NCBI RefSeq assembly: GCF_000715505.1
Contig: NZ_JHEH01000023.1
Location: forward strand, 1 to 53,300
DNA: 53,300 bases
Direction of reading: 5' to 3'
DNA from: Thioclava dalianensis
GTDB taxonomy: Bacteria > Pseudomonadota > Alphaproteobacteria > Rhodobacterales > Rhodobacteraceae
The number at the start of each line of letters is the position of its first letter. The stretch's first letter is position 1. Shown one piece after another: positions 1 to 53,300 of the stretch. The position numbers were made by a program, and so were the translations under genes. The notes beneath the pieces were generated by a model. It saw only the letters and a list, made by a program, of their open reading frames with translations. It ran no database searches and was not told the origin of the DNA.

Positions 1-982
1 CCGACATCGATCCAGCGGAATAGGGAGATGATACAAATTGTGCTGGCATTTGGGCCGTAATTGCGTCTGAAAAATAAATGGCTCCTAGCGCAATATTAAC
101 GTTGATACCCGACAACACAGTGGTACAAATTTGAGTGCCATTGGCAAAACGAATATACTCCCCATTTGCATTCGACCCGTATTCATCTCGAATACTCCAT
201 GCCCCCCAAGAAGTGCCATTCCATTCCCTGTAGAGCATGCCAATTGTTGACGTGGCAAATTGAGACGTCTGGGAATAGGGGCTGCTTTGACCCCGCCGCA
301 TCACAATCATATTAAATGCGGCTAGACCATCTGGCTTGGTTCCCGTGGCTACCCCTTGAACACGATAGAAACCTGACGGCATCTGATCCGGATCATCTAT
401 ATTGCCAGAAAACTCAATGATTTGCCCCACGATACCCCCTGCGCCTACGGTCAACAGCCGCCCCGCCGTGGTATCGGTTGCAGATTGCTGCACTGCCGTA
501 CCGGTCAGCAATCCCGCCAGCACCGCGCCCGCGCTCGACCATTTGATGATATCGGCCCCGCCCGCAACAAGCGCGCCCGTGCCGGGCCCGACGCGCCGTG
601 CGCCTAGTCCAGCCTCATTTTCAAAGGCAATGCCGGGAAAATCTGCGGTGCCGTCATCAAATAGGCCGGATAGCGGCCCGTCGATATATCCCTTCTGCGC
701 CGCGATCCATGCGGAGACTTGGCTGTTGAACTGCTGCAGGATCCCGCGCGTGGGCTGGATGGCATAGGCCGCACCCGCCACGGACGGGCCGTCGAACGCG
801 GGAAAGATCTCGATCTCCGTGTCGCTGGTGATCGAGACAATCTCATAGGTTCGGATGGAAGCGCCCGGAAGGTGGATTGCGTCACCGACGAGAGCATTGG
901 CGCTAAATTCAGTTCCAGCGCCAACGACAGCCGTGCTGCCGTTGGTCAAGTTCACTGTCCCGGTGCGATACCACGTTGCCAT
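1..982 (-). CDS. Tail fibre / receptor-binding protein (C-terminus beyond window)
   Basis: The gene reads without a stop from an ATG at 982 to the window edge, about 327 residues. The N-terminus (MATWYRTGTVNLTNGSTAVV) and the next ~100 residues, ending around a YIDGPL motif, look like the virion-attachment part of alphaproteobacterial phage fibres. Residues ~195-275 resemble a pyocin-knob-type carbohydrate-binding domain (DQMPSGFYRVQG, DGLAAF, then LYREWNGTSWGAWSIRDEYG). The distal third is visibly more AT-rich than the genome around it, as is usual for exchangeable receptor-binding tips. It is the last late gene seen and lies downstream of the giant virion protein, behind its own promoter/leader cassette at 1051-1085. 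The ribosome site is weak (AGGG about 8 bases before ATG). Fibre role is inferred from domain style and position. Confidence 0.75.
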   Translation of the reverse strand, partial: MATWYRTGTVNLTNGSTAVVGAGTEFSANALVGDAIHLPGASIRTYEIVSITSDTEIEIFPAFDGPSVAGAAYAIQPTRGILQQFNSQVSAWIAAQKGYIDGPLSGLFDDGTADFPGIAFENEAGLGARRVGPGTGALVAGGADIIKWSSAGAVLAGLLTGTAVQQSATDTTAGRLLTVGAGGIVGQIIEFSGNIDDPDQMPSGFYRVQGVATGTKPDGLAAFNMIVMRRGQSSPYSQTSQFATSTIGMLYREWNGTSWGAWSIRDEYGSNANGEYIRFANGTQICTTVLSGINVNIALGAIYFSDAITAQMPAQFVSSPYSAGSMS

Positions 983-1050
983 GTCTTGGCCCTAAAAGGG
1001 GCAGGCGAACGCAAAACGGATGACGCTATTCGACTGCCGAGAGTGAATAA

Positions 1051-1085
1051 CGCACATCTTGCGCGTGGTTTCTGCCTCTATACCA
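1051..1085 (-). promoter_or_regulatory. Late promoter plus leader hairpin cassette, copy a
   Basis: On the minus strand, TGGTATAGA (1085-1077) is followed after 11 bases by CGCGCAAGATGTGCG (1065-1051). The 15-mer folds as CGCGCA/TGTGCG with one G-T pair and a three-base loop. It sits in the 124-base gap between the giant gene and the tail fibre gene. This copy is 68 bases from the fibre start, unlike the 32-33 bases of the other three copies. Confidence 0.55.
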
Positions 1086-1106
1086 CATCGCGCGCCGTCC
1101 TGAAAG

Positions 1107-4100
1107 TCACTCGCTGCCATAGATGTCTGGAGCAAGCTCCCGGTCGATGAAGCCGCGCAGGCTTGGCGAGATGTAGATCCCGCCCTTCGAATTGCGCGAC
1201 GACGCAATCCGGGCTTTGAGCGAGCGCCGGATCGTGCTGCCATCGATCCGATAGCTGGGCGGGGCGTGCTCGTTGAAGTCGGCAATCGCTTTGCGCATCT
1301 TGTCGGTGATGGGTTTGCGATCCAGAAGCGCCGTCCGCACCTCGCGCAGGATGTTCCCGCGCCGGTCCTGAATGCGGGTCTCCATCCGCTTCATGGTGCT
1401 GTTCTTCTCGTACTGCTCGGTCAGCCGCGCCGGTGTGAAGCCGAGAAGCACAGCCAGCGTCTCAGGCACGCTGAAATGGTCCATGATCGCATCGCCGTTC
1501 CGGTTGAGCGCGCCCTCGCGGGCAAACCGGGCAGCTTGGAACATATCGTTGATGACCTTGGGCGACATGGTTTCGAGACCGCGCATGATGTCGCCGTTCA
1601 TGACCTGATCCCATCCGCGCGCGACGTTGCCGCCGATTGCGAATGTCGCACCCAGAGCCTGCGTTACCCAATACTCATAAGCGTCTTGGCCTTCCAAAAT
1701 CCGATTTGGCGAGCGGAACCACAGATCAGGCATCCCAATCCGGTTGGTCAGATCGATCCCGAGAAGGTGGCCGGGCACGCCGTTCAAAATCATCCCGGCG
1801 GCGTCGTGGCCCAGCGTTTCCACCAAGGTCCGCTGGATATCCTGTTCGAGCTCGTCCTTGCCATCATCGAAGAAGAAGCCGAGCAGCGCGGTAAGCAAGC
1901 CATAGCCCCAGACGCCGCGAATACCGGCATGCAAGAACAGCGATCCGGTGATGCCGATCAGCTGATACCGGGCTTCGCGCCGGATCTCGGGGCTTTCGCC
2001 CTTCACCATCTGATGCATGTCGCGGAACAGACGCCAGAGCATGTTGACGTTGAAGTTGCGGAAGACGGCTGCCACGCGGACAAAATCGTTCTGCATGATC
2101 CGGGGACGCGACGAGTTCTGATAATCGAAATGGGTTTTCCAAGTCAGGTCTGCCGCCTTTTCGACCGCTGTGGTGTGGTCAAAACCCTTGTCGCGCGCCA
2201 TCCGATAGGCAGCTAGGAATGTCACTTCGCGGTTCAGCCGCTCAGCATGGTGGAAGAGATACGAGATCTTCTCCATCACCGCTGCGCGGGCAGGGCGGTA
2301 TTCGATCCCGGCATCACTGATCCCCATCAGATCGTGCGATTGGCTCTTGTCGATCGTTCCCAGATCATAGGCTTCCTTGAGCGCCTGTTTTTCGTTCGAG
2401 TTCAAGCGAGAGGATTTCCCAGCATGGCCCTTGCCGCGCACGAAATCTCCCATCGCGCGGTTCAACTCGCGCGCCGCGACTGCAAACCCGGTCTTTTTAC
2501 CATGGAACGCAGCCAGCACAGGGATGCCGACCACAGTCGTTTGCGTGAGGTTCACCGCGGCTGCCGATGGGGACGCCCCAAGGAAATAGATAAAGGCGCC
2601 AGTGGTCATGCGCTGGCCCAGCTTCGAGCCCTTCGGATTCATCACGAAATCATGGCGCAACCTGATCTCGCGCACGACGAGACCGCTGCGGTTCGGATCG
2701 TCAGACTGTGCCGCCTCATTCTCGGCGTTCTCAAGCGCTTCCTGCATGTCCACCGCATAGCGCAGGCGGGCAAGCTGGTGCGATCCATGGAACATATGGC
2801 TGGCATATGCCCGCATCGCGTCTCCGCTGTATCCCGCTGTTGCCTTGCGGTGGATCTTGCTCTTGCGCACCGAGAAGTCCGGCAGCGATTGAAGCCAGCG
2901 CTGCCAAATCGCATCGAGGATATCGTCACCAACGCCGGATCCAGATAGCATCTGTTCGACATCTGCCACGAAGCTCGGATCTACCATCTCGCGCGATGTC
3001 TTCGGGCTCATGACTCCGGTCTGAACCTCATAGCCCTCGGCGCGGAGCGCCTTCGCTTCGGCAGCCTGATCCTTTTCATTCTCGAATTTCGAGAACGATA
3101 CGACCTGACCGTCCTTGTCGCGCGCGGTGACGAAAAAGTTTCCAAAGCGCGCGAGCGGGAAGTACGGGCCTTCTAGCTTATTGCTCTCAAACTTGGCGCG
3201 CAATTCGCGGATCCGCCCGGCTTTGCCCCACTCACCGCGCATCTGCGCGCTTTTAAGCATTGCATCAGCCTCGGCCAGCGCCTCGGCCTTCGCCCGCCCG
3301 GTCAGGCCGTCTCGGGCTATCTGATCGATCATTTTCGCATGCTCGCGCTCTGCACGCTTGACGCTGTATTCCATCGCCTTTTTGGCGTTGTATTCGACCG
3401 CCTCTTGGAAGTCGCTGTTGAGGTGTTCATAGTCGCGGCGCACCCGCGAAAACAGCGTCTGAAATTCCTTTGGCAGGGCGTCGAAACGCTTTTTGAGAAG
3501 CGCGTAACCACTGCGGCGCGTCTCGTCGCTGGCGATACGTTCAGAGGCTTCCTTGCCAGTCTTCGATTGAAGGCCATAGCGATTGACAAGCCACGGGTCA
3601 CGCGGCTCCGATTTTGCAATGAAGGGTAGGGATGGGTCGATCCCTTCAATCGTCGCGTCGTGCATCAGATCCATCAGCGCGGTCATGTTTTCCTTGCCGA
3701 GCTTGGTCAGCTTCCGCCACTCTTGTGTGGTCTTGCTGTATTTCTCGTGCATCTCGTTGCGCAGGGTATCCATCTTCTCCTTGAGCGCGAGATAGGTCTG
3801 GGCCGCTGGAATGTTGCGGCCCATCTCCGCGATCAGGGCGCGACCGGGAATAAGCGATAGCGACGAGAACCCGCCTGCACCATCCATGGCATTCGTCATC
3901 GCATAGCGCACGAAGTGCTTGCGGGCGGCAAGCATGGATCTGCCTTTGAAGGGCGGCAGTGTCGACAGGCTGGGCGGAAGACGCCGCGCCTCTTTCGCGA
4001 TTTCGGAATCCGAGTATGGTTGGGCATTCGCAAAACGACCGGGCGCGCTCTGAACGTCCGTCGGCGCGGCGCGCGGAGTGAAAGCACCGCCACGAATAGT

Positions 4101-7100
4101 ATCAAAGATCGTCGCGGCATTGGGCGCACTATGAGCGCGCAGGACCGTTGCGATTGCCCGGAGGAACGCGCGGACCTTTCCAAGCGCCCGGCCGAGCACG
4201 GAGTTATCCGTTCGCGCCTTGTCGCCGTGTTCAGCATACATCTCAGCGATAACTTCTTCGAGCTGGTTGCTCTGGCTGAGATCCGGGTACGCCTGTGCCA
4301 CCCGCTTGCGCAGATCGTCTCGCTGGCGTGCCGCCGCGATCAAGGTCTGCCACTCGGCGCGGGTGAAAAGACCATAGGGCCGATCCCACAGCTTCGCATC
4401 ACGCAGCGCGTGTATGATCTCGTGATCCATCACTCGCGCCCGATCTGCCGCGTCCGCGTCGATCTCCACCCGCCCGGCATGGTAGCGGCCCCGGATCGGC
4501 GTGCCTGCGGCATCGAATAGGCCGCGCACGGCGGTTGCCGTCACCTTCCCAGAGATGCCAACCTCCGCAGCCAATCTGTTTAGATCGTGCGAGATCCGGC
4601 GCATTTCCACGCGCTCGCGGGGCAGCATCTTGACTTTTTCGTCCGCAATCTCCAAATTTATCGGAGCGGGGTCGCCTTCCAATGCCGAAGCGCGGGAGTT
4701 TTTGTCCTGGGCCGTGGCGGTTGAAAAGCCGCTGGCCCCGCGATCCATCGACAAATCGTAGTGATAGGTTCCGTCGCGTTTCTGGCGGACCGTGGCAATC
4801 ACAGAATAAGTCTGTCCACCCATCTTAACATCGGCGGAGAACTTGTGAATTGCCAATATCTCCTGACGCGCGCGCTTGTCATTCTCCGACGAAACCAATC
4901 GACCCTTTTGCAAGATTTGTTCGATCGCAGGCACGAGGCGATAGAGCACATCCCCCTTGCGACCGCTGACCTTCTTCGCGCCAACGCCATCGAAACCAAT
5001 CTGCCACCCCGTTTCAGCATTGGTGACGGTCTTGTCGGTCAGGTTTTCCCTATACCAAGCATACGCCTTCTTCCCGAGCTGGCGAATGTCGCTCCACTCT
5101 CCAAGCTCGTCGCCAGTCAGGCGTGCGACCGGCTCTTGATCCATGTCACGCTGATATTTGGCGTCGGGTTCACCCTCAGTTGGTTGATCGAAGACATCAA
5201 GCGGCTCCCAGCGTTCGGGCCCCCCGTCCTTGCCCTCATGCTTGATCGCCTTGACGATAACAGGCTCGTGGCTGTCCATGTCCTCGGCCTCGAAGTACCC
5301 GACTTGCCCGAACTGGTCGCTGCCCTCGATACGCTCGCGATTTGCGGCAGGGGCGCCCCATTCCGACGAATACTGCCTGCCGGCCAATTGGAACTGGAAT
5401 TGTCCCGTGATCGGCTTCGCGCCATCGTCGTTGACCAAGCTGCGCCCCTTGTCATCCAACAGCGCAAAATGGTTCGGACCAGCGTTTGCCGTCTCTTGGG
5501 CAAATTTCACCTCTTCCACGCGCGCCAGTGCGCTGAGCTCGGCCACGCGCTGCTCGGCGCGCTCTACCTTCGAACGATCCACGCCTTTTGCGATGATCGC
5601 CTCCATCTGCTGACGGAGTTCTGCACTGCGCGAGAGCGCGCGCTCATTTGCGGAAACGAGATTTCCGGCCCGATATGAGATGTTCTCAGGGTCGAACGAG
5701 CTCAAGAGCTTGTCGGAATTTCGGAAATCCTTTGCTGCAACTGACATTCCATCATGCAGATCAAACCCAGCCACATCAGCATTTGCACCCAGCGCCACCG
5801 AATAGGCCACAAGATCACTTCCGTCGCCGCGCGCAAAAACATGGATCTCGGCGCCATTGCCATATGGGATCGAGATCTCCGCCTGACCATTGTGCGCAGC
5901 CCTTTGCAGCTTGGAGAGCGTGTCATAGACGCTCGCCTCATAAGGATTGCTGGGGCGTTCCTGCCAGCGCTTCGGCGCTTCGGGCTTCGGTGGTAGCTTT
6001 TCCCATTCCTTGCGCGGCTTGTCCTTGTTGCGCGCCCGGATAGCCTCGGCCTCCGCGTCGTTCTTCTCGCGTGCCGCAAAATAGGCCGCGATCTTTCCTT
6101 TCCAATCAGCGAGATATGTGTCGGATCCTTTCGGCCCCGCCATCTTCGTCACTGGCCCATACGTTGCGATAGCCTCGCGCCGCACCTTCTGGTTTCGGTC
6201 GAAGGCATCAAGGAAGTTTCGAGCCTCTGCCTCACTGCGCAGATCATTGGCGATCTCGGCGCGCGCTGTGTCGCGCTCCTTCTCGGCAGTCATCTTGTCG
6301 AGGAAGATCCGCTTGCCGGTCGATTGTGCCATGAACTGTGCATATTGGTCCGCATCGCCCGAGTCCTCTTCGAGCTTGTCGGTCGCGGCGTTTAGGAATG
6401 TCTCAATCCCCTTCGCTTTGCGCTCTAGGATCTGCCACTGCACCACATCGGCGGTCTTTTCGGTCGAGTATGCAGTGATCTCGACTTCAAAGCCGTCAGG
6501 GTCAGCCTCGTAGAACATGTTGCCTTGTCGAATGATCCGCCCTTCGCGTTGCTCCATGTCTGAGGGACGCCACGGTGCATCGATATGATGCAGCGCGACG
6601 AGGCGCTTTTGAGCGTTCGTTCCCGCACCCATCTTTTGGGTCGAGCCGATCAGAACGCGCACCTGACCTTCGTTCACCTTCTCGAAGAGATCCTTCTTCT
6701 TCGGCGTGGTGTTGTAGTCATGAATGAAGGCGATTTCTTTTTCGGGGATCCCACGGTCGATAAGGATCGACCGCAAGTCATCGTAGAAGGAAAAGCCCGT
6801 GTCAGCGGTGAACATGGCGGCGGGCGCGTCTTGCCCGGCGCCGTTTATCCATTGCTCAATCTGGTCGCGCTTCTTGTCGCTTGTCGCAGGGCTTGAAGTT
6901 GTGGCGTCGAGCTGGTCCACGAGATCCGCCCACTGAGAGGCGAATGACTTATCAGCACTCTGGGCAAGCGTTTCCTTGAGCTTCGCACCCTTGATGTCAA
7001 GCAGGCCGGAAGCTTCACGGATGATCCGTTTCGCCTCTTTTTCAGCGCTTTTGCTGGGTGTGGACATGTCGCAGAACACAAGCTGAGTGCCGCGCCGTTC

Positions 7101-10100
7101 GGTGTTGGCCTTGTAGTTGCGCATGATCTGGTCGGCTGCGCGTGTGACTTTCGCGCCTTCTTCACGCCCCAGCGTTGGATCGATCGTGCGAATGTCAACG
7201 CTGGCCTTTCGCGCGTCCGAAAGCACCCACAACGGGTTATCCACCTTCGGATATTCCTTGTCGCTCTTGTTGCGCTGGATTCCGGCCATCCGCATGACGA
7301 GATAGCGCACGAACTCGGTCATCTTCTGGGTCGGGGGCGCAAGATCGATCCGGCGGCCACCGCCTTTAACCTTTGGCGTCGGGAAGCGCGTGGAAACGTG
7401 CTTGGACGGGTCTTTCTCCGCGGCGTTTTTCGCCTCCATCTGCTCGCGGTACATGCGCTCAACCTCCGGGCGCATGACGATATCGGCAAACGAGCGGTAG
7501 AGCTGGGCGAGAGGTCCGAGATTGATCATCCCCGCCATCACGTTGCGCTCTTTTAGCTGCATCGAGGCGGTATACTCGAACCGGGTCTGATCTTGGATGA
7601 ATGACGCCTTCCATGCATCGAAGTGCGCAATTCCCATCGCCTTCATCGACTTCGGGATCAGGTACTTCATCACGGAATAGATCTCGACAAGGCTGTTTGA
7701 GATCGGCGTGCCTGTCAGGAAGGCCACGCCGCCGTTCTTCATCGTCTGGAGCGAACGCACTTTCATGAGAAGATCGAATGCGCGTTCAGATCCTGCCGGT
7801 GGGTTCATCCCGACGAGCTGGCTGGCCGTGGTGGAATATTCGAGGTTCTTGAACTCCTGCGCTTCATCGAGCGCCAAATAGTCGACGCCGAGCTCATGCC
7901 ACGGGATGATGTTGGAATCTGCGCGCGCTGCGGCCTTTTCGTCTAGGCGCTTGAGCTTGTCTTGCAGCGTGCTGATCCTCTGGCCCATTTGCCCGACCGT
8001 GCGGCGGCTGTCGCCATTTTCCTTTGCGGCCTGCATTGCCGCCTCTAGTTCCTCTAGCTGCTCGGCAATGTAATCCTTGGTCACGGTGTCGTCGTTTTCG
8101 ATCTTCACGAGCTGCGAGTGCCCAATGATCACCGCATCGAAGTCACCCGTGGCGATACGGTTGATCAACTTGGCGCGGTTGGCAGGTTCAAAGTCCTTCT
8201 CGGTCGGCACAAGGATATTGGCGGCGGGATACATCTCCAGCCATTCCTTGCCCCACTGTCCGGTCAGGTGGTTAGGCACTCCGACCACGGCCTTGTTGGT
8301 CAGGCCCATGCGCTTGCGCTCCATGATGCCTGTGATCGCGGTGAAGGTTTTACCCGCGCCCACGACATGATGCAGAAGCGTGACCGGATCTTGGATCATG
8401 CGCCAAGCCCCGTTCTTTTGGCTATTGCGCAGGGAGATCTCAGGTGATGCGCCCACGGTGCGCAGATAGCGCACACCATCGTATTTCCGCTCCGTGACGA
8501 CGTTCACCTTCTCATTGAAGGCATCGAGAATAGTTTGGGCACGCTCTGGGTTTGCCATCGCCCACTTCGGAAATTCATCTCCGATCCGTTCATATGCGGT
8601 CACAGCCTCGCGTGTCGCATCCGCATTCTTGACGCGCTTCTCGCCTTTCTCATCGCGCACGGTATCGTAGATCACGGGCGCCTTGCCCTTGATCGCCGCT
8701 TCAAAGATCTTGCCGGGCTCCATGCGGTCGGTCGAGAACTGGCGCCCGAAATCGTTGGCCGCATAGCCGCTATAGTTCACGGTCGCGATCCCGGCATTCT
8801 GGTAGATGCCAACTTTCGGGCTTGAGTAGCCAAGCGCCGAAAGGAATTGCTGATAGACGGAAGGCGGCATCCACATCGAGCGGATCGAGGGTGTCACCTG
8901 ATCGGCAGTCTTTGGCGGCGGCATCGCCGCTTTCAGGTGCGGAATCTGTTGGCGAAGGCCCGCGTCTTCCGCTTGCTGGATCTTCTCTGCGAGGTTGCCG
9001 GAAAGATAGACCTCGGCCAGCTCATAGCGATCTGTCGCAGGATTTCTGAAAATCAGCGGGTTTGCACCGCTTGTCAGCTCGGAAACGACCGATTCCACAT
9101 CGGAGTTGGCGAGCGATGCGATGAACCCCGGATCGATATATCCGCGCTCCTGCATGGAGATGTGCAGGCCATCAGCTGCGCTGGCCACGTTGGTCGGGAG
9201 CTTATGCGGATAGATCACGCGCTTTGACAGGATCGGTGCCGGGCGGGCCGATTCCTCTCGTCCATCACGCGCGGGCTTGTAGTTGAGCTCAAGCGCCATC
9301 TCGGCGCCTACATCGCCGCGCAGAATAGCCTCGTTCTTCGAGCTGTTGAGGAATCCGTACTTCGTCTTGAAGCGCCTGTATCCCTTATTCAAATCAGCCC
9401 GAAGCGTCTCCATATCCGGGTGATCGTTGCGCTCGGCGCGGATCAGTGCCTTCACCTTCTGGCGCAGATTGAGGATGGCCGAGAGCCGGTCAAAACCATC
9501 ACGGCCAAGACGCTTAGCCTCGACACGCGTTCGGAAGGTATCGAGCGCCGCCGCCGCGCCCGGGCTTAGATCATCGCTCGAAAGCAGGTTCGGCAGTTCA
9601 TCGGCCAGCGCCTGCATGAACTTCGTTTTCTGGGGAAGAGGATCGCCAGCAAGATCCACGACGCCCGCGCTTTGCGCATGGTTCAGCGCCTCTTGGCGAG
9701 CATTTGCAATATCGGCGCCGCTCTTTGCCATCTCGCGCAGGGCGTCGATTGCTCCGATCAGATCGGCGGATGCCTCCGCTTGGTCACGCCAGAAGGTATC
9801 AGGGGTGATCTCCTCAACAAAGCGCCCGCCCATCGGGTCGCTTTCGCCGCGCATGACCTTTCCGCTGTCGTCGAGCGCCATTTCGCCATAGGCGAGGCTG
9901 GAAGACGTGGCCGGGGCAGTGGCTGCGTCCTCAAGCGCCTGCTCGCGCGTGGGCAGGGTCGCCTTGATGCTATCGATGGCGTCGGTCAGCGAGGCTTCCA
10001 GATCGCGGCCATCGGGATGCACCGTGAACTCTCTGCGCTCCTCGCCGGGTTTGACGCGATTGGCATACATCTCGCCGTCCATCGCCGCGCGGCCAAGTAT

Positions 10101-13100
10101 CATCTCAGGGTTTTTAGCGAAGTACCCGTTGAGCTTCGTTCCGTTGGGACCATCCTGATCGACCTTGAGCCACGAGGTATCGCCCGCGCTGTCACCCTCC
10201 GCGCGCCGCTGGAAGAAAACGATATCTGTGACGACGCTGGTGTTTGCGTTGTCGAGAAACGCCGTGTTGGGCAGCCGAACTGCCCCAAGGAAGCGGAATT
10301 TCGGCGCGAGCTTGCTGCGCGCCTCTGCATTTGCGTTGTCGAGAAAGCGGTGAGTGACCACCATCCCCATCACGCCGCCTTCACGCAGAAGCTGCCCGGT
10401 CTTTGCGATGATATAGTTGTGGACCTTCATCGAACCGAGATCAGGGTGCATATCGCTCTTGATCTGGGTGGATCCAAAAGGCGGATTGCCAATTGCCACA
10501 TCGAAGGCGCCTGCGCGCAACGGCGCATCTTGGAACCCTGTGTCACCGTAGATCGTAGCCTGCGGATAGAGCTGCTTGGCGATGGCTGACGTGATCGGGT
10601 CGAGCTCGGCGGCATACCATTCGGTGCCCCGCGCCATATCGGCGGGTTGAAGGCCAAGGAAGTTGCCGCTGCCGATTGTGGGTTCGAGCGCGCGCCCCTT
10701 TTCAAAACCGAAATTACGCATCGCGCGCCACATCGCCTTAATGACGGGGCGGGAGGTATAGTGCGCGTCATTGGTAGAGCGCATGGCAGCGTAATATTCG
10801 TCAGAGGTCAAAAGCGAACGGAGCTCAGCCTGCGCGCGTCCCCATTGGTTCGTTTTGCCCTTGTGCTTGCCGTCGAAGACGGTTTTCAGACCGCCCCATC
10901 CAACCCAGCGAGCGAGAACTGCCTGTTCGTCTGGTGTGGCTTGGCGCTTCTCGCTGTCGAGCTGGCGCAGTAGGCGCAGCGCAGCAAGGTTTGCCTCAAG
11001 CTTTTTCCCCTCGGTGCCTTCGCCCAAGGGAAAATCATCCGTGATTACGAAGTTTTCGGTTGCAGGCTGCTCGGGCTCTCGGGCCACGGTTCCAGATAGG
11101 TCGGACGAACCGTCTCCCACGCCTCGCGGCGCGTCATCCCCGGGAGCTCTTGGCGCGCGGTTTTCATTGCCTTCTCCGCGTCCATCGTCACGCGATCCAC
11201 CATCAGGCTGTCGTTTTGCGTCCAGTCGCGATCCGGCGCCCCGGCCTGCCAGTGCTCCTTGATCTCTTGCTTGATCGCCGCGTTGTTCATCCGTCTGGCC
11301 CTTTTCGTTCGGATCGAGCTTACCATCCTCTGATACATCGGGTCGACCTGCATTTTCGTCAATATCCCGGCGGGCCTTCGTATTCTCGCCCTCTGTCGGC
11401 TTCTGAGGGGCAGATTTCGCCGTGGGTGCTGTTGTTTCACCCTGCGCTGCAATCTCCTTGACCTGCTTTGCAACAGCGTCTGGCCCATCCATACCAGCGA
11501 TATCGACGCCATGATCCTCCATCATGTCGCGGGCGCCATTATACCATGCGCGCAGATAGGGGCGCAGCTTGGCCGGCGTAGTGCTCAAATCGCGCGCGAT
11601 CGCATTAGCAAGATCCAAGAACTTGCGCGCGCCAGCCTCCATGTGGAACGCGGCCAATTCGGTCCCAAGCGCCAAGATTTCAGGGTCAACGCCTGAGTTC
11701 AGCTGATTGCGGAGTTTCCCGGCCAGCTTCGCACGGATCTCGGCGGCGCGGTCAACGCTCACAAGGGTATTGCTCGCGCCCCAATTTGATTTGTTCTCCG
11801 CCTGCGGCTCGGGATCTGCCTCCGGCGCGGGGGCAGGGGCGGCGCGCTCCAGCGGCCCGGCCTTGAGCTCGCGGGCGTCCGGTTCAGTGCGGTGGGTGCG
11901 AATCCGATCATCTGCTGGGTTCTTCTTCCATCCCGCGCCATCCTTCACGACGCTTTCGACCTTCACGGACCAATCGCCATCTTTGCCTTCATCGAAGGAG
12001 ATCACGCGATCCGCGCTGCCGCCGTAGGCGTGGACGATATTGCCCGGTGAGAAGTAGTCGCGCAGGCGCTCCATGCGCGCGGCGCGGGCGGCTTTTGCGT
12101 TCTGGCGCTTCGGTTTGGTCTTCGGTTTCGGCGGGGCCTCTGGGCCAAAGACGGATTGCGTTAGGCGGTGCCATGCCTCGGGATCGCTCCGAATAGCGCC
12201 GTGCAGTTCACCACTCAGCTTCGAGGAAAGCGATTCATCGAGTTCCGCGCCTCGTAGCGCTGCCTTGCGGTCTGCCTTACTCGCATTCGTCCACCACCAA
12301 TCGAGGCGGCGCGGCCCATGCGGTTGAGGGTTCAGCGGATTTTGCTCTGCAACCTGATCTGGCTCATTCGCGCCCTGATCTGCGGTTTCGTCAACCGATT
12401 GGCCCATATCGGCCGCGGGCTTGGCCTTCTTGAAGGGGAAGGACAGTTCGCCGCTCGCCGGGCGCTTGAACGCCTCCTGATCGCTGCCCGGGTTCAGCCA
12501 GTCCTTGAGACCGGCCACGTTGGTCTCAAGGAATCCGCCAAGTCGGTGATCGGCCTTCCCATCCGAGAAGCCGCCCCGATAGACCTTGAGCGCGGCCTCA
12601 CGGTTCGGCGTGCCAATGATGACCTTGTGCTCATCGAATTTGCCGGTCTTCTCGTCGGCCTGATCAACGATCATGACATAATCGCTGTCGGGCTTGTCGC
12701 CCATGTAGAAATCGATGTGGTCGCCGTCCGCGCCCTCGGTGCCTTTGAAGTAGCCATAATGGGCGGGCATCTTGACCGACCATGCCTTGCCATCCGGCCC
12801 GGTGCCTTTGCGCTCGGATCCCTTGGCGTTCTCGAAGGTCAGGCTTTCGCCGTTCCAAGCCGTATGGCCCATCTTGTAGTTGCCAGCCTCCTTTTGCCCG
12901 TCCGTGGGATCAGGGTGCGCTTCGGCGGCAGCCTCATCGATCTTCTTCGCCTGCTCGGGGGCCGGTTGCGGCGCGGCAGTATCGCTCTCGGGCGCGGCGG
13001 TATCACCCATCAGATCCGGGTGCGCCTTCGCAAGGTCATCCTTACGAACGAACCAGCCACCGTCCTTCTTGAACGAGTACTTGTCGATTTCATTGGCGTG

Positions 13101-15431
13101 CGCTTTCGGCACGCCGCGCAGAATGTAGCCGGTGAGCTCTTTGCCTCGCTTCGTCGTGTGCGCGACCTCGCCAGCTGACACGGCATCGGCAAGAACCGTA
13201 TCCTTGACCTCGGGCACGGGCGTCGTGGCCACGTCCTGTTTTATAGGCTGATCTTTCTTGATCGGCTCTTGATCGGGCTCCTTTTCTGCCTTCTGTTCGG
13301 TTGCGGGCTGGGGTGCATCTTCCTGCCTCGCGGGATCTCCAAATGGCACGTCATTGCTCGTATCCCGCTGCTCATCCAGTGATTTGCTGGTCAGCGAGCG
13401 CATCGTTTCCATAATCGTATCATGGACAGCATCGAGCGGGTCAGCGCCGTTTTGAACGCGCGTGATTGCGTCGGCGCGTTCTTGATCGCTGAACGGCGTG
13501 GTAAGGTGGCTTGTGAGTTGGTCGATCTCGCTGCCGATAGCGTCGTCTTGCGGGGATACGGTTTTAGTCTTGGCCTTTGCCGCGTCGTGGGTCGCTTTCT
13601 GCTCGGCCACATTCTGCGGGATAATCGTGACCGCGCCATCCTCGATTTCAGAGCGCGGGATATGCAGCGGCCCGCCCTCATATTTGAGATTTATGCCGTT
13701 CGAATCCTCGCCCACGAACTGCGCCGAGAAGTCAGCGGCGCCGGGCGCGCTGATGGTGACAAACTGACCCTCAGCTGCGCCCGCAGACTGCACATCAGGG
13801 GCCAACGCCGCCGCGCGCCCGAGCGGTCCAGATGGGATCTGTTCACCGGGCGCGGCTTGTGTGGCGTCTTTCATCTTCGCAGGCTGATCGAGAAATTCTT
13901 GATCAGCTGCGAGCGACGGATCATCCGAATAGTCTATCGGCTGAAATTCATCATCTACCGGCTTGAGGAGATCATTGCCGATTGGGACTGTCTCGCCGTC
14001 AGGGCGCTCAACATAGGTCATCGACGGGTCGGGCTGATCGGGCGCGACGGTCAAGATCTCGCCATCGTTGGGAGCGCCGGGGTCGCTGACCTGCACCCGC
14101 TTCTTCTCGGCCTTTTCCTTGCGCGCCAGCGCGCGCTCCTCGGGGCTGCGGCGCAGACCACCCGCGCCAGAAATGATGCCGCCAGTGATCGCGCCGATCA
14201 GCGCGTTTTCAGGCACGTCCTCGAACACGTTGCGCTCGGGATCGTAGATGCCCTTGGCAATCAGGTTCTGCATCAGCTGCTGGCCGCCTTCTTGGACGGC
14301 TTCCTCGCCCATGTTGACGCCGACATGCGCAAAATAGTCAAAAACGCGCTTCGAGAGCTTGCGGCGCAGGATCGGGTTCTTGATCATCTTGAGCGCGGTC
14401 GCGATAGGCAGCGCCTCGGACGTGCCCACGAGGGCATTGAAGCCATAGACCTGCATGGCCTGCTCTTCGGTTGCGCCTTTGGCCTTCGCCTCCTTGTAAG
14501 CGCCCACGCCGTTCGCAGCGGATCCGAGTGCTGCAATCGACGCGGTGCCAGCCACGGGCCCGCCAATGGCTTCTGCCGCGAGGCCAGCGAGCGCAAAGCC
14601 CGCAGTCGAACCAAATCCCTGCGCAATCGCTGCCGACCATCCGTCAGATGGCGGTGCCTCACCGATGACACTCTTCGCGCCGTCGCGGATCCGGTCGCCC
14701 GCCTTGAACATGTCGCTTTCTGTGGCAGAGCGGATATCTGATCTAGTTTTGTCGGCCTCTCCTTGAAAATCCTTCGAGAGCTGATCCTGCTTGTCACGCA
14801 ACGCCTGCTTGTCGGCCTCGCTCATGTTCGGATCAGCAAGAGCATCAGCAAAGATCGACTGCGCGTCAGTGGCCCACCGATCGTTCAGCTGTGCGTCGGT
14901 ATCCTGCGTCTTCGCCCGGTTGATCGCTGCGGCCTCGGGAACGGTTGCGACCATATCAACAGCGGCATTGGCGACGTTCTGGCCGAAATGCTTGACGCCA
15001 GTACCGAATCCACCTTCTTCTGGTTCTGTAGTGTCCGGGGCCGTCTCGGCGGGATTGCTCGGAGCGAGCTTACGGGCTTCATCGAGAAGATCCTGCACCG
15101 GGGCATCATCGCCCAAAATCTTGTGCAGCGCGGTCTTCACATCAGCGCCGCCCTTCATCTCATTGCCGATCCGGCTTGCAGCTTCACGCGCAAACTTCGA
15201 GCGCTCAGCATCGCTGGTGATGCCTGATGCCTTGGTCAGCGCCTCGATGACGTTGTAGGGAACCTGCGTTTCGCGGGCGATATCATGGAAATCGACCGGC
15301 CCTGTATCAGGCGCTTGCGGCGGGGTTCCGGGGATCTTTACGCCGTCCATGACGCTGCGCGGCTGGGCAGCTTCGGCTTGGCGGTTGATTTCATTGTCGA
15401 GCGGAGAAGATGCGAAGATATTGCGTGCCAC
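1107..15431 (-). CDS. Giant polyvalent virion protein: pyrophosphatase-like, N6-methylase, SNF2 helicase, nuclease-like and metallopeptidase-like domains
   Basis: 4774 residues. Approximate order: N-terminal helical and hydrophobic segments (~270-440); pyrophosphatase-like domain (~880-965, DGDHIDFYMGD); conserved helical module (~1225-1330); Pro/Arg-rich linker; N6-adenine methylase (~1560-1720; motif EPTIGSGNF near 1581, NPPFGS near 1648); SWI2/SNF2 helicase (~2300-3000; GAGKT near 2357, LDEAQ near 2517, TGTPIS near 2567, QREGRIIRQ near 2961); LPD3/toxin-nuclease-like segment (~3455-3555); HEIIH metallopeptidase motif near 3667; long helical C-terminus with a hydrophobic stretch. This resembles P1 DarB and other injected giant proteins that protect incoming DNA. 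I chose GTG at 15431 because GAGG lies 6 bases upstream and because the leader spacing equals that of the coat and GNAT genes. The ATG at 15470 lies inside the leader hairpin and has no ribosome site. Individual domain calls vary in strength: helicase and methylase are firm, the rest probable. Confidence 0.9.
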   Translation of the reverse strand: MARNIFASSPLDNEINRQAEAAQPRSVMDGVKIPGTPPQAPDTGPVDFHDIARETQVPYNVIEALTKASGITSDAERSKFAREAASRIGNEMKGGADVKTALHKILGDDAPVQDLLDEARKLAPSNPAETAPDTTEPEEGGFGTGVKHFGQNVANAAVDMVATVPEAAAINRAKTQDTDAQLNDRWATDAQSIFADALADPNMSEADKQALRDKQDQLSKDFQGEADKTRSDIRSATESDMFKAGDRIRDGAKSVIGEAPPSDGWSAAIAQGFGSTAGFALAGLAAEAIGGPVAGTASIAALGSAANGVGAYKEAKAKGATEEQAMQVYGFNALVGTSEALPIATALKMIKNPILRRKLSKRVFDYFAHVGVNMGEEAVQEGGQQLMQNLIAKGIYDPERNVFEDVPENALIGAITGGIISGAGGLRRSPEERALARKEKAEKKRVQVSDPGAPNDGEILTVAPDQPDPSMTYVERPDGETVPIGNDLLKPVDDEFQPIDYSDDPSLAADQEFLDQPAKMKDATQAAPGEQIPSGPLGRAAALAPDVQSAGAAEGQFVTISAPGAADFSAQFVGEDSNGINLKYEGGPLHIPRSEIEDGAVTIIPQNVAEQKATHDAAKAKTKTVSPQDDAIGSEIDQLTSHLTTPFSDQERADAITRVQNGADPLDAVHDTIMETMRSLTSKSLDEQRDTSNDVPFGDPARQEDAPQPATEQKAEKEPDQEPIKKDQPIKQDVATTPVPEVKDTVLADAVSAGEVAHTTKRGKELTGYILRGVPKAHANEIDKYSFKKDGGWFVRKDDLAKAHPDLMGDTAAPESDTAAPQPAPEQAKKIDEAAAEAHPDPTDGQKEAGNYKMGHTAWNGESLTFENAKGSERKGTGPDGKAWSVKMPAHYGYFKGTEGADGDHIDFYMGDKPDSDYVMIVDQADEKTGKFDEHKVIIGTPNREAALKVYRGGFSDGKADHRLGGFLETNVAGLKDWLNPGSDQEAFKRPASGELSFPFKKAKPAADMGQSVDETADQGANEPDQVAEQNPLNPQPHGPRRLDWWWTNASKADRKAALRGAELDESLSSKLSGELHGAIRSDPEAWHRLTQSVFGPEAPPKPKTKPKRQNAKAARAARMERLRDYFSPGNIVHAYGGSADRVISFDEGKDGDWSVKVESVVKDGAGWKKNPADDRIRTHRTEPDARELKAGPLERAAPAPAPEADPEPQAENKSNWGASNTLVSVDRAAEIRAKLAGKLRNQLNSGVDPEILALGTELAAFHMEAGARKFLDLANAIARDLSTTPAKLRPYLRAWYNGARDMMEDHGVDIAGMDGPDAVAKQVKEIAAQGETTAPTAKSAPQKPTEGENTKARRDIDENAGRPDVSEDGKLDPNEKGQTDEQRGDQARDQGALAGRGAGSRLDAKRQPDGGSRDDGRGEGNENRAPRAPGDDAPRGVGDGSSDLSGTVAREPEQPATENFVITDDFPLGEGTEGKKLEANLAALRLLRQLDSEKRQATPDEQAVLARWVGWGGLKTVFDGKHKGKTNQWGRAQAELRSLLTSDEYYAAMRSTNDAHYTSRPVIKAMWRAMRNFGFEKGRALEPTIGSGNFLGLQPADMARGTEWYAAELDPITSAIAKQLYPQATIYGDTGFQDAPLRAGAFDVAIGNPPFGSTQIKSDMHPDLGSMKVHNYIIAKTGQLLREGGVMGMVVTHRFLDNANAEARSKLAPKFRFLGAVRLPNTAFLDNANTSVVTDIVFFQRRAEGDSAGDTSWLKVDQDGPNGTKLNGYFAKNPEMILGRAAMDGEMYANRVKPGEERREFTVHPDGRDLEASLTDAIDSIKATLPTREQALEDAATAPATSSSLAYGEMALDDSGKVMRGESDPMGGRFVEEITPDTFWRDQAEASADLIGAIDALREMAKSGADIANARQEALNHAQSAGVVDLAGDPLPQKTKFMQALADELPNLLSSDDLSPGAAAALDTFRTRVEAKRLGRDGFDRLSAILNLRQKVKALIRAERNDHPDMETLRADLNKGYRRFKTKYGFLNSSKNEAILRGDVGAEMALELNYKPARDGREESARPAPILSKRVIYPHKLPTNVASAADGLHISMQERGYIDPGFIASLANSDVESVVSELTSGANPLIFRNPATDRYELAEVYLSGNLAEKIQQAEDAGLRQQIPHLKAAMPPPKTADQVTPSIRSMWMPPSVYQQFLSALGYSSPKVGIYQNAGIATVNYSGYAANDFGRQFSTDRMEPGKIFEAAIKGKAPVIYDTVRDEKGEKRVKNADATREAVTAYERIGDEFPKWAMANPERAQTILDAFNEKVNVVTERKYDGVRYLRTVGASPEISLRNSQKNGAWRMIQDPVTLLHHVVGAGKTFTAITGIMERKRMGLTNKAVVGVPNHLTGQWGKEWLEMYPAANILVPTEKDFEPANRAKLINRIATGDFDAVIIGHSQLVKIENDDTVTKDYIAEQLEELEAAMQAAKENGDSRRTVGQMGQRISTLQDKLKRLDEKAAARADSNIIPWHELGVDYLALDEAQEFKNLEYSTTASQLVGMNPPAGSERAFDLLMKVRSLQTMKNGGVAFLTGTPISNSLVEIYSVMKYLIPKSMKAMGIAHFDAWKASFIQDQTRFEYTASMQLKERNVMAGMINLGPLAQLYRSFADIVMRPEVERMYREQMEAKNAAEKDPSKHVSTRFPTPKVKGGGRRIDLAPPTQKMTEFVRYLVMRMAGIQRNKSDKEYPKVDNPLWVLSDARKASVDIRTIDPTLGREEGAKVTRAADQIMRNYKANTERRGTQLVFCDMSTPSKSAEKEAKRIIREASGLLDIKGAKLKETLAQSADKSFASQWADLVDQLDATTSSPATSDKKRDQIEQWINGAGQDAPAAMFTADTGFSFYDDLRSILIDRGIPEKEIAFIHDYNTTPKKKDLFEKVNEGQVRVLIGSTQKMGAGTNAQKRLVALHHIDAPWRPSDMEQREGRIIRQGNMFYEADPDGFEVEITAYSTEKTADVVQWQILERKAKGIETFLNAATDKLEEDSGDADQYAQFMAQSTGKRIFLDKMTAEKERDTARAEIANDLRSEAEARNFLDAFDRNQKVRREAIATYGPVTKMAGPKGSDTYLADWKGKIAAYFAAREKNDAEAEAIRARNKDKPRKEWEKLPPKPEAPKRWQERPSNPYEASVYDTLSKLQRAAHNGQAEISIPYGNGAEIHVFARGDGSDLVAYSVALGANADVAGFDLHDGMSVAAKDFRNSDKLLSSFDPENISYRAGNLVSANERALSRSAELRQQMEAIIAKGVDRSKVERAEQRVAELSALARVEEVKFAQETANAGPNHFALLDDKGRSLVNDDGAKPITGQFQFQLAGRQYSSEWGAPAANRERIEGSDQFGQVGYFEAEDMDSHEPVIVKAIKHEGKDGGPERWEPLDVFDQPTEGEPDAKYQRDMDQEPVARLTGDELGEWSDIRQLGKKAYAWYRENLTDKTVTNAETGWQIGFDGVGAKKVSGRKGDVLYRLVPAIEQILQKGRLVSSENDKRARQEILAIHKFSADVKMGGQTYSVIATVRQKRDGTYHYDLSMDRGASGFSTATAQDKNSRASALEGDPAPINLEIADEKVKMLPRERVEMRRISHDLNRLAAEVGISGKVTATAVRGLFDAAGTPIRGRYHAGRVEIDADAADRARVMDHEIIHALRDAKLWDRPYGLFTRAEWQTLIAAARQRDDLRKRVAQAYPDLSQSNQLEEVIAEMYAEHGDKARTDNSVLGRALGKVRAFLRAIATVLRAHSAPNAATIFDTIRGGAFTPRAAPTDVQSAPGRFANAQPYSDSEIAKEARRLPPSLSTLPPFKGRSMLAARKHFVRYAMTNAMDGAGGFSSLSLIPGRALIAEMGRNIPAAQTYLALKEKMDTLRNEMHEKYSKTTQEWRKLTKLGKENMTALMDLMHDATIEGIDPSLPFIAKSEPRDPWLVNRYGLQSKTGKEASERIASDETRRSGYALLKKRFDALPKEFQTLFSRVRRDYEHLNSDFQEAVEYNAKKAMEYSVKRAEREHAKMIDQIARDGLTGRAKAEALAEADAMLKSAQMRGEWGKAGRIRELRAKFESNKLEGPYFPLARFGNFFVTARDKDGQVVSFSKFENEKDQAAEAKALRAEGYEVQTGVMSPKTSREMVDPSFVADVEQMLSGSGVGDDILDAIWQRWLQSLPDFSVRKSKIHRKATAGYSGDAMRAYASHMFHGSHQLARLRYAVDMQEALENAENEAAQSDDPNRSGLVVREIRLRHDFVMNPKGSKLGQRMTTGAFIYFLGASPSAAAVNLTQTTVVGIPVLAAFHGKKTGFAVAARELNRAMGDFVRGKGHAGKSSRLNSNEKQALKEAYDLGTIDKSQSHDLMGISDAGIEYRPARAAVMEKISYLFHHAERLNREVTFLAAYRMARDKGFDHTTAVEKAADLTWKTHFDYQNSSRPRIMQNDFVRVAAVFRNFNVNMLWRLFRDMHQMVKGESPEIRREARYQLIGITGSLFLHAGIRGVWGYGLLTALLGFFFDDGKDELEQDIQRTLVETLGHDAAGMILNGVPGHLLGIDLTNRIGMPDLWFRSPNRILEGQDAYEYWVTQALGATFAIGGNVARGWDQVMNGDIMRGLETMSPKVINDMFQAARFAREGALNRNGDAIMDHFSVPETLAVLLGFTPARLTEQYEKNSTMKRMETRIQDRRGNILREVRTALLDRKPITDKMRKAIADFNEHAPPSYRIDGSTIRRSLKARIASSRNSKGGIYISPSLRGFIDRELAPDIYGSE

Positions 15432-15463
15432 GGCTGCCTCAGTGCTAGAGGTTGAGATGCGGC

Positions 15464-15501
15464 CGCACATCCTGCGCGGTTATGTATCTCGCACTATAGC
15501 A
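15464..15501 (-). promoter_or_regulatory. Late promoter plus leader hairpin cassette, copy b
   Basis: TGCTATAGT (15501-15493) is followed after 14 bases by CGCGCAGGATGTGCG (15478-15464). The start codon of the giant gene (GTG 15431) comes exactly 32 bases after the hairpin. The cassette lies in the gap after the 464-residue gene, giving the giant gene its own likely transcript. No convincing -35 box is seen. The extended -10 TGC may compensate. Confidence 0.65.
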
Positions 15502-15528
15502 GAGGGCAGTAGCTTCGGGAAGCGGACA

Positions 15529-16923
15529 TCACCGATATGGGGGCGGCTCTGTTCGTACCTCTCCATTCGGGCCGAAACTCTGCTGCGTCAGCTGCAGGGT
15601 TTTTGAAACGTTGGCAACAGATTGCGCGATGATCTGATCATCAGTCAGCGGCTCGGCACGGATCACATTGGCCTCTCGGATCGCTTTAGCCTCCGCCATC
15701 ACTTTCCCGACGATATCCTTCTGGGTCATGCCATTCCCGCTGAGTTGAGATTTCAGCACCTCAAGCTGGACCTTCCGGTTAAAGTCTTGATCCCCCGCCT
15801 GTTGTTTGGCACGAGCGGCGGTGGCTGCAGTGGTCTGCGCATAAAGCGTTTCGAACATCTGTTCTGGCGAGAGCGCATAGATCCCCTGTTGCACGATATC
15901 GCCCTGCGACATGTCCTGCGAGAAGACGCGGCCCGTATTCTGATCCTTGAAAGTGACCTTGGCGCCGGTGATGTTGCCATTATCGTCTTTGATCAGCCCG
16001 GATTTGTCGCGCAGGATCGTGTAACCATCATCAATCTGGTCATATGCCCCAAGCAGGCCATCGATAAAGCCCTGATCATCTCCGACTGCGGCAGCCTGCA
16101 CGGCCCCGGCCCAATATTTAAGGTGCTTCTTGGTCTGGCCTGCATCCATCCACTTGCGCCACGCATCAGCCTTTTGCGTGTCGCCCTGCGAGAGGTAATA
16201 CTGCTCGATCTTGGGCGCGGCATTTTCGCGGTAATAGGTCATGAAGCTCTGGGTGCCGCGCTCGCGCTGCGCAGCGCTGATTGGCCCGCCAGTCACGCTA
16301 CGCGGGGCAGGGGCGGTTTCCTTTGCAATCTCGACAGACGGCGCGCCTCCATCGTCAGGAGGCGGCGTGCTTGCAGCTGGTGCGATTGGCTGCATCCCAG
16401 CTGCTGGTTGCTCTGTCTGCGGATTGGGGCCCGGCATAGTTGCCGTGGCCTCAGCGACTGAACGCGGCTGCGGCGCAGGCGTCGGGTAATCTTGGCGTTG
16501 CTGCTGACCCGAGGCGACAGTTTGCATCTCGCTATCAGGCGCGGTAGTGACCTGCCGATCTACCGGGCCTTGCCCGTCGCTGATCACTGATCTGGCGGCT
16601 GGATTCCCCTGCGGGTCCATCTGGTTCTGAAAGCCGTCCTGCGCCTCCTTAAACGCCTCCTGCTTGAATGCGCGTTCAGCGTCTGCGCGCTGCCATTCCT
16701 CTTCTTGGCGGCCAGCCGCAGCGTTTTGATGTTCCCATGCCTTTTGCCGCTGAGAAAACTCCTGATCCTGCTGATCCCAGACCGACCGGGTGCGCCCTCG
16801 GCTTTCGTCCTGCCACTGCGAGTCCTTGTCTTGCTGTGCGCGGCGGCGTTTGGTGTCTTTCACACCCTCACCGAATTGGTAGCCCTGAAAGGCGCCCTGA
16901 ATAAATGAACCCAAACCCGACAT
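15529..16923 (-). CDS. Virion-associated protein, probable internal/ejection protein
   Basis: 464 residues, family not recognised. The N-terminus MSGLGSFIQGAFQGYQFGEG is followed by a long, very polar helical stretch rich in Q, E, K and R (~20-110, probable coiled coil). Then comes a Pro/Gln/Ala linker (~110-215) and a more globular C-terminal half (~215-464). It lies between the virion lysozyme and the giant polyvalent protein, the place where P22-like and T7-like phages keep ejection proteins. That role is inference. The start is well marked by AAGGAG 8 bases before ATG. It overlaps no neighbour and precedes cassette b. Confidence 0.75.
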   Translation of the reverse strand: MSGLGSFIQGAFQGYQFGEGVKDTKRRRAQQDKDSQWQDESRGRTRSVWDQQDQEFSQRQKAWEHQNAAAGRQEEEWQRADAERAFKQEAFKEAQDGFQNQMDPQGNPAARSVISDGQGPVDRQVTTAPDSEMQTVASGQQQRQDYPTPAPQPRSVAEATATMPGPNPQTEQPAAGMQPIAPAASTPPPDDGGAPSVEIAKETAPAPRSVTGGPISAAQRERGTQSFMTYYRENAAPKIEQYYLSQGDTQKADAWRKWMDAGQTKKHLKYWAGAVQAAAVGDDQGFIDGLLGAYDQIDDGYTILRDKSGLIKDDNGNITGAKVTFKDQNTGRVFSQDMSQGDIVQQGIYALSPEQMFETLYAQTTAATAARAKQQAGDQDFNRKVQLEVLKSQLSGNGMTQKDIVGKVMAEAKAIREANVIRAEPLTDDQIIAQSVANVSKTLQLTQQSFGPNGEVRTEPPPYR

Positions 16924-16935
16924 GATATTCTCTCC

Positions 16936-17661
16936 TTAGCGCCCGCCGCCGTAGCGCGCGACCATGTAATCCCCCGTGCCCATGCCGTCCACGATTGAAC
17001 GACCTGATGTCTCATGGGTTGGCTGCTGTCCAAGCGCATCATAGATCTTTTGCGCATATGCCATGCGGTTTTCAGTATGCGGCACGCCAGGTCGCCAGAA
17101 CTTGTTGCTGGCGATACGTGCAGCCTCCTGCGGGTCATTTGCAGACATGATGGCCTGCCATGCGCTTTTCTCGCTCGTCTGCCCCTCATGAAGCAGGAAA
17201 TCTACTTGGGTATTCAGATCATCTGGGTTCGAGCCGCGGCTTTGCGCGAAGTCGAGATATGCCCGCTTGCGCGGCCCGTTCCACTGTCCCGCTCCATAAG
17301 CGTTGCCATTGTCGCCGACAGCGCCGGTATTCAAACCGGCCCCGCTCTCCTGCATCATGTTGCCGACGAGTGCAGACGCCATCACCGGGGAAACTCCGTT
17401 GCTGGTGAGCCGTTGATAGGCGCTGCGGGCATTCTCCGATATCCCGCCTGAGAGGTTTAGTGAACGACCGGCCCCGCTCTGGGAGGAGGATAGATTGGGA
17501 CCGGTCGCCCCTCCGAGAACGCTCCGCTGCGCCGCGCCCCCGGAATTTCTGTTCGCCAGTTCTTTCTCGCGCAAGGCAAGATCTGCCTTGCGGTCTGTGA
17601 TCGAGCGGCCCGCGAAAAAGCCGTTCCCCATGCCGGAGAGGAAAGAGCCAACCGCAGCCAT
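16936..17661 (-). CDS. Virion-associated lysozyme (Phage_lysozyme2-like domain)
   Basis: 241 residues. Residues ~77-215 match the phage tail-lysozyme type: ARSAYQRLTSNG, then ALVGNMMQESGAG with probable catalytic Glu104, AYGAGQWNGPRKR, and a QVDFLLHE helix. The first ~40 residues resemble the neighbouring 464-residue protein (MAAVGSFLSGMGNGFFAG), which may be a shared virion-docking signature. It probably opens peptidoglycan during DNA ejection and is not obviously the lysis endolysin because there is no signal peptide or adjacent holin. The ATG shares one base with the stop of the upstream gene (TAATG), so translation is likely coupled. Confidence 0.8.
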   Translation of the reverse strand: MAAVGSFLSGMGNGFFAGRSITDRKADLALREKELANRNSGGAAQRSVLGGATGPNLSSSQSGAGRSLNLSGGISENARSAYQRLTSNGVSPVMASALVGNMMQESGAGLNTGAVGDNGNAYGAGQWNGPRKRAYLDFAQSRGSNPDDLNTQVDFLLHEGQTSEKSAWQAIMSANDPQEAARIASNKFWRPGVPHTENRMAYAQKIYDALGQQPTHETSGRSIVDGMGTGDYMVARYGGGR

Positions 17662-18644
17662 TATGCCATCGCCTTCTTGGTGCTGCGCACCGAGCGCGTG
17701 GGAAGTCGTTTTTCGACGCGATCCATCTTATCGGAGAGCTCTTTCACTGCCCCCATGGTCACGCCGACCGCATCCATGATGTTGATCCGCTTGCCGTCGC
17801 CCAGGCCGGTCTCACGCTGGAAGTCCTCGGCATAGGGTCCGATATGCTCGCCACCATCGGCCATCCCGTCTTTATATTTCCATTTTTCGACCGGCATCTT
17901 TTTGACGACATCGAGAACGCCGCGCACTGGACGCTTGTTTTCTTTGGCGTCCTTGGATGACAATGAAAAGGCCATGCCAGCCAGAGAACCAAGCCCGCCA
18001 AAAAGTGACGACTGATTGGCTTGGTTTGCTTGATAGCTACTCATCTGCTGCTGGTATTGGGTGTTCAGAAGGTTTCCCTGCTGCCCATATCCCTGCATCG
18101 CACCTGAGAAGCCAGACGCAGTAGACCCATTCGAAAGCCCCATGGATGTCGCAGGGTTCACGGCGAGTCCTTTCCCGAGATTGATGGCGTTTGCCATTTC
18201 GGAATCGTTCTTTGCCTCGGCCTGTGTACGGGATGCCACGCGCTGCGCATTTCCCGCGCCTGCGGTGGCGAGCTCGGTCGCCAATGCCGTTTTGCGTGTC
18301 CCATCTATCGAGCGCCCAGAGCCGGGCATGACGCCCTGCGCCTGCAACTGGCGTTCCTGCTGCCCGGCTGCCAGAGCGGCACGGTTTGCGACCGTTGCCT
18401 CGGAACGGGTAACATCGCCCGCGACCTTGCCATAATCCGGCCCGGCTTGAGCGTTTGCGATGTAGTCATTTTCCAACGGCACAAAAGTGCTGGTATACCG
18501 CGCCCGATCATCAGCCGCCCATTTGTTCGTGATCTTGGCCTGATCTTCGGCCCATCCGAGATAGTCACGACCAAGCTCCGCGCTTGCCAGTGCGGCCTGA
18601 CCAATAGCAGGATCAGGGCTGGGAGCGCTTCCACTATTACCCAT
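17661..18644 (-). CDS. Virion protein with C-terminal S74 intramolecular chaperone domain
   Basis: 327 residues. The N-terminal ~100 residues are helical. The middle (~100-225) is Gly/Ser/Gln/Asn-rich (MQGYGQQGNLLNTQYQQQ). The last ~100 residues look like the S74 self-cleaving chaperone: SSKDAKENKRPV near 226-238 with Ser and Lys spaced by five as in the catalytic pair of endosialidase chaperones, then VEKWKYK, GEHIGPYAEDFQ, and a terminal trimeric-coil-like helix. Such domains normally end tail spikes, while this protein has no fibre-like beta region. It sits between GNAT and lysozyme genes. ATG 18644 is preferred over GTG 18653 because AGGTGA lies 5-6 bases before it. Confidence 0.75.
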   Translation of the reverse strand: MGNSGSAPSPDPAIGQAALASAELGRDYLGWAEDQAKITNKWAADDRARYTSTFVPLENDYIANAQAGPDYGKVAGDVTRSEATVANRAALAAGQQERQLQAQGVMPGSGRSIDGTRKTALATELATAGAGNAQRVASRTQAEAKNDSEMANAINLGKGLAVNPATSMGLSNGSTASGFSGAMQGYGQQGNLLNTQYQQQMSSYQANQANQSSLFGGLGSLAGMAFSLSSKDAKENKRPVRGVLDVVKKMPVEKWKYKDGMADGGEHIGPYAEDFQRETGLGDGKRINIMDAVGVTMGAVKELSDKMDRVEKRLPTRSVRSTKKAMA

Positions 18645-19152
18645 GAGTTTCACCTTTCAGATTGAGCCAGCGGCAGTCGCGCTTGCGCATAGAAAACATG
18701 ATGCCATCCTGCCCGTTGTCCATGCCGCCCGGAACGGTTCCAATCTCGTTGAAACCGAGGTGGCGAAGTATCTTGACCCCCTTGGCGTTGTCTGCGCCGA
18801 TGATGCACTGCATGCGCGCCACGCGCAGGAGCCAGAAGATATATCCAGCAAGCCCGCTGATTATGTTGCGTGAGGCCCACGCCGCCGATTCATCTGTTGC
18901 GACATGGACATCGCAGTAGCTCTCATAGACGCGAACAATCACGACCACCGCGCGTAACCGGTCGGCTTTGATGTCGAAAACGCCCAAAGCGCGGGCCTGC
19001 ATAGGCCACCGACCGGTTGAAAGCTGGAGACGCTGCGCAGCCCATGCCAGAAGCGTCGGCTGATCGGTATCGGTCAAGCATAGCCGCATCCCGGCGCCGA
19101 CTTGGGCGCGATAGGCATCTTGCTCGGGCAGGATCTCAGAGATTACAGACAT
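18637..19152 (-). CDS. GNAT-like acetyltransferase encoded in the virion module
   Basis: 171 residues from ATG 19152. The fold resembles small phage GNAT proteins: an N-terminal strand-helix part, a central hydrophobic helix (IISGLAGYIFWLLRVARM), then GADNAKGVKILRHLGFNEIG, which fits the acetyl-CoA-binding loop and the typical LGF ending, and a final strand. Substrate is unknown. The start at 19152 is 32 bases after the leader hairpin, as for the giant gene. The in-frame ATG at 19194 is inside that hairpin. The ribosome site is weak (GTGG). It overlaps the next gene by 8 bases and is the first gene after a terminator and a new promoter. Confidence 0.7.
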   Translation of the reverse strand: MSVISEILPEQDAYRAQVGAGMRLCLTDTDQPTLLAWAAQRLQLSTGRWPMQARALGVFDIKADRLRAVVVIVRVYESYCDVHVATDESAAWASRNIISGLAGYIFWLLRVARMQCIIGADNAKGVKILRHLGFNEIGTVPGGMDNGQDGIMFSMRKRDCRWLNLKGETHG

Positions 19153-19184
19153 GTGGCCACGCGGGAAAAGTTCGGAACGCTGGC

Positions 19185-19218
19185 CGCACGTCATGCGCGG
19201 AGATGGTGAATTCTAGCA
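19185..19218 (-). promoter_or_regulatory. Late promoter plus leader hairpin cassette, copy c
   Basis: TGCTAGAAT (19218-19210), 10 bases, then CGCGCATGACGTGCG (19199-19185). One stem pair is a mismatch (A-C) compared with the other copies. The GNAT start follows 32 bases later. A perfect terminator hairpin ends just upstream, so this marks the start of a separate transcription unit. Confidence 0.6.
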
Positions 19219-19220
19219 GA

Positions 19221-19247
19221 TAAAACCCATCGCGTCACCCGCGATGG
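19221..19247 (-). terminator. Rho-independent terminator ending the head/tail gene block
   Basis: On the minus strand CCATCGCG-GGTGA-CGCGATGG forms a perfect 8-base-pair stem, followed by GTTTTA. The left arm overlaps the stop codon of the signal-peptide gene. Cassette c begins only 2 bases further on. Confidence 0.75.
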
Positions 19248-19717
19248 CAAAGGCTTGATACGTCCCCTATGGGGCCACTCACGTTCGCGGTGCTTCCGTC
19301 AATGTTGTGCAGCAAAAAGTATCGTGATTTGCCACCGAGATCACCAAACACACGCTCAGAAATCACAACGTCACCCTGAGCCTTGTCAAAGTAGATCATG
19401 GTTGTGACCTTTAGATGTCTTTCCAGAAAATACCTAACCACATCGAGCATATCGTAGCGGGCAGAAGGGGTGTAACTTTTCTTGACGACGATAACCTTTC
19501 CGCTTTCTGGGTGATATGCAATCTCACCGACAAAATCAGACCGGCACCAAGCGGCAGACGCAACAGCAACTCGTGCATCATTGGTATACGCATCAACGGC
19601 GCGGGAGTTAACCTCTCCAGTGTATTCCCAATTGCCCCAAAAATTTTTCTTGTATTCACTCGCTGTAGACGGAGCCGCCAGAAAAATAACGATGATCGCG
19701 CAAAAAAGCTGTTTCAT
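19235..19717 (-). CDS. Secreted/periplasmic protein of unknown function
   Basis: 160 residues. It begins with a clear Sec signal peptide (MKQLFCAIIVIFLAAPSTA, cleavage expected before SEYKK) and lacks a lipobox. The mature part is about 140 residues with two cysteines (~58 and ~157) that could form a disulphide. No family recognised. The ribosome site AAGGA lies 7 bases before ATG. The gene is more AT-rich than the surrounding structural genes and ends at a terminator. It may be a late-acquired cargo gene of the fibre block, for example acting at the envelope during lysis or exclusion. That role is a guess. Confidence 0.7.
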   Translation of the reverse strand: MKQLFCAIIVIFLAAPSTASEYKKNFWGNWEYTGEVNSRAVDAYTNDARVAVASAAWCRSDFVGEIAYHPESGKVIVVKKSYTPSARYDMLDVVRYFLERHLKVTTMIYFDKAQGDVVISERVFGDLGGKSRYFLLHNIDGSTANVSGPIGDVSSLCHRG

Positions 19718-19732
19718 TGTTTTTCCTTCATC

Positions 19733-20416
19733 CTATGAAACCTCAGCAACTATAGCGCAAGAAAACGCATTTGACGTAATAATATTTGTTATCTGAGCAG
19801 GGAAATCGAAAGCAACTGTGGAAACTCTCCATTGGGTGCTTGTTGTTCTGACAATTTTTGGGGCAACGTGGATATAGTGCGATCCAGCATCGATATTTCT
19901 TCCATACAAAGCTGGCGATATAAAAGCACAATCAGCGTTTGCGCTTGTAGTGTTGATTGTCGCGATTACACCATTATTTTGAGCGTTTGCACTCGTTATT
20001 GCCGCGTTTGCAAATCCCTTGATATCCAAAGTGTCACCATTACTGACAAACGTAACTCTTCCTGTTTCGTCATACAAAGCCATTCCAAAGCCATCAGGGC
20101 TTGGAACATAAGTAGGTACGACATGGACAAGATCAGTTGGAGATCCGCGTGTGAGGAGGATGTAATCCTGCCCTAACACATTCGGGAAAAGACCCTCGGA
20201 AATGCCAATCCTAGGTAAAAGAAGATCACCACGACTTGGGTTAAAGCTGCTGACAGAATGCGTATGTCGGTAGAGTGTAATGCTTCCATCTGAGCCAGTG
20301 TATGTGTCCACCCCAGCGACAACTGATTGAGATACACCAAATACCGACATCACCGGATAAGAGGTGTCAGCTACTATACCGCCAGCCGAATTATATATTT
20401 TTGCTCCGTAACCCAT
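19733..20416 (-). CDS. Fibre-block protein, probable receptor-binding or tail-tip component
   Basis: 227 residues, family not recognised. The composition (many S, T, V, G, few charged residues) suggests a beta-rich virion surface protein. ATG 20416 is chosen because GAGG precedes it by 5 bases and it forms a TGATG junction with the upstream stop. The in-frame ATG at 20443 has no ribosome site. The block 19235-20690 has lower GC than the rest, a usual sign of exchangeable host-range genes. Function is inferred from position and composition only. Confidence 0.65.
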   Translation of the reverse strand: MGYGAKIYNSAGGIVADTSYPVMSVFGVSQSVVAGVDTYTGSDGSITLYRHTHSVSSFNPSRGDLLLPRIGISEGLFPNVLGQDYILLTRGSPTDLVHVVPTYVPSPDGFGMALYDETGRVTFVSNGDTLDIKGFANAAITSANAQNNGVIATINTTSANADCAFISPALYGRNIDAGSHYIHVAPKIVRTTSTQWRVSTVAFDFPAQITNIITSNAFSCAIVAEVS

Positions 20417-20688
20417 CAATACCTCAGAAACAGGAAATGCCATGTTATACTTGAAGACCTGGAATCCGCATTTTCATTTGAATACGAAACTGTTGTTCCT
20501 GCTGCCGTAAGCCTAATAAATATGCTCGATGTTATTATTGTGTGTTTCGTCTCATCGAAAGCTTCTGGGATCGTTATGGTCCCACTCCCCCCGTAGGGAG
20601 TGATCAGCGTTGCCACTTTGACTATCTGGCTCGTCACCAAATCACTAACTACACCGGATGATGAGATGAATTGCATTCCAAACGACAT
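20416..20688 (-). CDS. Small fibre-block protein
   Basis: 90 residues, unrecognised. Sequence is beta-prone (VKVATLITPYGGSGTITIPE) and AT-rich like its downstream partner. It is joined to both neighbours by TGATG overlaps, so the three genes are likely translated in series from the tail protein at 20688-22262. It could be a fibre assembly factor or a small tip protein. Confidence 0.6.
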   Translation of the reverse strand: MSFGMQFISSSGVVSDLVTSQIVKVATLITPYGGSGTITIPEAFDETKHTIITSSIFIRLTAAGTTVSYSNENADSRSSSITWHFLFLRY

Positions 20689-22262
20689 CAGCTAAGGTCT
20701 CCGATTACAACTCGCAGCGTGTTCGCTGAATCATAGACGCTGATCTTATTGTCCCTAATTTCCATTCGCGCCCCTGTCGTCGCGGTCCTAAGAACGCCGA
20801 TCGTCGCCGTAATCGCGCTGAGTGTCCCAACGTTCATTTTGTCTGCCGTCACCGATTTTGCCGCGAGGTGCTGGGCATAGACGGAGCCATCGAGAAGGAT
20901 GTTCACCGCCGCGATCCTTGCGACTGAAACCGATCCGCTTGGGTTCGATTGGGCAACAAGCTCCAGAAGCGCTCCGCTTGATCCTGCCTTTGCTCGGAAG
21001 GAGACCAGCGCCTGCGCATTTCCTTCAAGATCCGCGATAGCGCTGGCATTGCTGCTCACGGATGAGGTTGTGCTGTTCAGTGTTGCGGTGAGCGATGTGA
21101 TATCGTCGGCAAGCGCAAGATCGGCCTGCGAGCGCGCGTTGGTCTCCTGCGTTACTCTGGCGTCAACAAGCCCCCCGCCTTGTTCCTCTGCCGTGGCCGG
21201 GCGCAGACTGACCTCGTGCAAGGTGATATTCTTGGCCGATGGCGCCAAGCTGGGGCTTACAGATCCATCGGAGCCATTCACCAAAACTGTCAGCACATTT
21301 TTGGTGATGGTGCCGCTGATTCCGCTCGGTCGCTGAACAATGGCAGATATGCGCATCTGTTGGCCAATCGTCAGCGGCCCGCTAAGACCATCTGCAAAGT
21401 TTAGACCGGCCTTGTGAGAAGCGCCAGATACCTGCCAATCGATCGTGGCCAGAGCGCCGTTGAGAGAGCCAGAATTGAGTGTAAAGAGGATTTCCAGCGC
21501 ATATGCATCGGCATTGAGCGCCCCGACCCATTGATCTGCGCTGGTATCCGTCCTGATTCCATCTATTTCGCCAGAAGCAAGATCGAACGTCCAATCAGTT
21601 CCGACGATGAATGTTTCGCCCGGCTCCTTTGTGAGATCTCCCTGCGCGCCCACCCGCACCCAATTGTTCGCATCCTCGCTGTTGAGAAAAGCGTCTTTGA
21701 GGCAGCCCACGCTTTGCGACATCGTTGTCACAAACTCTCGCTTCGCACTCACAATTGACTCTGCCGTATTTGCGGCAGTTAGGTAGTCCTGCGTCAGAGT
21801 TGCGCGTACGCCCGCGACCTCAGATTTTAGCTCTGTCCGAAGTAGTGAAAACTGCGATTTCAGCGTATCTTGCCGAAATGAGCTGGTGAAAGTCTGGCTG
21901 AGATTGTCGAGATTTGCTTGATCTATCTCGTCTTCTGCCCGCTCCGTGAGTTGGCGTACTCTATCGGATGTGGCGGCGGAAGACTGCTCAAGATCGTCCG
22001 AGACGACCTGCGCTGCCTGCCGGGCTTGATCGGCCGCTTCTTTTGCTTCGTTGATCAGACCTTGCGCTTCTGAAATGGTTTTCGACAATCCGCTGTTTAG
22101 CGCAGCGTCAGTGGCCGCTACCTTCACAGTTCCATTCGCCATGCCTGACAAGATGCCGTTGAGCTCCTTTAGGCGCACGGCGCGGGCCTGCGCGTTGCCG
22201 CGCTCCCCGGACAGGATTTGCACCAGCTCCTTGAGGCGCTGATCAATGATGACTGACGACAT
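20688..22262 (-). CDS. Tail fibre / tail-tip protein with long N-terminal coiled coil
   Basis: 524 residues. Residues ~1-190 are helical with heptad-like A/E/Q repeats (coiled coil). Residues ~195-360 are beta-rich and may bind sugar. Residues ~365-420 are again coiled (SLTATLNSTTSSVSSNASAI). The C-terminal ~100 residues follow the pattern of DUF1983-type tail tip ends: ALLELVAQSN, VARIAAVNILLDGSVYAQHL, SVTADKMNVGTLSAITATIG, then a final MEIRDNKISVYD hairpin. Such ends occur in lambda J-like and GTA-like host-specificity proteins. It follows the tail hub-like gene by 4 bases. Confidence is good for virion tail, modest for exact role. Confidence 0.75.
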   Translation of the reverse strand: MSSVIIDQRLKELVQILSGERGNAQARAVRLKELNGILSGMANGTVKVAATDAALNSGLSKTISEAQGLINEAKEAADQARQAAQVVSDDLEQSSAATSDRVRQLTERAEDEIDQANLDNLSQTFTSSFRQDTLKSQFSLLRTELKSEVAGVRATLTQDYLTAANTAESIVSAKREFVTTMSQSVGCLKDAFLNSEDANNWVRVGAQGDLTKEPGETFIVGTDWTFDLASGEIDGIRTDTSADQWVGALNADAYALEILFTLNSGSLNGALATIDWQVSGASHKAGLNFADGLSGPLTIGQQMRISAIVQRPSGISGTITKNVLTVLVNGSDGSVSPSLAPSAKNITLHEVSLRPATAEEQGGGLVDARVTQETNARSQADLALADDITSLTATLNSTTSSVSSNASAIADLEGNAQALVSFRAKAGSSGALLELVAQSNPSGSVSVARIAAVNILLDGSVYAQHLAAKSVTADKMNVGTLSAITATIGVLRTATTGARMEIRDNKISVYDSANTLRVVIGDLS

Positions 22263-22266
22263 GGCC

Positions 22267-23850
22267 TTAGCCCCCCATCAGCTCATTGAAGTCGCCGGCC
22301 ATTTGGATCATCGAGACCGACATATTGGTTTCGATCTCGATCTCATAGTTCTGGCTGAGATTGTTAGGCAGCCGGGCTGCCTCATTCACAGCGCTGCCGA
22401 TCGCGAATAATGCGCCGTCTGCATAGATGCGATAGGTCAGTTCAGGGGTTGTGCCGCCACCATCCGCATCGATCATGATCACACCAAAGCTGGTGATAGA
22501 AGGATAGTAGAGCTTGCCCGTGCGCCACACCTGAGTAAGGGGGGAGCCCGCATCCCATCGCTTCACCTGAGCGCCGGTATCATTGCCCGCGAGGTAGTGG
22601 ACGTATCCGGTCGTCAGATCACGCCAGAAGCCCGCACAGGAAGCGTCTGCGGCTGCATAGAACGGACGGTCCCCGGTGATGTCGATGAAGCCGAGCGAGC
22701 GCTCACCGCCGACCGGTGCCGCCCACGAGAACATGTATCGGCCATTATAGTTCGTCGCGGTGATCGATGTGGGGTTCAGTTCGCGCCAATCGGAGATTGA
22801 GAAGATCTGTCGGCTGATCACCTGGGCGGAGCCATCGGGCCCGATCTGCACGAAACCTTCGATCGAGGGGAACACAGCCTGATAGCCGAGATCCACGATG
22901 CCGCGCTTCGATAGGCAGGGCAACTCGCTCTCAAGCTGGGTCTGGGTCATGTTCTCGGGATGTGTCCCTTGCATGATGTATGGCGTGCCGGTGGTCAGCA
23001 CGATCAGGCTTGACCCAAGCGCTACGAGTCCGACGACATCATGGGAGACGAGAAGCCGGTACTTCTCGGGCCATGCGTGCGGGATATAGGGCTCGCAGAA
23101 CAGCACCTGTTTGCCTGAGAACGCAGCCATCATGCCGTTCGGCATCGAGACAATACCCACCATGTCGGCAGGCGGCTGATCATAATCGACCGAATTTATC
23201 GGCTCCTGCATCGGATCGTTCGCCAGATCATGGACAAAGCTCACGCTGTTGATCGAGATCTCTTTGACGAAATAGAGCGTCGTTGCTCCGGCAAGGTCCG
23301 TTTGGCTGCGATATACTCGCATCTTAGAGACGTTTCGATCTGCCTGCGGCTGGGAGAACCCCGAGACTGTCACCACCGTGCCATCGCCGTAGTAGATCGG
23401 ACGGCTGGCGGGCGATGGCGGGCTTTCTTCGCCAAAGCCGGTGACGAAGGTATAGACGTAGAGGATCGTCTCAGCTTCCGGGTCATCGCTTTGGAGCTCG
23501 CCGGTTGTTGCAATGCTGGGCGCGTCGGCGGGCGGGTTGAGCGCCAAATCGTAGCTGGTGCCGCCTTGAAAGAGCTTTGGGCTGCCGTCGCCAGTGATGT
23601 AGAGGCGATCCGCCGCAACCGGGCCCGGAACGGCATCGACCACATCCATCCACGAGAGCCATTGCCCGTTGAAGCGGTAGATCGTGCGCGCTTCGGCCCC
23701 GAGTGTCGCTACGTCTTCCGCGTCCTGCATGGGGTCGAGCGCACCACTCTCAAGGCGGGTGTTGCGCGCAACCGTGGCATAGCCGGAGGGCAGGAGGCGC
23801 GCATTCATGCGCGGGATCGCGCCTTTAAAGCCTGTGATCCGTTCGAGCAT
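22267..23850 (-). CDS. Tail hub/stabilisation-type structural protein (position of P22 gp10)
   Basis: 527 residues from ATG 23850, which has GGAGG 5 bases upstream. An open frame runs further upstream but its extra 107 residues are the shadow of the preceding gene. The N-terminus (MLERITGFKGAIPRMNARLL) and repeated aromatic beta strands (YVYTFVTGFGEESPPSPAS, MRVYRSQ) are typical of a protein found in many podophages after the DUF6682 adaptor, likely a beta-propeller-like closure protein of the portal/tail channel. The assignment to a gp10-like role is by order of genes and not by clear homology. Confidence 0.7.
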   Translation of the reverse strand: MLERITGFKGAIPRMNARLLPSGYATVARNTRLESGALDPMQDAEDVATLGAEARTIYRFNGQWLSWMDVVDAVPGPVAADRLYITGDGSPKLFQGGTSYDLALNPPADAPSIATTGELQSDDPEAETILYVYTFVTGFGEESPPSPASRPIYYGDGTVVTVSGFSQPQADRNVSKMRVYRSQTDLAGATTLYFVKEISINSVSFVHDLANDPMQEPINSVDYDQPPADMVGIVSMPNGMMAAFSGKQVLFCEPYIPHAWPEKYRLLVSHDVVGLVALGSSLIVLTTGTPYIMQGTHPENMTQTQLESELPCLSKRGIVDLGYQAVFPSIEGFVQIGPDGSAQVISRQIFSISDWRELNPTSITATNYNGRYMFSWAAPVGGERSLGFIDITGDRPFYAAADASCAGFWRDLTTGYVHYLAGNDTGAQVKRWDAGSPLTQVWRTGKLYYPSITSFGVIMIDADGGGTTPELTYRIYADGALFAIGSAVNEAARLPNNLSQNYEIEIETNMSVSMIQMAGDFNELMGG

Positions 23851-23864
23851 CGCTGCCTCCGCTC

Positions 23865-24524
23865 TTAGAAGCCGATATAGCGGGTGCGCGGGCGCGCCCG
23901 TTGCTGACCTCGGATATTCCCTGAAAAATTGGTGTCGCACGCCCGCTCGAATTTGCCCGCGTGGTAGCCTGCAAGCTTGAGTTGGGTGAACGGCTGGTTG
24001 GGCATTGAGAATAGGCGCTCCAGCGCGCCATGAGCGATAGCAGAGCCGTGCTTGATGAACAGGAAGTCGGGGACCACATCGCCCTTGTGCTCCGGCGTCA
24101 TGCTGGCGATGCCAATCGACATGGTGTTGTCGTTGCGCGGCGTGAGGAACAGCGACAGATCGAGCTTGCACGGCTGGAACGGGATCACCGTGATCGTGTC
24201 TGGGCTCACCTGTGTGATGTAGCGCGGCGGGGAGTCCGTTTGCGCGAGATCCTTCGCGTCAAAGCTCGAATACTGGACCGGCACGAGATCGATCTCGCCG
24301 TTACAGGTCGCAACCTCAAACTGATAGATGGTCGCATATTCGGGGCATGCCACCTCGCCGCCCTGCTCTGTGAGGTCGACTTGGGTCACATAGCGCCAGC
24401 ACCGGGTGCGCTCGCAGAAGTCGATGGCTGCGAGGCGCAGGCTCTGTAGAATGAGCGGGGTGGACGCCTGTGTGCATTGCGGCCGCACGAGGGGGATGAA
24501 CTCAGCGAGGCTGATGGTCGGCAT
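23865..24524 (-). CDS. Head-tail connector-region protein
   Basis: 219 residues. N-terminus MPTISLAEFIPLVRPQC, then LQSLRLAAIDFCERTRCWRY. This helical opening recurs in podophage connector modules, but I cannot name a family with certainty. The middle is beta-rich. The C-terminus is Arg-rich (RGQQRARPRTRYIGF). AGGGGT lies 5-6 bases before ATG. It starts 3 bases after the adaptor gene and probably acts in the neck between portal and tail. Confidence 0.65.
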   Translation of the reverse strand: MPTISLAEFIPLVRPQCTQASTPLILQSLRLAAIDFCERTRCWRYVTQVDLTEQGGEVACPEYATIYQFEVATCNGEIDLVPVQYSSFDAKDLAQTDSPPRYITQVSPDTITVIPFQPCKLDLSLFLTPRNDNTMSIGIASMTPEHKGDVVPDFLFIKHGSAIAHGALERLFSMPNQPFTQLKLAGYHAGKFERACDTNFSGNIRGQQRARPRTRYIGF

Positions 24525-24527
24525 GGT

Positions 24528-25244
24528 TTACCCCTTCTGCGGCACGCCCGGCTGCATTTCCGTGGTGTTCGGGTTCTGGGTGTTGGTCAGGCCCGTCCGC
24601 ACGCCCAAGGCGCCAAGGAACTTTTGATAGTGGGCGACGGCGCGCTGTGCGCTCCCGGCCATGTTCATGTCCTTCGAATAGGCGTAGTAGAGCACGCCAT
24701 CGATCAGGACAGATTGATAGACGGTAGAGAGCGGGATTGTCGCATCGTAGGTCTCGATATCGAGCGCGTTCGAGCCAACGGGCAGCTTCTCGGGCTCTAC
24801 CGCACCAAGCACTTCCATCTTGCCGGTGCCATCATTGCCCGGGAAGACATAGAAGCTGCGCGGGGCAAGCTCCTCGAAGACGATATGTGTCACCACCTGG
24901 TTGAACGGCACGGAGTTGGTGTCATGCCAATTGGCCATCTGGCTATCGAGGATTTCGCGCTCAATCGGGGTGACGATTGGGCCAGAGACACGCGGCTTGG
25001 CGTCAACGTCGCTGGTGATGTTGCGCACCGCGCGCAGGAGCAGCGAGAAATCCTCGGGGATCTCCTGATATGTGCCTTCGGCCAGCGGGATAACTCGGGT
25101 CTCCGCAAAGGCCGAAGGGCGATGCAGGGCGATCTCCTGCATCGTGTCATTCAGGCAGTCGTTGAGCTCCGTGACAGTCCACCGGACATTCCCGGCATCA
25201 GATAGGATCGCACGGGCGCGTTTGAGAATATCCTTGGACTGCAT
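24528..25244 (-). CDS. Phage adaptor protein (DUF6682-like)
   Basis: 238 residues. The start (MQSKDILKRARAILSDAG, RWTVTELNDCLNDTMQEIAL, HRPSA) has the helical signature I associate with DUF6682 adaptor proteins, which occupy the head-tail joining position of podophages (compare P22 gp4 or T7 gp11 in role). A later segment, YQSVLIDGVLYYAYSKDMN, is also typical. GAGGAG lies 8 bases before ATG. It comes after the coat and decoration genes, as expected of a connector. Confidence 0.75.
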   Translation of the reverse strand: MQSKDILKRARAILSDAGNVRWTVTELNDCLNDTMQEIALHRPSAFAETRVIPLAEGTYQEIPEDFSLLLRAVRNITSDVDAKPRVSGPIVTPIEREILDSQMANWHDTNSVPFNQVVTHIVFEELAPRSFYVFPGNDGTGKMEVLGAVEPEKLPVGSNALDIETYDATIPLSTVYQSVLIDGVLYYAYSKDMNMAGSAQRAVAHYQKFLGALGVRTGLTNTQNPNTTEMQPGVPQKG

Positions 25245-25249
25245 CTAGC

Positions 25250-25774
25250 TCACTCCTCGCTGGAGATACCGGCCTCGGTGAGGGCGGCTTGTTCGGCGCG
25301 GATCTTCTCGATCAGCGTGTCGCGCTTGGCGTTGTGGTGCGGTTTGCGGTCGAACACCTGCTCATATTTCGCAGCAAGATCATCGTCCGAGAGGGTTTCG
25401 AGATCATCAGCCGCATTCGTGGGCTTCTCGTCCTCGTCGTGGGACTCGTCCGTGGTCTCGTCGCTTCCTTCGCTGCCCGGCGCGGCGTTCAGCGCGGGCG
25501 AGATCTGCGCGGGATCGGGCTCTTGCTTCACGCTTTCCGGCTTCTGCGCCGGGGCGGCAGGCGCTTCGGGCTTCTGCGCGGGCGTTTGGTCTTCGGCCTC
25601 GTCGGGCATGTAGACCTCGTAGCCCTCGGTGATCGATAGCAGGCGCTTGATGTGCGAATTATTTTTCACATCAGCGACGTGATCGCCCTGATCGTTCGGC
25701 GTGAAGGCATAGTTGGCGCCCTCAAGCGTCACGAGAGAGCCACCTTTGCGTTCAATCTTGCAGCGGATTTCCAT
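25250..25774 (-). CDS. Acidic structural-region protein with possible HeH/SAP-like C-terminus
   Basis: 174 residues. Residues 1-55 form a small beta-rich domain (MEIRCKIERKGGSLVTLEGA). Residues ~60-120 are a Pro/Ala/Glu/Asp-rich linker (PAQKPEAPAAPAQKPE). The end, SDDDLAAKYEQVFDRKPHH to TLIEKIRAEQ, looks like the short helix-extension-helix motif seen in small head proteins. Function unknown, perhaps head completion. The ribosome site GAGGA is 8 bases before ATG. Confidence 0.65.
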   Translation of the reverse strand: MEIRCKIERKGGSLVTLEGANYAFTPNDQGDHVADVKNNSHIKRLLSITEGYEVYMPDEAEDQTPAQKPEAPAAPAQKPESVKQEPDPAQISPALNAAPGSEGSDETTDESHDEDEKPTNAADDLETLSDDDLAAKYEQVFDRKPHHNAKRDTLIEKIRAEQAALTEAGISSEE

Positions 25775-25804
25775 CTGTCAGTTCCTCATGCTTTGATGGA
25801 GAGA

Positions 25805-25826
25805 GGCCAGCCCCAAGCGGCTGGCC
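25805..25826 (-). terminator. GC-rich hairpin after the decoration gene
   Basis: GGCCAGCC-six-base loop-GGCTGGCC, a perfect 8-base-pair stem in the 64-base gap below 25839. There is no U-run, so it is more likely a partial terminator or an mRNA-stabilising hairpin than a full stop. It ends the coat/decoration segment. Confidence 0.45.
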
Positions 25827-25838
25827 CCATAGGGTCGA

Positions 25839-26279
25839 TCAGACGTAGCGGTAGCGAACCGCGACGGTGATCTTGTCGGTGCCAGCTGCGACATCGGCAG
25901 ACAGCTTCACACCAATCGAACGGTGCTTGGTGTTGTCCTGACCGGCAGCCAGACAGGTGCTGAGCGGGATCCGGGTTTCCTTGTCGGCCACATCGATGGC
26001 CGCGCCGAACTCGGTGCCGACCGCGCGCACGCTTTCCTTGTCGCCAACCGCGCCGTCCATGACGCCGATAGCGGCAGTCGTGGTATCGAGGCCTGCGCCA
26101 ATGACGATCATGTCGGTCAGCTGTGCGGTGGCCGGGATGACGCCGATTTCGAGCGTGTCGGTAGCGGCGGTGAAGGGTTTGGTGAACGTGTGCTCATAAA
26201 GCTCGAACACCTCTTCGCCAGCGCAGTCGGGGATCATCGCGACGGCTCCAGCGATAATGAACTTCGATTGCTTGATCAT
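25839..26279 (-). CDS. Probable head decoration / capsid accessory protein
   Basis: 146 residues directly after the coat gene. Sequence is Ala/Val/Thr/Asp-rich and beta-prone (DTLEIGVIPATAQLTDMIVIGAGL, quoted only in part as ATAQLTDMIVIGAG), ending VRYRYV. This fits a small capsid-surface protein made in large amounts. GAGGAA lies 7 bases before ATG. It is bracketed by two GC-rich hairpins, which would uncouple its level from flanking genes. Family not recognised and the decoration role is inferred from size, composition and position. Confidence 0.65.
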   Translation of the reverse strand: MIKQSKFIIAGAVAMIPDCAGEEVFELYEHTFTKPFTAATDTLEIGVIPATAQLTDMIVIGAGLDTTTAAIGVMDGAVGDKESVRAVGTEFGAAIDVADKETRIPLSTCLAAGQDNTKHRSIGVKLSADVAAGTDKITVAVRYRYV

Positions 26280-26310
26280 TTCGATTCCTCAGATGGGGGG
26301 GTGGATGAAG

Positions 26311-26330
26311 GGCCCGGGCGGTGCCGGGCC
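26311..26330 (-). terminator. GC-rich hairpin after the coat gene
   Basis: GGCCCGG-GCGGTG-CCGGGCC (plus strand), 7 base pairs, in the 63-base gap after the coat stop. It lacks a U-run. A leaky terminator or RNA end-protector is likely. Confidence 0.4.
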
Positions 26331-26342
26331 GATCACTTACCG

Positions 26343-27443
26343 TCAGTTTCGCGGCGGCTTCGCGTAGGTGTCGAGCGACATCACGCCGAAGTCGCGATTG
26401 TTGAACCGCGTCTTCTTGAGGCCCACGATGGTACCAGCGACAACAGTCGGCTCGTTCTCGTAGTCCTTCGTCTCTTCCTTCCACATGAAGCGGCCAGCCG
26501 AGCTCACGCCATAGGCGATCATACCGGCCTGACGCCCCATATAGAGGGCGCGCGCGGCGGGCAGATCAGCACCAGCGCCATAGTCGTCATAGCGAATGAC
26601 GCTCTCGTGCGAGTGCAGGATCGTGTTGCCGATCATGCCCAGCCCGCCCTTGAAGATCTTGTTCTTCGATCCTTCGGCGGCGGCGGCAGCCTTCTGGATA
26701 TCGAGCCATCCCTTGTCGCCGGTATCGGTGCGCAGGAAGTGCTCTTGGAACGGCGACATGACCGTGACATAGCGATCCTCGCCCTCGACGGAGCAGGGTA
26801 CCATGTTCGCGGTGTCGGGATCGCGGGCGCGCATCATGCGGGCCGTGGTGTTGGCCGCTTCGATCAGCTCGCGCGTCATGCCGTCAGCAACCGTGATCGT
26901 CGCCTTCGAGGTCGCAGAGTTGGGATAGAGCAGGTGCTGCGCGTCGGGCTGCTGGAACGGGTTGCCAGCGTGGCCGGTATAGTCTTCATCCTCGGTATAG
27001 TCCTCGTTCACGCCGGGACCGCCCGAGAGATACATGAACATGAGCTCATCGAGGTATTTCGACCAGTAATCGCCCAAGCGATTCCGGGCGACGGCACGCA
27101 TGTCGTGCGCAGTGCGCTTGCGGGTCATCCGACCACCAGCCGAAACGGCTTTCCGGGTCTGATCGATGATCACCTCGTCCGTGTAGAACTTGAGGTTCTC
27201 TTCCTTGCCCTCGACGCGGTTGTCGCCCTCAGTGGGCTTGCCGCGCAGCTGCACCGAGAGGTCGAACGAAATACGGTCGCCTTTGTCGGTTTCGAGCTCG
27301 GTCTTCTGTTCGATGATGTTGTTGTCGCCCTTGCCCACGAACTTCTTGGAGAAGTAGGACTTTTTGAGCTGATCAACTGCGAGATTGGCTGCCCATTTCT
27401 TCTGGGCCTTTACATCGCCAAAGGGGATGATCGTCTGGGACAT
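26343..27443 (-). CDS. Major capsid protein (N4-gp56 family type)
   Basis: 366 residues. Matches the N4-gp56-like coat family by its N-terminal pattern (FGDVKAQKKWAANLAVDQLK, SYFSKKFVGKG), the ISFDLSVQLRGKP strand and the RMTRKRTAHDMR segment, with LGDYWSKYLDELMFMYLSG after it. Length is usual for the family. HK97-like fold expected. It has its own promoter/leader cassette (27477-27511), GAGGAA 7 bases before ATG, and hairpins on both sides, as expected of the most abundant late product. Confidence 0.88.
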   Translation of the reverse strand: MSQTIIPFGDVKAQKKWAANLAVDQLKKSYFSKKFVGKGDNNIIEQKTELETDKGDRISFDLSVQLRGKPTEGDNRVEGKEENLKFYTDEVIIDQTRKAVSAGGRMTRKRTAHDMRAVARNRLGDYWSKYLDELMFMYLSGGPGVNEDYTEDEDYTGHAGNPFQQPDAQHLLYPNSATSKATITVADGMTRELIEAANTTARMMRARDPDTANMVPCSVEGEDRYVTVMSPFQEHFLRTDTGDKGWLDIQKAAAAAEGSKNKIFKGGLGMIGNTILHSHESVIRYDDYGAGADLPAARALYMGRQAGMIAYGVSSAGRFMWKEETKDYENEPTVVAGTIVGLKKTRFNNRDFGVMSLDTYAKPPRN

Positions 27444-27476
27444 GATGTTTCCTCGTGTGGATATTTTTCCATCACA

Positions 27477-27511
27477 AGCACATCATGCGCCTTGCATCGG
27501 CGCTTATAGCA
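27477..27511 (-). promoter_or_regulatory. Late promoter plus leader hairpin cassette, copy d
   Basis: TGCTATAAG (27511-27503) is followed after 12 bases by GGCGCATGATGTGCT (27491-27477), matching the other copies at the core GCGCAnGATGTGC. The coat start lies 33 bases after the hairpin. Being in front of the coat gene argues that the cassette drives strong late expression. Confidence 0.65.
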
Positions 27512-27519
27512 CGGATTGG

Positions 27520-27552
27520 GCGCGGGCAAAAGACTTTGTGTTTCGCCCGCGC
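27520..27552 (-). terminator. Stem-loop between scaffold block and coat promoter
   Basis: GCGCGGGC pairs with GCCCGCGC (8 base pairs), extended by AAA/TTT pairing with one bulged base. There is no U-run on the minus strand. It stands between the 79-residue gene and cassette d and could insulate the coat transcript. Confidence 0.45.
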
Positions 27553-27559
27553 TGAGCCT

Positions 27560-27799
27560 CTATGTGTTGAGGTCTGTGCGCTTGGTGTGGCGCACGGGTA
27601 TTTGGCTCGGGGCATCGATCAGGAAGCGCATGTAGCCGTTGACGCGGTTCGCCTGAAACACGCTATCGCCCATGCGAAACCCCGCCTCCGGGGGCAGGCG
27701 GATGACGAGTTGATCACGCTCGACCGTGACGGTTGCGTCACCGATCTTCACCTCGTCTTCGATCTTTGCCTTGAGCACCAGCACTGTACGATTCTCCAT
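27560..27799 (-). CDS. Small protein between scaffold and coat genes
   Basis: 79 residues, unrecognised. Beta-prone N-terminal half (MENRTVLVLKAKIEDEVKIG) and a basic end. Its ATG shares one base with the scaffold stop (TGATG), so it is translationally coupled to the scaffold. It may help assembly, but nothing in the sequence proves that. Confidence 0.6.
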   Translation of the reverse strand: MENRTVLVLKAKIEDEVKIGDATVTVERDQLVIRLPPEAGFRMGDSVFQANRVNGYMRFLIDAPSQIPVRHTKRTDLNT

Positions 27800-28743
27800 C
27801 AGGTCTGCATCGAAGAAAAGCGGTCGCGTTCTTCGTCGGTCATCTTGGCCAGTTCAGCCTCGACGCGCTCGGGATCTTCCCCGCTATCGATCAGGCGCTG
27901 GAGCGCTGCGTACTCGCCCTCGCCAGCGCCTGTCATGTCCGATTGCGGCACACGCGAGAGGGTTTTCGGCGGTGTCGCCATATCCTTCTTGCGCTTCTTG
28001 TCTTCCGCAGTCTCGGGCTTTGGCCGTGGGGTTGGCTTCTTTCCACCGGCCTGCGCGGGCACCTTGATGCCCAACACATCAGATTGCGCATCAAGAAGCC
28101 GATGAGCCGCGGCTAACTGCTTCTCGAACGACAAGTTGGCATAGGTCGGCTGCGAGGTGACGAACCCGACCATGCGGTCATAGGCTTCGAGAACCTTCGC
28201 ATCCTCTTTCAGGCCGGGGTTGGCTTCGAAATACCCCTGTACCGCGTTGCCCCACTGCTGATCGATCTGCGCGGCCCGATCCTTGGCAATTGCCATCTGG
28301 CCCGTCACATCATCGCGCTCGCCGTCGATTTCTTCGAGGCGCTGATCAAGCTCCTCGTCGGTCAAGTCGCCGTCACGATAGGCTTGCATTGCCTCGCCGC
28401 GCTTCGATTTGATCTCTTCCAGCTGCTGCTCCAGCGCGCGGGTATCGATTGCCTCTGGCGGGGGGGCGTCCTTGGTTGTGTCTGCGTCGGCTCCGTCATC
28501 AGCGGCGTTGTCATCGCCCTGCTGGCCATCCTCTTCGTTCGGGGCAGCATCGCCTGCGTCCGCATCCGGGTCATCATCGCCGGTATCAGCATCAGCATCC
28601 GCATCGGCCAGATCATCGGCGTCTTGTGCGACATTTTCGCTCTCAATGTCGCCTTGATCGCCATCAGATGCACCGGCGCCTTCGTCTTCTTCCAGTGCTG
28701 CGCGTTCCTCGTCGGTGAGGAGGTCGTCAAATTCATTTCCCAT
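27799..28743 (-). CDS. Scaffolding protein
   Basis: 314 residues. The first ~105 residues are extremely acidic and low-complexity (Asp/Ala/Glu repeats). Residues ~105-165 form a probable coiled coil (QQLEEIKSKRGEAMQAY, QRLEEIDGERDD). Residues ~225-255 are a basic Lys/Pro linker (GGKKPTPRPKPETAEDKKRK). The C-terminus is an acidic helix. This build and the place between portal and coat are typical of internal scaffolds. AAGGAG lies 8 bases before ATG. Confidence 0.8.
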   Translation of the reverse strand: MGNEFDDLLTDEERAALEEDEGAGASDGDQGDIESENVAQDADDLADADADADTGDDDPDADAGDAAPNEEDGQQGDDNAADDGADADTTKDAPPPEAIDTRALEQQLEEIKSKRGEAMQAYRDGDLTDEELDQRLEEIDGERDDVTGQMAIAKDRAAQIDQQWGNAVQGYFEANPGLKEDAKVLEAYDRMVGFVTSQPTYANLSFEKQLAAAHRLLDAQSDVLGIKVPAQAGGKKPTPRPKPETAEDKKRKKDMATPPKTLSRVPQSDMTGAGEGEYAALQRLIDSGEDPERVEAELAKMTDEERDRFSSMQT

Positions 28744-28810
28744 TGGGCTTACTCCTTGCTGGGTATGTCGGGTGAGCGATGCAGCCGCGCGGGCTGATCG
28801 CTGGCTGGGT

Positions 28811-29389
28811 TCAGGTCTGCGTCGTCATGATCAAAAGCGTTCCGTCTTGGAACACGCTGTTGGTCACTTCCTCATTCACTTCGAGGGAGATCTCTTGTCC
28901 GGGCGAGCATCGGCGCAGACGGATTTTCACGCCGGTGGTGTCGGTATCGTCGCCCGCATCATATTTGCGGTCGCTTTGGCCTTTGTCGGCTCCTACCGCA
29001 CGGAAATCATTGAGACTGACTGATGCGATGTTCGTCTTGATGTCCGAGAATATGAAACCGGCATCTACTTGCATCTCGTCCTTCGACCATTGGTCGCTCG
29101 ACACATGGCCAGCGCATTCGCTCTGACCGGTGTAAGCTGCGAGATCCTCGCGCGAGAGATGCGGGCTCTGCGGCTCGCCCTCGCGCTCGGGGAACAGGTC
29201 GTGCTTGCTCATACCGAAGCGCTGCATCAGCGCGTGGAACAGATCGACCGGATCGGAATAGGCTTGTTCGTCAACCGGCTCGCAGCGAATGTCTTGAATC
29301 CCGCCGACGATGAAACCGCCATTGGAGGTTTCGCGGATGGTGATCGGGTGCGGCAGGATCTTGTCGCGTTCTTCGGTTTGATTGGTCAT
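28811..29389 (-). CDS. Hypothetical head-region protein
   Basis: 192 residues from ATG 29389, preceded by GAGGGA at 9 bases. An alternative ATG at 29440 forms a TGATG junction with the upstream stop but has a poor ribosome site. It would add 17 polar residues. Recognisable stretches: LPHPITIRETSNGGFIVGGI, DPVDLFHALMQRFGM, then an acidic middle and a beta-rich end. No family known to me. It lies between the portal and scaffold genes, so expression is late. A 67-base gap separates it from the scaffold. Confidence 0.6.
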   Translation of the reverse strand: MTNQTEERDKILPHPITIRETSNGGFIVGGIQDIRCEPVDEQAYSDPVDLFHALMQRFGMSKHDLFPEREGEPQSPHLSREDLAAYTGQSECAGHVSSDQWSKDEMQVDAGFIFSDIKTNIASVSLNDFRAVGADKGQSDRKYDAGDDTDTTGVKIRLRRCSPGQEISLEVNEEVTNSVFQDGTLLIMTTQT

Positions 29390-29439
29390 CTGATTGGTCC
29401 CTCGATTTGGTGATTGTTCGCGCGGGTCAGGGTTTGACA

Positions 29440-29622
29440 TCACGCGCGCCCCTTCTTCTTGAGCCGTTCCATCTGTCGACGGCGCTGGCGTGAGAGCGGC
29501 GGCTCGATATCCTTGGGCCGCTCATTGGTGATCCGGGTCTCGCTGGCGGTGGAGTGGCCAATGGAGCGCGCGCTGAGGGCTCGCGATGCCAAGGCCATCA
29601 TCATCCCTATGCCGATCTTCAT
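29440..29622 (-). CDS. Small basic protein with hydrophobic N-terminus
   Basis: 60 residues. Starts MKIGIGMMMALASRALSAR and ends in a strongly basic helix (SRQRRRQMERLKKKGRA). GGAGG lies 6 bases before ATG 29622, which overlaps the upstream stop as ATGA. The short hydrophobic start is too weak to call a membrane segment. The upstream extension of this frame is a shadow of the neighbouring gene. Function unknown. Confidence 0.5.
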   Translation of the reverse strand: MKIGIGMMMALASRALSARSIGHSTASETRITNERPKDIEPPLSRQRRRQMERLKKKGRA

Positions 29623-30053
29623 GAGCTGCCTCCGGTGATCGAGTGGTTGGGGGCAGGGCGGGCCCATTCCGGCAGCTTCACGGAGAAGCCGCCATCTTTC
29701 ACCGCCCGGTTGATGATCTCTAGCGAGACGGCGGGGTGCTTCCCTTTTGCCGGTTTCCACGTTCCGACCCTGATGTTGACGCTGCCTTTGATCCCATCAT
29801 TGATAGCGATCGCGCTCGGGTCATCTCTCTGCACCAGACGAATGCCCATCAGGTGCAGATGTTTGGGATCATCTGTGACGGTGAGGGCCAGTGCGTCCGT
29901 TTTGGGGTCGAGTTTGCGCCCGAAAAGTTCAGCCTGCGCGGCTTCGGTCAGGCCAATGCGGAAGAACGTCTTGTTGCGGGTTTCGCCTTGCGAGATCGAG
30001 ACGCCGGAGCTCACCGGCCCGGCCTCGAATTCCGTGATCTTCAAGAGGGCCAT
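29619..30053 (-). CDS. Hypothetical head-region protein
   Basis: 144 residues, beta-rich (MALLKITEFEAGPVSSGVSI, DALALTVTDDPKHLHLMGIR, GSVNIRVGTW). No family recognised. AGGAGGG lies 7 bases before ATG, and the gene starts one base after the upstream stop. Small proteins at this position in podophages are often non-virion accessory genes. No role can be assigned from sequence. Confidence 0.65.
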   Translation of the reverse strand: MALLKITEFEAGPVSSGVSISQGETRNKTFFRIGLTEAAQAELFGRKLDPKTDALALTVTDDPKHLHLMGIRLVQRDDPSAIAINDGIKGSVNIRVGTWKPAKGKHPAVSLEIINRAVKDGGFSVKLPEWARPAPNHSITGGSS

Positions 30054-30054
30054 G

Positions 30055-30609
30055 TCACACGCCCTCCTGCGAGAGCTCGTGCCGGATCAGCGCGGCGCAC
30101 TCGTCGTTCTCGCCGATGGTAAAGCTGACTGCGGCCACCACGACTGCGAAGATGCCCATCTCGTTCGGATCTGCTGCCATCAGGTCGCCAGCGTTATCGA
30201 GAAGCGTCTCCACGCTGTCTACGATGTTCCCAGCCTCATGCTCTGGCAGATCGTGCCAGTGTGGCTTGATCGGCCAGCCCTTGGTTGCGCAAAGCACGCG
30301 ATCAGCCTCATGCGCGATCTTCGAGATCAGGGTGCTTGTCAGAACGCTTGTGGGGCCATTCTCGAACCATTTCCGGCGATATCCTTCAAGCGCCCAGATC
30401 TTGCTGAAAGCATTATCCCGGGCGATCTTGTGACCGATCTCTTCGTTATAGTCCTCGGGGTTCAGGCAGGCGCTCTCACCGATCACGTTGAAGCCGTTGG
30501 CAAGCGTCAGGACGCAGATAGTCAGGGTCGAGCCAGGGTGATGCAGATAGTCCTCGTCTACGATCAGAGCCTCGATATCTTCCGGGGTGATCTTTTCAAT
30601 AAGTCTCAT
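30055..30609 (-). CDS. Gp49/gene-66 family phage protein (N4 Gp49 / Sf6 gene 66 type)
   Basis: 184 residues from ATG 30609 (GAGGA 7 bases upstream). The longer frame upstream is a shadow of the portal gene. Residues ~35-85 carry the family signature: LTICVLTLANGFNVIGESAC, NPEDYNEEIGHKIARDNA, KIWALEGYRR. These proteins are widespread in phages and their biochemical role is not established. The C-terminal ~90 residues are helical and contain a NEMGIFAVVVAAVSF stretch. In this genome it follows the portal gene. Confidence 0.75.
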   Translation of the reverse strand: MRLIEKITPEDIEALIVDEDYLHHPGSTLTICVLTLANGFNVIGESACLNPEDYNEEIGHKIARDNAFSKIWALEGYRRKWFENGPTSVLTSTLISKIAHEADRVLCATKGWPIKPHWHDLPEHEAGNIVDSVETLLDNAGDLMAADPNEMGIFAVVVAAVSFTIGENDECAALIRHELSQEGV

Positions 30610-30646
30610 AGGTCTTTCCTCGGTTGCAGCGGAAGTAAGAGGGCGC

Positions 30647-32971
30647 TTAGAGCGCGCCCTCGGGTGGCATGGATGGGTCAGCACCGGGCGGCGTGAGTTG
30701 CGGTTGGGGCTGCTGTTGCATCGGCGGCTGGGGCTGTGCAGCCGGATCGCCGGGCGGCATGGGAGCGGGTTGTGGCTGCGTCCCGCCCGGTTGGAATCCG
30801 GCCTCAGCCAGCACGGTATCGGCCACACCGGCAAGCTGGCGCCCGGTGAGGATCGCAGCGGCGGCTTCGAGCGCGCGCACCTGTGTATCCACATTCGCGC
30901 CAGCCGTTTTGGCGAGGATCTCGCTGACCTGTGCAGAGAGACGCTCGGTTTCGGCCTGTGCCTTGGCGGCGCGGGCCTTCTTCTCGGCGGCGTCGGCCTC
31001 TTTCCCGGCAATCTCGGCCTCTGCCGCGCGCTTCTGCATGGCGTTTTGCTCGGCCTGCGCCGCCTGCCGTTTCTGCTCCTGCGGGTCCGGGTTGTTCGGA
31101 TCGGCATCTGGGTCAGACTGGCCCGAGATCTGCCGGATCCGCTTCACAAGCTCGTCGCGCTGCGGCACGTCCATGGTTTCCACCACAAGGTCGAGTGTCG
31201 CGAGCACGATCTGCGGGGAAGCCGCCGCGAGGTTTGACATCAGGGCAAGCAGTTCGCCCACCTGTGCCTGCTTGATCGTGCTGTTGAAGTCCTCTTCGCT
31301 GATGATGTAGTCGGCCTTGGTCCTCACCATGTCGTTCTCGGGGAGGCCGTCATTGATATCCACGAACTCTGGATTGCCGCGCATGTTGGTGATGCGGAAC
31401 TGCTTGCGTGAGCTCATGAATTGCTCGATCAGCGAGAGCTTTTTGGAGCCGTGGAGCTGCTTGGCCAGCCGGTAGTTGTCGAAGATCGTCGCGGTTGCGA
31501 GCGATCCCTGATCCTGCCGGGCGACGATGGCCTTGCCGCTGGTCGCGTTGGTGGTGCGCCCCATGCTTTCGTCGGTGACGCCGCTGATCTGCTGGATCAT
31601 CATGATCGAGCGCGACATGAAATCGAGGTGCGCCTGTTCCATGCCCCGATCTGCGTTCAGTTCGAGGTGCTTTCCCGGGTTCTTGACGATGATCGCATCC
31701 GGGCGGGCGACTTCTTCCTCAAAATCGTCCAGATCATCGACCGCGCCCTTGTCCATGATGACCTTGCTGCTGTTGAGGATGTGCAGGGCCTTGGACGCGC
31801 GCTTGTTGATGTCTGATTGGGGGTCGCGCATGCCGCGCACCACGCCATACGGCAGCCCGTTGCGGCCCCGGCGGTAGCACCAGATCGGCGTGAACGGGAA
31901 ACCATTGTGGCGATATGGCGATTTGGCGAGATAGAGCATGCCATCTTCGCACATGATGGCGACGTGCATCCGCATCCGCACCTTGGACACGATAGACGAG
32001 TGGCCGTGCATCAGGTCGGACATGTGGCCGTCTGAGTTGGGATCAAAAACCTCGCCCGCGAATTGCCCGCCTGCGATGTATTTCTCTTCGGTCGGCACAC
32101 GGAACCACACCTCAATCAGGCGGATCCGCTGCCGGTAGCTGCTCTCGATGTCAGCGGCGCCGAGCGCGGTATTGGCATATTCCTCCTCTGCGGTGTCCAT
32201 GGCCGTATCGCCTGCGGAATCGAGCCCGGGAGACAGTTCCAGCGTGTTCGATGCGCCGCGCTCGATGACCGACTTGCGGTTCGGGAAGAGCGAGTGTGCG
32301 ATATCGGTATCTGTCCAGCGCGTTCGGAAGATGTAGCGGCCATCGGACACATCGAGCTCGGTTGCGAGGCTGTCAGGGATCACATTGCGCCACGTCTCGT
32401 AGCGCTCATAGATCGGCTCGCCCTCGCTCTCGTCCTGCACCCCGCATTCCATCCAGCCGATGCCAACCTTTGCGCAATCACCGAACGCCCGGGACCATGA
32501 GAACGGCTCGTTGTTCACGTCGCTGAGGTACTTCATCAGCTGCGTTTTGCGCTCAGCGCTCTTGAGCCCGTCCTTGCGGCGCGGCAGCACCTTGTAATCG
32601 GTGCGCGAGCGCTTCTCGGTGCCAAGCAGCCAGTTGATCGTTGTGGCGATGACGTTGAAGGTCATGGCAGGCTGGTTGCGAGCGTGTAGAAGCGCCTTGT
32701 CATCCTCCGTCCACTGCTCGTTGTCGTAAAATTCCTCGTCGGTCTCCTGCTCGATGCGATTGTCCGACTGCCGGGCCAGCTCGCGCCGGTAGTGGCCCAT
32801 GAGGTTGACGAACAATGAGCGGGCGCGCGGCCCGTCCAGTTGGGTCTCTACCGGCTTTCGCTGCACACGGGTGTCGATGGGCGTTGCGGCCCGGTCAAAC
32901 GCATCTGTGCGCGTGACGCGGCCTGAAACGACCTGACCGGCATATGCCGGATCGTCGTCATTCTGAAACAT
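30647..32971 (-). CDS. Portal protein (P22-like)
   Basis: 774 residues. Residues ~45-110 and on match the P22-type portal core: NRIEQETDEEFYDNEQW, FNVIATTINWLLGTEKR, DYKVLPRR, SRAFGDCAKVGIGWMECG, followed by a large wing region. Residues ~600-700 are an Ala/Glu/Lys-rich helix resembling the portal barrel coiled coil. The end (~715-774) is a Pro/Gln/Met-rich tail (PQPQPPMQQQPQPQ). AGGAGA lies 7 bases before ATG. It overlaps the upstream 147-residue gene by 14 bases. It forms the dodecameric DNA gate and docks the terminase. Confidence 0.85.
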   Translation of the reverse strand: MFQNDDDPAYAGQVVSGRVTRTDAFDRAATPIDTRVQRKPVETQLDGPRARSLFVNLMGHYRRELARQSDNRIEQETDEEFYDNEQWTEDDKALLHARNQPAMTFNVIATTINWLLGTEKRSRTDYKVLPRRKDGLKSAERKTQLMKYLSDVNNEPFSWSRAFGDCAKVGIGWMECGVQDESEGEPIYERYETWRNVIPDSLATELDVSDGRYIFRTRWTDTDIAHSLFPNRKSVIERGASNTLELSPGLDSAGDTAMDTAEEEYANTALGAADIESSYRQRIRLIEVWFRVPTEEKYIAGGQFAGEVFDPNSDGHMSDLMHGHSSIVSKVRMRMHVAIMCEDGMLYLAKSPYRHNGFPFTPIWCYRRGRNGLPYGVVRGMRDPQSDINKRASKALHILNSSKVIMDKGAVDDLDDFEEEVARPDAIIVKNPGKHLELNADRGMEQAHLDFMSRSIMMIQQISGVTDESMGRTTNATSGKAIVARQDQGSLATATIFDNYRLAKQLHGSKKLSLIEQFMSSRKQFRITNMRGNPEFVDINDGLPENDMVRTKADYIISEEDFNSTIKQAQVGELLALMSNLAAASPQIVLATLDLVVETMDVPQRDELVKRIRQISGQSDPDADPNNPDPQEQKRQAAQAEQNAMQKRAAEAEIAGKEADAAEKKARAAKAQAETERLSAQVSEILAKTAGANVDTQVRALEAAAAILTGRQLAGVADTVLAEAGFQPGGTQPQPAPMPPGDPAAQPQPPMQQQPQPQLTPPGADPSMPPEGAL

Positions 32972-33401
32972 CGGTGATCTCCTGCTCTTTGGTCTTGCCG
33001 GTGTCGAGATCGGTCACGATCACATCGGCAACGGTCTCTCGCGCCGCTACGAGAGAAAGGGGCGGCATTTGCAGCAGATCGGAAATGTGGTCGCGCACGG
33101 CGGCCGCGATGGCCATGACAGTGCGCGGGTCCAGAGTGTTGAAGCCGAGCGCATCGGCAAATTGCAGCGACATCTTGGCCGCTTCAGCGGGATCGCCAAC
33201 TTCCTCGGTCCACTTCCACACGCTATCGAGCGGGACGATGCAGGGCGTGACATCCTCGTGGCTGGGTCTCATGCGCGTGGGCACCAGAACGAGGCATGGC
33301 CTGCCGGTGGTGAGGATCCACGTCAGGATGATTTCGAGCGAGCCACGGCGATACGCGGCATGGCGAAGATTGAGGTCTAGGATCGGTTCGATCAGGCTCA
33401 T
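32958..33401 (-). CDS. Hypothetical protein between terminase and portal
   Basis: 147 residues, no family recognised. Starts MSLIEPILDLNLRHAAYRRG, contains a helical middle (PAEAAKMSLQFADALGFNTL) and ends with acidic residues. The gene begins 3 bases after the terminase stop and overlaps the portal start by 14 bases, so it belongs to the packaging operon. It could be a packaging or portal accessory factor, which is inference from position alone. Confidence 0.6.
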   Translation of the reverse strand: MSLIEPILDLNLRHAAYRRGSLEIILTWILTTGRPCLVLVPTRMRPSHEDVTPCIVPLDSVWKWTEEVGDPAEAAKMSLQFADALGFNTLDPRTVMAIAAAVRDHISDLLQMPPLSLVAARETVADVIVTDLDTGKTKEQEITDVSE

Positions 33402-33404
33402 GGG

Positions 33405-35030
33405 TTACATGCCCCCCCTAGGGCGCTTTCGATTGCTTGGGCGTGATGGGAAGGTGTGGAGCTTGGGATCAAAGCCCTGTGCCCACTGACGCAGAGCGTC
33501 GGCAGCTTCGGAGTGGCCATCGAGCTTTTCCGGCTCGTGCGACCAACGGCCCAACCGGGCGTTCCATTTCTTGTGGTAGAGGGCGACGTGTCGTAGGCCT
33601 TCTTCGCAGCCATCTTCGTCAAACCATGCCTCGGGAAACTTCGCCCGGGTCATGTCGATGCCTTGCTGGAGCGTCTGAACGCGCGGAACGATGGTAAAAT
33701 TCCAATCCGGCGCGAGCTCTTGCAGGATCTCCATGGGAGAGGCTACACGGTTCTCCATCTGCCGCTGGTGCATCGCGTCGTGGGGCAGGTAATGGACGCC
33801 GAACAGCCAGCCGGTCGCGCGGAGCTCGTTCACATAATGCTCGTAGCCTTGCGCCCAATCCTCGAAGTAGCGGATGAAGCGGTGACGCACGCCGACATGC
33901 TGCATTGCCCAGATGCCGGTGCCGTCGCCCGCGCCGATGTCCCAGAACGTGTGGACATGGACGTGTTTGACATGGGGGATGATGGTGATCCGCCCCTCAG
34001 CCCGCGCGTTGGCCAGCTGCGGCGCGTAGAAGGTGCCCTCGGTCGATCTCTTCCAGCATTCCTCGGGTGTCGAGGGATACTCCTGCCACATCTTCTGAGC
34101 GTCACCGCTCATTTCTGAGTTGAGCTTGGATACCCACCATGCGCGCTGTGGCAGGGAGAGCGTCACGCCCATCTCCACCTCGACGCCATCGAAGTATTCG
34201 TGCTGCTCGGGCGAGATCTTCACGCTTGCCGGGTCAGCGACATATCCCGGCTCGATGTACCAAGGATAGAAGTGGAACCTCCACTCCATCAGCGTGAGTG
34301 GTGTCAGCTGGTCCTTGCCGCGCTCTTCGGCCTTGGTGGCGATGTCGTAGAACTCGCCTTCTTCGCCCTCTGCGGTGCTTTCGATCACGGCGATGCCGGT
34401 CTTTGGCACGGCGGGCAGGGAGCCTGTGACGATCTCGCGCGCCTTCTCCGGGTGCTTGGCCGCGATCTTGCCCATCTCGGAGATGTGCAGCCGGTGAATC
34501 GTACCGGATCGCATCGACACGGCCACACGCACGCTACTGTTGTTGTGTGCGAACAAAAGCTCTGACGCGCTGTCGCGCTTGAGCGGGAAGAGCCGTTTCA
34601 GTTCCGGTGGCAGGTTGTTGTAGGCGAATTTCACCTTGTCGCGGAAGATCACCTCTGCGTCTTCGCGCGAGTGGGCGATGATGCCGCAGCGCTGGTCGGC
34701 GCAGAACATGGCGTGATCAAGCCAAAGTATCGCGGCCAGTGTCGTCATCCCCAGCTGGCGGGCTTTGAGGATGATTGAGCGGTAGTGCAGATCAAGCATC
34801 TGCCTGCGTTGGGCGGCGTTTGGCTTGAACGGGACAACGGAACCTTCTTGGTTCTCGTCGTCTTTGGTCATGATCTTGTAGAGGAACCCGGAGAATAGGC
34901 GCCAGCGCATATCCTTGCAGGCGTCCAGTAGCTCGCGCGGCGTCTCAGGCTTGAAGCTGAGAGGCACGCGCGCTGGGACAATGCGCCCTCCGTCCTCGTG
35001 GACGGCATATGTCGGCGCAATCGCGTTCAC
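33405..35030 (-). CDS. terL: Terminase large subunit
   Basis: 541 residues with a GTG start. ATPase signatures: KARQLGMTT (89-97, deviant Walker A of phage terminases), LHISEMGKIA (181-190, Walker B with acidic pair partner Glu185) and VIESTAEG (215-222, coupling motif). The nuclease half begins around FWDIGAGDGTGIW (~residue 355-368). The length is normal for headful-type large terminases. The GTG overlaps the small-terminase stop as GTGA, which explains the lack of a strong ribosome site and implies coupled translation. It cuts and pumps DNA into the prohead through the portal. Confidence 0.88.
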   Translation of the reverse strand: MNAIAPTYAVHEDGGRIVPARVPLSFKPETPRELLDACKDMRWRLFSGFLYKIMTKDDENQEGSVVPFKPNAAQRRQMLDLHYRSIILKARQLGMTTLAAILWLDHAMFCADQRCGIIAHSREDAEVIFRDKVKFAYNNLPPELKRLFPLKRDSASELLFAHNNSSVRVAVSMRSGTIHRLHISEMGKIAAKHPEKAREIVTGSLPAVPKTGIAVIESTAEGEEGEFYDIATKAEERGKDQLTPLTLMEWRFHFYPWYIEPGYVADPASVKISPEQHEYFDGVEVEMGVTLSLPQRAWWVSKLNSEMSGDAQKMWQEYPSTPEECWKRSTEGTFYAPQLANARAEGRITIIPHVKHVHVHTFWDIGAGDGTGIWAMQHVGVRHRFIRYFEDWAQGYEHYVNELRATGWLFGVHYLPHDAMHQRQMENRVASPMEILQELAPDWNFTIVPRVQTLQQGIDMTRAKFPEAWFDEDGCEEGLRHVALYHKKWNARLGRWSHEPEKLDGHSEAADALRQWAQGFDPKLHTFPSRPSNRKRPRGGM

Positions 35031-35872
35031 TCGTCGTCATCCAGCGAGAGAGCGCCGGGCGCGATGGTGGTGGTCGCGAGGTTCAGCGCCCGGGCAGCCT
35101 CAAGCAGCTCTGCACTCGCGTCGAGCTCCACCTTGCCGTTGAGCATGCCGAGATGACGCGCGACCATTTCGAGCGCCTTGCCGCGATCAGAGATCTTTAC
35201 CTCGATCCCCTGCTTGGTCTCCTTCATCCCCTCATAGACCATGCGCGCCTCGGGCGAGATGGTTCGGGTGTCGACCACATGGACATAGGAGATCCCGTCA
35301 CCGCCACATTCCGGGCAGTCTGGGTTCGGCGCCACCTTGAGCCGGTAGCCATAGCCCCCTAAGTCGTTCGGCAGCTTGGGGTGGATATACTCGCGGCTCT
35401 GGATCAGCGCGTGTTCCGGCTGATCGGGCGTCATTCCCTTGAGGAACGGCAGAGCGGCCTTGTCATAGGCTTCGTTGAACTCGCGGCGCGTCTTCCACTG
35501 ATAATCGTGGTCTGCCCCGTGACAGTAGCGGCAGGCTCCGTGGCGGTTCTGAACCAGTTCGTTGACATCGAGCGTGGCCTGCGTCCACCAGCGGCGCAGC
35601 ACATCATCCTGCTCGATCTCCAGCCGTGCAGCACGTTCGGCCATCAGGCGGGCGATTTCTTCCTGCACGTCAGCATAAGTCAGCAGGCGCGCGCCGGTTT
35701 GCCTTGCACCCTTTTCCGAATACCCGGCGCGGATGGCTGCTTGGGCGGCGTTGAGGTCGATGACGTATTGAGCGGCAAAGGCCATACGACGCTTGTGCGC
35801 ATCCGCATCGAGCTTCTTGCGCGTCGTTTTCGCCCGGGCAGGCGTGGTCTTTTTTTTCTTTTGGGGAGCCAT
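35027..35872 (-). CDS. terS: Terminase small subunit with zinc-ribbon-like insertion
   Basis: 281 residues. The N-terminus is a Lys-rich tail coded partly by a run of eight A residues. Residues ~45-85 hold the Terminase_2-type DNA-binding helices (LNAAQAAIRAGYSEKGARQT). Residues ~110-190 contain CRYCHGADHDY and CPECGGDG, two CxxC pairs that could bind one zinc. The end is helical. ATG 35872 has AGGA 7 bases upstream. An in-frame ATG at 35941 lies in a dyad and has no ribosome site. It recognises the packaging site and recruits TerL. The zinc module is larger than in simple TerS proteins. Confidence 0.8.
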   Translation of the reverse strand: MAPQKKKKTTPARAKTTRKKLDADAHKRRMAFAAQYVIDLNAAQAAIRAGYSEKGARQTGARLLTYADVQEEIARLMAERAARLEIEQDDVLRRWWTQATLDVNELVQNRHGACRYCHGADHDYQWKTRREFNEAYDKAALPFLKGMTPDQPEHALIQSREYIHPKLPNDLGGYGYRLKVAPNPDCPECGGDGISYVHVVDTRTISPEARMVYEGMKETKQGIEVKISDRGKALEMVARHLGMLNGKVELDASAELLEAARALNLATTTIAPGALSLDDDE

Positions 35873-36020
35873 GGCTACATCCTGCGTCCACTCGTGGCGG
35901 ATATTGTGCAGCAGAATAGCCAATTCCGCAACATGATGCATTGCGGGTCAGGGATGGTGTGTTAGGATGCAGTCACCGGCAGGGGTCATGCCCTACCTGT
36001 TGCTACTGTCACAAACTAAA
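35873..36020 (-). promoter_or_regulatory. Early/late junction: probable late promoter and leader
   Basis: 148-base non-coding region before terS. It holds a perfect dyad CCGCAA-N9-TTGCGG (35926-35946), a smaller stem AGGG-N6-CCCT near 35980-35993, and on the minus strand TTGGCTATTCTGCTGCA (35923-35907), which has the GG-N10-GC spacing of a sigma-54 box. A sigma-70 box of good quality is not visible. Because a terminator closes the early operon just upstream, late transcription must start or be antiterminated here. Which of the two is unknown. Confidence 0.4.
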
Positions 36021-36047
36021 GGGGCCGAGAAATCGGCCCCCTTTTTT
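36021..36047 (+). terminator. Strong rho-independent terminator with GAAA loop
   Basis: GGGGCCGA-GAAA-TCGGCCCC, a perfect 8-base-pair stem with a GNRA loop, then C and six T on the plus strand. On the minus strand it directly follows the stop of the 70-residue gene and is followed by TTTAGTTT, so it can end leftward early transcripts too. No plus-strand gene precedes it nearby. Confidence 0.8.
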
Positions 36048-36258
36048 ATGTTCTATTGGTAACGCCAGAGGACCACCCGAACCGAACATCGGGCCTCCCC
36101 GTGGCTCCGCACATCTGGCAGCGCATGAGCGCGAGAATATCGGGCCTGATCGTCCACCCGGGATACTCAAGCCATTCGGGCGGAAGATCTGCGAGCATGA
36201 CCAGTCGCTCGTGGCCGCAGCGCGTGCATTTAAGACTGGAATAGTGGCCGCGCTTCAT
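36046..36258 (-). CDS. Small zinc-ribbon-like protein
   Basis: 70 residues with two CxxC pairs, KCTRCGH (10-14 region) and RCQMCGATG (~46-54), spaced as in a zinc ribbon. No family assigned. It is the last gene of the early leftward operon, and its stop codon lies in the A/T run beside the terminator. Perhaps a small nucleic-acid-binding or regulatory protein. Confidence 0.6.
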   Translation of the reverse strand: MKRGHYSSLKCTRCGHERLVMLADLPPEWLEYPGWTIRPDILALMRCQMCGATGRPDVRFGWSSGVTNRT

Positions 36259-36291
36259 TCTGCCTGCCTGCGTGCGAAGGTGTGTGGGCTG

Positions 36292-36678
36292 CTACCCCAT
36301 CGCATAGGCGCGGGCGGTGAACCATATGGGCCAATCTATCGCGTTTTGACCGCGACTGAACAGGTTGCGGCCTCGGTTCGGGTTGATCCCGATTTTGCGC
36401 CATGCTTCTCCGCGCGAGGTCAGGCCATAACGCATAGCGATCGTGTCGATCAGGAGGGATAGATCATCAGGATCTGCGGGCATGTCGCTCGGGCGGCTGC
36501 TCATGATCTTCCGGGCCCGGCTCTTGGCATCGGCCATATCGTTCGGCTCGACCGGGCTGATGATGACCTGATTGCGCAGTTCGATCATATGCTTGCCGGG
36601 GGCGTGGTCAGCCATCGAACGGCGGAAGATCATCGCGCGGGCCAGATGCGGGATGGCGTCTTCGTTCAGCTGGTGCAT
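36292..36678 (-). CDS. Hypothetical early protein
   Basis: 128 residues, unrecognised. Mixed helix, with DPDDLSLLIDTIAMRYGLTS and GEAWRKIGINPNRGRNLFSR in the second half, a helix-turn-helix-like arrangement that could contact DNA (for instance a late activator). That is only a suggestion from position at the end of the early operon. The ribosome site AGGAG is 12 bases before ATG, rather far. Confidence 0.6.
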   Translation of the reverse strand: MHQLNEDAIPHLARAMIFRRSMADHAPGKHMIELRNQVIISPVEPNDMADAKSRARKIMSSRPSDMPADPDDLSLLIDTIAMRYGLTSRGEAWRKIGINPNRGRNLFSRGQNAIDWPIWFTARAYAMG

Positions 36679-36692
36679 GTTAGCTGTCGCTC

Positions 36693-36869
36693 CTAGTCTG
36701 ACTGAGCGTCACGCCATAGATTGCGCAACTGACCCTGTGATTTCTTTATCAGCGCCTCAACGCCATCGACCAGAGCGCCGCGCCATCTGAGGCGTCCGAT
36801 TATCCGCTGTGCCGCCCGAAGGTGGTGCAATAGCGTTTCCAAATCCTCTTCGCGCTCACGGTCAATCAT
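36693..36869 (-). CDS. Small helical protein
   Basis: 58 residues, starting MIDREREEDLETLLHHLRAA and ending RNLWRDAQSD. Predicted all-helical and rich in charged residues. Its ATG overlaps the upstream stop as ATGA (36869-36866), and its TAG stop leads into the ribosome site of the next gene. The overlap and the otherwise empty 187-base gap support it as real. Function unknown. Confidence 0.6.
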   Translation of the reverse strand: MIDREREEDLETLLHHLRAAQRIIGRLRWRGALVDGVEALIKKSQGQLRNLWRDAQSD

Positions 36870-37144
36870 GACATGCTCCGATCTGGCACAATTTCGCTAA
36901 GGCCCGCATCGACCTGATCTTGCCAAGTATCTCTCTCGATACCATCAGCCCCAAGTTGGTGGCGCGGGATACCAGTGACGCGATGAACCTCTCGCAGGGC
37001 ACCGCGCTGGATGGCAAGAAATCGTATAACCGTTTGGTCCGGGCCGGAGGCGAAGTCGATGCCGATGGTCATCTCAGATTTACCGGGCAGGACAGGAGCC
37101 AGAACTGCCGCGCTGGCTGTCGCCAGAAAGGTCCGCCTATCCAT
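36866..37144 (-). CDS. Small protein with twin-arginine-like leader
   Basis: 92 residues. N-terminus MDRRTFLATASAAVLAPVLP has RR, a moderately hydrophobic Ala/Leu core and a possible cut before GKSE, as in Tat or Sec leaders. The following MTIGIDFASGPDQTVI resembles the start of a common small phage protein, so initiation at that Met is an alternative. ATG 37144 is preferred because AGGAGG lies 6 bases before it. It overlaps the Lar-like gene by 8 bases. If exported it would be the only early exported product. Confidence 0.5.
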   Translation of the reverse strand: MDRRTFLATASAAVLAPVLPGKSEMTIGIDFASGPDQTVIRFLAIQRGALREVHRVTGIPRHQLGADGIERDTWQDQVDAGLSEIVPDRSMS

Positions 37145-37685
37145 CACGACCCTCCTTGATTGCGGAGAGGGCGGCGCGGGCGAGCAGCACAGTCATTGTC
37201 AGGCGTGACCATTGAGGGCCTGTCACAGCGCCAAGATTGCCGACCGTTGTAGCTTGCTTCTCAAGGTCGCGCAGCGAGCCCACCAGCGCCTGCACGCGCG
37301 GGTCGGACATGATGTCGTAGGTGCGGGTGTCCCATGCATCCACAGCCTCTTCCATGGTAGTCTTAAACGGCCCCAAAGCCCCGCAGTCGCACTCCACCGC
37401 GAACGAGTTCTTACCGCGACAGAATGCAAGTTCAGTCATCCCGGCGAAGGATGACATACGCGATCCGCAGAAAGGGCAATGCCTGAGATTTGGCGCTTCC
37501 ATCATTTCGTCCGGTTGAACCTTGCCGCTGCCGCGCGGCTCGTGAGTCCATCCGTATTTCTGATACACATGACGGCAGTCGTCACACAGGGGAGATCCGC
37601 ACAAAGATATGCCACAATCCATCACGCATGTGCCAGTGGTCAGCTTTCCACACCCTGCGCAATGCTTGAGATCTGGCGTGCTCAT
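37137..37685 (-). CDS. Lar-like restriction-alleviation protein with extra zinc motifs
   Basis: 182 residues. Residues ~67-121 match the Lar family: LRHCPFCGSRM, then AVECDCGALGPFKTT and EEAVDAWDTR, the usual end. Upstream, residues 9-37 add CAGCGK, CVMDC and CDDCRH, a second zinc-binding region not found in minimal Lar. The C-terminal ~60 residues are helical. Lar of Rac prophage moderates type I restriction. Here a similar role during entry or replication is inferred. The ATG overlaps the upstream stop (ATGA). Confidence 0.7.
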   Translation of the reverse strand: MSTPDLKHCAGCGKLTTGTCVMDCGISLCGSPLCDDCRHVYQKYGWTHEPRGSGKVQPDEMMEAPNLRHCPFCGSRMSSFAGMTELAFCRGKNSFAVECDCGALGPFKTTMEEAVDAWDTRTYDIMSDPRVQALVGSLRDLEKQATTVGNLGAVTGPQWSRLTMTVLLARAALSAIKEGRDG

Positions 37686-37948
37686 GCGTCACCCCCTTCG
37701 CGGCGCGCTCGCAAGATGCGACCGAGATCCATCATCGAGACTTCGACGGCTCCCGCTTCAACCGCGAGTGTCCGCTTGGAAAGCGCGATGTCGAAGTGCT
37801 CATGTCTTGTTCCGGGTTTTTGCAGCCACTTCCGCGCAACTCCGATGCGGTCGGCCATTTCCAAAAGCTCCTCCGTGGTGTCCGCGATCATGTGGCACAT
37901 CTTCATCCGGCCATAGCTGGCGCGCATGTTGTCAACGTAGACGGTCAT
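37682..37948 (-). CDS. DUF4031 family protein
   Basis: 88 residues matching DUF4031 across its length: MTVYVDNMRASYGRMKMCHM, then DTTEELLEMADRIGVARKW, HEHFDIALSKRTLAVEAGAV. The family is common in phages and actinobacteria/proteobacteria and has no known activity. Coupled to both neighbours by ATGA overlaps. Confidence 0.8.
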   Translation of the reverse strand: MTVYVDNMRASYGRMKMCHMIADTTEELLEMADRIGVARKWLQKPGTRHEHFDIALSKRTLAVEAGAVEVSMMDLGRILRARREGGDA

Positions 37949-38634
37949 GCATCACCCCCGATATGAAGTGCCGAAAGGATGGTCTTCTCGTAATCGGCTT
38001 GCGCGGCGGCTTTGGCGGATTCGAGTGATGGATGCTTGCTCCTGCCGTCGAACCAGAAGGTGTTATCGTCCTCGATGACGCTGTTCTCGGCCAGCGCGTC
38101 GTCAAAGATCACATATTCCTCGAAATCGCCGGGAAAAACACAGGGCGCGCGAGCAACGATCCCGAACAGACTGTCAGGATCTTCGACATCAGTCCATTCG
38201 AGAGGCTTCACCTTCACGATCGGCTCTGGCGGGCGGTAATACATTAGGCTCTCGTAGTGCTTTGCCCCGGCCTCGGTGACGCCGTATCCGCTTCCCGCCA
38301 CAATCCCTTCTTCATCGAACAGGCCGGAGCGGAAGTCGCAGAGCTTTCGATTGGTCATGTCGCGCAGGATCGCGCGGGCGATGTCGTAGGTGATTTCGTC
38401 GGAGACGAATGCCTTGATGTTCCAGTAGGTGTCGAAGCGCCCGAAGTCGGCTGGATCGGTCATCATCTTGCCCAGGAGCTTGAGCTCAAGCTGGTCTCTC
38501 CACGGCAAGGCGCGATCAGCCGGCACATAGGGAACGGCTTCATCTGGGTATCGGGTCGTCGCCCAAGTTCCGATGTGGTCCAGTTTCGGATAGCCGCGCC
38601 AGACCAAGATGCGGGAGGGTAGATCATTCGCCAT
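37945..38634 (-). CDS. Hypothetical early protein with VKPLEW module
   Basis: 229 residues from ATG 38634 (AGGAG 7 bases upstream). Residues ~140-229 hold a module common in Rhodobacterales prophages: VKVKPLEWTDVEDPDS, FEEYVIFDD, then SAKAAAQADYEKTILSAL. The adjacent 345-residue protein carries the same module in its middle, pointing to duplication. Residues ~60-130 form a helical domain with EGIVAGSGYGVTEAGAKHYE, reminiscent of winged-helix proteins. Role unknown. Confidence 0.65.
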   Translation of the reverse strand: MANDLPSRILVWRGYPKLDHIGTWATTRYPDEAVPYVPADRALPWRDQLELKLLGKMMTDPADFGRFDTYWNIKAFVSDEITYDIARAILRDMTNRKLCDFRSGLFDEEGIVAGSGYGVTEAGAKHYESLMYYRPPEPIVKVKPLEWTDVEDPDSLFGIVARAPCVFPGDFEEYVIFDDALAENSVIEDDNTFWFDGRSKHPSLESAKAAAQADYEKTILSALHIGGDA

Positions 38635-39661
38635 GGGTGGCTCCTTTCTTGCTGGCGCGGATCTCTTCCGCAAGCTCTTCCCACTCTTCCATCCACTCGT
38701 CGCCATTGCCGGGGTATTCCGTCACTCCAGTTGTGGGATCGCAAGAGCCATGTTCGCGGTGATAGTCATCCGCTCGCTTGTCGATGATCTTGGCGCACCG
38801 CTCGATCACCTCGTCGTCATGCTTGGCCAGCCACGCGGCATCGTCGGCGGTGGTGAGGACTTCAATCGCTGGGTTAATGTGTTCCGCAAAAGTACGCTCC
38901 ATGGCCTGCTCCCATCCAAAGCGCATTGCCTCGTATCTATCGGTTATGTCCCTGTCCTCTAGACCGCACCCCATTCCCATTTCATGGTATTCTGGCTCTC
39001 CATCCAACATGGCAATGGTATCTACTCGCTGCGCCTCCGCCGCCCCGAGAGCCGCAGCGCGCACGGCGGAGGCGGGCTGGAAGTCGATGGTGTGGAGGAT
39101 GCGGGGCTCTACATCTTCTTGCACAAACGACTGCGCTTTCCCCAAGTTCGGCCACGGATCTCCAAGGCAAACTGCGCCACGGTAAACTTGGTAGCCGTGC
39201 CAATCGTGCATGATCGTATAGTCAAAGGCTGTAAGCGTATCAGGGTCTCCATCTACGGGTGCCCACTCCAGCGGCTTCACCACGGCCACCTGCTCGTCGG
39301 TCGCGGCCTTCTCCATCTGGGCTTCGCGTAGCGGGAAACGGCGTTTCGTCTCGCGTTCCGCCGTGTTGGTTGCTTGCTCAATCGAGTGACCGGCGCCGAT
39401 CTCGGTTGCAAAAGTCATCCGTGCGAAAGTTTCCGGGTCCACCTTCGAGGTAGCTACATAGAAGGCTTCCGGCGTAGCGATGCGCTCAATTGCCCGCTCA
39501 AGACGGGAGTTCTTTGCCTCGATGGCTTCGACAGCTGCGAGAACATGCTCGGCGTCATCGTGGGTCATGGTGTAGAGGCTCGGAAAGGTGGTGCGTGGGT
39601 TGTGGCGCGTCAGGATCGCTTTGATCTGGGCGACGAGCTCATACTTCTTCTGGCGCTTCAT
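38624..39661 (-). CDS. Hypothetical early protein with VKPLEW module
   Basis: 345 residues. Helical N-terminus with DAEHVLAAVEAIEAKNSRLE (coiled). The VKPLEWAPVDGDPDTL module lies at ~128-190 and ends FVQEDVEPRILHTI, equivalent to the AKAAAQADYE ending of its neighbour. The C-terminal half is acidic and helical (WMEEWEELAEEIRASKKG). Joined to the upstream gene by ATGA and overlapping the downstream gene by 11 bases. Function unknown. Confidence 0.65.
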   Translation of the reverse strand: MKRQKKYELVAQIKAILTRHNPRTTFPSLYTMTHDDAEHVLAAVEAIEAKNSRLERAIERIATPEAFYVATSKVDPETFARMTFATEIGAGHSIEQATNTAERETKRRFPLREAQMEKAATDEQVAVVKPLEWAPVDGDPDTLTAFDYTIMHDWHGYQVYRGAVCLGDPWPNLGKAQSFVQEDVEPRILHTIDFQPASAVRAAALGAAEAQRVDTIAMLDGEPEYHEMGMGCGLEDRDITDRYEAMRFGWEQAMERTFAEHINPAIEVLTTADDAAWLAKHDDEVIERCAKIIDKRADDYHREHGSCDPTTGVTEYPGNGDEWMEEWEELAEEIRASKKGATHGE

Positions 39662-39849
39662 GATTTCTTCCCCTTCGGAAGCCGGTCATTGATTTCTTGA
39701 TCAGTGAGGTCATCAAGGGCCACGAGCGTTGTGCCGTTGCGATAGACCATGATTGTGCGAACGCCGTTGATCTCGCCTTTGTAATCCGAGTGGGTATGGC
39801 GATAGACAGCATCAAGTTTGCGCTGGCGCGCGAGGTCTGAGGCCTCCAT
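39658..39849 (-). CDS. Small hypothetical protein
   Basis: 63 residues from ATG 39849 (AAGGAG 8 bases upstream, TGATG junction). Contains GVRTIMVYRNGTTLVALDDL and ends DRLPKGKKS. The upstream extension of the frame to 39948 is a shadow. No family recognised. Confidence 0.6.
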   Translation of the reverse strand: MEASDLARQRKLDAVYRHTHSDYKGEINGVRTIMVYRNGTTLVALDDLTDQEINDRLPKGKKS

Positions 39850-40058
39850 CAGATCATCTCCTTCTCGAACAGAACTGTCTCGGGGGCGATGATCATGGCG
39901 AGGCAGCCGCGGGAAAGCTCGTCGCCTTCGACCGGCTCGATTTCGCACTGGCTCTTGGGGATCCAGATATCGCGACCGTCTTCCTCGGTGCGGACACAGA
40001 CCGCGCGCTCGGTCTGGGTCTGGAAGATCACGTTGAGGTCTAGAAGATTGGATTTCAT
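39849..40058 (-). CDS. Small hypothetical protein
   Basis: 69 residues, MKSNLLDLNVIFQTQTERAV to FEKEMI. It has a beta-rich middle (RDIWIPKSQCEIEPVEGDEL) typical of small phage early proteins with a RecT-accessory-like or unknown role. AGGAG lies 8 bases before ATG 40058, which overlaps the upstream stop as ATGA. A much longer frame continues upstream to 40526 but is antisense-shadow sequence with unnatural composition. Confidence 0.6.
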   Translation of the reverse strand: MKSNLLDLNVIFQTQTERAVCVRTEEDGRDIWIPKSQCEIEPVEGDELSRGCLAMIIAPETVLFEKEMI

Positions 40059-40366
40059 GCGTCTTGCTCCTTGTGCGGGTGGTCGGGCCAGCGTGCCCAT
40101 GCGAGCGGCGGGTGATCCTTGGAAAATCGGTTCCAGCGGGCCTCTTTCGGAAGCCAGTTGGAGAGGGTCACGATCCCCTTGGAAGCGGCTGCAATGATCT
40201 GGCCGTGCGGGGCGGCGTTGATCTCGAAATTCCAAACGGATTCGGCGGGCTCGGGCGGCGCGCTGGTGATCCCGGCTGCGTCGATGGCTTCGGCTAGATC
40301 CGTGATCGGGATGGTGTGGCCCAGCGCGCGCAAGGCGCGGGCAAGGGCGATGGCGGGGTTGTTCAT
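40055..40366 (-). CDS. Small hypothetical protein
   Basis: 103 residues from ATG 40366 (AAAGGA 7 bases upstream). N-terminal helices (MNNPAIALARALRALGHTIP, TDLAEAIDAAGIT) followed by FEINAAPHGQIIAAASKGIV. No family recognised. The part before 40366 in the same frame is Arg/His/Pro-rich shadow of the methyltransferase gene and is not included. Confidence 0.6.
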   Translation of the reverse strand: MNNPAIALARALRALGHTIPITDLAEAIDAAGITSAPPEPAESVWNFEINAAPHGQIIAAASKGIVTLSNWLPKEARWNRFSKDHPPLAWARWPDHPHKEQDA

Positions 40367-40377
40367 GGTGCGTCCTT

Positions 40378-41124
40378 TCAGGCTGCGAGTTGGGATTGAT
40401 CGAGGGCGTATCCGCCCCACTGTGCGGCCATGGCTGCGGCCATTCCGGGGAAGAAGCGCGAACGCTCGGTGGCGCGGTTCTCGCCGGGCGATGCGTGATG
40501 CACGCTGGAGCGCGCCGTGGTGCCATCGAGCGTGCCGGTGCGCTGGAGCTGCGGCAGCCCCTTGAGCCAGAGGCATGTGCGCTTGCGCTCGTTGTCGGGG
40601 CCGTCCTCGTCGGTGCCGAAGTGCCATGGCTGTACGCTCTGCGCCTGCGGCTCGAAATTGCGGATCAGCGCCTTCGCATGCCGGTGCATCACGGGGTTCT
40701 CGACGGCGATGCGCTCAATGGGGGCGTTCCAGCAATCCGAAAACAGATCGGCCCCGGCGCGCAGGTGCTGCCAGATCATTTCAAGCTGCTCTTTCTCGGA
40801 CAGGTGTGGCCAGATTGCGGCCTCTTCGTCGGTGCAGTCGGCGGGTGGGTTCTTCGGGGGCCTGTCGAGCCAGCGCACGCCGCTGTTGCACAGGCGGGTG
40901 CAGGGCGGATGCATCACCGCCATCAGATCCCAGCCGTCATTGAGGTAATCGCGCACGTCGCCCGTGATGTGTCGGTTGCTGCGGTCCTCGGCGGGCTTCT
41001 TGTCCACGGACCAAACGTCATGCCCGAGAGCGTCGAAGGCGCGGCGCACGACGCCAGAGCATTCGCAGGCGATCAGGACGCGCAGCGGGCGCTCGGCGGT
41101 GAAACTGAATGCCAGTTGGTTCAT
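40378..41124 (-). CDS. Cytosine-methyltransferase-like protein
   Basis: 248 residues. RVLIACECSGVVRRAF (15-30) fits the AdoMet-binding start of C5 cytosine methylases, MHPPCTRLCNSG (71-82) the catalytic Pro-Cys motif (Cys75), and VENPVMHRHA (141-150) the ENV-type motif. The target-recognition part is short, so this belongs to the compact phage proteins often annotated as DNA cytosine methyltransferase. Activity is not certain. It may protect phage DNA from restriction, which agrees with the Lar-like and MT-A70 genes in the same operon. Begins just after the 28-residue membrane peptide. Confidence 0.7.
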   Translation of the reverse strand: MNQLAFSFTAERPLRVLIACECSGVVRRAFDALGHDVWSVDKKPAEDRSNRHITGDVRDYLNDGWDLMAVMHPPCTRLCNSGVRWLDRPPKNPPADCTDEEAAIWPHLSEKEQLEMIWQHLRAGADLFSDCWNAPIERIAVENPVMHRHAKALIRNFEPQAQSVQPWHFGTDEDGPDNERKRTCLWLKGLPQLQRTGTLDGTTARSSVHHASPGENRATERSRFFPGMAAAMAAQWGGYALDQSQLAA

Positions 41125-41127
41125 CGC

Positions 41128-41214
41128 TCAGATCCCCAGACCGCAAGCAATGAAGCTGCCAGCAATGATGATGATGGCGATCATGAGACCGCCGATGATG
41201 TCCTCGAAGGTCAC
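41128..41214 (-). CDS. 28-residue single-pass membrane peptide
   Basis: GTG start at 41214, overlapping the upstream stop as GTGA and preceded at 7 bases by GGAGGG. The product is TFEDIIGGLMIAIIIIAGSF and eight more residues, almost entirely one membrane helix with a single Cys. It fills exactly the gap between two genes. The strong ribosome site and coupling make translation likely. Possible roles (membrane anchoring, toxin-like or holin-like peptide) are guesses. Confidence 0.5.
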   Translation of the reverse strand: MTFEDIIGGLMIAIIIIAGSFIACGLGI

Positions 41215-41432
41215 TGCGCGCCCTCCACTTGATCGCTTTCGATGCGCTCCCAGCGGGCGCAGAAGGCGCGGAGCCAGTCGGCGCGCTCATGGTTCCGGGC
41301 CTCGATCTGCCGAAGAAGCTGCTCGTCGGCGCTGATCAGTTCGAGGCCATAGGCGGCGCAGTACGCCTCATAGATCTCCGTCAAGCCGTTGAGATCGGTC
41401 GCGCCGTCTATGCTGTGTTTGTTGGTCTGCAT
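41211..41432 (-). CDS. Small hypothetical protein
   Basis: 73 residues, helical (DLNGLTEIYEAYCAAYGLEL, RADWLRAFCARWERIES). AGGAGA lies 6 bases before ATG. First gene after the palindrome-rich region 41433-41568 and therefore probably the first gene of an internally started early transcript. No family known. Confidence 0.6.
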   Translation of the reverse strand: MQTNKHSIDGATDLNGLTEIYEAYCAAYGLELISADEQLLRQIEARNHERADWLRAFCARWERIESDQVEGAQ

Positions 41433-41488
41433 TTCTGTCTCCTGTGACTGTCGGCCTGCGCTGAGCGCCGCCTCATGTCACTTTTCTA

Positions 41489-41505
41489 GTGCGAGAAAAT
41501 CGCAC
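41489..41505. promoter_or_regulatory. Inverted repeat GTGCGA-GAAAA-TCGCAC
   Basis: Perfect 6-base arms with a 5-base spacer in the gap between the genes at 41432 and 41569. It may be an operator or an RNA hairpin in the leader of the 41432 transcript. Ten bases of it (TAGTGCGAGA, with the two preceding bases) also occur in the -10 area of cassette b. Confidence 0.4.
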
Positions 41506-41517
41506 CGTAAACAGAAA

Positions 41518-41536
41518 AGTTGCTAAATTAGCAACT
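41518..41536. promoter_or_regulatory. Operator-like palindrome AGTTGCTAA-A-TTAGCAACT
   Basis: A perfect 9-base inverted repeat around one central base, AT-rich inside a GC-rich genome. The GCAACTAT at its right edge recurs at 46396-46403 in the repressor/Cro switch region. Read leftward it is followed by TTTTC, so a weak terminator is the alternative. The 136-base gap has no coding sequence. Confidence 0.5.
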
Positions 41537-41568
41537 ATTGCTGCACATTGGCGAGCTTGTCGTTCCGC

Positions 41569-41931
41569 TTAAACACAGTTGCCGTATTTAAGTTTTTCCC
41601 ATTTTCGATATTTTGAGATCCCATCAGAGAGGGTGCAGCCCGTTTCAGCCGTGTATGCCTGCTCTCTCTTGCGAGATTTAGCGACAAGCGGGTGCTTGCT
41701 GAGGAAGGCCTCAATTACTCCTGCGCGATAGCGATCCCGCGCCCTCAACCAGATGTCCTCAACGGCACGATGAAGATAGATAAGATCTACTCCATTCCAC
41801 CTGACCGGCTTTTCTGTCCTGATCGAAATGGTTTGGTCTGGAAGGATCTCGACACTGAACGCAAGACGCGCTGTGCGCTGTCCGTTTTCATGCGAGATCA
41901 CAACGTCATCCGGGTAGTAGTATTTAGCCAT
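41569..41931 (-). CDS. Hypothetical early protein
   Basis: 120 residues from ATG 41931 (GGAG 7 bases upstream). Starts MAKYYYPDDVVISHENGQRT, beta-rich in the first half (LAFSVEILPDQTISIRTEKP), helical and basic in the second (VEDIWLRARDRYRAGVIEAF). No family recognised. It overlaps the methyltransferase gene by 8 bases and is the last gene before the internal regulatory gap. Confidence 0.6.
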   Translation of the reverse strand: MAKYYYPDDVVISHENGQRTARLAFSVEILPDQTISIRTEKPVRWNGVDLIYLHRAVEDIWLRARDRYRAGVIEAFLSKHPLVAKSRKREQAYTAETGCTLSDGISKYRKWEKLKYGNCV

Positions 41932-42517
41932 TCTGCGCTCCAAATTTTTCGGTTTGATTTCCCCATGTGACCCAGCCTGCTCGCTTCTGACGGGAGAACA
42001 GCTCGACGCGCGGGACATCAGGTATCAGCCGCTCTGCCTCGATGAATGCCTCGTCAGGTTTGCGGGAATGCTCTCTCACCTTGCCCTCGATCACGGAGCG
42101 CACCGAACGCGAGGTCTTCGGTTTTCCGCGCGTCCCGATCAGATAGGGTTCGCCCGCGCACCGGAAGATGTAGCCGGTCCCGAAGGCGAGCTTGCCGTGG
42201 GTCGTGCGTTTGACCCAATGGCCAGCCGTTTTGAAGGTGAAGCCCCACGCTGCCAGCACATCGAGCCCCTGCGGGATCATTGGATTGGTGATCCATAGCC
42301 AGAGTACGCAGTGGTCAGCCGCAAGCGCATCGCCTACCGGGAGCGCCTTGATCCAATCCAGCCCTTGGCACTCATATTGGCCACGCGCACCCTTCTTGGT
42401 CGCCCCTCGATCTGACCATGTTTCCATCCTCCACGGCGGATCTGCCATGATCATCTGGAAGCCGCCGAACGGTCGCATCTCGATCCATTCGCGGGTGATC
42501 TGGTTAGGATCGATCAT
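41924..42517 (-). CDS. MT-A70 family adenine methyltransferase
   Basis: 197 residues from ATG 42517, coupled to the upstream gene by ATGA. DPPW (26-29) is the catalytic motif of MT-A70/N6-adenine methylases, followed by CVLWLWITNPMIPQGLDVLA and GFTFKTAGHWVKRT, then a C-terminal KPDEAFIEAERLIPDVPRVE and LFSRQKRAGWVTWGN, the usual family ending. Small stand-alone members are frequent in phages and modify adenine in phage DNA, which can block restriction. No partner endonuclease is adjacent. Confidence 0.8.
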   Translation of the reverse strand: MIDPNQITREWIEMRPFGGFQMIMADPPWRMETWSDRGATKKGARGQYECQGLDWIKALPVGDALAADHCVLWLWITNPMIPQGLDVLAAWGFTFKTAGHWVKRTTHGKLAFGTGYIFRCAGEPYLIGTRGKPKTSRSVRSVIEGKVREHSRKPDEAFIEAERLIPDVPRVELFSRQKRAGWVTWGNQTEKFGAQNG

Positions 42518-42726
42518 GTCGCCTCCATCAGGGCGATTGCCTTCTTGATCGGATCGATCCACGCGCCATAAACACCTGGGCGGCGGGCCGCGAGCTTGGT
42601 GTAGAAATTCAGCCATCCGGGCAGATCAGATGCGCGGATCTTGCTGCGCCATGCCCCTTTCGACATGACGGCGGTTTTCAGGTCGCGAGAGATGATCACC
42701 TTGGGTTTGGTTGCGGCGGTCATCAT
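42514..42726 (-). CDS. Small basic protein
   Basis: 70 residues, MMTAATKPKVIISRDLKTAV to IALMEAT. Basic first half, then LPGWLNFYTKLAARRPGVYG. Both ends overlap neighbours as ATGA. Possibly a small partner of the MT-A70 or the PP-loop enzyme, which is inference from tight coupling only. Confidence 0.55.
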   Translation of the reverse strand: MMTAATKPKVIISRDLKTAVMSKGAWRSKIRASDLPGWLNFYTKLAARRPGVYGAWIDPIKKAIALMEAT

Positions 42727-43676
42727 TCACACATCCCGTATTCCGAGGCACAAGCAGGTTCGAACATGGGATACTGACGCCCGCCGCGATCTGTCTTCGC
42801 CCACTCGAATACCTCGTCGGCTCGTGGAAACCGGTATTCTCCAGTTGCGCCTGTTTCTCCGCGCTTCGCTGCTGCCGCGCCTTCCGGTGTCGTATCGCTG
42901 GCGAAGAACGTGGCCGCGCCCCGCTTGGATGCTTCCGCCACAAGAACCTCCCATTCCATGAGCTTCGCGATAGCCTCTGGGTCATGCTGCCCGATCAGCT
43001 TCAACTCGCTCTTTCTGGCATTGATGCATGGCCAGCACCCGACACGGGATGCACCAAGCCCGTAGAGCGGGTTCGGATCGATGCCATGTCGCTCATGCAT
43101 CCAAAAGACCGCATTCCAGCCCCAATGTGCTATCGGCGCGAAATAGATCATGCTTCGCTTCGGCTCGATCCAGCGGACGCGGCGAACGCGCGGCGTGTCA
43201 GCCCGGCGCCTGCTCTCTGCACGGCGGATGCCAAGCCATTGCACCACGTCGCCATGCTCAAGGGCTGGCGTCAAAACATGTTCGACGGGCTCGATCTTGA
43301 GATGCTGCGTGCAGAACTGCGCGCCGGCTGATGGGAAACGTCCTTTCCAGAGGCACAGATCAAGAAACGGATTTCCAGTCGGCTGAATGATATCAAGAGC
43401 CCGTTCTATCCGATCACTTGGCACGCCGTGTTCGGCCCACTTGCGCTGGATGAACGCACGCTTCTTCGCCATGCGCTCGGTGAAGTCTGCGCGAACTGCC
43501 TCAATCTCCGGCCCGCCCGTCTTGCGCGACAAGTCCTTGATGAAATCGACCGTCGCCGGATGCTCATGGCCCGTATCGGCCCAGACCGCGCGGAAAGGGC
43601 GCCCGCGCTCGATTGCAAGGAGGTATGTCGCCGTGCTGTCCTTACCGCCCGAGATGTTGACGATATGCTCGATCAT
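42723..43676 (-). CDS. PP-loop (PAPS-reductase-like) protein
   Basis: 317 residues. SGGKDS at 9-14 is the pyrophosphate-binding loop of the PAPS reductase/adenine nucleotide alpha-hydrolase group, followed by VWADTGHEHP. Cysteines at about 107 and 121 (DLCLWKG, AQFCTQH) and CWPCINARK near 215-218 could ligate an iron-sulphur cluster, as in DndC-like sulphurtransferases. Phage members are common but rarely characterised. Substrate may be DNA, tRNA or a sulphur donor. No dnd or queuosine partners are seen. Coupled to both neighbours by ATGA. Confidence 0.75.
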   Translation of the reverse strand: MIEHIVNISGGKDSTATYLLAIERGRPFRAVWADTGHEHPATVDFIKDLSRKTGGPEIEAVRADFTERMAKKRAFIQRKWAEHGVPSDRIERALDIIQPTGNPFLDLCLWKGRFPSAGAQFCTQHLKIEPVEHVLTPALEHGDVVQWLGIRRAESRRRADTPRVRRVRWIEPKRSMIYFAPIAHWGWNAVFWMHERHGIDPNPLYGLGASRVGCWPCINARKSELKLIGQHDPEAIAKLMEWEVLVAEASKRGAATFFASDTTPEGAAAAKRGETGATGEYRFPRADEVFEWAKTDRGGRQYPMFEPACASEYGMCE

Positions 43677-43984
43677 GGATTTGACCCTCTGTTCCGGTCC
43701 CGTTTTTTCTTCGAAAACCTGCGGCGGCGTTTGTAATATCTCAGCATTTCTTGGGTGATGATCGTGCGGACCCGGCCATGCTCCTCCGAGATCGCGTAGA
43801 AGATCCCTTCGACTGGCACGCGGAAGCGATAGATGAAGCCGCCGCCCGCAGCTGGCATGACGCGCTCAACCAGCTTGTCATCCTTTGCGCGGATCGCGCG
43901 CTCTATCGCCCGCACCAGCGTGAGCCCATCCACCGATGTGATGCCGCGCTCCCGCGCGCGCTGTGCTGGGTGGATCTCGTTCAT
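43673..43984 (-). CDS. Small basic early protein
   Basis: 103 residues from ATG 43984 (AAGGG 6-7 bases upstream). Residues ~45-80 are beta-rich (GGGFIYRFRVPVEGIFYAIS, then GRVRTIITQEM), and the end is a strongly basic tail (YYKRRRRFSKKKRDRNRG) suited to nucleic-acid binding. Joined to both neighbours by ATGA. No family recognised. It lies between replication genes and the PP-loop gene. Confidence 0.6.
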   Translation of the reverse strand: MNEIHPAQRARERGITSVDGLTLVRAIERAIRAKDDKLVERVMPAAGGGFIYRFRVPVEGIFYAISEEHGRVRTIITQEMLRYYKRRRRFSKKKRDRNRGSNP

Positions 43985-44556
43985 TTTTCGCCCTTTGACT
44001 CCCGCCGCGCCTCCGGCCACGAAACAGCGCTGCCAAGCAGCTCCTGCGACTGCGCGCGCCGCCGTTCGAGCGGGATCTCTCCGCCACGGGGCTCTCGGGT
44101 GTGGTCGATTTCTGGGCGCGACTTGATGCCGAACCCCAGAACCGCCTCGGCCACACGCACCGGCCCCATCTCGATTGCGGCTCGCTCCTCGATGTCGCCC
44201 GGGAGCGGGCGCTTGCGGCGCGCGGTGTTCTCGGCGGAGATCCACCACTGACAGGCCCGGGCGATAGCCCATGCGGGGTTTCCACGCAGCGCCGCGACCC
44301 AATCGGCAGCAATGGCCTCTTGCACCTGTGGCGGAATGTCGGCGGCGAAATAGTGCGTCAGGAGCGTTGCGATCCGCGCGGTGATCCATTTGGTCGGCGC
44401 GGGCCGCTTGAGCTCGTCCACCTGTGCGCGCAGCTGATCGGCCTCAGTCTTCGAACCGATCCGCTGCCCGCGAAAAGCCTGCGAGCAGGTTATGATGCGC
44501 GCCGCCGCTTCTGGGGTGACGACTTGCGCCCGCGCTGATGGAAGATTGGGGTCCAT
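43981..44556 (-). CDS. Probable replication accessory protein
   Basis: 191 residues from ATG 44556 (AAGGAG 7 bases upstream). The core KWITARIATLLTHYFAADIP, GNPAWAIARACQWWISAENT, RRKRPLPGDIEERA is a pattern seen downstream of DUF1376 genes in alphaproteobacterial prophages. I infer a helicase-loader or primosome role from that neighbourhood. Its first 113 bases overlap the end of the DUF1376 gene in another frame, which is unusually long. Confidence 0.6.
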   Translation of the reverse strand: MDPNLPSARAQVVTPEAAARIITCSQAFRGQRIGSKTEADQLRAQVDELKRPAPTKWITARIATLLTHYFAADIPPQVQEAIAADWVAALRGNPAWAIARACQWWISAENTARRKRPLPGDIEERAAIEMGPVRVAEAVLGFGIKSRPEIDHTREPRGGEIPLERRRAQSQELLGSAVSWPEARRESKGEK

Positions 44557-45298
44557 GGAGATCTCCTTCGGCAGGTTGGAGGGGAAGCGCCTGCTTTTCC
44601 GCTGCAAGACGGCGCATCGGCGCGGTGAAATATGAGAATTTGCTGGGAAGGCCGTCGCGCTTCGTCTGCATGCACTCGGCAATTGTGGTGAGGATTTCCT
44701 CGTGGCTCAGTCCAAGGTCGTTTGACCACCGCCCGGCCTCCAGCATGTCGGTCTGTGTGCCGAGCATTCGCCCGCCGTGGCCCGTGAGACCGGACACCGG
44801 ATCAGGGACGCCGATGGTCCGAAGGATCCGCTCGCGCCATGTGGCATCAGCTGATGGGGATTTCTCGCCTCGCGTGTGCGCGCGCGCACCACCACCACCT
44901 ACCTTTGACTCTGGTTCTGGCTGCTTTGGCGAATTTCTAGCGTTCGCTAGAGTCGCTTCGTTATATTTCAATGCTTTAGCTTTACCGCCGAGCGCGCCAT
45001 TCTCGGAATTAATTTCGGACTTGTTGCGCGCTTTCGTGAGTTCTTTGCGCAGGCGCTCATTCGATACCTTGCCGTTGCTGATCTCAAAATAGGGGCAGAT
45101 CGCCTCCCATATCTTCGGCCAGCCGCGCGAGATCCGCGCGACACGCTGTAGCTTTTTGTGGTCGTTCGGCAGGCTTCCGCCTCGCTGCCACATCGACATG
45201 AGTAGGAGGATGTAGGCGCCGACTTCGCGTGCATCGAGCTCTTGCACGTCAGCGATGAAGTCCGGCACCCATAGCTGCATGTATGGGGTTTTGCTCAT
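44444..45298 (-). CDS. DUF1376-type replication protein
   Basis: 284 residues. Residues ~5-95 match DUF1376: YMQLWVPDFIADVQELDARE, VGAYILLLMSMWQRGGSLP, then KLQRVARISRGWPKIWEAI, a winged-helix-like fold found in phage replication initiators. Residues ~115-150 are a low-complexity linker (PEPESKVGGGGARAHTR). The C-terminal part (~150-240) has LSHEEILTTIAECMQ and FSYFTAPMRRLAAE, resembling the helicase/primase contact part of similar proteins. AAGG lies 7-8 bases before ATG. The replication origin may lie within this gene, as in lambda O, but I see no clear iterons. Confidence 0.75.
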   Translation of the reverse strand: MSKTPYMQLWVPDFIADVQELDAREVGAYILLLMSMWQRGGSLPNDHKKLQRVARISRGWPKIWEAICPYFEISNGKVSNERLRKELTKARNKSEINSENGALGGKAKALKYNEATLANARNSPKQPEPESKVGGGGARAHTRGEKSPSADATWRERILRTIGVPDPVSGLTGHGGRMLGTQTDMLEAGRWSNDLGLSHEEILTTIAECMQTKRDGLPSKFSYFTAPMRRLAAEKQALPLQPAEGDLHGPQSSISAGASRHPRSGGAHHNLLAGFSRAADRFED

Positions 45299-45301
45299 TG
45301 G

Positions 45302-45667
45302 TTAGGCCTTTGCCAGCCACCAGCGATCCGTGATCGGTCTGATGCTCATATCTGGTTCTGAGGTGGCTTCCCCGCGGCTCCGCATCGCGTAGAGAACGTG
45401 TCTCACTCGTTCCGCGTTCGCCTCGATGTCGTGGCGCTTGCGCAGGATCTCGGGAATTTTTGGGGTGTGAACGCCGGGATAGTGCTGCAGGACATCCCGC
45501 AGCGGGGCAGTCAGGCGCTCTGATGGCGGAACGCGCGCGGGCTTCTTCTCGGTCCGATCCGCTAATTTCTGTTGCGGCGTCAAGAGATGCGCCGCCTCTG
45601 GGTTCCACGGTGTGAAAGGGATCGTCACCCGCTTCTTTGGTCTGTTGTCCTCGGTGCTAGCTGTCAT
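45302..45667 (-). CDS. Winged-helix-like hypothetical protein
   Basis: 121 residues. The N-terminal half is disordered and Pro-rich. Residues ~55-110 (LRDVLQHYPGVHTPKIPEIL, ERVRHVLYAMRSRGEAT) read as a winged helix, as in small phage regulators. GAGGT lies 5 bases before ATG. It overlaps RusA by 11 bases and could assist replication initiation with the DUF1376 protein, which is inference. Confidence 0.6.
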   Translation of the reverse strand: MTASTEDNRPKKRVTIPFTPWNPEAAHLLTPQQKLADRTEKKPARVPPSERLTAPLRDVLQHYPGVHTPKIPEILRKRHDIEANAERVRHVLYAMRSRGEATSEPDMSIRPITDRWWLAKA

Positions 45668-46055
45668 GCTCGACCTCGCGTGACAGAGTCACTTCGACGC
45701 GCGCGGCCTTTCGGCCTTCGGCTGGATCAAGGATTGGTGGTTGTGGCCGGAACAGATAATCATCGACGCCAATCGCGTGAGCGATCGCATCGAGACCGGA
45801 TTTCATGCGCGATGTCAGGTTGTCTCGGTCATATGGGAAGTTTCCCGGCGGTACGAAGCGCATGGAAACCGTGATCGGGCTGCCATCATGTTTAATGCGC
45901 CGGATGCCCTGAGCAACCAGTTCTTGACCAGCATGCGTCTTGTATGCCTTGCGCGCCCGGTGCAGCTGCATTGGGTGCTGCTTCTTGTTCGGTGATAGGC
46001 AATGCCCGGGAAAGGGCAGGGTGACGGTGAAGGGCAGGGTCTTGATGATCGCCAT
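45657..46055 (-). CDS. rusA: RusA-like Holliday-junction resolvase
   Basis: 132 residues, usual for the family. PYDRDNLTSRMKSGLDAIAH (75-94) holds the conserved Asp76, Asp78 and Asp89, and GVDDY (96-100) adds Asp98/Asp99, forming the metal-binding set. The N-terminal strand with CLSPNKKQHP is also typical. It resolves branched DNA made in replication or recombination before packaging. The ATG shares a base with the Cro stop (TGATG). Confidence 0.82.
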   Translation of the reverse strand: MAIIKTLPFTVTLPFPGHCLSPNKKQHPMQLHRARKAYKTHAGQELVAQGIRRIKHDGSPITVSMRFVPPGNFPYDRDNLTSRMKSGLDAIAHAIGVDDYLFRPQPPILDPAEGRKAARVEVTLSREVEHDS

Positions 46056-46294
46056 CAGATCTGCCCCGCACGCGGCACGAAGTCGGCGCGGTCGTATTGC
46101 ACCCCAGCGCTGTCAGCGAGAGCGAACAGCCGCGAAAGCTGAGTGCTCTTGATCACGCCGGACCGCCCGCCTTTGTCGAATGTCATGACCCAGCGTTGAA
46201 CAGTGGATCGGTGGAGCCCGAGCGATTCGGAGACCTTTGTCGGGCCTCCCAAATTTTCGATCAGAGCCTTTGCTGCTTCGAGTTGGTCTGCCAT
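46055..46294 (-). CDS. Cro-like repressor of the lysogeny switch
   Basis: 79 residues from ATG 46294 (GGGGA 5-6 bases upstream). The helix-turn-helix is GGPTKVSESLGLHRSTVQRW (16-35 region), with a C-terminal helix containing STQLSRLFALADSAGV. Small proteins of this type are first genes of leftward early operons opposite a repressor. An earlier in-frame ATG at 46345 lies in the promoter region and would add basic residues. It likely shuts off the repressor promoter during lytic growth. Confidence 0.75.
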   Translation of the reverse strand: MADQLEAAKALIENLGGPTKVSESLGLHRSTVQRWVMTFDKGGRSGVIKSTQLSRLFALADSAGVQYDRADFVPRAGQI

Positions 46295-46460
46295 AGAGTC
46301 CCCGTTGTTTCTGCTCTTGGTAGAATAGACACGTATGTGCAGCATTGTGTATCTGTTTTAGGAACTCTTGATCAACAACTAAAGATGCTTATTTCGCAAC
46401 TATGTTTTTTGATGCCATGATAGGCCTGTAACTGAGGCCCGTATTTTTCGAGGAAAACTA
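46295..46460. promoter_or_regulatory. Divergent repressor/Cro control region
   Basis: 166 non-coding bases between divergent regulators. CAACTA occurs twice in the same orientation, at 46376-46381 and 46397-46402, exactly 21 bases apart (two helical turns), and GCAACTAT recurs at the 41518-41536 palindrome. For the leftward promoter a candidate is TTGATC-N17-ATACAC on the minus strand. For the rightward promoter no single box is convincing. Repressor translation starts from GAGGA 7-8 bases before ATG 46461. Confidence 0.6.
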
Positions 46461-47090
46461 ATGAACGAGATTGAAGACTGGTGCCGTAGCGCGATGGCGC
46501 ATGCCGACATGAACCAGACGGATCTGGCCGCCGCGCTGGAGCGGGAAACCGGCATTCGGACGCAAAAGAGCAAGATATCAAAGATGCTCAACGGCAGCCG
46601 CGAGTTTCTGGCAAAGGAAATGCTCGCCATCGCAAAGATCACTGGCTACCCCCTGCCGAACGCGCATCTTTCGACGGCGCAGACCAAATATGCCGTCACG
46701 GCTGGGGGTGTGATTACGCATTTGGAGGCTGGTTTGCTGCCTGACATCGTGATTCCTGCCATAATCAGGGGGCATGACTTGTGTGCCGCGATCATCGCCA
46801 GCGAGAACATTACGCCCGCATGGGAGCGCGGGACGGTCGTGTTCTACGACGAGAATCGCGATGGTGTAGATCCGGAAGATCTCGGTAAACCTTGCATCGC
46901 GCAGATCGAGGGCGGTCAGACGATGATCGGGACCGTCCGCAATGGATCGGAGCCCGGGCTGTTCCATATCCACGCTCTGTCCCGGTGGTACGAATCGGTG
47001 TTTGACCAAAAGTTGGCCTCGTGCAGCAAAATTGTTGTCGCTGTTCCGCCAGAGCTGGCGTTAACCTCTGGCGGCGATAGTATCCAATAA
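46461..47090 (+). CDS. Phage repressor, HTH plus LexA-like sensor domain
   Basis: 209 residues. The N-terminal HTH (~10-60: MNQTDLAAALERETGIRTQK, SKISKMLNGSRE) is XRE-like. A C-terminal S24-like fold follows: ASENITPAWERGTVVFYDEN and LGKPCIAQIEGGQTMIGTV. An Ala-Gly pair (AVTAGGV near 77-83) sits where a cleavage site would be. The position of the usual catalytic Lys seems to be Met (GGQTMIG), so self-cleavage may be lost and induction may use another route. Maintains lysogeny by acting on the operators next to it. Confidence 0.8.
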   Translation: MNEIEDWCRSAMAHADMNQTDLAAALERETGIRTQKSKISKMLNGSREFLAKEMLAIAKITGYPLPNAHLSTAQTKYAVTAGGVITHLEAGLLPDIVIPAIIRGHDLCAAIIASENITPAWERGTVVFYDENRDGVDPEDLGKPCIAQIEGGQTMIGTVRNGSEPGLFHIHALSRWYESVFDQKLASCSKIVVAVPPELALTSGGDSIQ

Positions 47091-47103
47091 AGAAACTTTT
47101 GCA

Positions 47104-47132
47104 TTGACCGGATGAAGTCCTGCGCCTAATGT
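47104..47132 (+). promoter_or_regulatory. Candidate sigma-70 promoter after the repressor
   Basis: TTGACC (47104-47109), a 17-base spacer, then TAATGT (47127-47132). It is flanked by two similar 13-mers, CCAATAAAGAAAC (47084-47096) and CCAAATAAGGAAC (47135-47147), the second lying in an inverted repeat TTCC-N6-GGAA. The arrangement suggests a regulated promoter for the membrane protein and NYN gene. Confidence 0.5.
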
Positions 47133-47160
47133 TTCCAAATAAGGAACAGGAGCAGCAGAT

Positions 47161-47475
47161 ATGAACCCGGAAAACAGACCGCCGCGCAACCCTGCCGTGA
47201 TGTCACAGGAGGTTGCGCGGCGTCTCTTGCATAGCGAGACCCGCAGCCACATTTCCCGCGCGACCAAGGAGGAGGCGATTCACTGCCTCGTCAATCATGG
47301 TGCCGGGCGCTGCGACTATGACCTAGCCCGTCAGGCCAGAATGGAATTGGAGCGCGAGCGCGGTTGCATGCCGAGCTGGTTTGCGCCGGTCGCAGCCGGA
47401 ATGTTCGGCGGCTCCATCAGCATGATCGTCATTCAGTTTCTGATCATCATCGATCCCTTGTCGCTGTTGCGGTGA
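47161..47475 (+). CDS. Small membrane protein beside the repressor
   Basis: 104 residues. A polar, helical N-terminal part (MSQEVARRLLHSETRSHISR, YDLARQARMELERERGC) is followed by one hydrophobic segment near the C-terminus (VAAGMFGGSISMIVIQFLII), so a tail-anchored inner-membrane protein is likely. Unrecognised. AGGAG lies 9 bases before ATG. Being next to the repressor and behind its own promoter, it is probably made in the lysogen and may alter superinfection. That is inference. Confidence 0.6.
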   Translation: MNPENRPPRNPAVMSQEVARRLLHSETRSHISRATKEEAIHCLVNHGAGRCDYDLARQARMELERERGCMPSWFAPVAAGMFGGSISMIVIQFLIIIDPLSLLR

Positions 47476-47515
47476 GCCATCGGTGTGCGCCCTCGCGGGG
47501 GCGTCATCCGATGGC
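47476..47515 (+). other. Long structured RNA hairpin before the NYN gene
   Basis: GCCATCGG (47476-47483) pairs perfectly with CCGATGGC (47508-47515). Inside, CGCCC (47488-47492) pairs with GGGCG (47499-47503). Together they form a nearly continuous 40-base stem-loop starting right at the stop of the membrane-protein gene. No U-run follows, so it is more a processing or regulatory element than a terminator. Confidence 0.5.
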
Positions 47516-47553
47516 AGCAAGCTATCATTCGACAAATAAATTTAGAGGGAATG

Positions 47554-48087
47554 ATGTCTGACAAGAATAGAGTCGCGATGATCGTTGACGGGGCAAATAC
47601 CTTTTCCGCAGCGCGCGCATCATGCTTTGGCATCGACTGGAGCAAGGTCTATGCGGCTTATCACAACCGCTACAATTGCCTTGCTCGGTACTATGCGACT
47701 GGTACGCGCCCAGACGATGATCACCACAATCCAATCGCGAAGCTGCTCGATTGGCTGGAGTATAATGGATTCCGCGTCGTGCGTCGCGCCGGGAAAGAGT
47801 TCATCTCTGATGATGGGCATGTCAGCCTGCGCGATGCAGATGTGCGGGTTGATATCACGCTGATTGCCGTTGGCATGATCGGGCGTGTTGATGAAATCCA
47901 CCTGTGGACCGGCGACGGCGCCTATGTGCCGCTTGTCGAAGCGTTGCAGCGTGCTGGGATCCGGGTGTCCGTCATTTCGACCATTGCAGCTGCATCCGAC
48001 AAGCTGCGCCGGGCCTGCGACGACTTTATAGATCTCGACAAAAACCGCGAACTCTTCGCCCGGGAGGCCGTCGAAGAGAATGCGTGA
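47554..48087 (+). CDS. NYN (LabA/DUF88-like) domain protein
   Basis: 177 residues from ATG 47554. The tandem ATG at 47551 is only one base from the ribosome site AGAGGG. VAMIVDGANTF (7-17) and VRVDITLIAVGM, then IHLWTGDGAYVPLVEALQRA and GIRVSVISTIAAASDKLRRA follow the NYN order of the PIN nuclease superfamily. First Asp and GD are kept. The usual second Asp of GDxDF is Ala (GDGAY), and the ALD-type Asp looks lost. It may be an RNase with reduced or altered activity, or an RNA-binding relic. Expressed from the repressor-side operon. Confidence 0.75.
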   Translation: MSDKNRVAMIVDGANTFSAARASCFGIDWSKVYAAYHNRYNCLARYYATGTRPDDDHHNPIAKLLDWLEYNGFRVVRRAGKEFISDDGHVSLRDADVRVDITLIAVGMIGRVDEIHLWTGDGAYVPLVEALQRAGIRVSVISTIAAASDKLRRACDDFIDLDKNRELFAREAVEENA

Positions 48088-48460
48088 GCCGACCCCCATC
48101 ATGGAACTTTACGCGTGGCACCGCGCCGCGCTGGCCGGTGAGGATCCGCCGCTCCATGACGGCCAGCCAGAATGCGGCTGGTTCAAGACCAAGCTGGTCA
48201 AGGGGGGGCCTTGGGTTGCGGCGCGGATTTGGGTCGAGCGCGAGATCGATCCAGAGACCGGCGAACTGGCTCAGCCGGAAACCTATCGGTGCGAGATCGA
48301 CGGGGAACGGCGCAATGCGGAAAACGCATGGAGCCGCGTTTGCAAGAACCCGATCACACGCGGCGAACATGACGCCCTGATCGCAATGAAAGAGACGCTG
48401 CCCGAGATGCGGGCAGTGATGAAGGAAATTGATCTCACAAAGGAACCGATGCGACCATGA
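48080..48460 (+). CDS. Hypothetical protein of the recombination operon
   Basis: 126 residues. Contains MELYAWHRAALAGEDPPLHD and CGWFKTKLVKGGPWVAARIW, VEREIDPETGEL, a recurring hypothetical protein of alphaproteobacterial phages lying before RecT genes. ATG 48080 overlaps the NYN stop by 8 bases. The alternative ATG 48101 has no ribosome site. No nuclease motif is visible, so I do not call it the RecT partner. Confidence 0.6.
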   Translation: MREPTPIMELYAWHRAALAGEDPPLHDGQPECGWFKTKLVKGGPWVAARIWVEREIDPETGELAQPETYRCEIDGERRNAENAWSRVCKNPITRGEHDALIAMKETLPEMRAVMKEIDLTKEPMRP

Positions 48461-49305
48461 CATCCCATGAAACCCTGCCCGACCGGGGCCACAACAACCC
48501 GCCCGAGATCCTGCCCGTCCTGCCGCCCGTCAAATCGGCTGGCGAGCTCGAAGACAAGGTTGAAGCTGCGAAAGCCGAAGCCGCGAAGCAGGCCGATCCG
48601 CCCCCCTATGACGTGACCGCCCATGCCACGCTGGGCAACAACGTGATGGCGTTCTGCGATGCCTGCGGAGCATGGAAGGATCTCAAGGAGATCACCACGA
48701 AAGAGCAATCCGAACGCCTGACTGACTTCGTGACCGGCGCGCGTGGGCTCTACAAGAAGGTCGAGGAACAGCGCAAGGCCGACAAGAAGATCCACGATGA
48801 TCGCGGCAAGGAAGTGCAAAAGGCATACACCTCGCTCACCGCGAAGCTGGAAAAGGTCGCTGACGACATGAAGGCGATGCAGGCGATTTGGATCTCGAAG
48901 GAGAACGAGCGTATCGCCGCCGAGCAGGCTGCCGCGCGGGCCGAGGCAGAGGCCAAGCTCGAAGAGGCTCGCCGCGCCGCCGCCGCGGCTGAGACGCGCA
49001 ATGACGTGTCGGGCGAGGTCGATGCCGCTGACGCGATCAAGGAAGCCGAGAAGGCGGTGAAATCTGCCTCCAAGGCGAAGACCGCGAAGGCGGGCAGCGC
49101 GACCGGCGCAGGCCGCTCGATGTCGCTGCGCAAAGTCTATGAATGCGAGATCACGAACATCAATCACGCATTCATGGCGTTCCGCGAGAATCCAGAGGTT
49201 GCCGAGCTCCTGACACGGCTCGCGAACGCGGAAGTGCGCTCCCAGAAGGGCGAGAAAGTCGCGCCCGCTGGCTTCAAGCTCAATGAGAAAAAGGTGGCAG
49301 CATGA
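48457..49305 (+). CDS. Coiled-coil protein preceding RecT
   Basis: 282 residues. It begins GHNNPPE, as in several phage proteins next to recombinases. Residues ~85-205 are one long charged coiled coil with Ala-rich repeats (AAEQAAARAEAEAKLEEARR). The C-terminus (YECEITNINHAFMAFRENPE) is globular. Both ends overlap neighbours as ATGA. A role in single-strand annealing or a DNA-end complex with RecT is inferred from position. Confidence 0.65.
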   Translation: MTSHETLPDRGHNNPPEILPVLPPVKSAGELEDKVEAAKAEAAKQADPPPYDVTAHATLGNNVMAFCDACGAWKDLKEITTKEQSERLTDFVTGARGLYKKVEEQRKADKKIHDDRGKEVQKAYTSLTAKLEKVADDMKAMQAIWISKENERIAAEQAAARAEAEAKLEEARRAAAAAETRNDVSGEVDAADAIKEAEKAVKSASKAKTAKAGSATGAGRSMSLRKVYECEITNINHAFMAFRENPEVAELLTRLANAEVRSQKGEKVAPAGFKLNEKKVAA

Positions 49306-50504
49306 GCATGAACCTTACAAAAACACCGCTCCGCCAAGTCAGCAATGTGCAGGGGCTCTTGAAGAATGAAGGGGCCCGCGATCAGCTGGCAGCCGTCGCG
49401 GCGAAGCACCTCACCCCAGAGCGCATGATGCGCGTGGTGGCGAATGCGATCCGCACGACGCCGAAGCTGCAACAGTGCGAGCCGATCTCCTTCCTGGGCG
49501 CGATGATGCAATGTGCCTCGCTCGGGCTCGAACCGAACACGATCTTGGGCCATGCCTATCTCGTTCCGTTCGACAACAAGCGCAAGAACATCACAGAGGT
49601 TCAGGTGATCGTCGGATACAAGGGGCTGATCGATCTTGCACGCCGTTCCGGTCATATCACCTCGATCTCCGCGAACATCCACTACAGCGATGACAAGCTC
49701 TGGCTCTACGAGGAAGGGACGGATGCCAAGCTGCGTCACCAGCCCGGCCCGCAGCAGGGCGAAAAGCTCGATGCCTACGCGATCGCGCAGTTCAAGGATG
49801 GTGGCCATGCCTATGTGGTCCTGCCGTGGGCGCACATCATGAAGATCCGCGACGGGTCGCAGGGCTATCAGTCGGCGGTGCGCTACGGGAAGGAGAAGAC
49901 GCACCCGTGGGTGGCCTATGAGGACGAGATGGCGAAGAAGACCGCCATCCGTGCGCTATCCAAATATCTCCCGCTCTCCGTCGAGTTCCGCGATGCTGTC
50001 GAGATCGATGAAAACCGCGCTGACTATGCCGCGTTCGCAATGGATCCGACCGATGGCGTGACGATCAATATGGATGGCGAGATCGAGGACGAGTCCGACG
50101 AACCAGAGAAGGAAGAGCAGCGTTCTGCCGAAAAGACCAAGGCCGAACCAAAGATGCGCGACGTGACCCCGGAACAGGACGCCGCGCCGAAGGACGAGCA
50201 GAAAGAAGAGCGCAAACCTGCCGCCAAGAAGCAGGAGAGCGCGCCCGAGGCTGATCAAGATCCCGAGCCCGAGCATGATGACGGCGGTTTGAAGCATTCC
50301 AAACGGGGCAAGGAGGAGCCTGAGAAAGATCTCTCGTGGGCGCTCCAGCTGCGCAACAAGATCGGTGGCGATCTTCTCGATGGTGATGTCGATACCGTCC
50401 TCAAACAGCACGAGGAAGGTATCAAGCGCGCCGAGGTCGAGGCCCCTGAGATCCACGCCTCGATCATGGAGGAAGTGCAGTTCTATCGGGATCAGGGGGC
50501 ATAA
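49302..50504 (+). CDS. recT: RecT-family single-strand annealing protein
   Basis: 400 residues. Residues ~25-245 match RecT: LTPERMMRVVANAIRTTPKL, FLGAMMQCASLGLEPNTILG, HAYLVPFDNK, VQVIVGYKGLIDLARRSGHI and the KTAIRALSKYLPLS end. Residues ~255-340 are an acidic, Lys/Glu-rich low-complexity extension absent from E. coli RecT, followed by a short helical C-terminus (LLDGDVDTVLKQHEEGIKRA). AAGGTGG precedes ATG. It pairs complementary single strands in phage recombination. The usual exonuclease partner is not seen in the window. Confidence 0.85.
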   Translation: MSMNLTKTPLRQVSNVQGLLKNEGARDQLAAVAAKHLTPERMMRVVANAIRTTPKLQQCEPISFLGAMMQCASLGLEPNTILGHAYLVPFDNKRKNITEVQVIVGYKGLIDLARRSGHITSISANIHYSDDKLWLYEEGTDAKLRHQPGPQQGEKLDAYAIAQFKDGGHAYVVLPWAHIMKIRDGSQGYQSAVRYGKEKTHPWVAYEDEMAKKTAIRALSKYLPLSVEFRDAVEIDENRADYAAFAMDPTDGVTINMDGEIEDESDEPEKEEQRSAEKTKAEPKMRDVTPEQDAAPKDEQKEERKPAAKKQESAPEADQDPEPEHDDGGLKHSKRGKEEPEKDLSWALQLRNKIGGDLLDGDVDTVLKQHEEGIKRAEVEAPEIHASIMEEVQFYRDQGA

Positions 50505-50894
50505 GTGGAGGGGCGCAAGCGAAAGCGCCTCACGAAGTGGCAGAGGGCAGACGTTCTGCAAGCGAACGGCTACCTCTGCTACCTCTGCGAGGAGAGGATC
50601 AATTCGGCCCGCGAGGATTGGGAAGTCGAACACGTCATCCCGTTCGCTCTGGGTGGTGCCGATGATCCGTCGAACATGCGCCCCGTTCACTGCCACTGCC
50701 ACAAAGAGAAAACCAAGACCGATGTAACCCGGATCGCGAAGGCGAAGCGGGTGAAGAAAAAGCACGACGGCACTTTCCGCCCGACGCGGAATCCGGTGCC
50801 GGGGTCAAAGGCTACGGGTCTGAAAAAGATGCTCGACGGCTCGGTGATCGACCGTGCCACGGGCCGAGTAATCAAGCAGGGATGGAAGAAATGA
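50505..50894 (+). CDS. HNH endonuclease
   Basis: 129 residues with a GTG start directly after the RecT stop (AGGGGG 6 bases upstream). CYLC (25-28) plus HCHCH near 62-66 form the zinc site. VEHVIPFALGG (41-51) carries the HNH His43, and DDPSNMRPVHC the Asn57. The last ~55 residues are very basic (RIAKAKRVKKKHDGTFRP). It may act in recombination in place of an exonuclease, or in DNA packaging. Which of the two is open. Confidence 0.78.
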   Translation: MEGRKRKRLTKWQRADVLQANGYLCYLCEERINSAREDWEVEHVIPFALGGADDPSNMRPVHCHCHKEKTKTDVTRIAKAKRVKKKHDGTFRPTRNPVPGSKATGLKKMLDGSVIDRATGRVIKQGWKK

Positions 50895-51139
50895 CCGCAC
50901 GCCTCAAAGCGAAGCACATGGCGATAGAGTTCAGGATCTGGGCCATATGCAACCCCATTGGCTGGGACATCACCATGAAGGAAGTGGCGCAGCGCCTTGG
51001 CATCAGCCAGCGCGCAGTTCTGCACGCGGCGCGGCGCAAAGACTGGTGCAGTCGGTTTCGCGCCCACCAGACCGACTACATCGGCAAGTTCGTGGATCAC
51101 GAGATCGACGCAATCGACCGTATGATGGGTGCAGCATGA
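50891..51139 (+). CDS. Small helix-turn-helix protein
   Basis: 82 residues from ATG 50891, overlapping the HNH stop as ATGA. The in-frame ATG at 50882 is alternative. The HTH is TMKEVAQRLGISQRAVLHAA (~28-47), with a preceding helix FRIWAICNPIG and a following basic stretch. Probably DNA-binding, perhaps a regulator of the recombination operon. No family name given. Confidence 0.65.
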   Translation: MTARLKAKHMAIEFRIWAICNPIGWDITMKEVAQRLGISQRAVLHAARRKDWCSRFRAHQTDYIGKFVDHEIDAIDRMMGAA

Positions 51140-51189
51140 CTACGACAAATCCGCGCTGGGGATGGGCTGATGAAGCTAGAGAGCGGTGA
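51136..51189 (+). CDS. Possible 17-residue peptide
   Basis: ATG overlaps the HTH-gene stop as ATGA and encodes MTTTNPRWGWADEARER. There is no independent ribosome site. It may just carry ribosomes toward the next gene at 51202 (GAGGTGAT, 7 bases before ATG). Confidence 0.25.
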   Translation: MTTTNPRWGWADEARER

Positions 51190-51201
51190 GGTGATCCCGC
51201 T

Positions 51202-51435
51202 ATGAGCCGGGCCGAGAATATCCGGGGCAGGGATCTCGGCCGCATTGAGCGGTCTCTTGAGATCGTCGCGGTCCTTGTCGGCATTTCTCCAGCCTATGAG
51301 CCGATATTCGAGCGGTTGGAGATTGAGCACCGCCGTGCGCTGGCCGCAAAGCGCGTGAACCCTGTTGTGAATGCGCGCGAAGCTATCGCTCTAGCGCGCG
51401 CGGCGAAGCACCAAGTGAAGGAGGGCGACAAGTGA
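51202..51435 (+). CDS. Small helical protein
   Basis: 77 residues, all-helical with repeated Arg/Ala/Glu (LGRIERSLEIVAVLVGISPA, EHRRALAAKRVNP). Strong ribosome site GAGGTGAT 7 bases before ATG. The stop overlaps the next GTG as GTGA. Unrecognised. Confidence 0.55.
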   Translation: MSRAENIRGRDLGRIERSLEIVAVLVGISPAYEPIFERLEIEHRRALAAKRVNPVVNAREAIALARAAKHQVKEGDK

Positions 51436-51707
51436 AAGGTATGAAGCCAGTGGAAACCCCTAAGATATCCAAATATGTCGATTGTGGGCCAGATGATCGC
51501 GCAGCACTCATCGCTGATTTAGATCATGACTATGCCAGTGACATCGAGCGCCGGGCCAGCGCGATGATCATGACGCTTGGGCGCGAAATGGATGCGGGCA
51601 TCAAGGAAGTCTTTCGCCTGAGCGAAGAGAACCGCAAGCTGCGTGATCGCGCCGTTGATCTGCGCAAACAGCGTGATGCTGAGATCAAAAAGCGCGCGGA
51701 CTGGTAG
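51432..51707 (+). CDS. Small coiled-coil protein
   Basis: 91 residues. GTG start with AAGGAGG 7 bases upstream, overlapping the preceding stop. Residues ~35-91 form a charged coiled coil (FRLSEENRKLRDRAVDLRKQ). Unrecognised. Confidence 0.55.
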   Translation: MKGMKPVETPKISKYVDCGPDDRAALIADLDHDYASDIERRASAMIMTLGREMDAGIKEVFRLSEENRKLRDRAVDLRKQRDAEIKKRADW

Positions 51708-51717
51708 TGAAGATGTC

Positions 51718-52173
51718 ATGATGCCGTGCGAACCGTACAAGCCGCAAGACGAGGCCGACTGGCAGGATTGCTGGAAAGTGACATGCGCAGCCTGTGCTCG
51801 TATGCCGGGGTGCGATATTTGCGAGTCGATGATTGAACACCTCTCTGGAGACGGTGCGCCTTGGCCTGAAAATGGGTTCGTACAGGACGATGGCGCTGGC
51901 GTGTCATGCCTTTCATACGAGCCGAACGGCAAAGCTCCGAAGATCAGCCGCCAGCAGCTGCGCAGACTTGCTCGAATGAACCCTGCAACGCTACCTCAAA
52001 TGTGCGCGGGGTGTGCCGCTACGAAGGGTACCGATGCCAGCAAATCGAGACACACCCGCCGCGACTTTGAGGCCGCAGTGAGGGACCATCGCCAATTCCT
52101 CTGCCATGAGCGGCCCGGGTACTGCGGAGGCTGGGTTCGGGCCATGCTGGCCCGCGCCGGAAAACGAGTCTGA
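51718..52173 (+). CDS. Cysteine-rich hypothetical protein
   Basis: 151 residues from ATG 51718. The ATG at 51721 is equally possible, and the ribosome site is weak. Cysteines cluster as TCAACARMPGCDIC (~22-35), MCAGC and HERPGYCGGW, enough for one or two zinc sites. Last gene of the plus-strand operon, convergent with the HNH gene at 52187 across 13 bases that show no terminator. Function unknown. Confidence 0.6.
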   Translation: MMPCEPYKPQDEADWQDCWKVTCAACARMPGCDICESMIEHLSGDGAPWPENGFVQDDGAGVSCLSYEPNGKAPKISRQQLRRLARMNPATLPQMCAGCAATKGTDASKSRHTRRDFEAAVRDHRQFLCHERPGYCGGWVRAMLARAGKRV

Positions 52174-52186
52174 AACACCGGGGGAG

Positions 52187-52642
52187 TTAGTTGGGCTTGG
52201 GGAAAAGATCGGAAATAGCGCGCTTCGCCCGCTTCCGTTCTGCGATGCCTCTCGCCCTCATCGGCGCGTCATAGGCGTTGTGGCAGGCTTGGCAGAGGGC
52301 GCGCAGGTTGTCGCGCGCGCAGTTTTCGGGTTGATGGTCAAGATGCGCGACGGTCAGGATGACCTTGACCGGACCGCGCGCGTTGGGGTCGAAGGTGTCC
52401 CAATCCGCGCCCGGGATCGGCTCTCCAGTCTGCGCATGAAACGAGTGGTCGTGTGCCGACGCATCTGCGTAGCGGTATGCGGGCAGCGACGCGCCGTCTT
52501 GATTGTCGCTGCCGCGCAAGATCGTCGCGCCGTTCTCCACACTGCACCATTCGCACCGCTGCCCGGCTTCCTCGCGGACCCGCGCGCTGATGGCGTTCCA
52601 GTCGTCAGGGTATCGACTTCGGTTCTCGGGGCGGATTGGCAT
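52187..52642 (-). CDS. HNH endonuclease, second copy type
   Basis: 151 residues. CEWC (30-33) and CQACH (117-121) form the zinc site. VAHLDHQPENCARDNLRALC (98-117) carries His100, Asp102, His103 and Asn112 in the HNH order. Unlike the other HNH protein, it has a 60-residue insertion between the first zinc pair and the HNH core. AAGGACA and GGAGG both lie before ATG. HNH proteins of this type often aid packaging or attack competing DNA. Last gene of a leftward unit entering from beyond the window. Confidence 0.75.
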   Translation of the reverse strand: MPIRPENRSRYPDDWNAISARVREEAGQRCEWCSVENGATILRGSDNQDGASLPAYRYADASAHDHSFHAQTGEPIPGADWDTFDPNARGPVKVILTVAHLDHQPENCARDNLRALCQACHNAYDAPMRARGIAERKRAKRAISDLFPKPN

Positions 52643-52663
52643 TGTCCTTGGCCTCCGGCGTTT

Positions 52664-52894
52664 TTAGGATTCGTAGAGATCTTGAGGATCATCATTGATG
52701 ATGATGTTGATTTCGGGGTCACGTCGCATGGCAAGGTTGCGGGCCGCAAAGGTAGACATGGCGGCAATGGCAGCCCCATGCATTGCCATGGTCTGCGGGG
52801 GAATATGGCGGCGCTGCTTGTGTTTCTTCGCCGCGTTTTCGGATCTGCGCTTCGCTGCCTTCTTCGCAGCTGGGCGGGCGTTCTTCCTTGGCAT
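52664..52894 (-). CDS. Small basic protein
   Basis: 76 residues. N-terminal half very basic (MPRKNARPAAKKAAKRRSEN), then a hydrophobic Ala/Met stretch (TMAMHGAAIAAMSTFAARNL), and an acidic end DDPQDLYES. GGAGG lies 5-6 bases before ATG. The end resembles the DQALYEAENDQS end of the gene cut by the window, consistent with cassette duplication. Unrecognised. Confidence 0.55.
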   Translation of the reverse strand: MPRKNARPAAKKAAKRRSENAAKKHKQRRHIPPQTMAMHGAAIAAMSTFAARNLAMRRDPEINIIINDDPQDLYES

Positions 52895-52907
52895 GGTGCC
52901 TCCGGCG

Positions 52908-53219
52908 TTAGCTGGGCCGCTGCATCGAGCAGCGCATCCAGCGGGTTCTCAGGGCGTTCCAGCTTCCGCTGTCGAGGCGTATTTCACCGATGGTGTCGCC
53001 GTCGGCGTCGAGCAGGTCAGCCCAGAAGCGGGTGTGGCCGTCGATGCCGCCGCCGACATGGCCAGAAATGCTGGCCCGGTTCAGGGTCGTCATGACCGCT
53101 GGCCGTCCTTTCTCGAATGTGACCGCCTCTGCGATTTTCAGGTCGTCGTCTCCGACGATTTTGCACAGCATGAATCCGGTAGTCTCCGGCGGGACATCAC
53201 TCTCAAATTCAAGCGCCAT
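52908..53219 (-). CDS. Small hypothetical protein
   Basis: 103 residues, beta-rich (TTGFMLCKIVGDDDLKIAEA, GHTRFWADLLDADGDTIGEI). GGAGG lies 5-6 bases before ATG 53219. Unrecognised and coupled to the next gene through the repeated junction. Confidence 0.6.
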   Translation of the reverse strand: MALEFESDVPPETTGFMLCKIVGDDDLKIAEAVTFEKGRPAVMTTLNRASISGHVGGGIDGHTRFWADLLDADGDTIGEIRLDSGSWNALRTRWMRCSMQRPS

Positions 53220-53260
53220 ATCGGCCTCCGGTCGTGGGGTTCATGGTGCCTCCGGGGTTT

Positions 53261-53300
53261 TTAGGACTGGTCGTTTTCGGCTTCGTATAGCGCCTGATCT
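53261..53300 (-). CDS. C-terminal end of a gene entering from outside the window
   Basis: The minus strand reads DQALYEAENDQS and a TAA stop at 53263-53261, followed by the repeated junction. Only 12 codons are visible, so nothing can be said about function. Confidence 0.45.
   Translation of the reverse strand, partial: DQALYEAENDQS

What the first reader, a model, noticed from the sequence alone, without database searches (positions are those of the whole stretch)
1051..27511. Four-copy promoter and leader-hairpin cassette in the late region
At 1051-1085, 15464-15501, 19185-19218 and 27477-27511 the minus strand has an extended -10 box (TGGTATAGA, TGCTATAGT, TGCTAGAAT, TGCTATAAG), 10-14 bases, then a 15-base hairpin of form CGCGCAnGAYGTGCG with a three-base loop. 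All four are in gaps between genes, and I saw no copy inside a gene. In three copies the start codon follows 32, 32 and 33 bases after the hairpin. Such fixed geometry suggests a transcript beginning just before the hairpin, with the hairpin as a 5' cap-like stabiliser or a binding site for a phage factor that controls late translation or antitermination. N4-type hairpin promoters also have three-base loops, but no virion RNA polymerase is evident.
Basis: partly seen in the sequence, partly recalled or inferred. Interest (0 to 1): 0.82.

Follow-up and report, generated by a model that had tools for sequence, protein, structure and literature searches.

The report
Phage CsrA-like switch for late genes
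A family of bacterial viruses carries its own version of the bacterial RNA-binding regulator CsrA and, in front of its capsid gene and some other late genes, a small RNA hairpin that looks like that regulator's docking site and competes with a second fold that hides the ribosome start site, so the protein probably switches late protein production on.

Summary
The four promoter-plus-hairpin cassettes are real: exact motif 4 times against 0.21 expected, 0 of 100 shuffles, minus strand, between genes. The window is a Bcep22-like phage. The element precedes the major capsid gene in 38 of 38 loci printed (the window's own record among them) and 11 of 11 named phages; in some phages it recurs at lysis, DarB and tail genes. 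It is best read as GCGC[ANGA(N)]GUGC, close to the CsrA-bound CAGGA(U/A/C)G hairpin. These phages encode a CsrA-like protein, usually just upstream of the capsid gene; the window's is the divergent 79-aa ORF 27560-27799. The hairpin's 3' half also pairs with the ribosome-site region: own pairing -14.8 versus -10.4 kcal/mol for swapped leaders, 0 of 20,000 permutations, two controls flat. The two folds exclude each other. Inferred, not shown: the phage CsrA-like protein holds the small hairpin and frees the ribosome site, like Mu Com on mom and CsrA on ymdA. A bridging repressor is the main rival; GGA near the start is missing in 22 of 37 leaders. Phage CsrA homologues are published; I found no text linking them to their own late leaders. 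Two of the window's four copies fit poorly.

The parts
27560..27799 (-). CsrA-like protein (79 aa, P0001), candidate ligand of the leaders; gene directly upstream of the capsid leader
   Evidence: 21-seed HMM of relatives' upstream ORFs (window not a seed) finds it at E=8.5e-8; Pfam CsrA only 0.057, 13.8 bits against a cut-off of 27; same place as BcepIL02 gp49 'CsrA-like regulator'; AF2 pLDDT 78, no significant Foldseek hit, RsmF 4k59 rank 5
27503..27508 (-). -10 box TATAAG (extended TGC) of the capsid leader
27477..27491 (-). copy 4: leader hairpin GCGC[AUGAU]GUGC of the major capsid gene
   Evidence: conserved in relatives
27442..27457 (-). occluding partner arm (SD and start codon) that pairs with the 3' half of the capsid hairpin
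   Evidence: own -14.3 kcal/mol, swapped mean -10.8; MFE fold
26343..27443 (-). major capsid protein
   Evidence: phrog_334 E=1.2e-115; PF13252
19210..19215 (-). -10 box TAGAAT of copy 3
19185..19199 (-). copy 3: leader hairpin CGCGC[AUGAC]GUGCG before the acyltransferase gene
19150..19160 (-). occluding partner arm of copy 3, includes the start codon
   Evidence: own -14.1, swapped mean -11.1
18637..19152 (-). acyl-CoA N-acyltransferase-like gene, first gene after copy 3
   Evidence: phrog_4470 E=3e-22 for 18637-19149
15493..15498 (-). -10 box TATAGT of copy 2
15464..15478 (-). copy 2: leader hairpin CGCGC[AGGAU]GUGCG (contains CAGGAUG, the CsrB-type CsrA element) before the DarB-like gene
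   Evidence: CsrB element as quoted in PMC7652899
15412..15431 (-). possible partner of copy 2, from the GUG start codon into the coding sequence
   Evidence: MFE fold only; in the 5'-UTR test it ranks 31 of 55, a weak case
1107..15431 (-). giant DarB-like polyvalent protein (GUG start 32 bases after hairpin)
   Evidence: phrog_10089 2503 bits; GUG start
1077..1082 (-). -10 box TATAGA of copy 1
1051..1065 (-). copy 1: leader hairpin CGCGC[AAGAU]GUGCG after the DarB-like gene
1019..1031 (-). partner arm of copy 1, 35 bases before the start codon, so not directly over the ribosome site
   Evidence: own -11.4, rank 13 of 55
1..982 (-). gene after copy 1 (327 codons, open to the contig end), function not determined

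Best explanation
Each cassette is a late promoter followed by a translational switch in the 5' leader. The leader can form either of two mutually exclusive folds. Fold 1 is the small hairpin GCGC[ANGA(N)]GUGC near the 5' end, a CsrA-type protein site. Fold 2 is a longer pairing of the 3' half of that hairpin (ANGANGUGC plus about 6 bases) with the segment holding the Shine-Dalgarno sequence and the start codon, which hides the ribosome site. The phage's own CsrA-like protein, encoded after the terminase-portal genes just before the capsid gene, binds fold 1, keeps the 3' half from reaching the start region, and so turns on translation of the capsid gene and, in phages that carry more copies, of lysis, DarB and tail/injection genes together. 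Shown by computation: the cassette and its conservation, the pairing to the start region beyond chance, the mutual exclusion, and the linked CsrA-like gene. Inferred: that this protein binds this hairpin, and that binding activates rather than represses.
For: Element before the capsid gene in 38 of 38 loci printed (includes the window's own record L034 and several near-copies; of 41 loci fetched, L045, L048 and L056 were not printed) and in 11 of 11 named phages. Further copies before lysis genes in 6, DarB in 3 and tail/structural genes in 4 of the 11. CsrA-like protein in 49 of 53 sequences (52 loci plus the window; 21 were HMM seeds and L034 is the window again; misses L045, L048, L066, L082). 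Pfam CsrA above cut-off in 4 of 10 tested. Profile without the window protein hits CsrA/RsmE chains at 2.2e-14; AF2 model of relative L035 has CsrA chains at the top, probability 1.0, TM 0.63, E 0.01. Own-versus-swapped pairing: 56 leaders -14.8 vs -10.4 kcal/mol, 37 representatives -15.0 vs -10.7, each 0 of 20,000 permutations; upstream-arm control (n 27; 18,343 of 20,000) and reversed-arm control (n 37; 11,011 of 20,000) flat; 33 leaders from a gene-blind scan -13.8 vs -11.4, 0 of 20,000 (L094 and L136 repeat leaders of the first set). Fold 2 favoured by about 8 kcal/mol without protein; forcing fold 1 raises unpaired bases around SD-AUG from 0.29 to 0.51, up in 35 of 37. Gene-blind scan: CsrA-like hit in 13 of 19 records with a leader-like match, 1 of 14 without, Fisher p 9e-4 (sorted by hand). 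Five of five distant capsid relatives that I picked lack the motif before the capsid gene and a CsrA-like hit in the flanks fetched. Loop resembles CAGGA(U/A/C)G and ANGGAN (PMC7652899 passages). Precedents: CsrA on ymdA, Mu Com on mom.
Against: No binding, expression or transcript-start data. In the window copy 1 pairs 35 bases upstream of its start and copy 2 only with its coding start. Five of 56 leaders rank 20th or worse of 55 against swapped partners: MCP_L082 38, copy 2 31, MCP_L066 28, MCP_L080 23, MCP_L083 20. Only the capsid leader is general: DarB leaders of seven of the named phages and the acyltransferase leaders of nine lack the element, and in BcepIL02, DC1, LASTA and Itty13 no second convincing leader was seen in the stretches held. 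GGA is present in only 15 of 45 distinct loops. The window's protein is below the Pfam cut-off, has an insert of about 23 residues, and no significant structural match. L066, with 1.6 kb upstream, shows no CsrA-like ORF. Two of the 13 hits are weak and lie in long open frames (189 and 304 codons). Arg44 of CsrA and G in the capsid loop go together in raw counts (15/3/1/17, p 4e-6) but rest on only 2-4 independent tree pairs. The swap test is not corrected for relatedness beyond dropping related leaders.
Confidence: 0.6

Rival explanations
1. Repressor by bridging: the CsrA-like dimer binds the leader hairpin and a second GGA at the Shine-Dalgarno sequence and blocks ribosomes, as CsrA does on glgC, holding late genes silent until needed.
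For: Classic CsrA layout; hairpin and start lie within the 10-63 base bridging range quoted in PMC7652899; the window's capsid leader has GAGGA at the SD.
Against: GGA is absent from the last 20 bases before the start in 22 of 37 representative leaders, 29 of all 56. The conserved pairing of the hairpin with the start region would be a redundant off state that competes with the repressor's own site.
Confidence: 0.18
2. The two-fold switch is real but its trigger is not the CsrA-like protein: temperature, another phage or host protein, ribosomal coupling, or folding kinetics during transcription (small hairpin first, ribosome binds before fold 2 forms).
For: Switch evidence does not depend on the protein; 6 of 19 leader-like records gave no CsrA-like hit at the cut-off used, though two of these (G006, G008) had weaker hits with another HMM and records may be fragments.
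Against: Loop and stem are held nearly constant across hosts while surroundings change (the pattern used for fixed most stem positions), which points to a sequence-reading factor carried by the phage; a CsrA-like gene was found in 49 of 53 sequences.
Confidence: 0.13
3. Transcription-level element: a 5' end stabilising hairpin or a promoter-proximal antitermination site.
For: Close behind a -10-like box in many leaders (13 of 37 score 5 or 6 of 6, against 9% of shuffles).
Against: Does not explain complementarity to the start region; no Rfam match in the window.
Confidence: 0.06
4. Chance or a DNA-level repeat without regulatory role.
For: 24 further copies of the 12-mer occur elsewhere in the host genome.
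Against: 4 versus 0.21 expected in the window; conservation in front of the capsid gene across diverged phages.
Confidence: 0.02

Closest known systems
Phage Mu Com and the mom translation-inhibition structure
   Same: Small phage RNA-binding protein that binds a short hairpin beside a structure holding the start codon and exposes it; com and mom share an operon (PMC6483171 abstract and passages).
   Different: Com is a zinc finger whose known target is mom; here the protein is CsrA-like, the site is part of the inhibitory pairing itself, and several late genes can share it.
E. coli CsrA activation of ymdA
   Same: CsrA-family protein opens an SD-sequestering structure (PMC7492729 abstract and passages).
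   Different: Host global regulator with two GGA sites; here a phage-encoded divergent homologue, one hairpin with loop ANGA(N), repeated in the phage's late region.
CsrB/CsrC and glgC-type CsrA sites (CAGGA(U/A/C)G, ANGGAN loops)
   Same: Short C-G closed hairpin with A-N-G-A in the loop; CAGGAUG is exact in window copy 2 and BcepIL02.
   Different: Loop one or two bases shorter than ANGGAN and usually without GGA; lies at the 5' end of an mRNA, not in a decoy RNA.
Phage csrA genes (Bcep22, BcepIL02, DC1, JC1, CSP3, Parlo, SopranoGao, PTXU04)
   Same: CsrA homologues; before the capsid gene in BcepIL02, Pavtok, Itty13, Skulduggery, LASTA, Parlo, DC1, JC1 and CSP3.
   Different: Described as host-manipulating, biofilm-related or 'moron' genes; no phage target proposed in the passages read. 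PTXU04, where knock-down shrinks plaques, is a different phage with csrA among lysis genes.

Membership tests
CsrA/RsmA protein family | sequence match to PF02599 | tested here: inconclusive
   Above cut-off for 4 of 10 phage proteins given; window protein 13.8 bits against 27, L082 no hit. Profile without the window protein hits CsrA/RsmE chains at 2.2e-14.
CsrA/RsmA protein family | CsrA fold | tested here: inconclusive
   Relative L035: first 14 Foldseek hits are CsrA-family chains, best E 0.01, none below 0.001. Window protein: no significant hit, RsmF rank 5. Second aligner not available.
CsrA/RsmA protein family | Arg44 RNA-contact residue (named in the passages) | tested here: inconclusive
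   Arg at the aligned place in 18 of 36 proteins, read by eye and counted; His in the window.
[quoted passage not shown]
   GGA in 15 of 45 distinct loops, GA in all, but the search pattern demanded GA. Filed as CsrA-like, not as a canonical CsrA site.
CsrA-bound RNA site | physical binding | not testable with these tools
   needs gel shift or footprint
Bcep22-like phages | shared capsid, portal, DarB-like giant gene and gene order | tested here: met
Mu Com/mom | zinc-finger Com protein | tested here: not met
   the candidate ligand is CsrA-like; works like, is not a member
N4 hairpin promoters | virion RNA polymerase and hairpin at the promoter itself | tested here: inconclusive
   hairpin lies downstream of sigma-70-like -10 boxes; no polymerase among the families hit by the 33 window ORFs scanned, which is not all of them
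Rfam families | match at gathering score | tested here: not met
   0 matches in the window

The most novel reading that the evidence does not exclude
A whole phage lineage, recorded from alpha-, beta- and gammaproteobacterial hosts, runs its late programme through a phage-borne CsrA-family protein that acts as a translational activator by flipping a shared two-fold leader on capsid and, in part of the lineage, lysis, DarB and tail mRNAs; the protein and its loop (GGA to NGA) have drifted together, and since one peptide of it was seen in JC1 virions it may even enter the cell with the DNA.
Probability: 0.45. Interest if true: 0.86.

Novelty: new variant of a known kind. Interest (0 to 1): 0.76.

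Why it matters
Phage csrA genes have been catalogued and explained as tools against the host; a 2025 screen states that their role in the phage life cycle had not been tested before (PMC11879866, passages). This gives them a concrete job on the phage's own messages, with a defined site, a partner arm and predictions that simple reporter fusions can test. It would also show a CsrA-family regulator at work in hosts without one of their own: PMC7366521 says so of Burkholderia cepacia and B. cenocepacia (passage), and the window's host gave 0 hits in 1 genome, though that search also missed the phage's own divergent protein.

Tried and rejected
N4-type hairpin promoter, Rfam RNA, host-wide element: not supported. 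Leader peptide starting inside AUGA: considered and dropped, because the AGGA loops of other phages have no AUG. Arg44-loop co-evolution: attractive in raw counts, not supported after the tree. PTXU04 as a ready test case: a different phage. AF2 of the window protein: no significant structural hit.

Rows dropped and choices: leader L032 position 16751 was left out of the pairing test (start codon unclear); the capsid leader of Atu_ph08 (L081) was left out because its annotated start overlaps the motif; 19 of 56 leaders were dropped for the 37-representative tests as relatives of others, named in the same script before its result, among them the poorly pairing MCP_L080 and MCP_L083; the 56-leader test keeps them. 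L072 and L082 were left out (36 of 38). For one search I gave 34 records out of those behind 73 stretches, mostly above 21 kb; L096, L109, L114 and L131, also above 21 kb, were not given, and L091 was left unclassified (it has a hit). The leader-like rule (start 14-45 bases after the motif, duplex at or below -8 kcal/mol) was applied by hand after I had seen both tables; with the start rule, L106 would move to the leader-like side. The five distant relatives were picked by me from the list. Paper search listed 15 of 34 papers.
Full report
The observation. The window is contig C23 of its genome assembly and equals an IMG/VR record of the same 53,300 bases. Its minus strand carries the late region of a Bcep22-like podovirus: major capsid protein, portal, terminase, an internal virion protein, an acyl-CoA N-acyltransferase and a giant DarB-like polyvalent protein. 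CGCANGAYGTGC occurs four times against 0.21 expected. The same 12-mer occurs 24 times elsewhere in the 4.18-Mb genome; in their flanks I saw by eye none of the promoter-leader layout.

Conservation. I used the capsid protein to fetch relatives. In all 38 loci whose upstream sequence was printed (L034 is the window's own record, several are near-copies), and in all 11 named phages examined (BcepIL02, DC1, POI1126, PBC5, Atu_ph08, Pavtok, Itty13, Skulduggery, LASTA, Parlo, Mwe-JY07; nine host genera as recorded), the element or a close variant stands before the capsid gene. It also stands before lysis genes (POI1126, PBC5, Atu_ph08, Pavtok, Skulduggery, Parlo), DarB-like genes (POI1126, PBC5, Atu_ph08, window) and tail or structural genes (POI1126, PBC5, Atu_ph08, Mwe-JY07). 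It is missing before DarB in BcepIL02, DC1, Pavtok, Skulduggery, LASTA, Parlo and Mwe-JY07 and before the acyltransferase gene in the nine named phages checked, so only the capsid leader is general. Relatives' capsid proteins are about 58-79% identical to the window's (strong matches). The conserved form is GCGC[ANGA(N)]GUGC: 45 distinct copies in 56 leaders, loops AUGAC, AUGAU, AUGA, AGGA and others, with one compensated G-C to A-U change at the base of the stem (the search pattern fixed most stem positions, so these counts are not a free test). A -10-like hexamer lies a median 15 bases before the stem in 37 leaders; 13 of 37 score 5 or 6 against 9% of shuffles.

Second fold. Reading the leaders side by side showed that the 3' half of the hairpin is complementary to the segment holding the Shine-Dalgarno sequence and start codon, and that the complement changes when the hairpin changes (for example GGAGUGC/GCACUCC, GAGUGC/GCACUC-AUG, GACGU/ACGUC-AUG, GGAGCGCC/GGCGCUCC). 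I tested this by pairing each leader's arm with its own start region and with those of all other leaders. For 56 leaders the own duplex averages -14.8 kcal/mol against -10.4 for swapped ones; for 37 representatives -15.0 against -10.7; for 15 capsid and 22 other representatives separately -15.7 against -10.9 and -14.5 against -11.4; 0 of 20,000 permutations reached the observed value in each case. An arm taken just upstream of the hairpin (n 27) and a reversed arm (n 37) show no effect. Thirty-three leaders from a gene-blind pattern scan of viral contigs (73 stretches; 33 pass the start-codon and SD filter) repeat the result, -13.8 against -11.4, 0 of 20,000; at least two of them (L094, L136) are leaders already in the first set. 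The swap test does not model the tree; dropping related leaders and using different genes are the only guards.

Mutual exclusion. The two folds use the same bases. In 37 representatives the free leader is about 8 kcal/mol more stable than with the small hairpin forced (-25.1 against -17.2), and the small hairpin has almost no weight at equilibrium; forcing it raises the unpaired fraction of the stretch from -14 to the start codon from 0.29 to 0.51, up in 35 of 37 leaders (not in copy 1 and MCP_L061; copy 2 unchanged at 0.48). In the window the capsid and acyltransferase copies behave as the model asks. The DarB copy pairs with its coding start rather than the 5' UTR, and copy 1 pairs with a stretch 35 bases before its start, so these two fit less well. 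MCP_L082, MCP_L066, MCP_L080 and MCP_L083 are further poor cases (ranks 38, 28, 23, 20 of 55).

The protein. The literature lists a CsrA homologue in Bcep22-like phages (PMC7366521 Table 3, passages), and in BcepIL02, DC1, Pavtok, Itty13, Skulduggery, LASTA and Parlo it is annotated just before the capsid gene (DC1 has a short reverse ORF between). An HMM from 21 such ORFs finds a CsrA-like protein in 49 of 53 sequences, including the window's 79-aa ORF at 27560-27799 (E=8.5e-8, not a seed) and, more weakly, displaced genes of POI1126, PBC5 and Atu_ph08. Misses: L045 and L048 hold almost no upstream sequence, L066 holds 1.6 kb, and in Mwe-JY07 (L082) a candidate is visible by eye but has no Pfam hit. 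Four of ten tested pass the Pfam CsrA cut-off; the window's does not. The family profile without the window protein hits CsrA/RsmE structures at 2.2e-14, best the RsmE chain. The AF2 model of relative L035 has CsrA structures at the top of the list, best E 0.01. The window protein has an extra segment of about 23 residues and its model has no significant match. The host genome has no CsrA hit, but that search also missed the phage protein.

Link between protein and leader. The loop resembles the CsrA element CAGGA(U/A/C)G and the ANGGAN loop of RsmE targets (PMC7652899 passages), but only 15 of 45 distinct loops hold GGA. In the gene-blind scan, CsrA-like hits occur in 13 of 19 records with a leader-like match and 1 of 14 without (Fisher p 9e-4; sorted by hand after seeing the tables; two of the 13 hits are weak and in long frames). 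Five of five distant capsid relatives lack both the motif in the 150 bases before the capsid gene and a CsrA-like hit within the flanks fetched. Loops with GGA go with Arg at CsrA position 44 and NGA loops with other residues (15/3/1/17, p 4e-6), but only 2-4 independent comparisons exist on the capsid tree, so this is a hint, not evidence.

Mechanism. The simplest reading is an activator: the phage CsrA-like protein, encoded after the terminase and portal genes, binds the nascent small hairpin, keeps its 3' half away from the start region and so opens the capsid message and, where present, lysis, DarB and tail messages. Precedents are Mu Com on mom (PMC6483171, abstract and passages) and CsrA on ymdA (PMC7492729, abstract and passages). 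A glgC-type bridging repressor is the chief rival; it expects GGA near the start, which 22 of 37 representatives lack. A switch with another trigger cannot be excluded. Binding and direction are inferred.

Novelty. Passages read on phage CsrA describe it as a moron, a host-directed regulator, a biofilm modifier, or untested. JC1's was seen in virions by one peptide. Searches for phage CsrA with phage-encoded, capsid, late genes plus leader, and CsrA-like (one search listed 15 of 34) gave no paper, among the listings and passages seen, that proposes phage late leaders as its target; the founding Bcep22 paper is not held, so I cannot say that it is silent. I file this as a new variant of a known kind: a Com-like switch built from a CsrA-family protein and shared by several late genes.

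Noticed in passing
window 27560-27799 (-): The window's CsrA-like protein carries about 23 extra residues in the middle; by eye the second part repeats the look of the first (KIGDATVTVERD... / RMGDSVFQANRV...), as if part of the fold had been duplicated. RsmF, a CsrA relative, is among the weak structural matches.
   Followed up: partly
window 14589-14680 (-): ARAGORN calls a tRNA-Val (gac) inside the DarB-like gene, probably spurious.
   Followed up: no
L082 (Mwe-JY07), whole stretch: A phage recorded from Microcystis falls, by capsid and leaders, in this otherwise proteobacterial group; the host label may deserve a check.
   Followed up: no
L076, L077, L079, L080 (Pavtok, Itty13, LASTA, Parlo) capsid leaders: In these phages the best partner of the hairpin's 3' half lies 10-15 bases before the start codon, and by eye a shorter second complement lies nearer the start; possibly a three-way switch.
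   Followed up: no
L074 18521 (POI1126 gp26), L076 42147 (Pavtok lysis), L081 32379 (Atu_ph08 capsid): Annotated start codons fall inside the hairpin motif; the true starts are probably 23-29 bases further down.
   Followed up: partly
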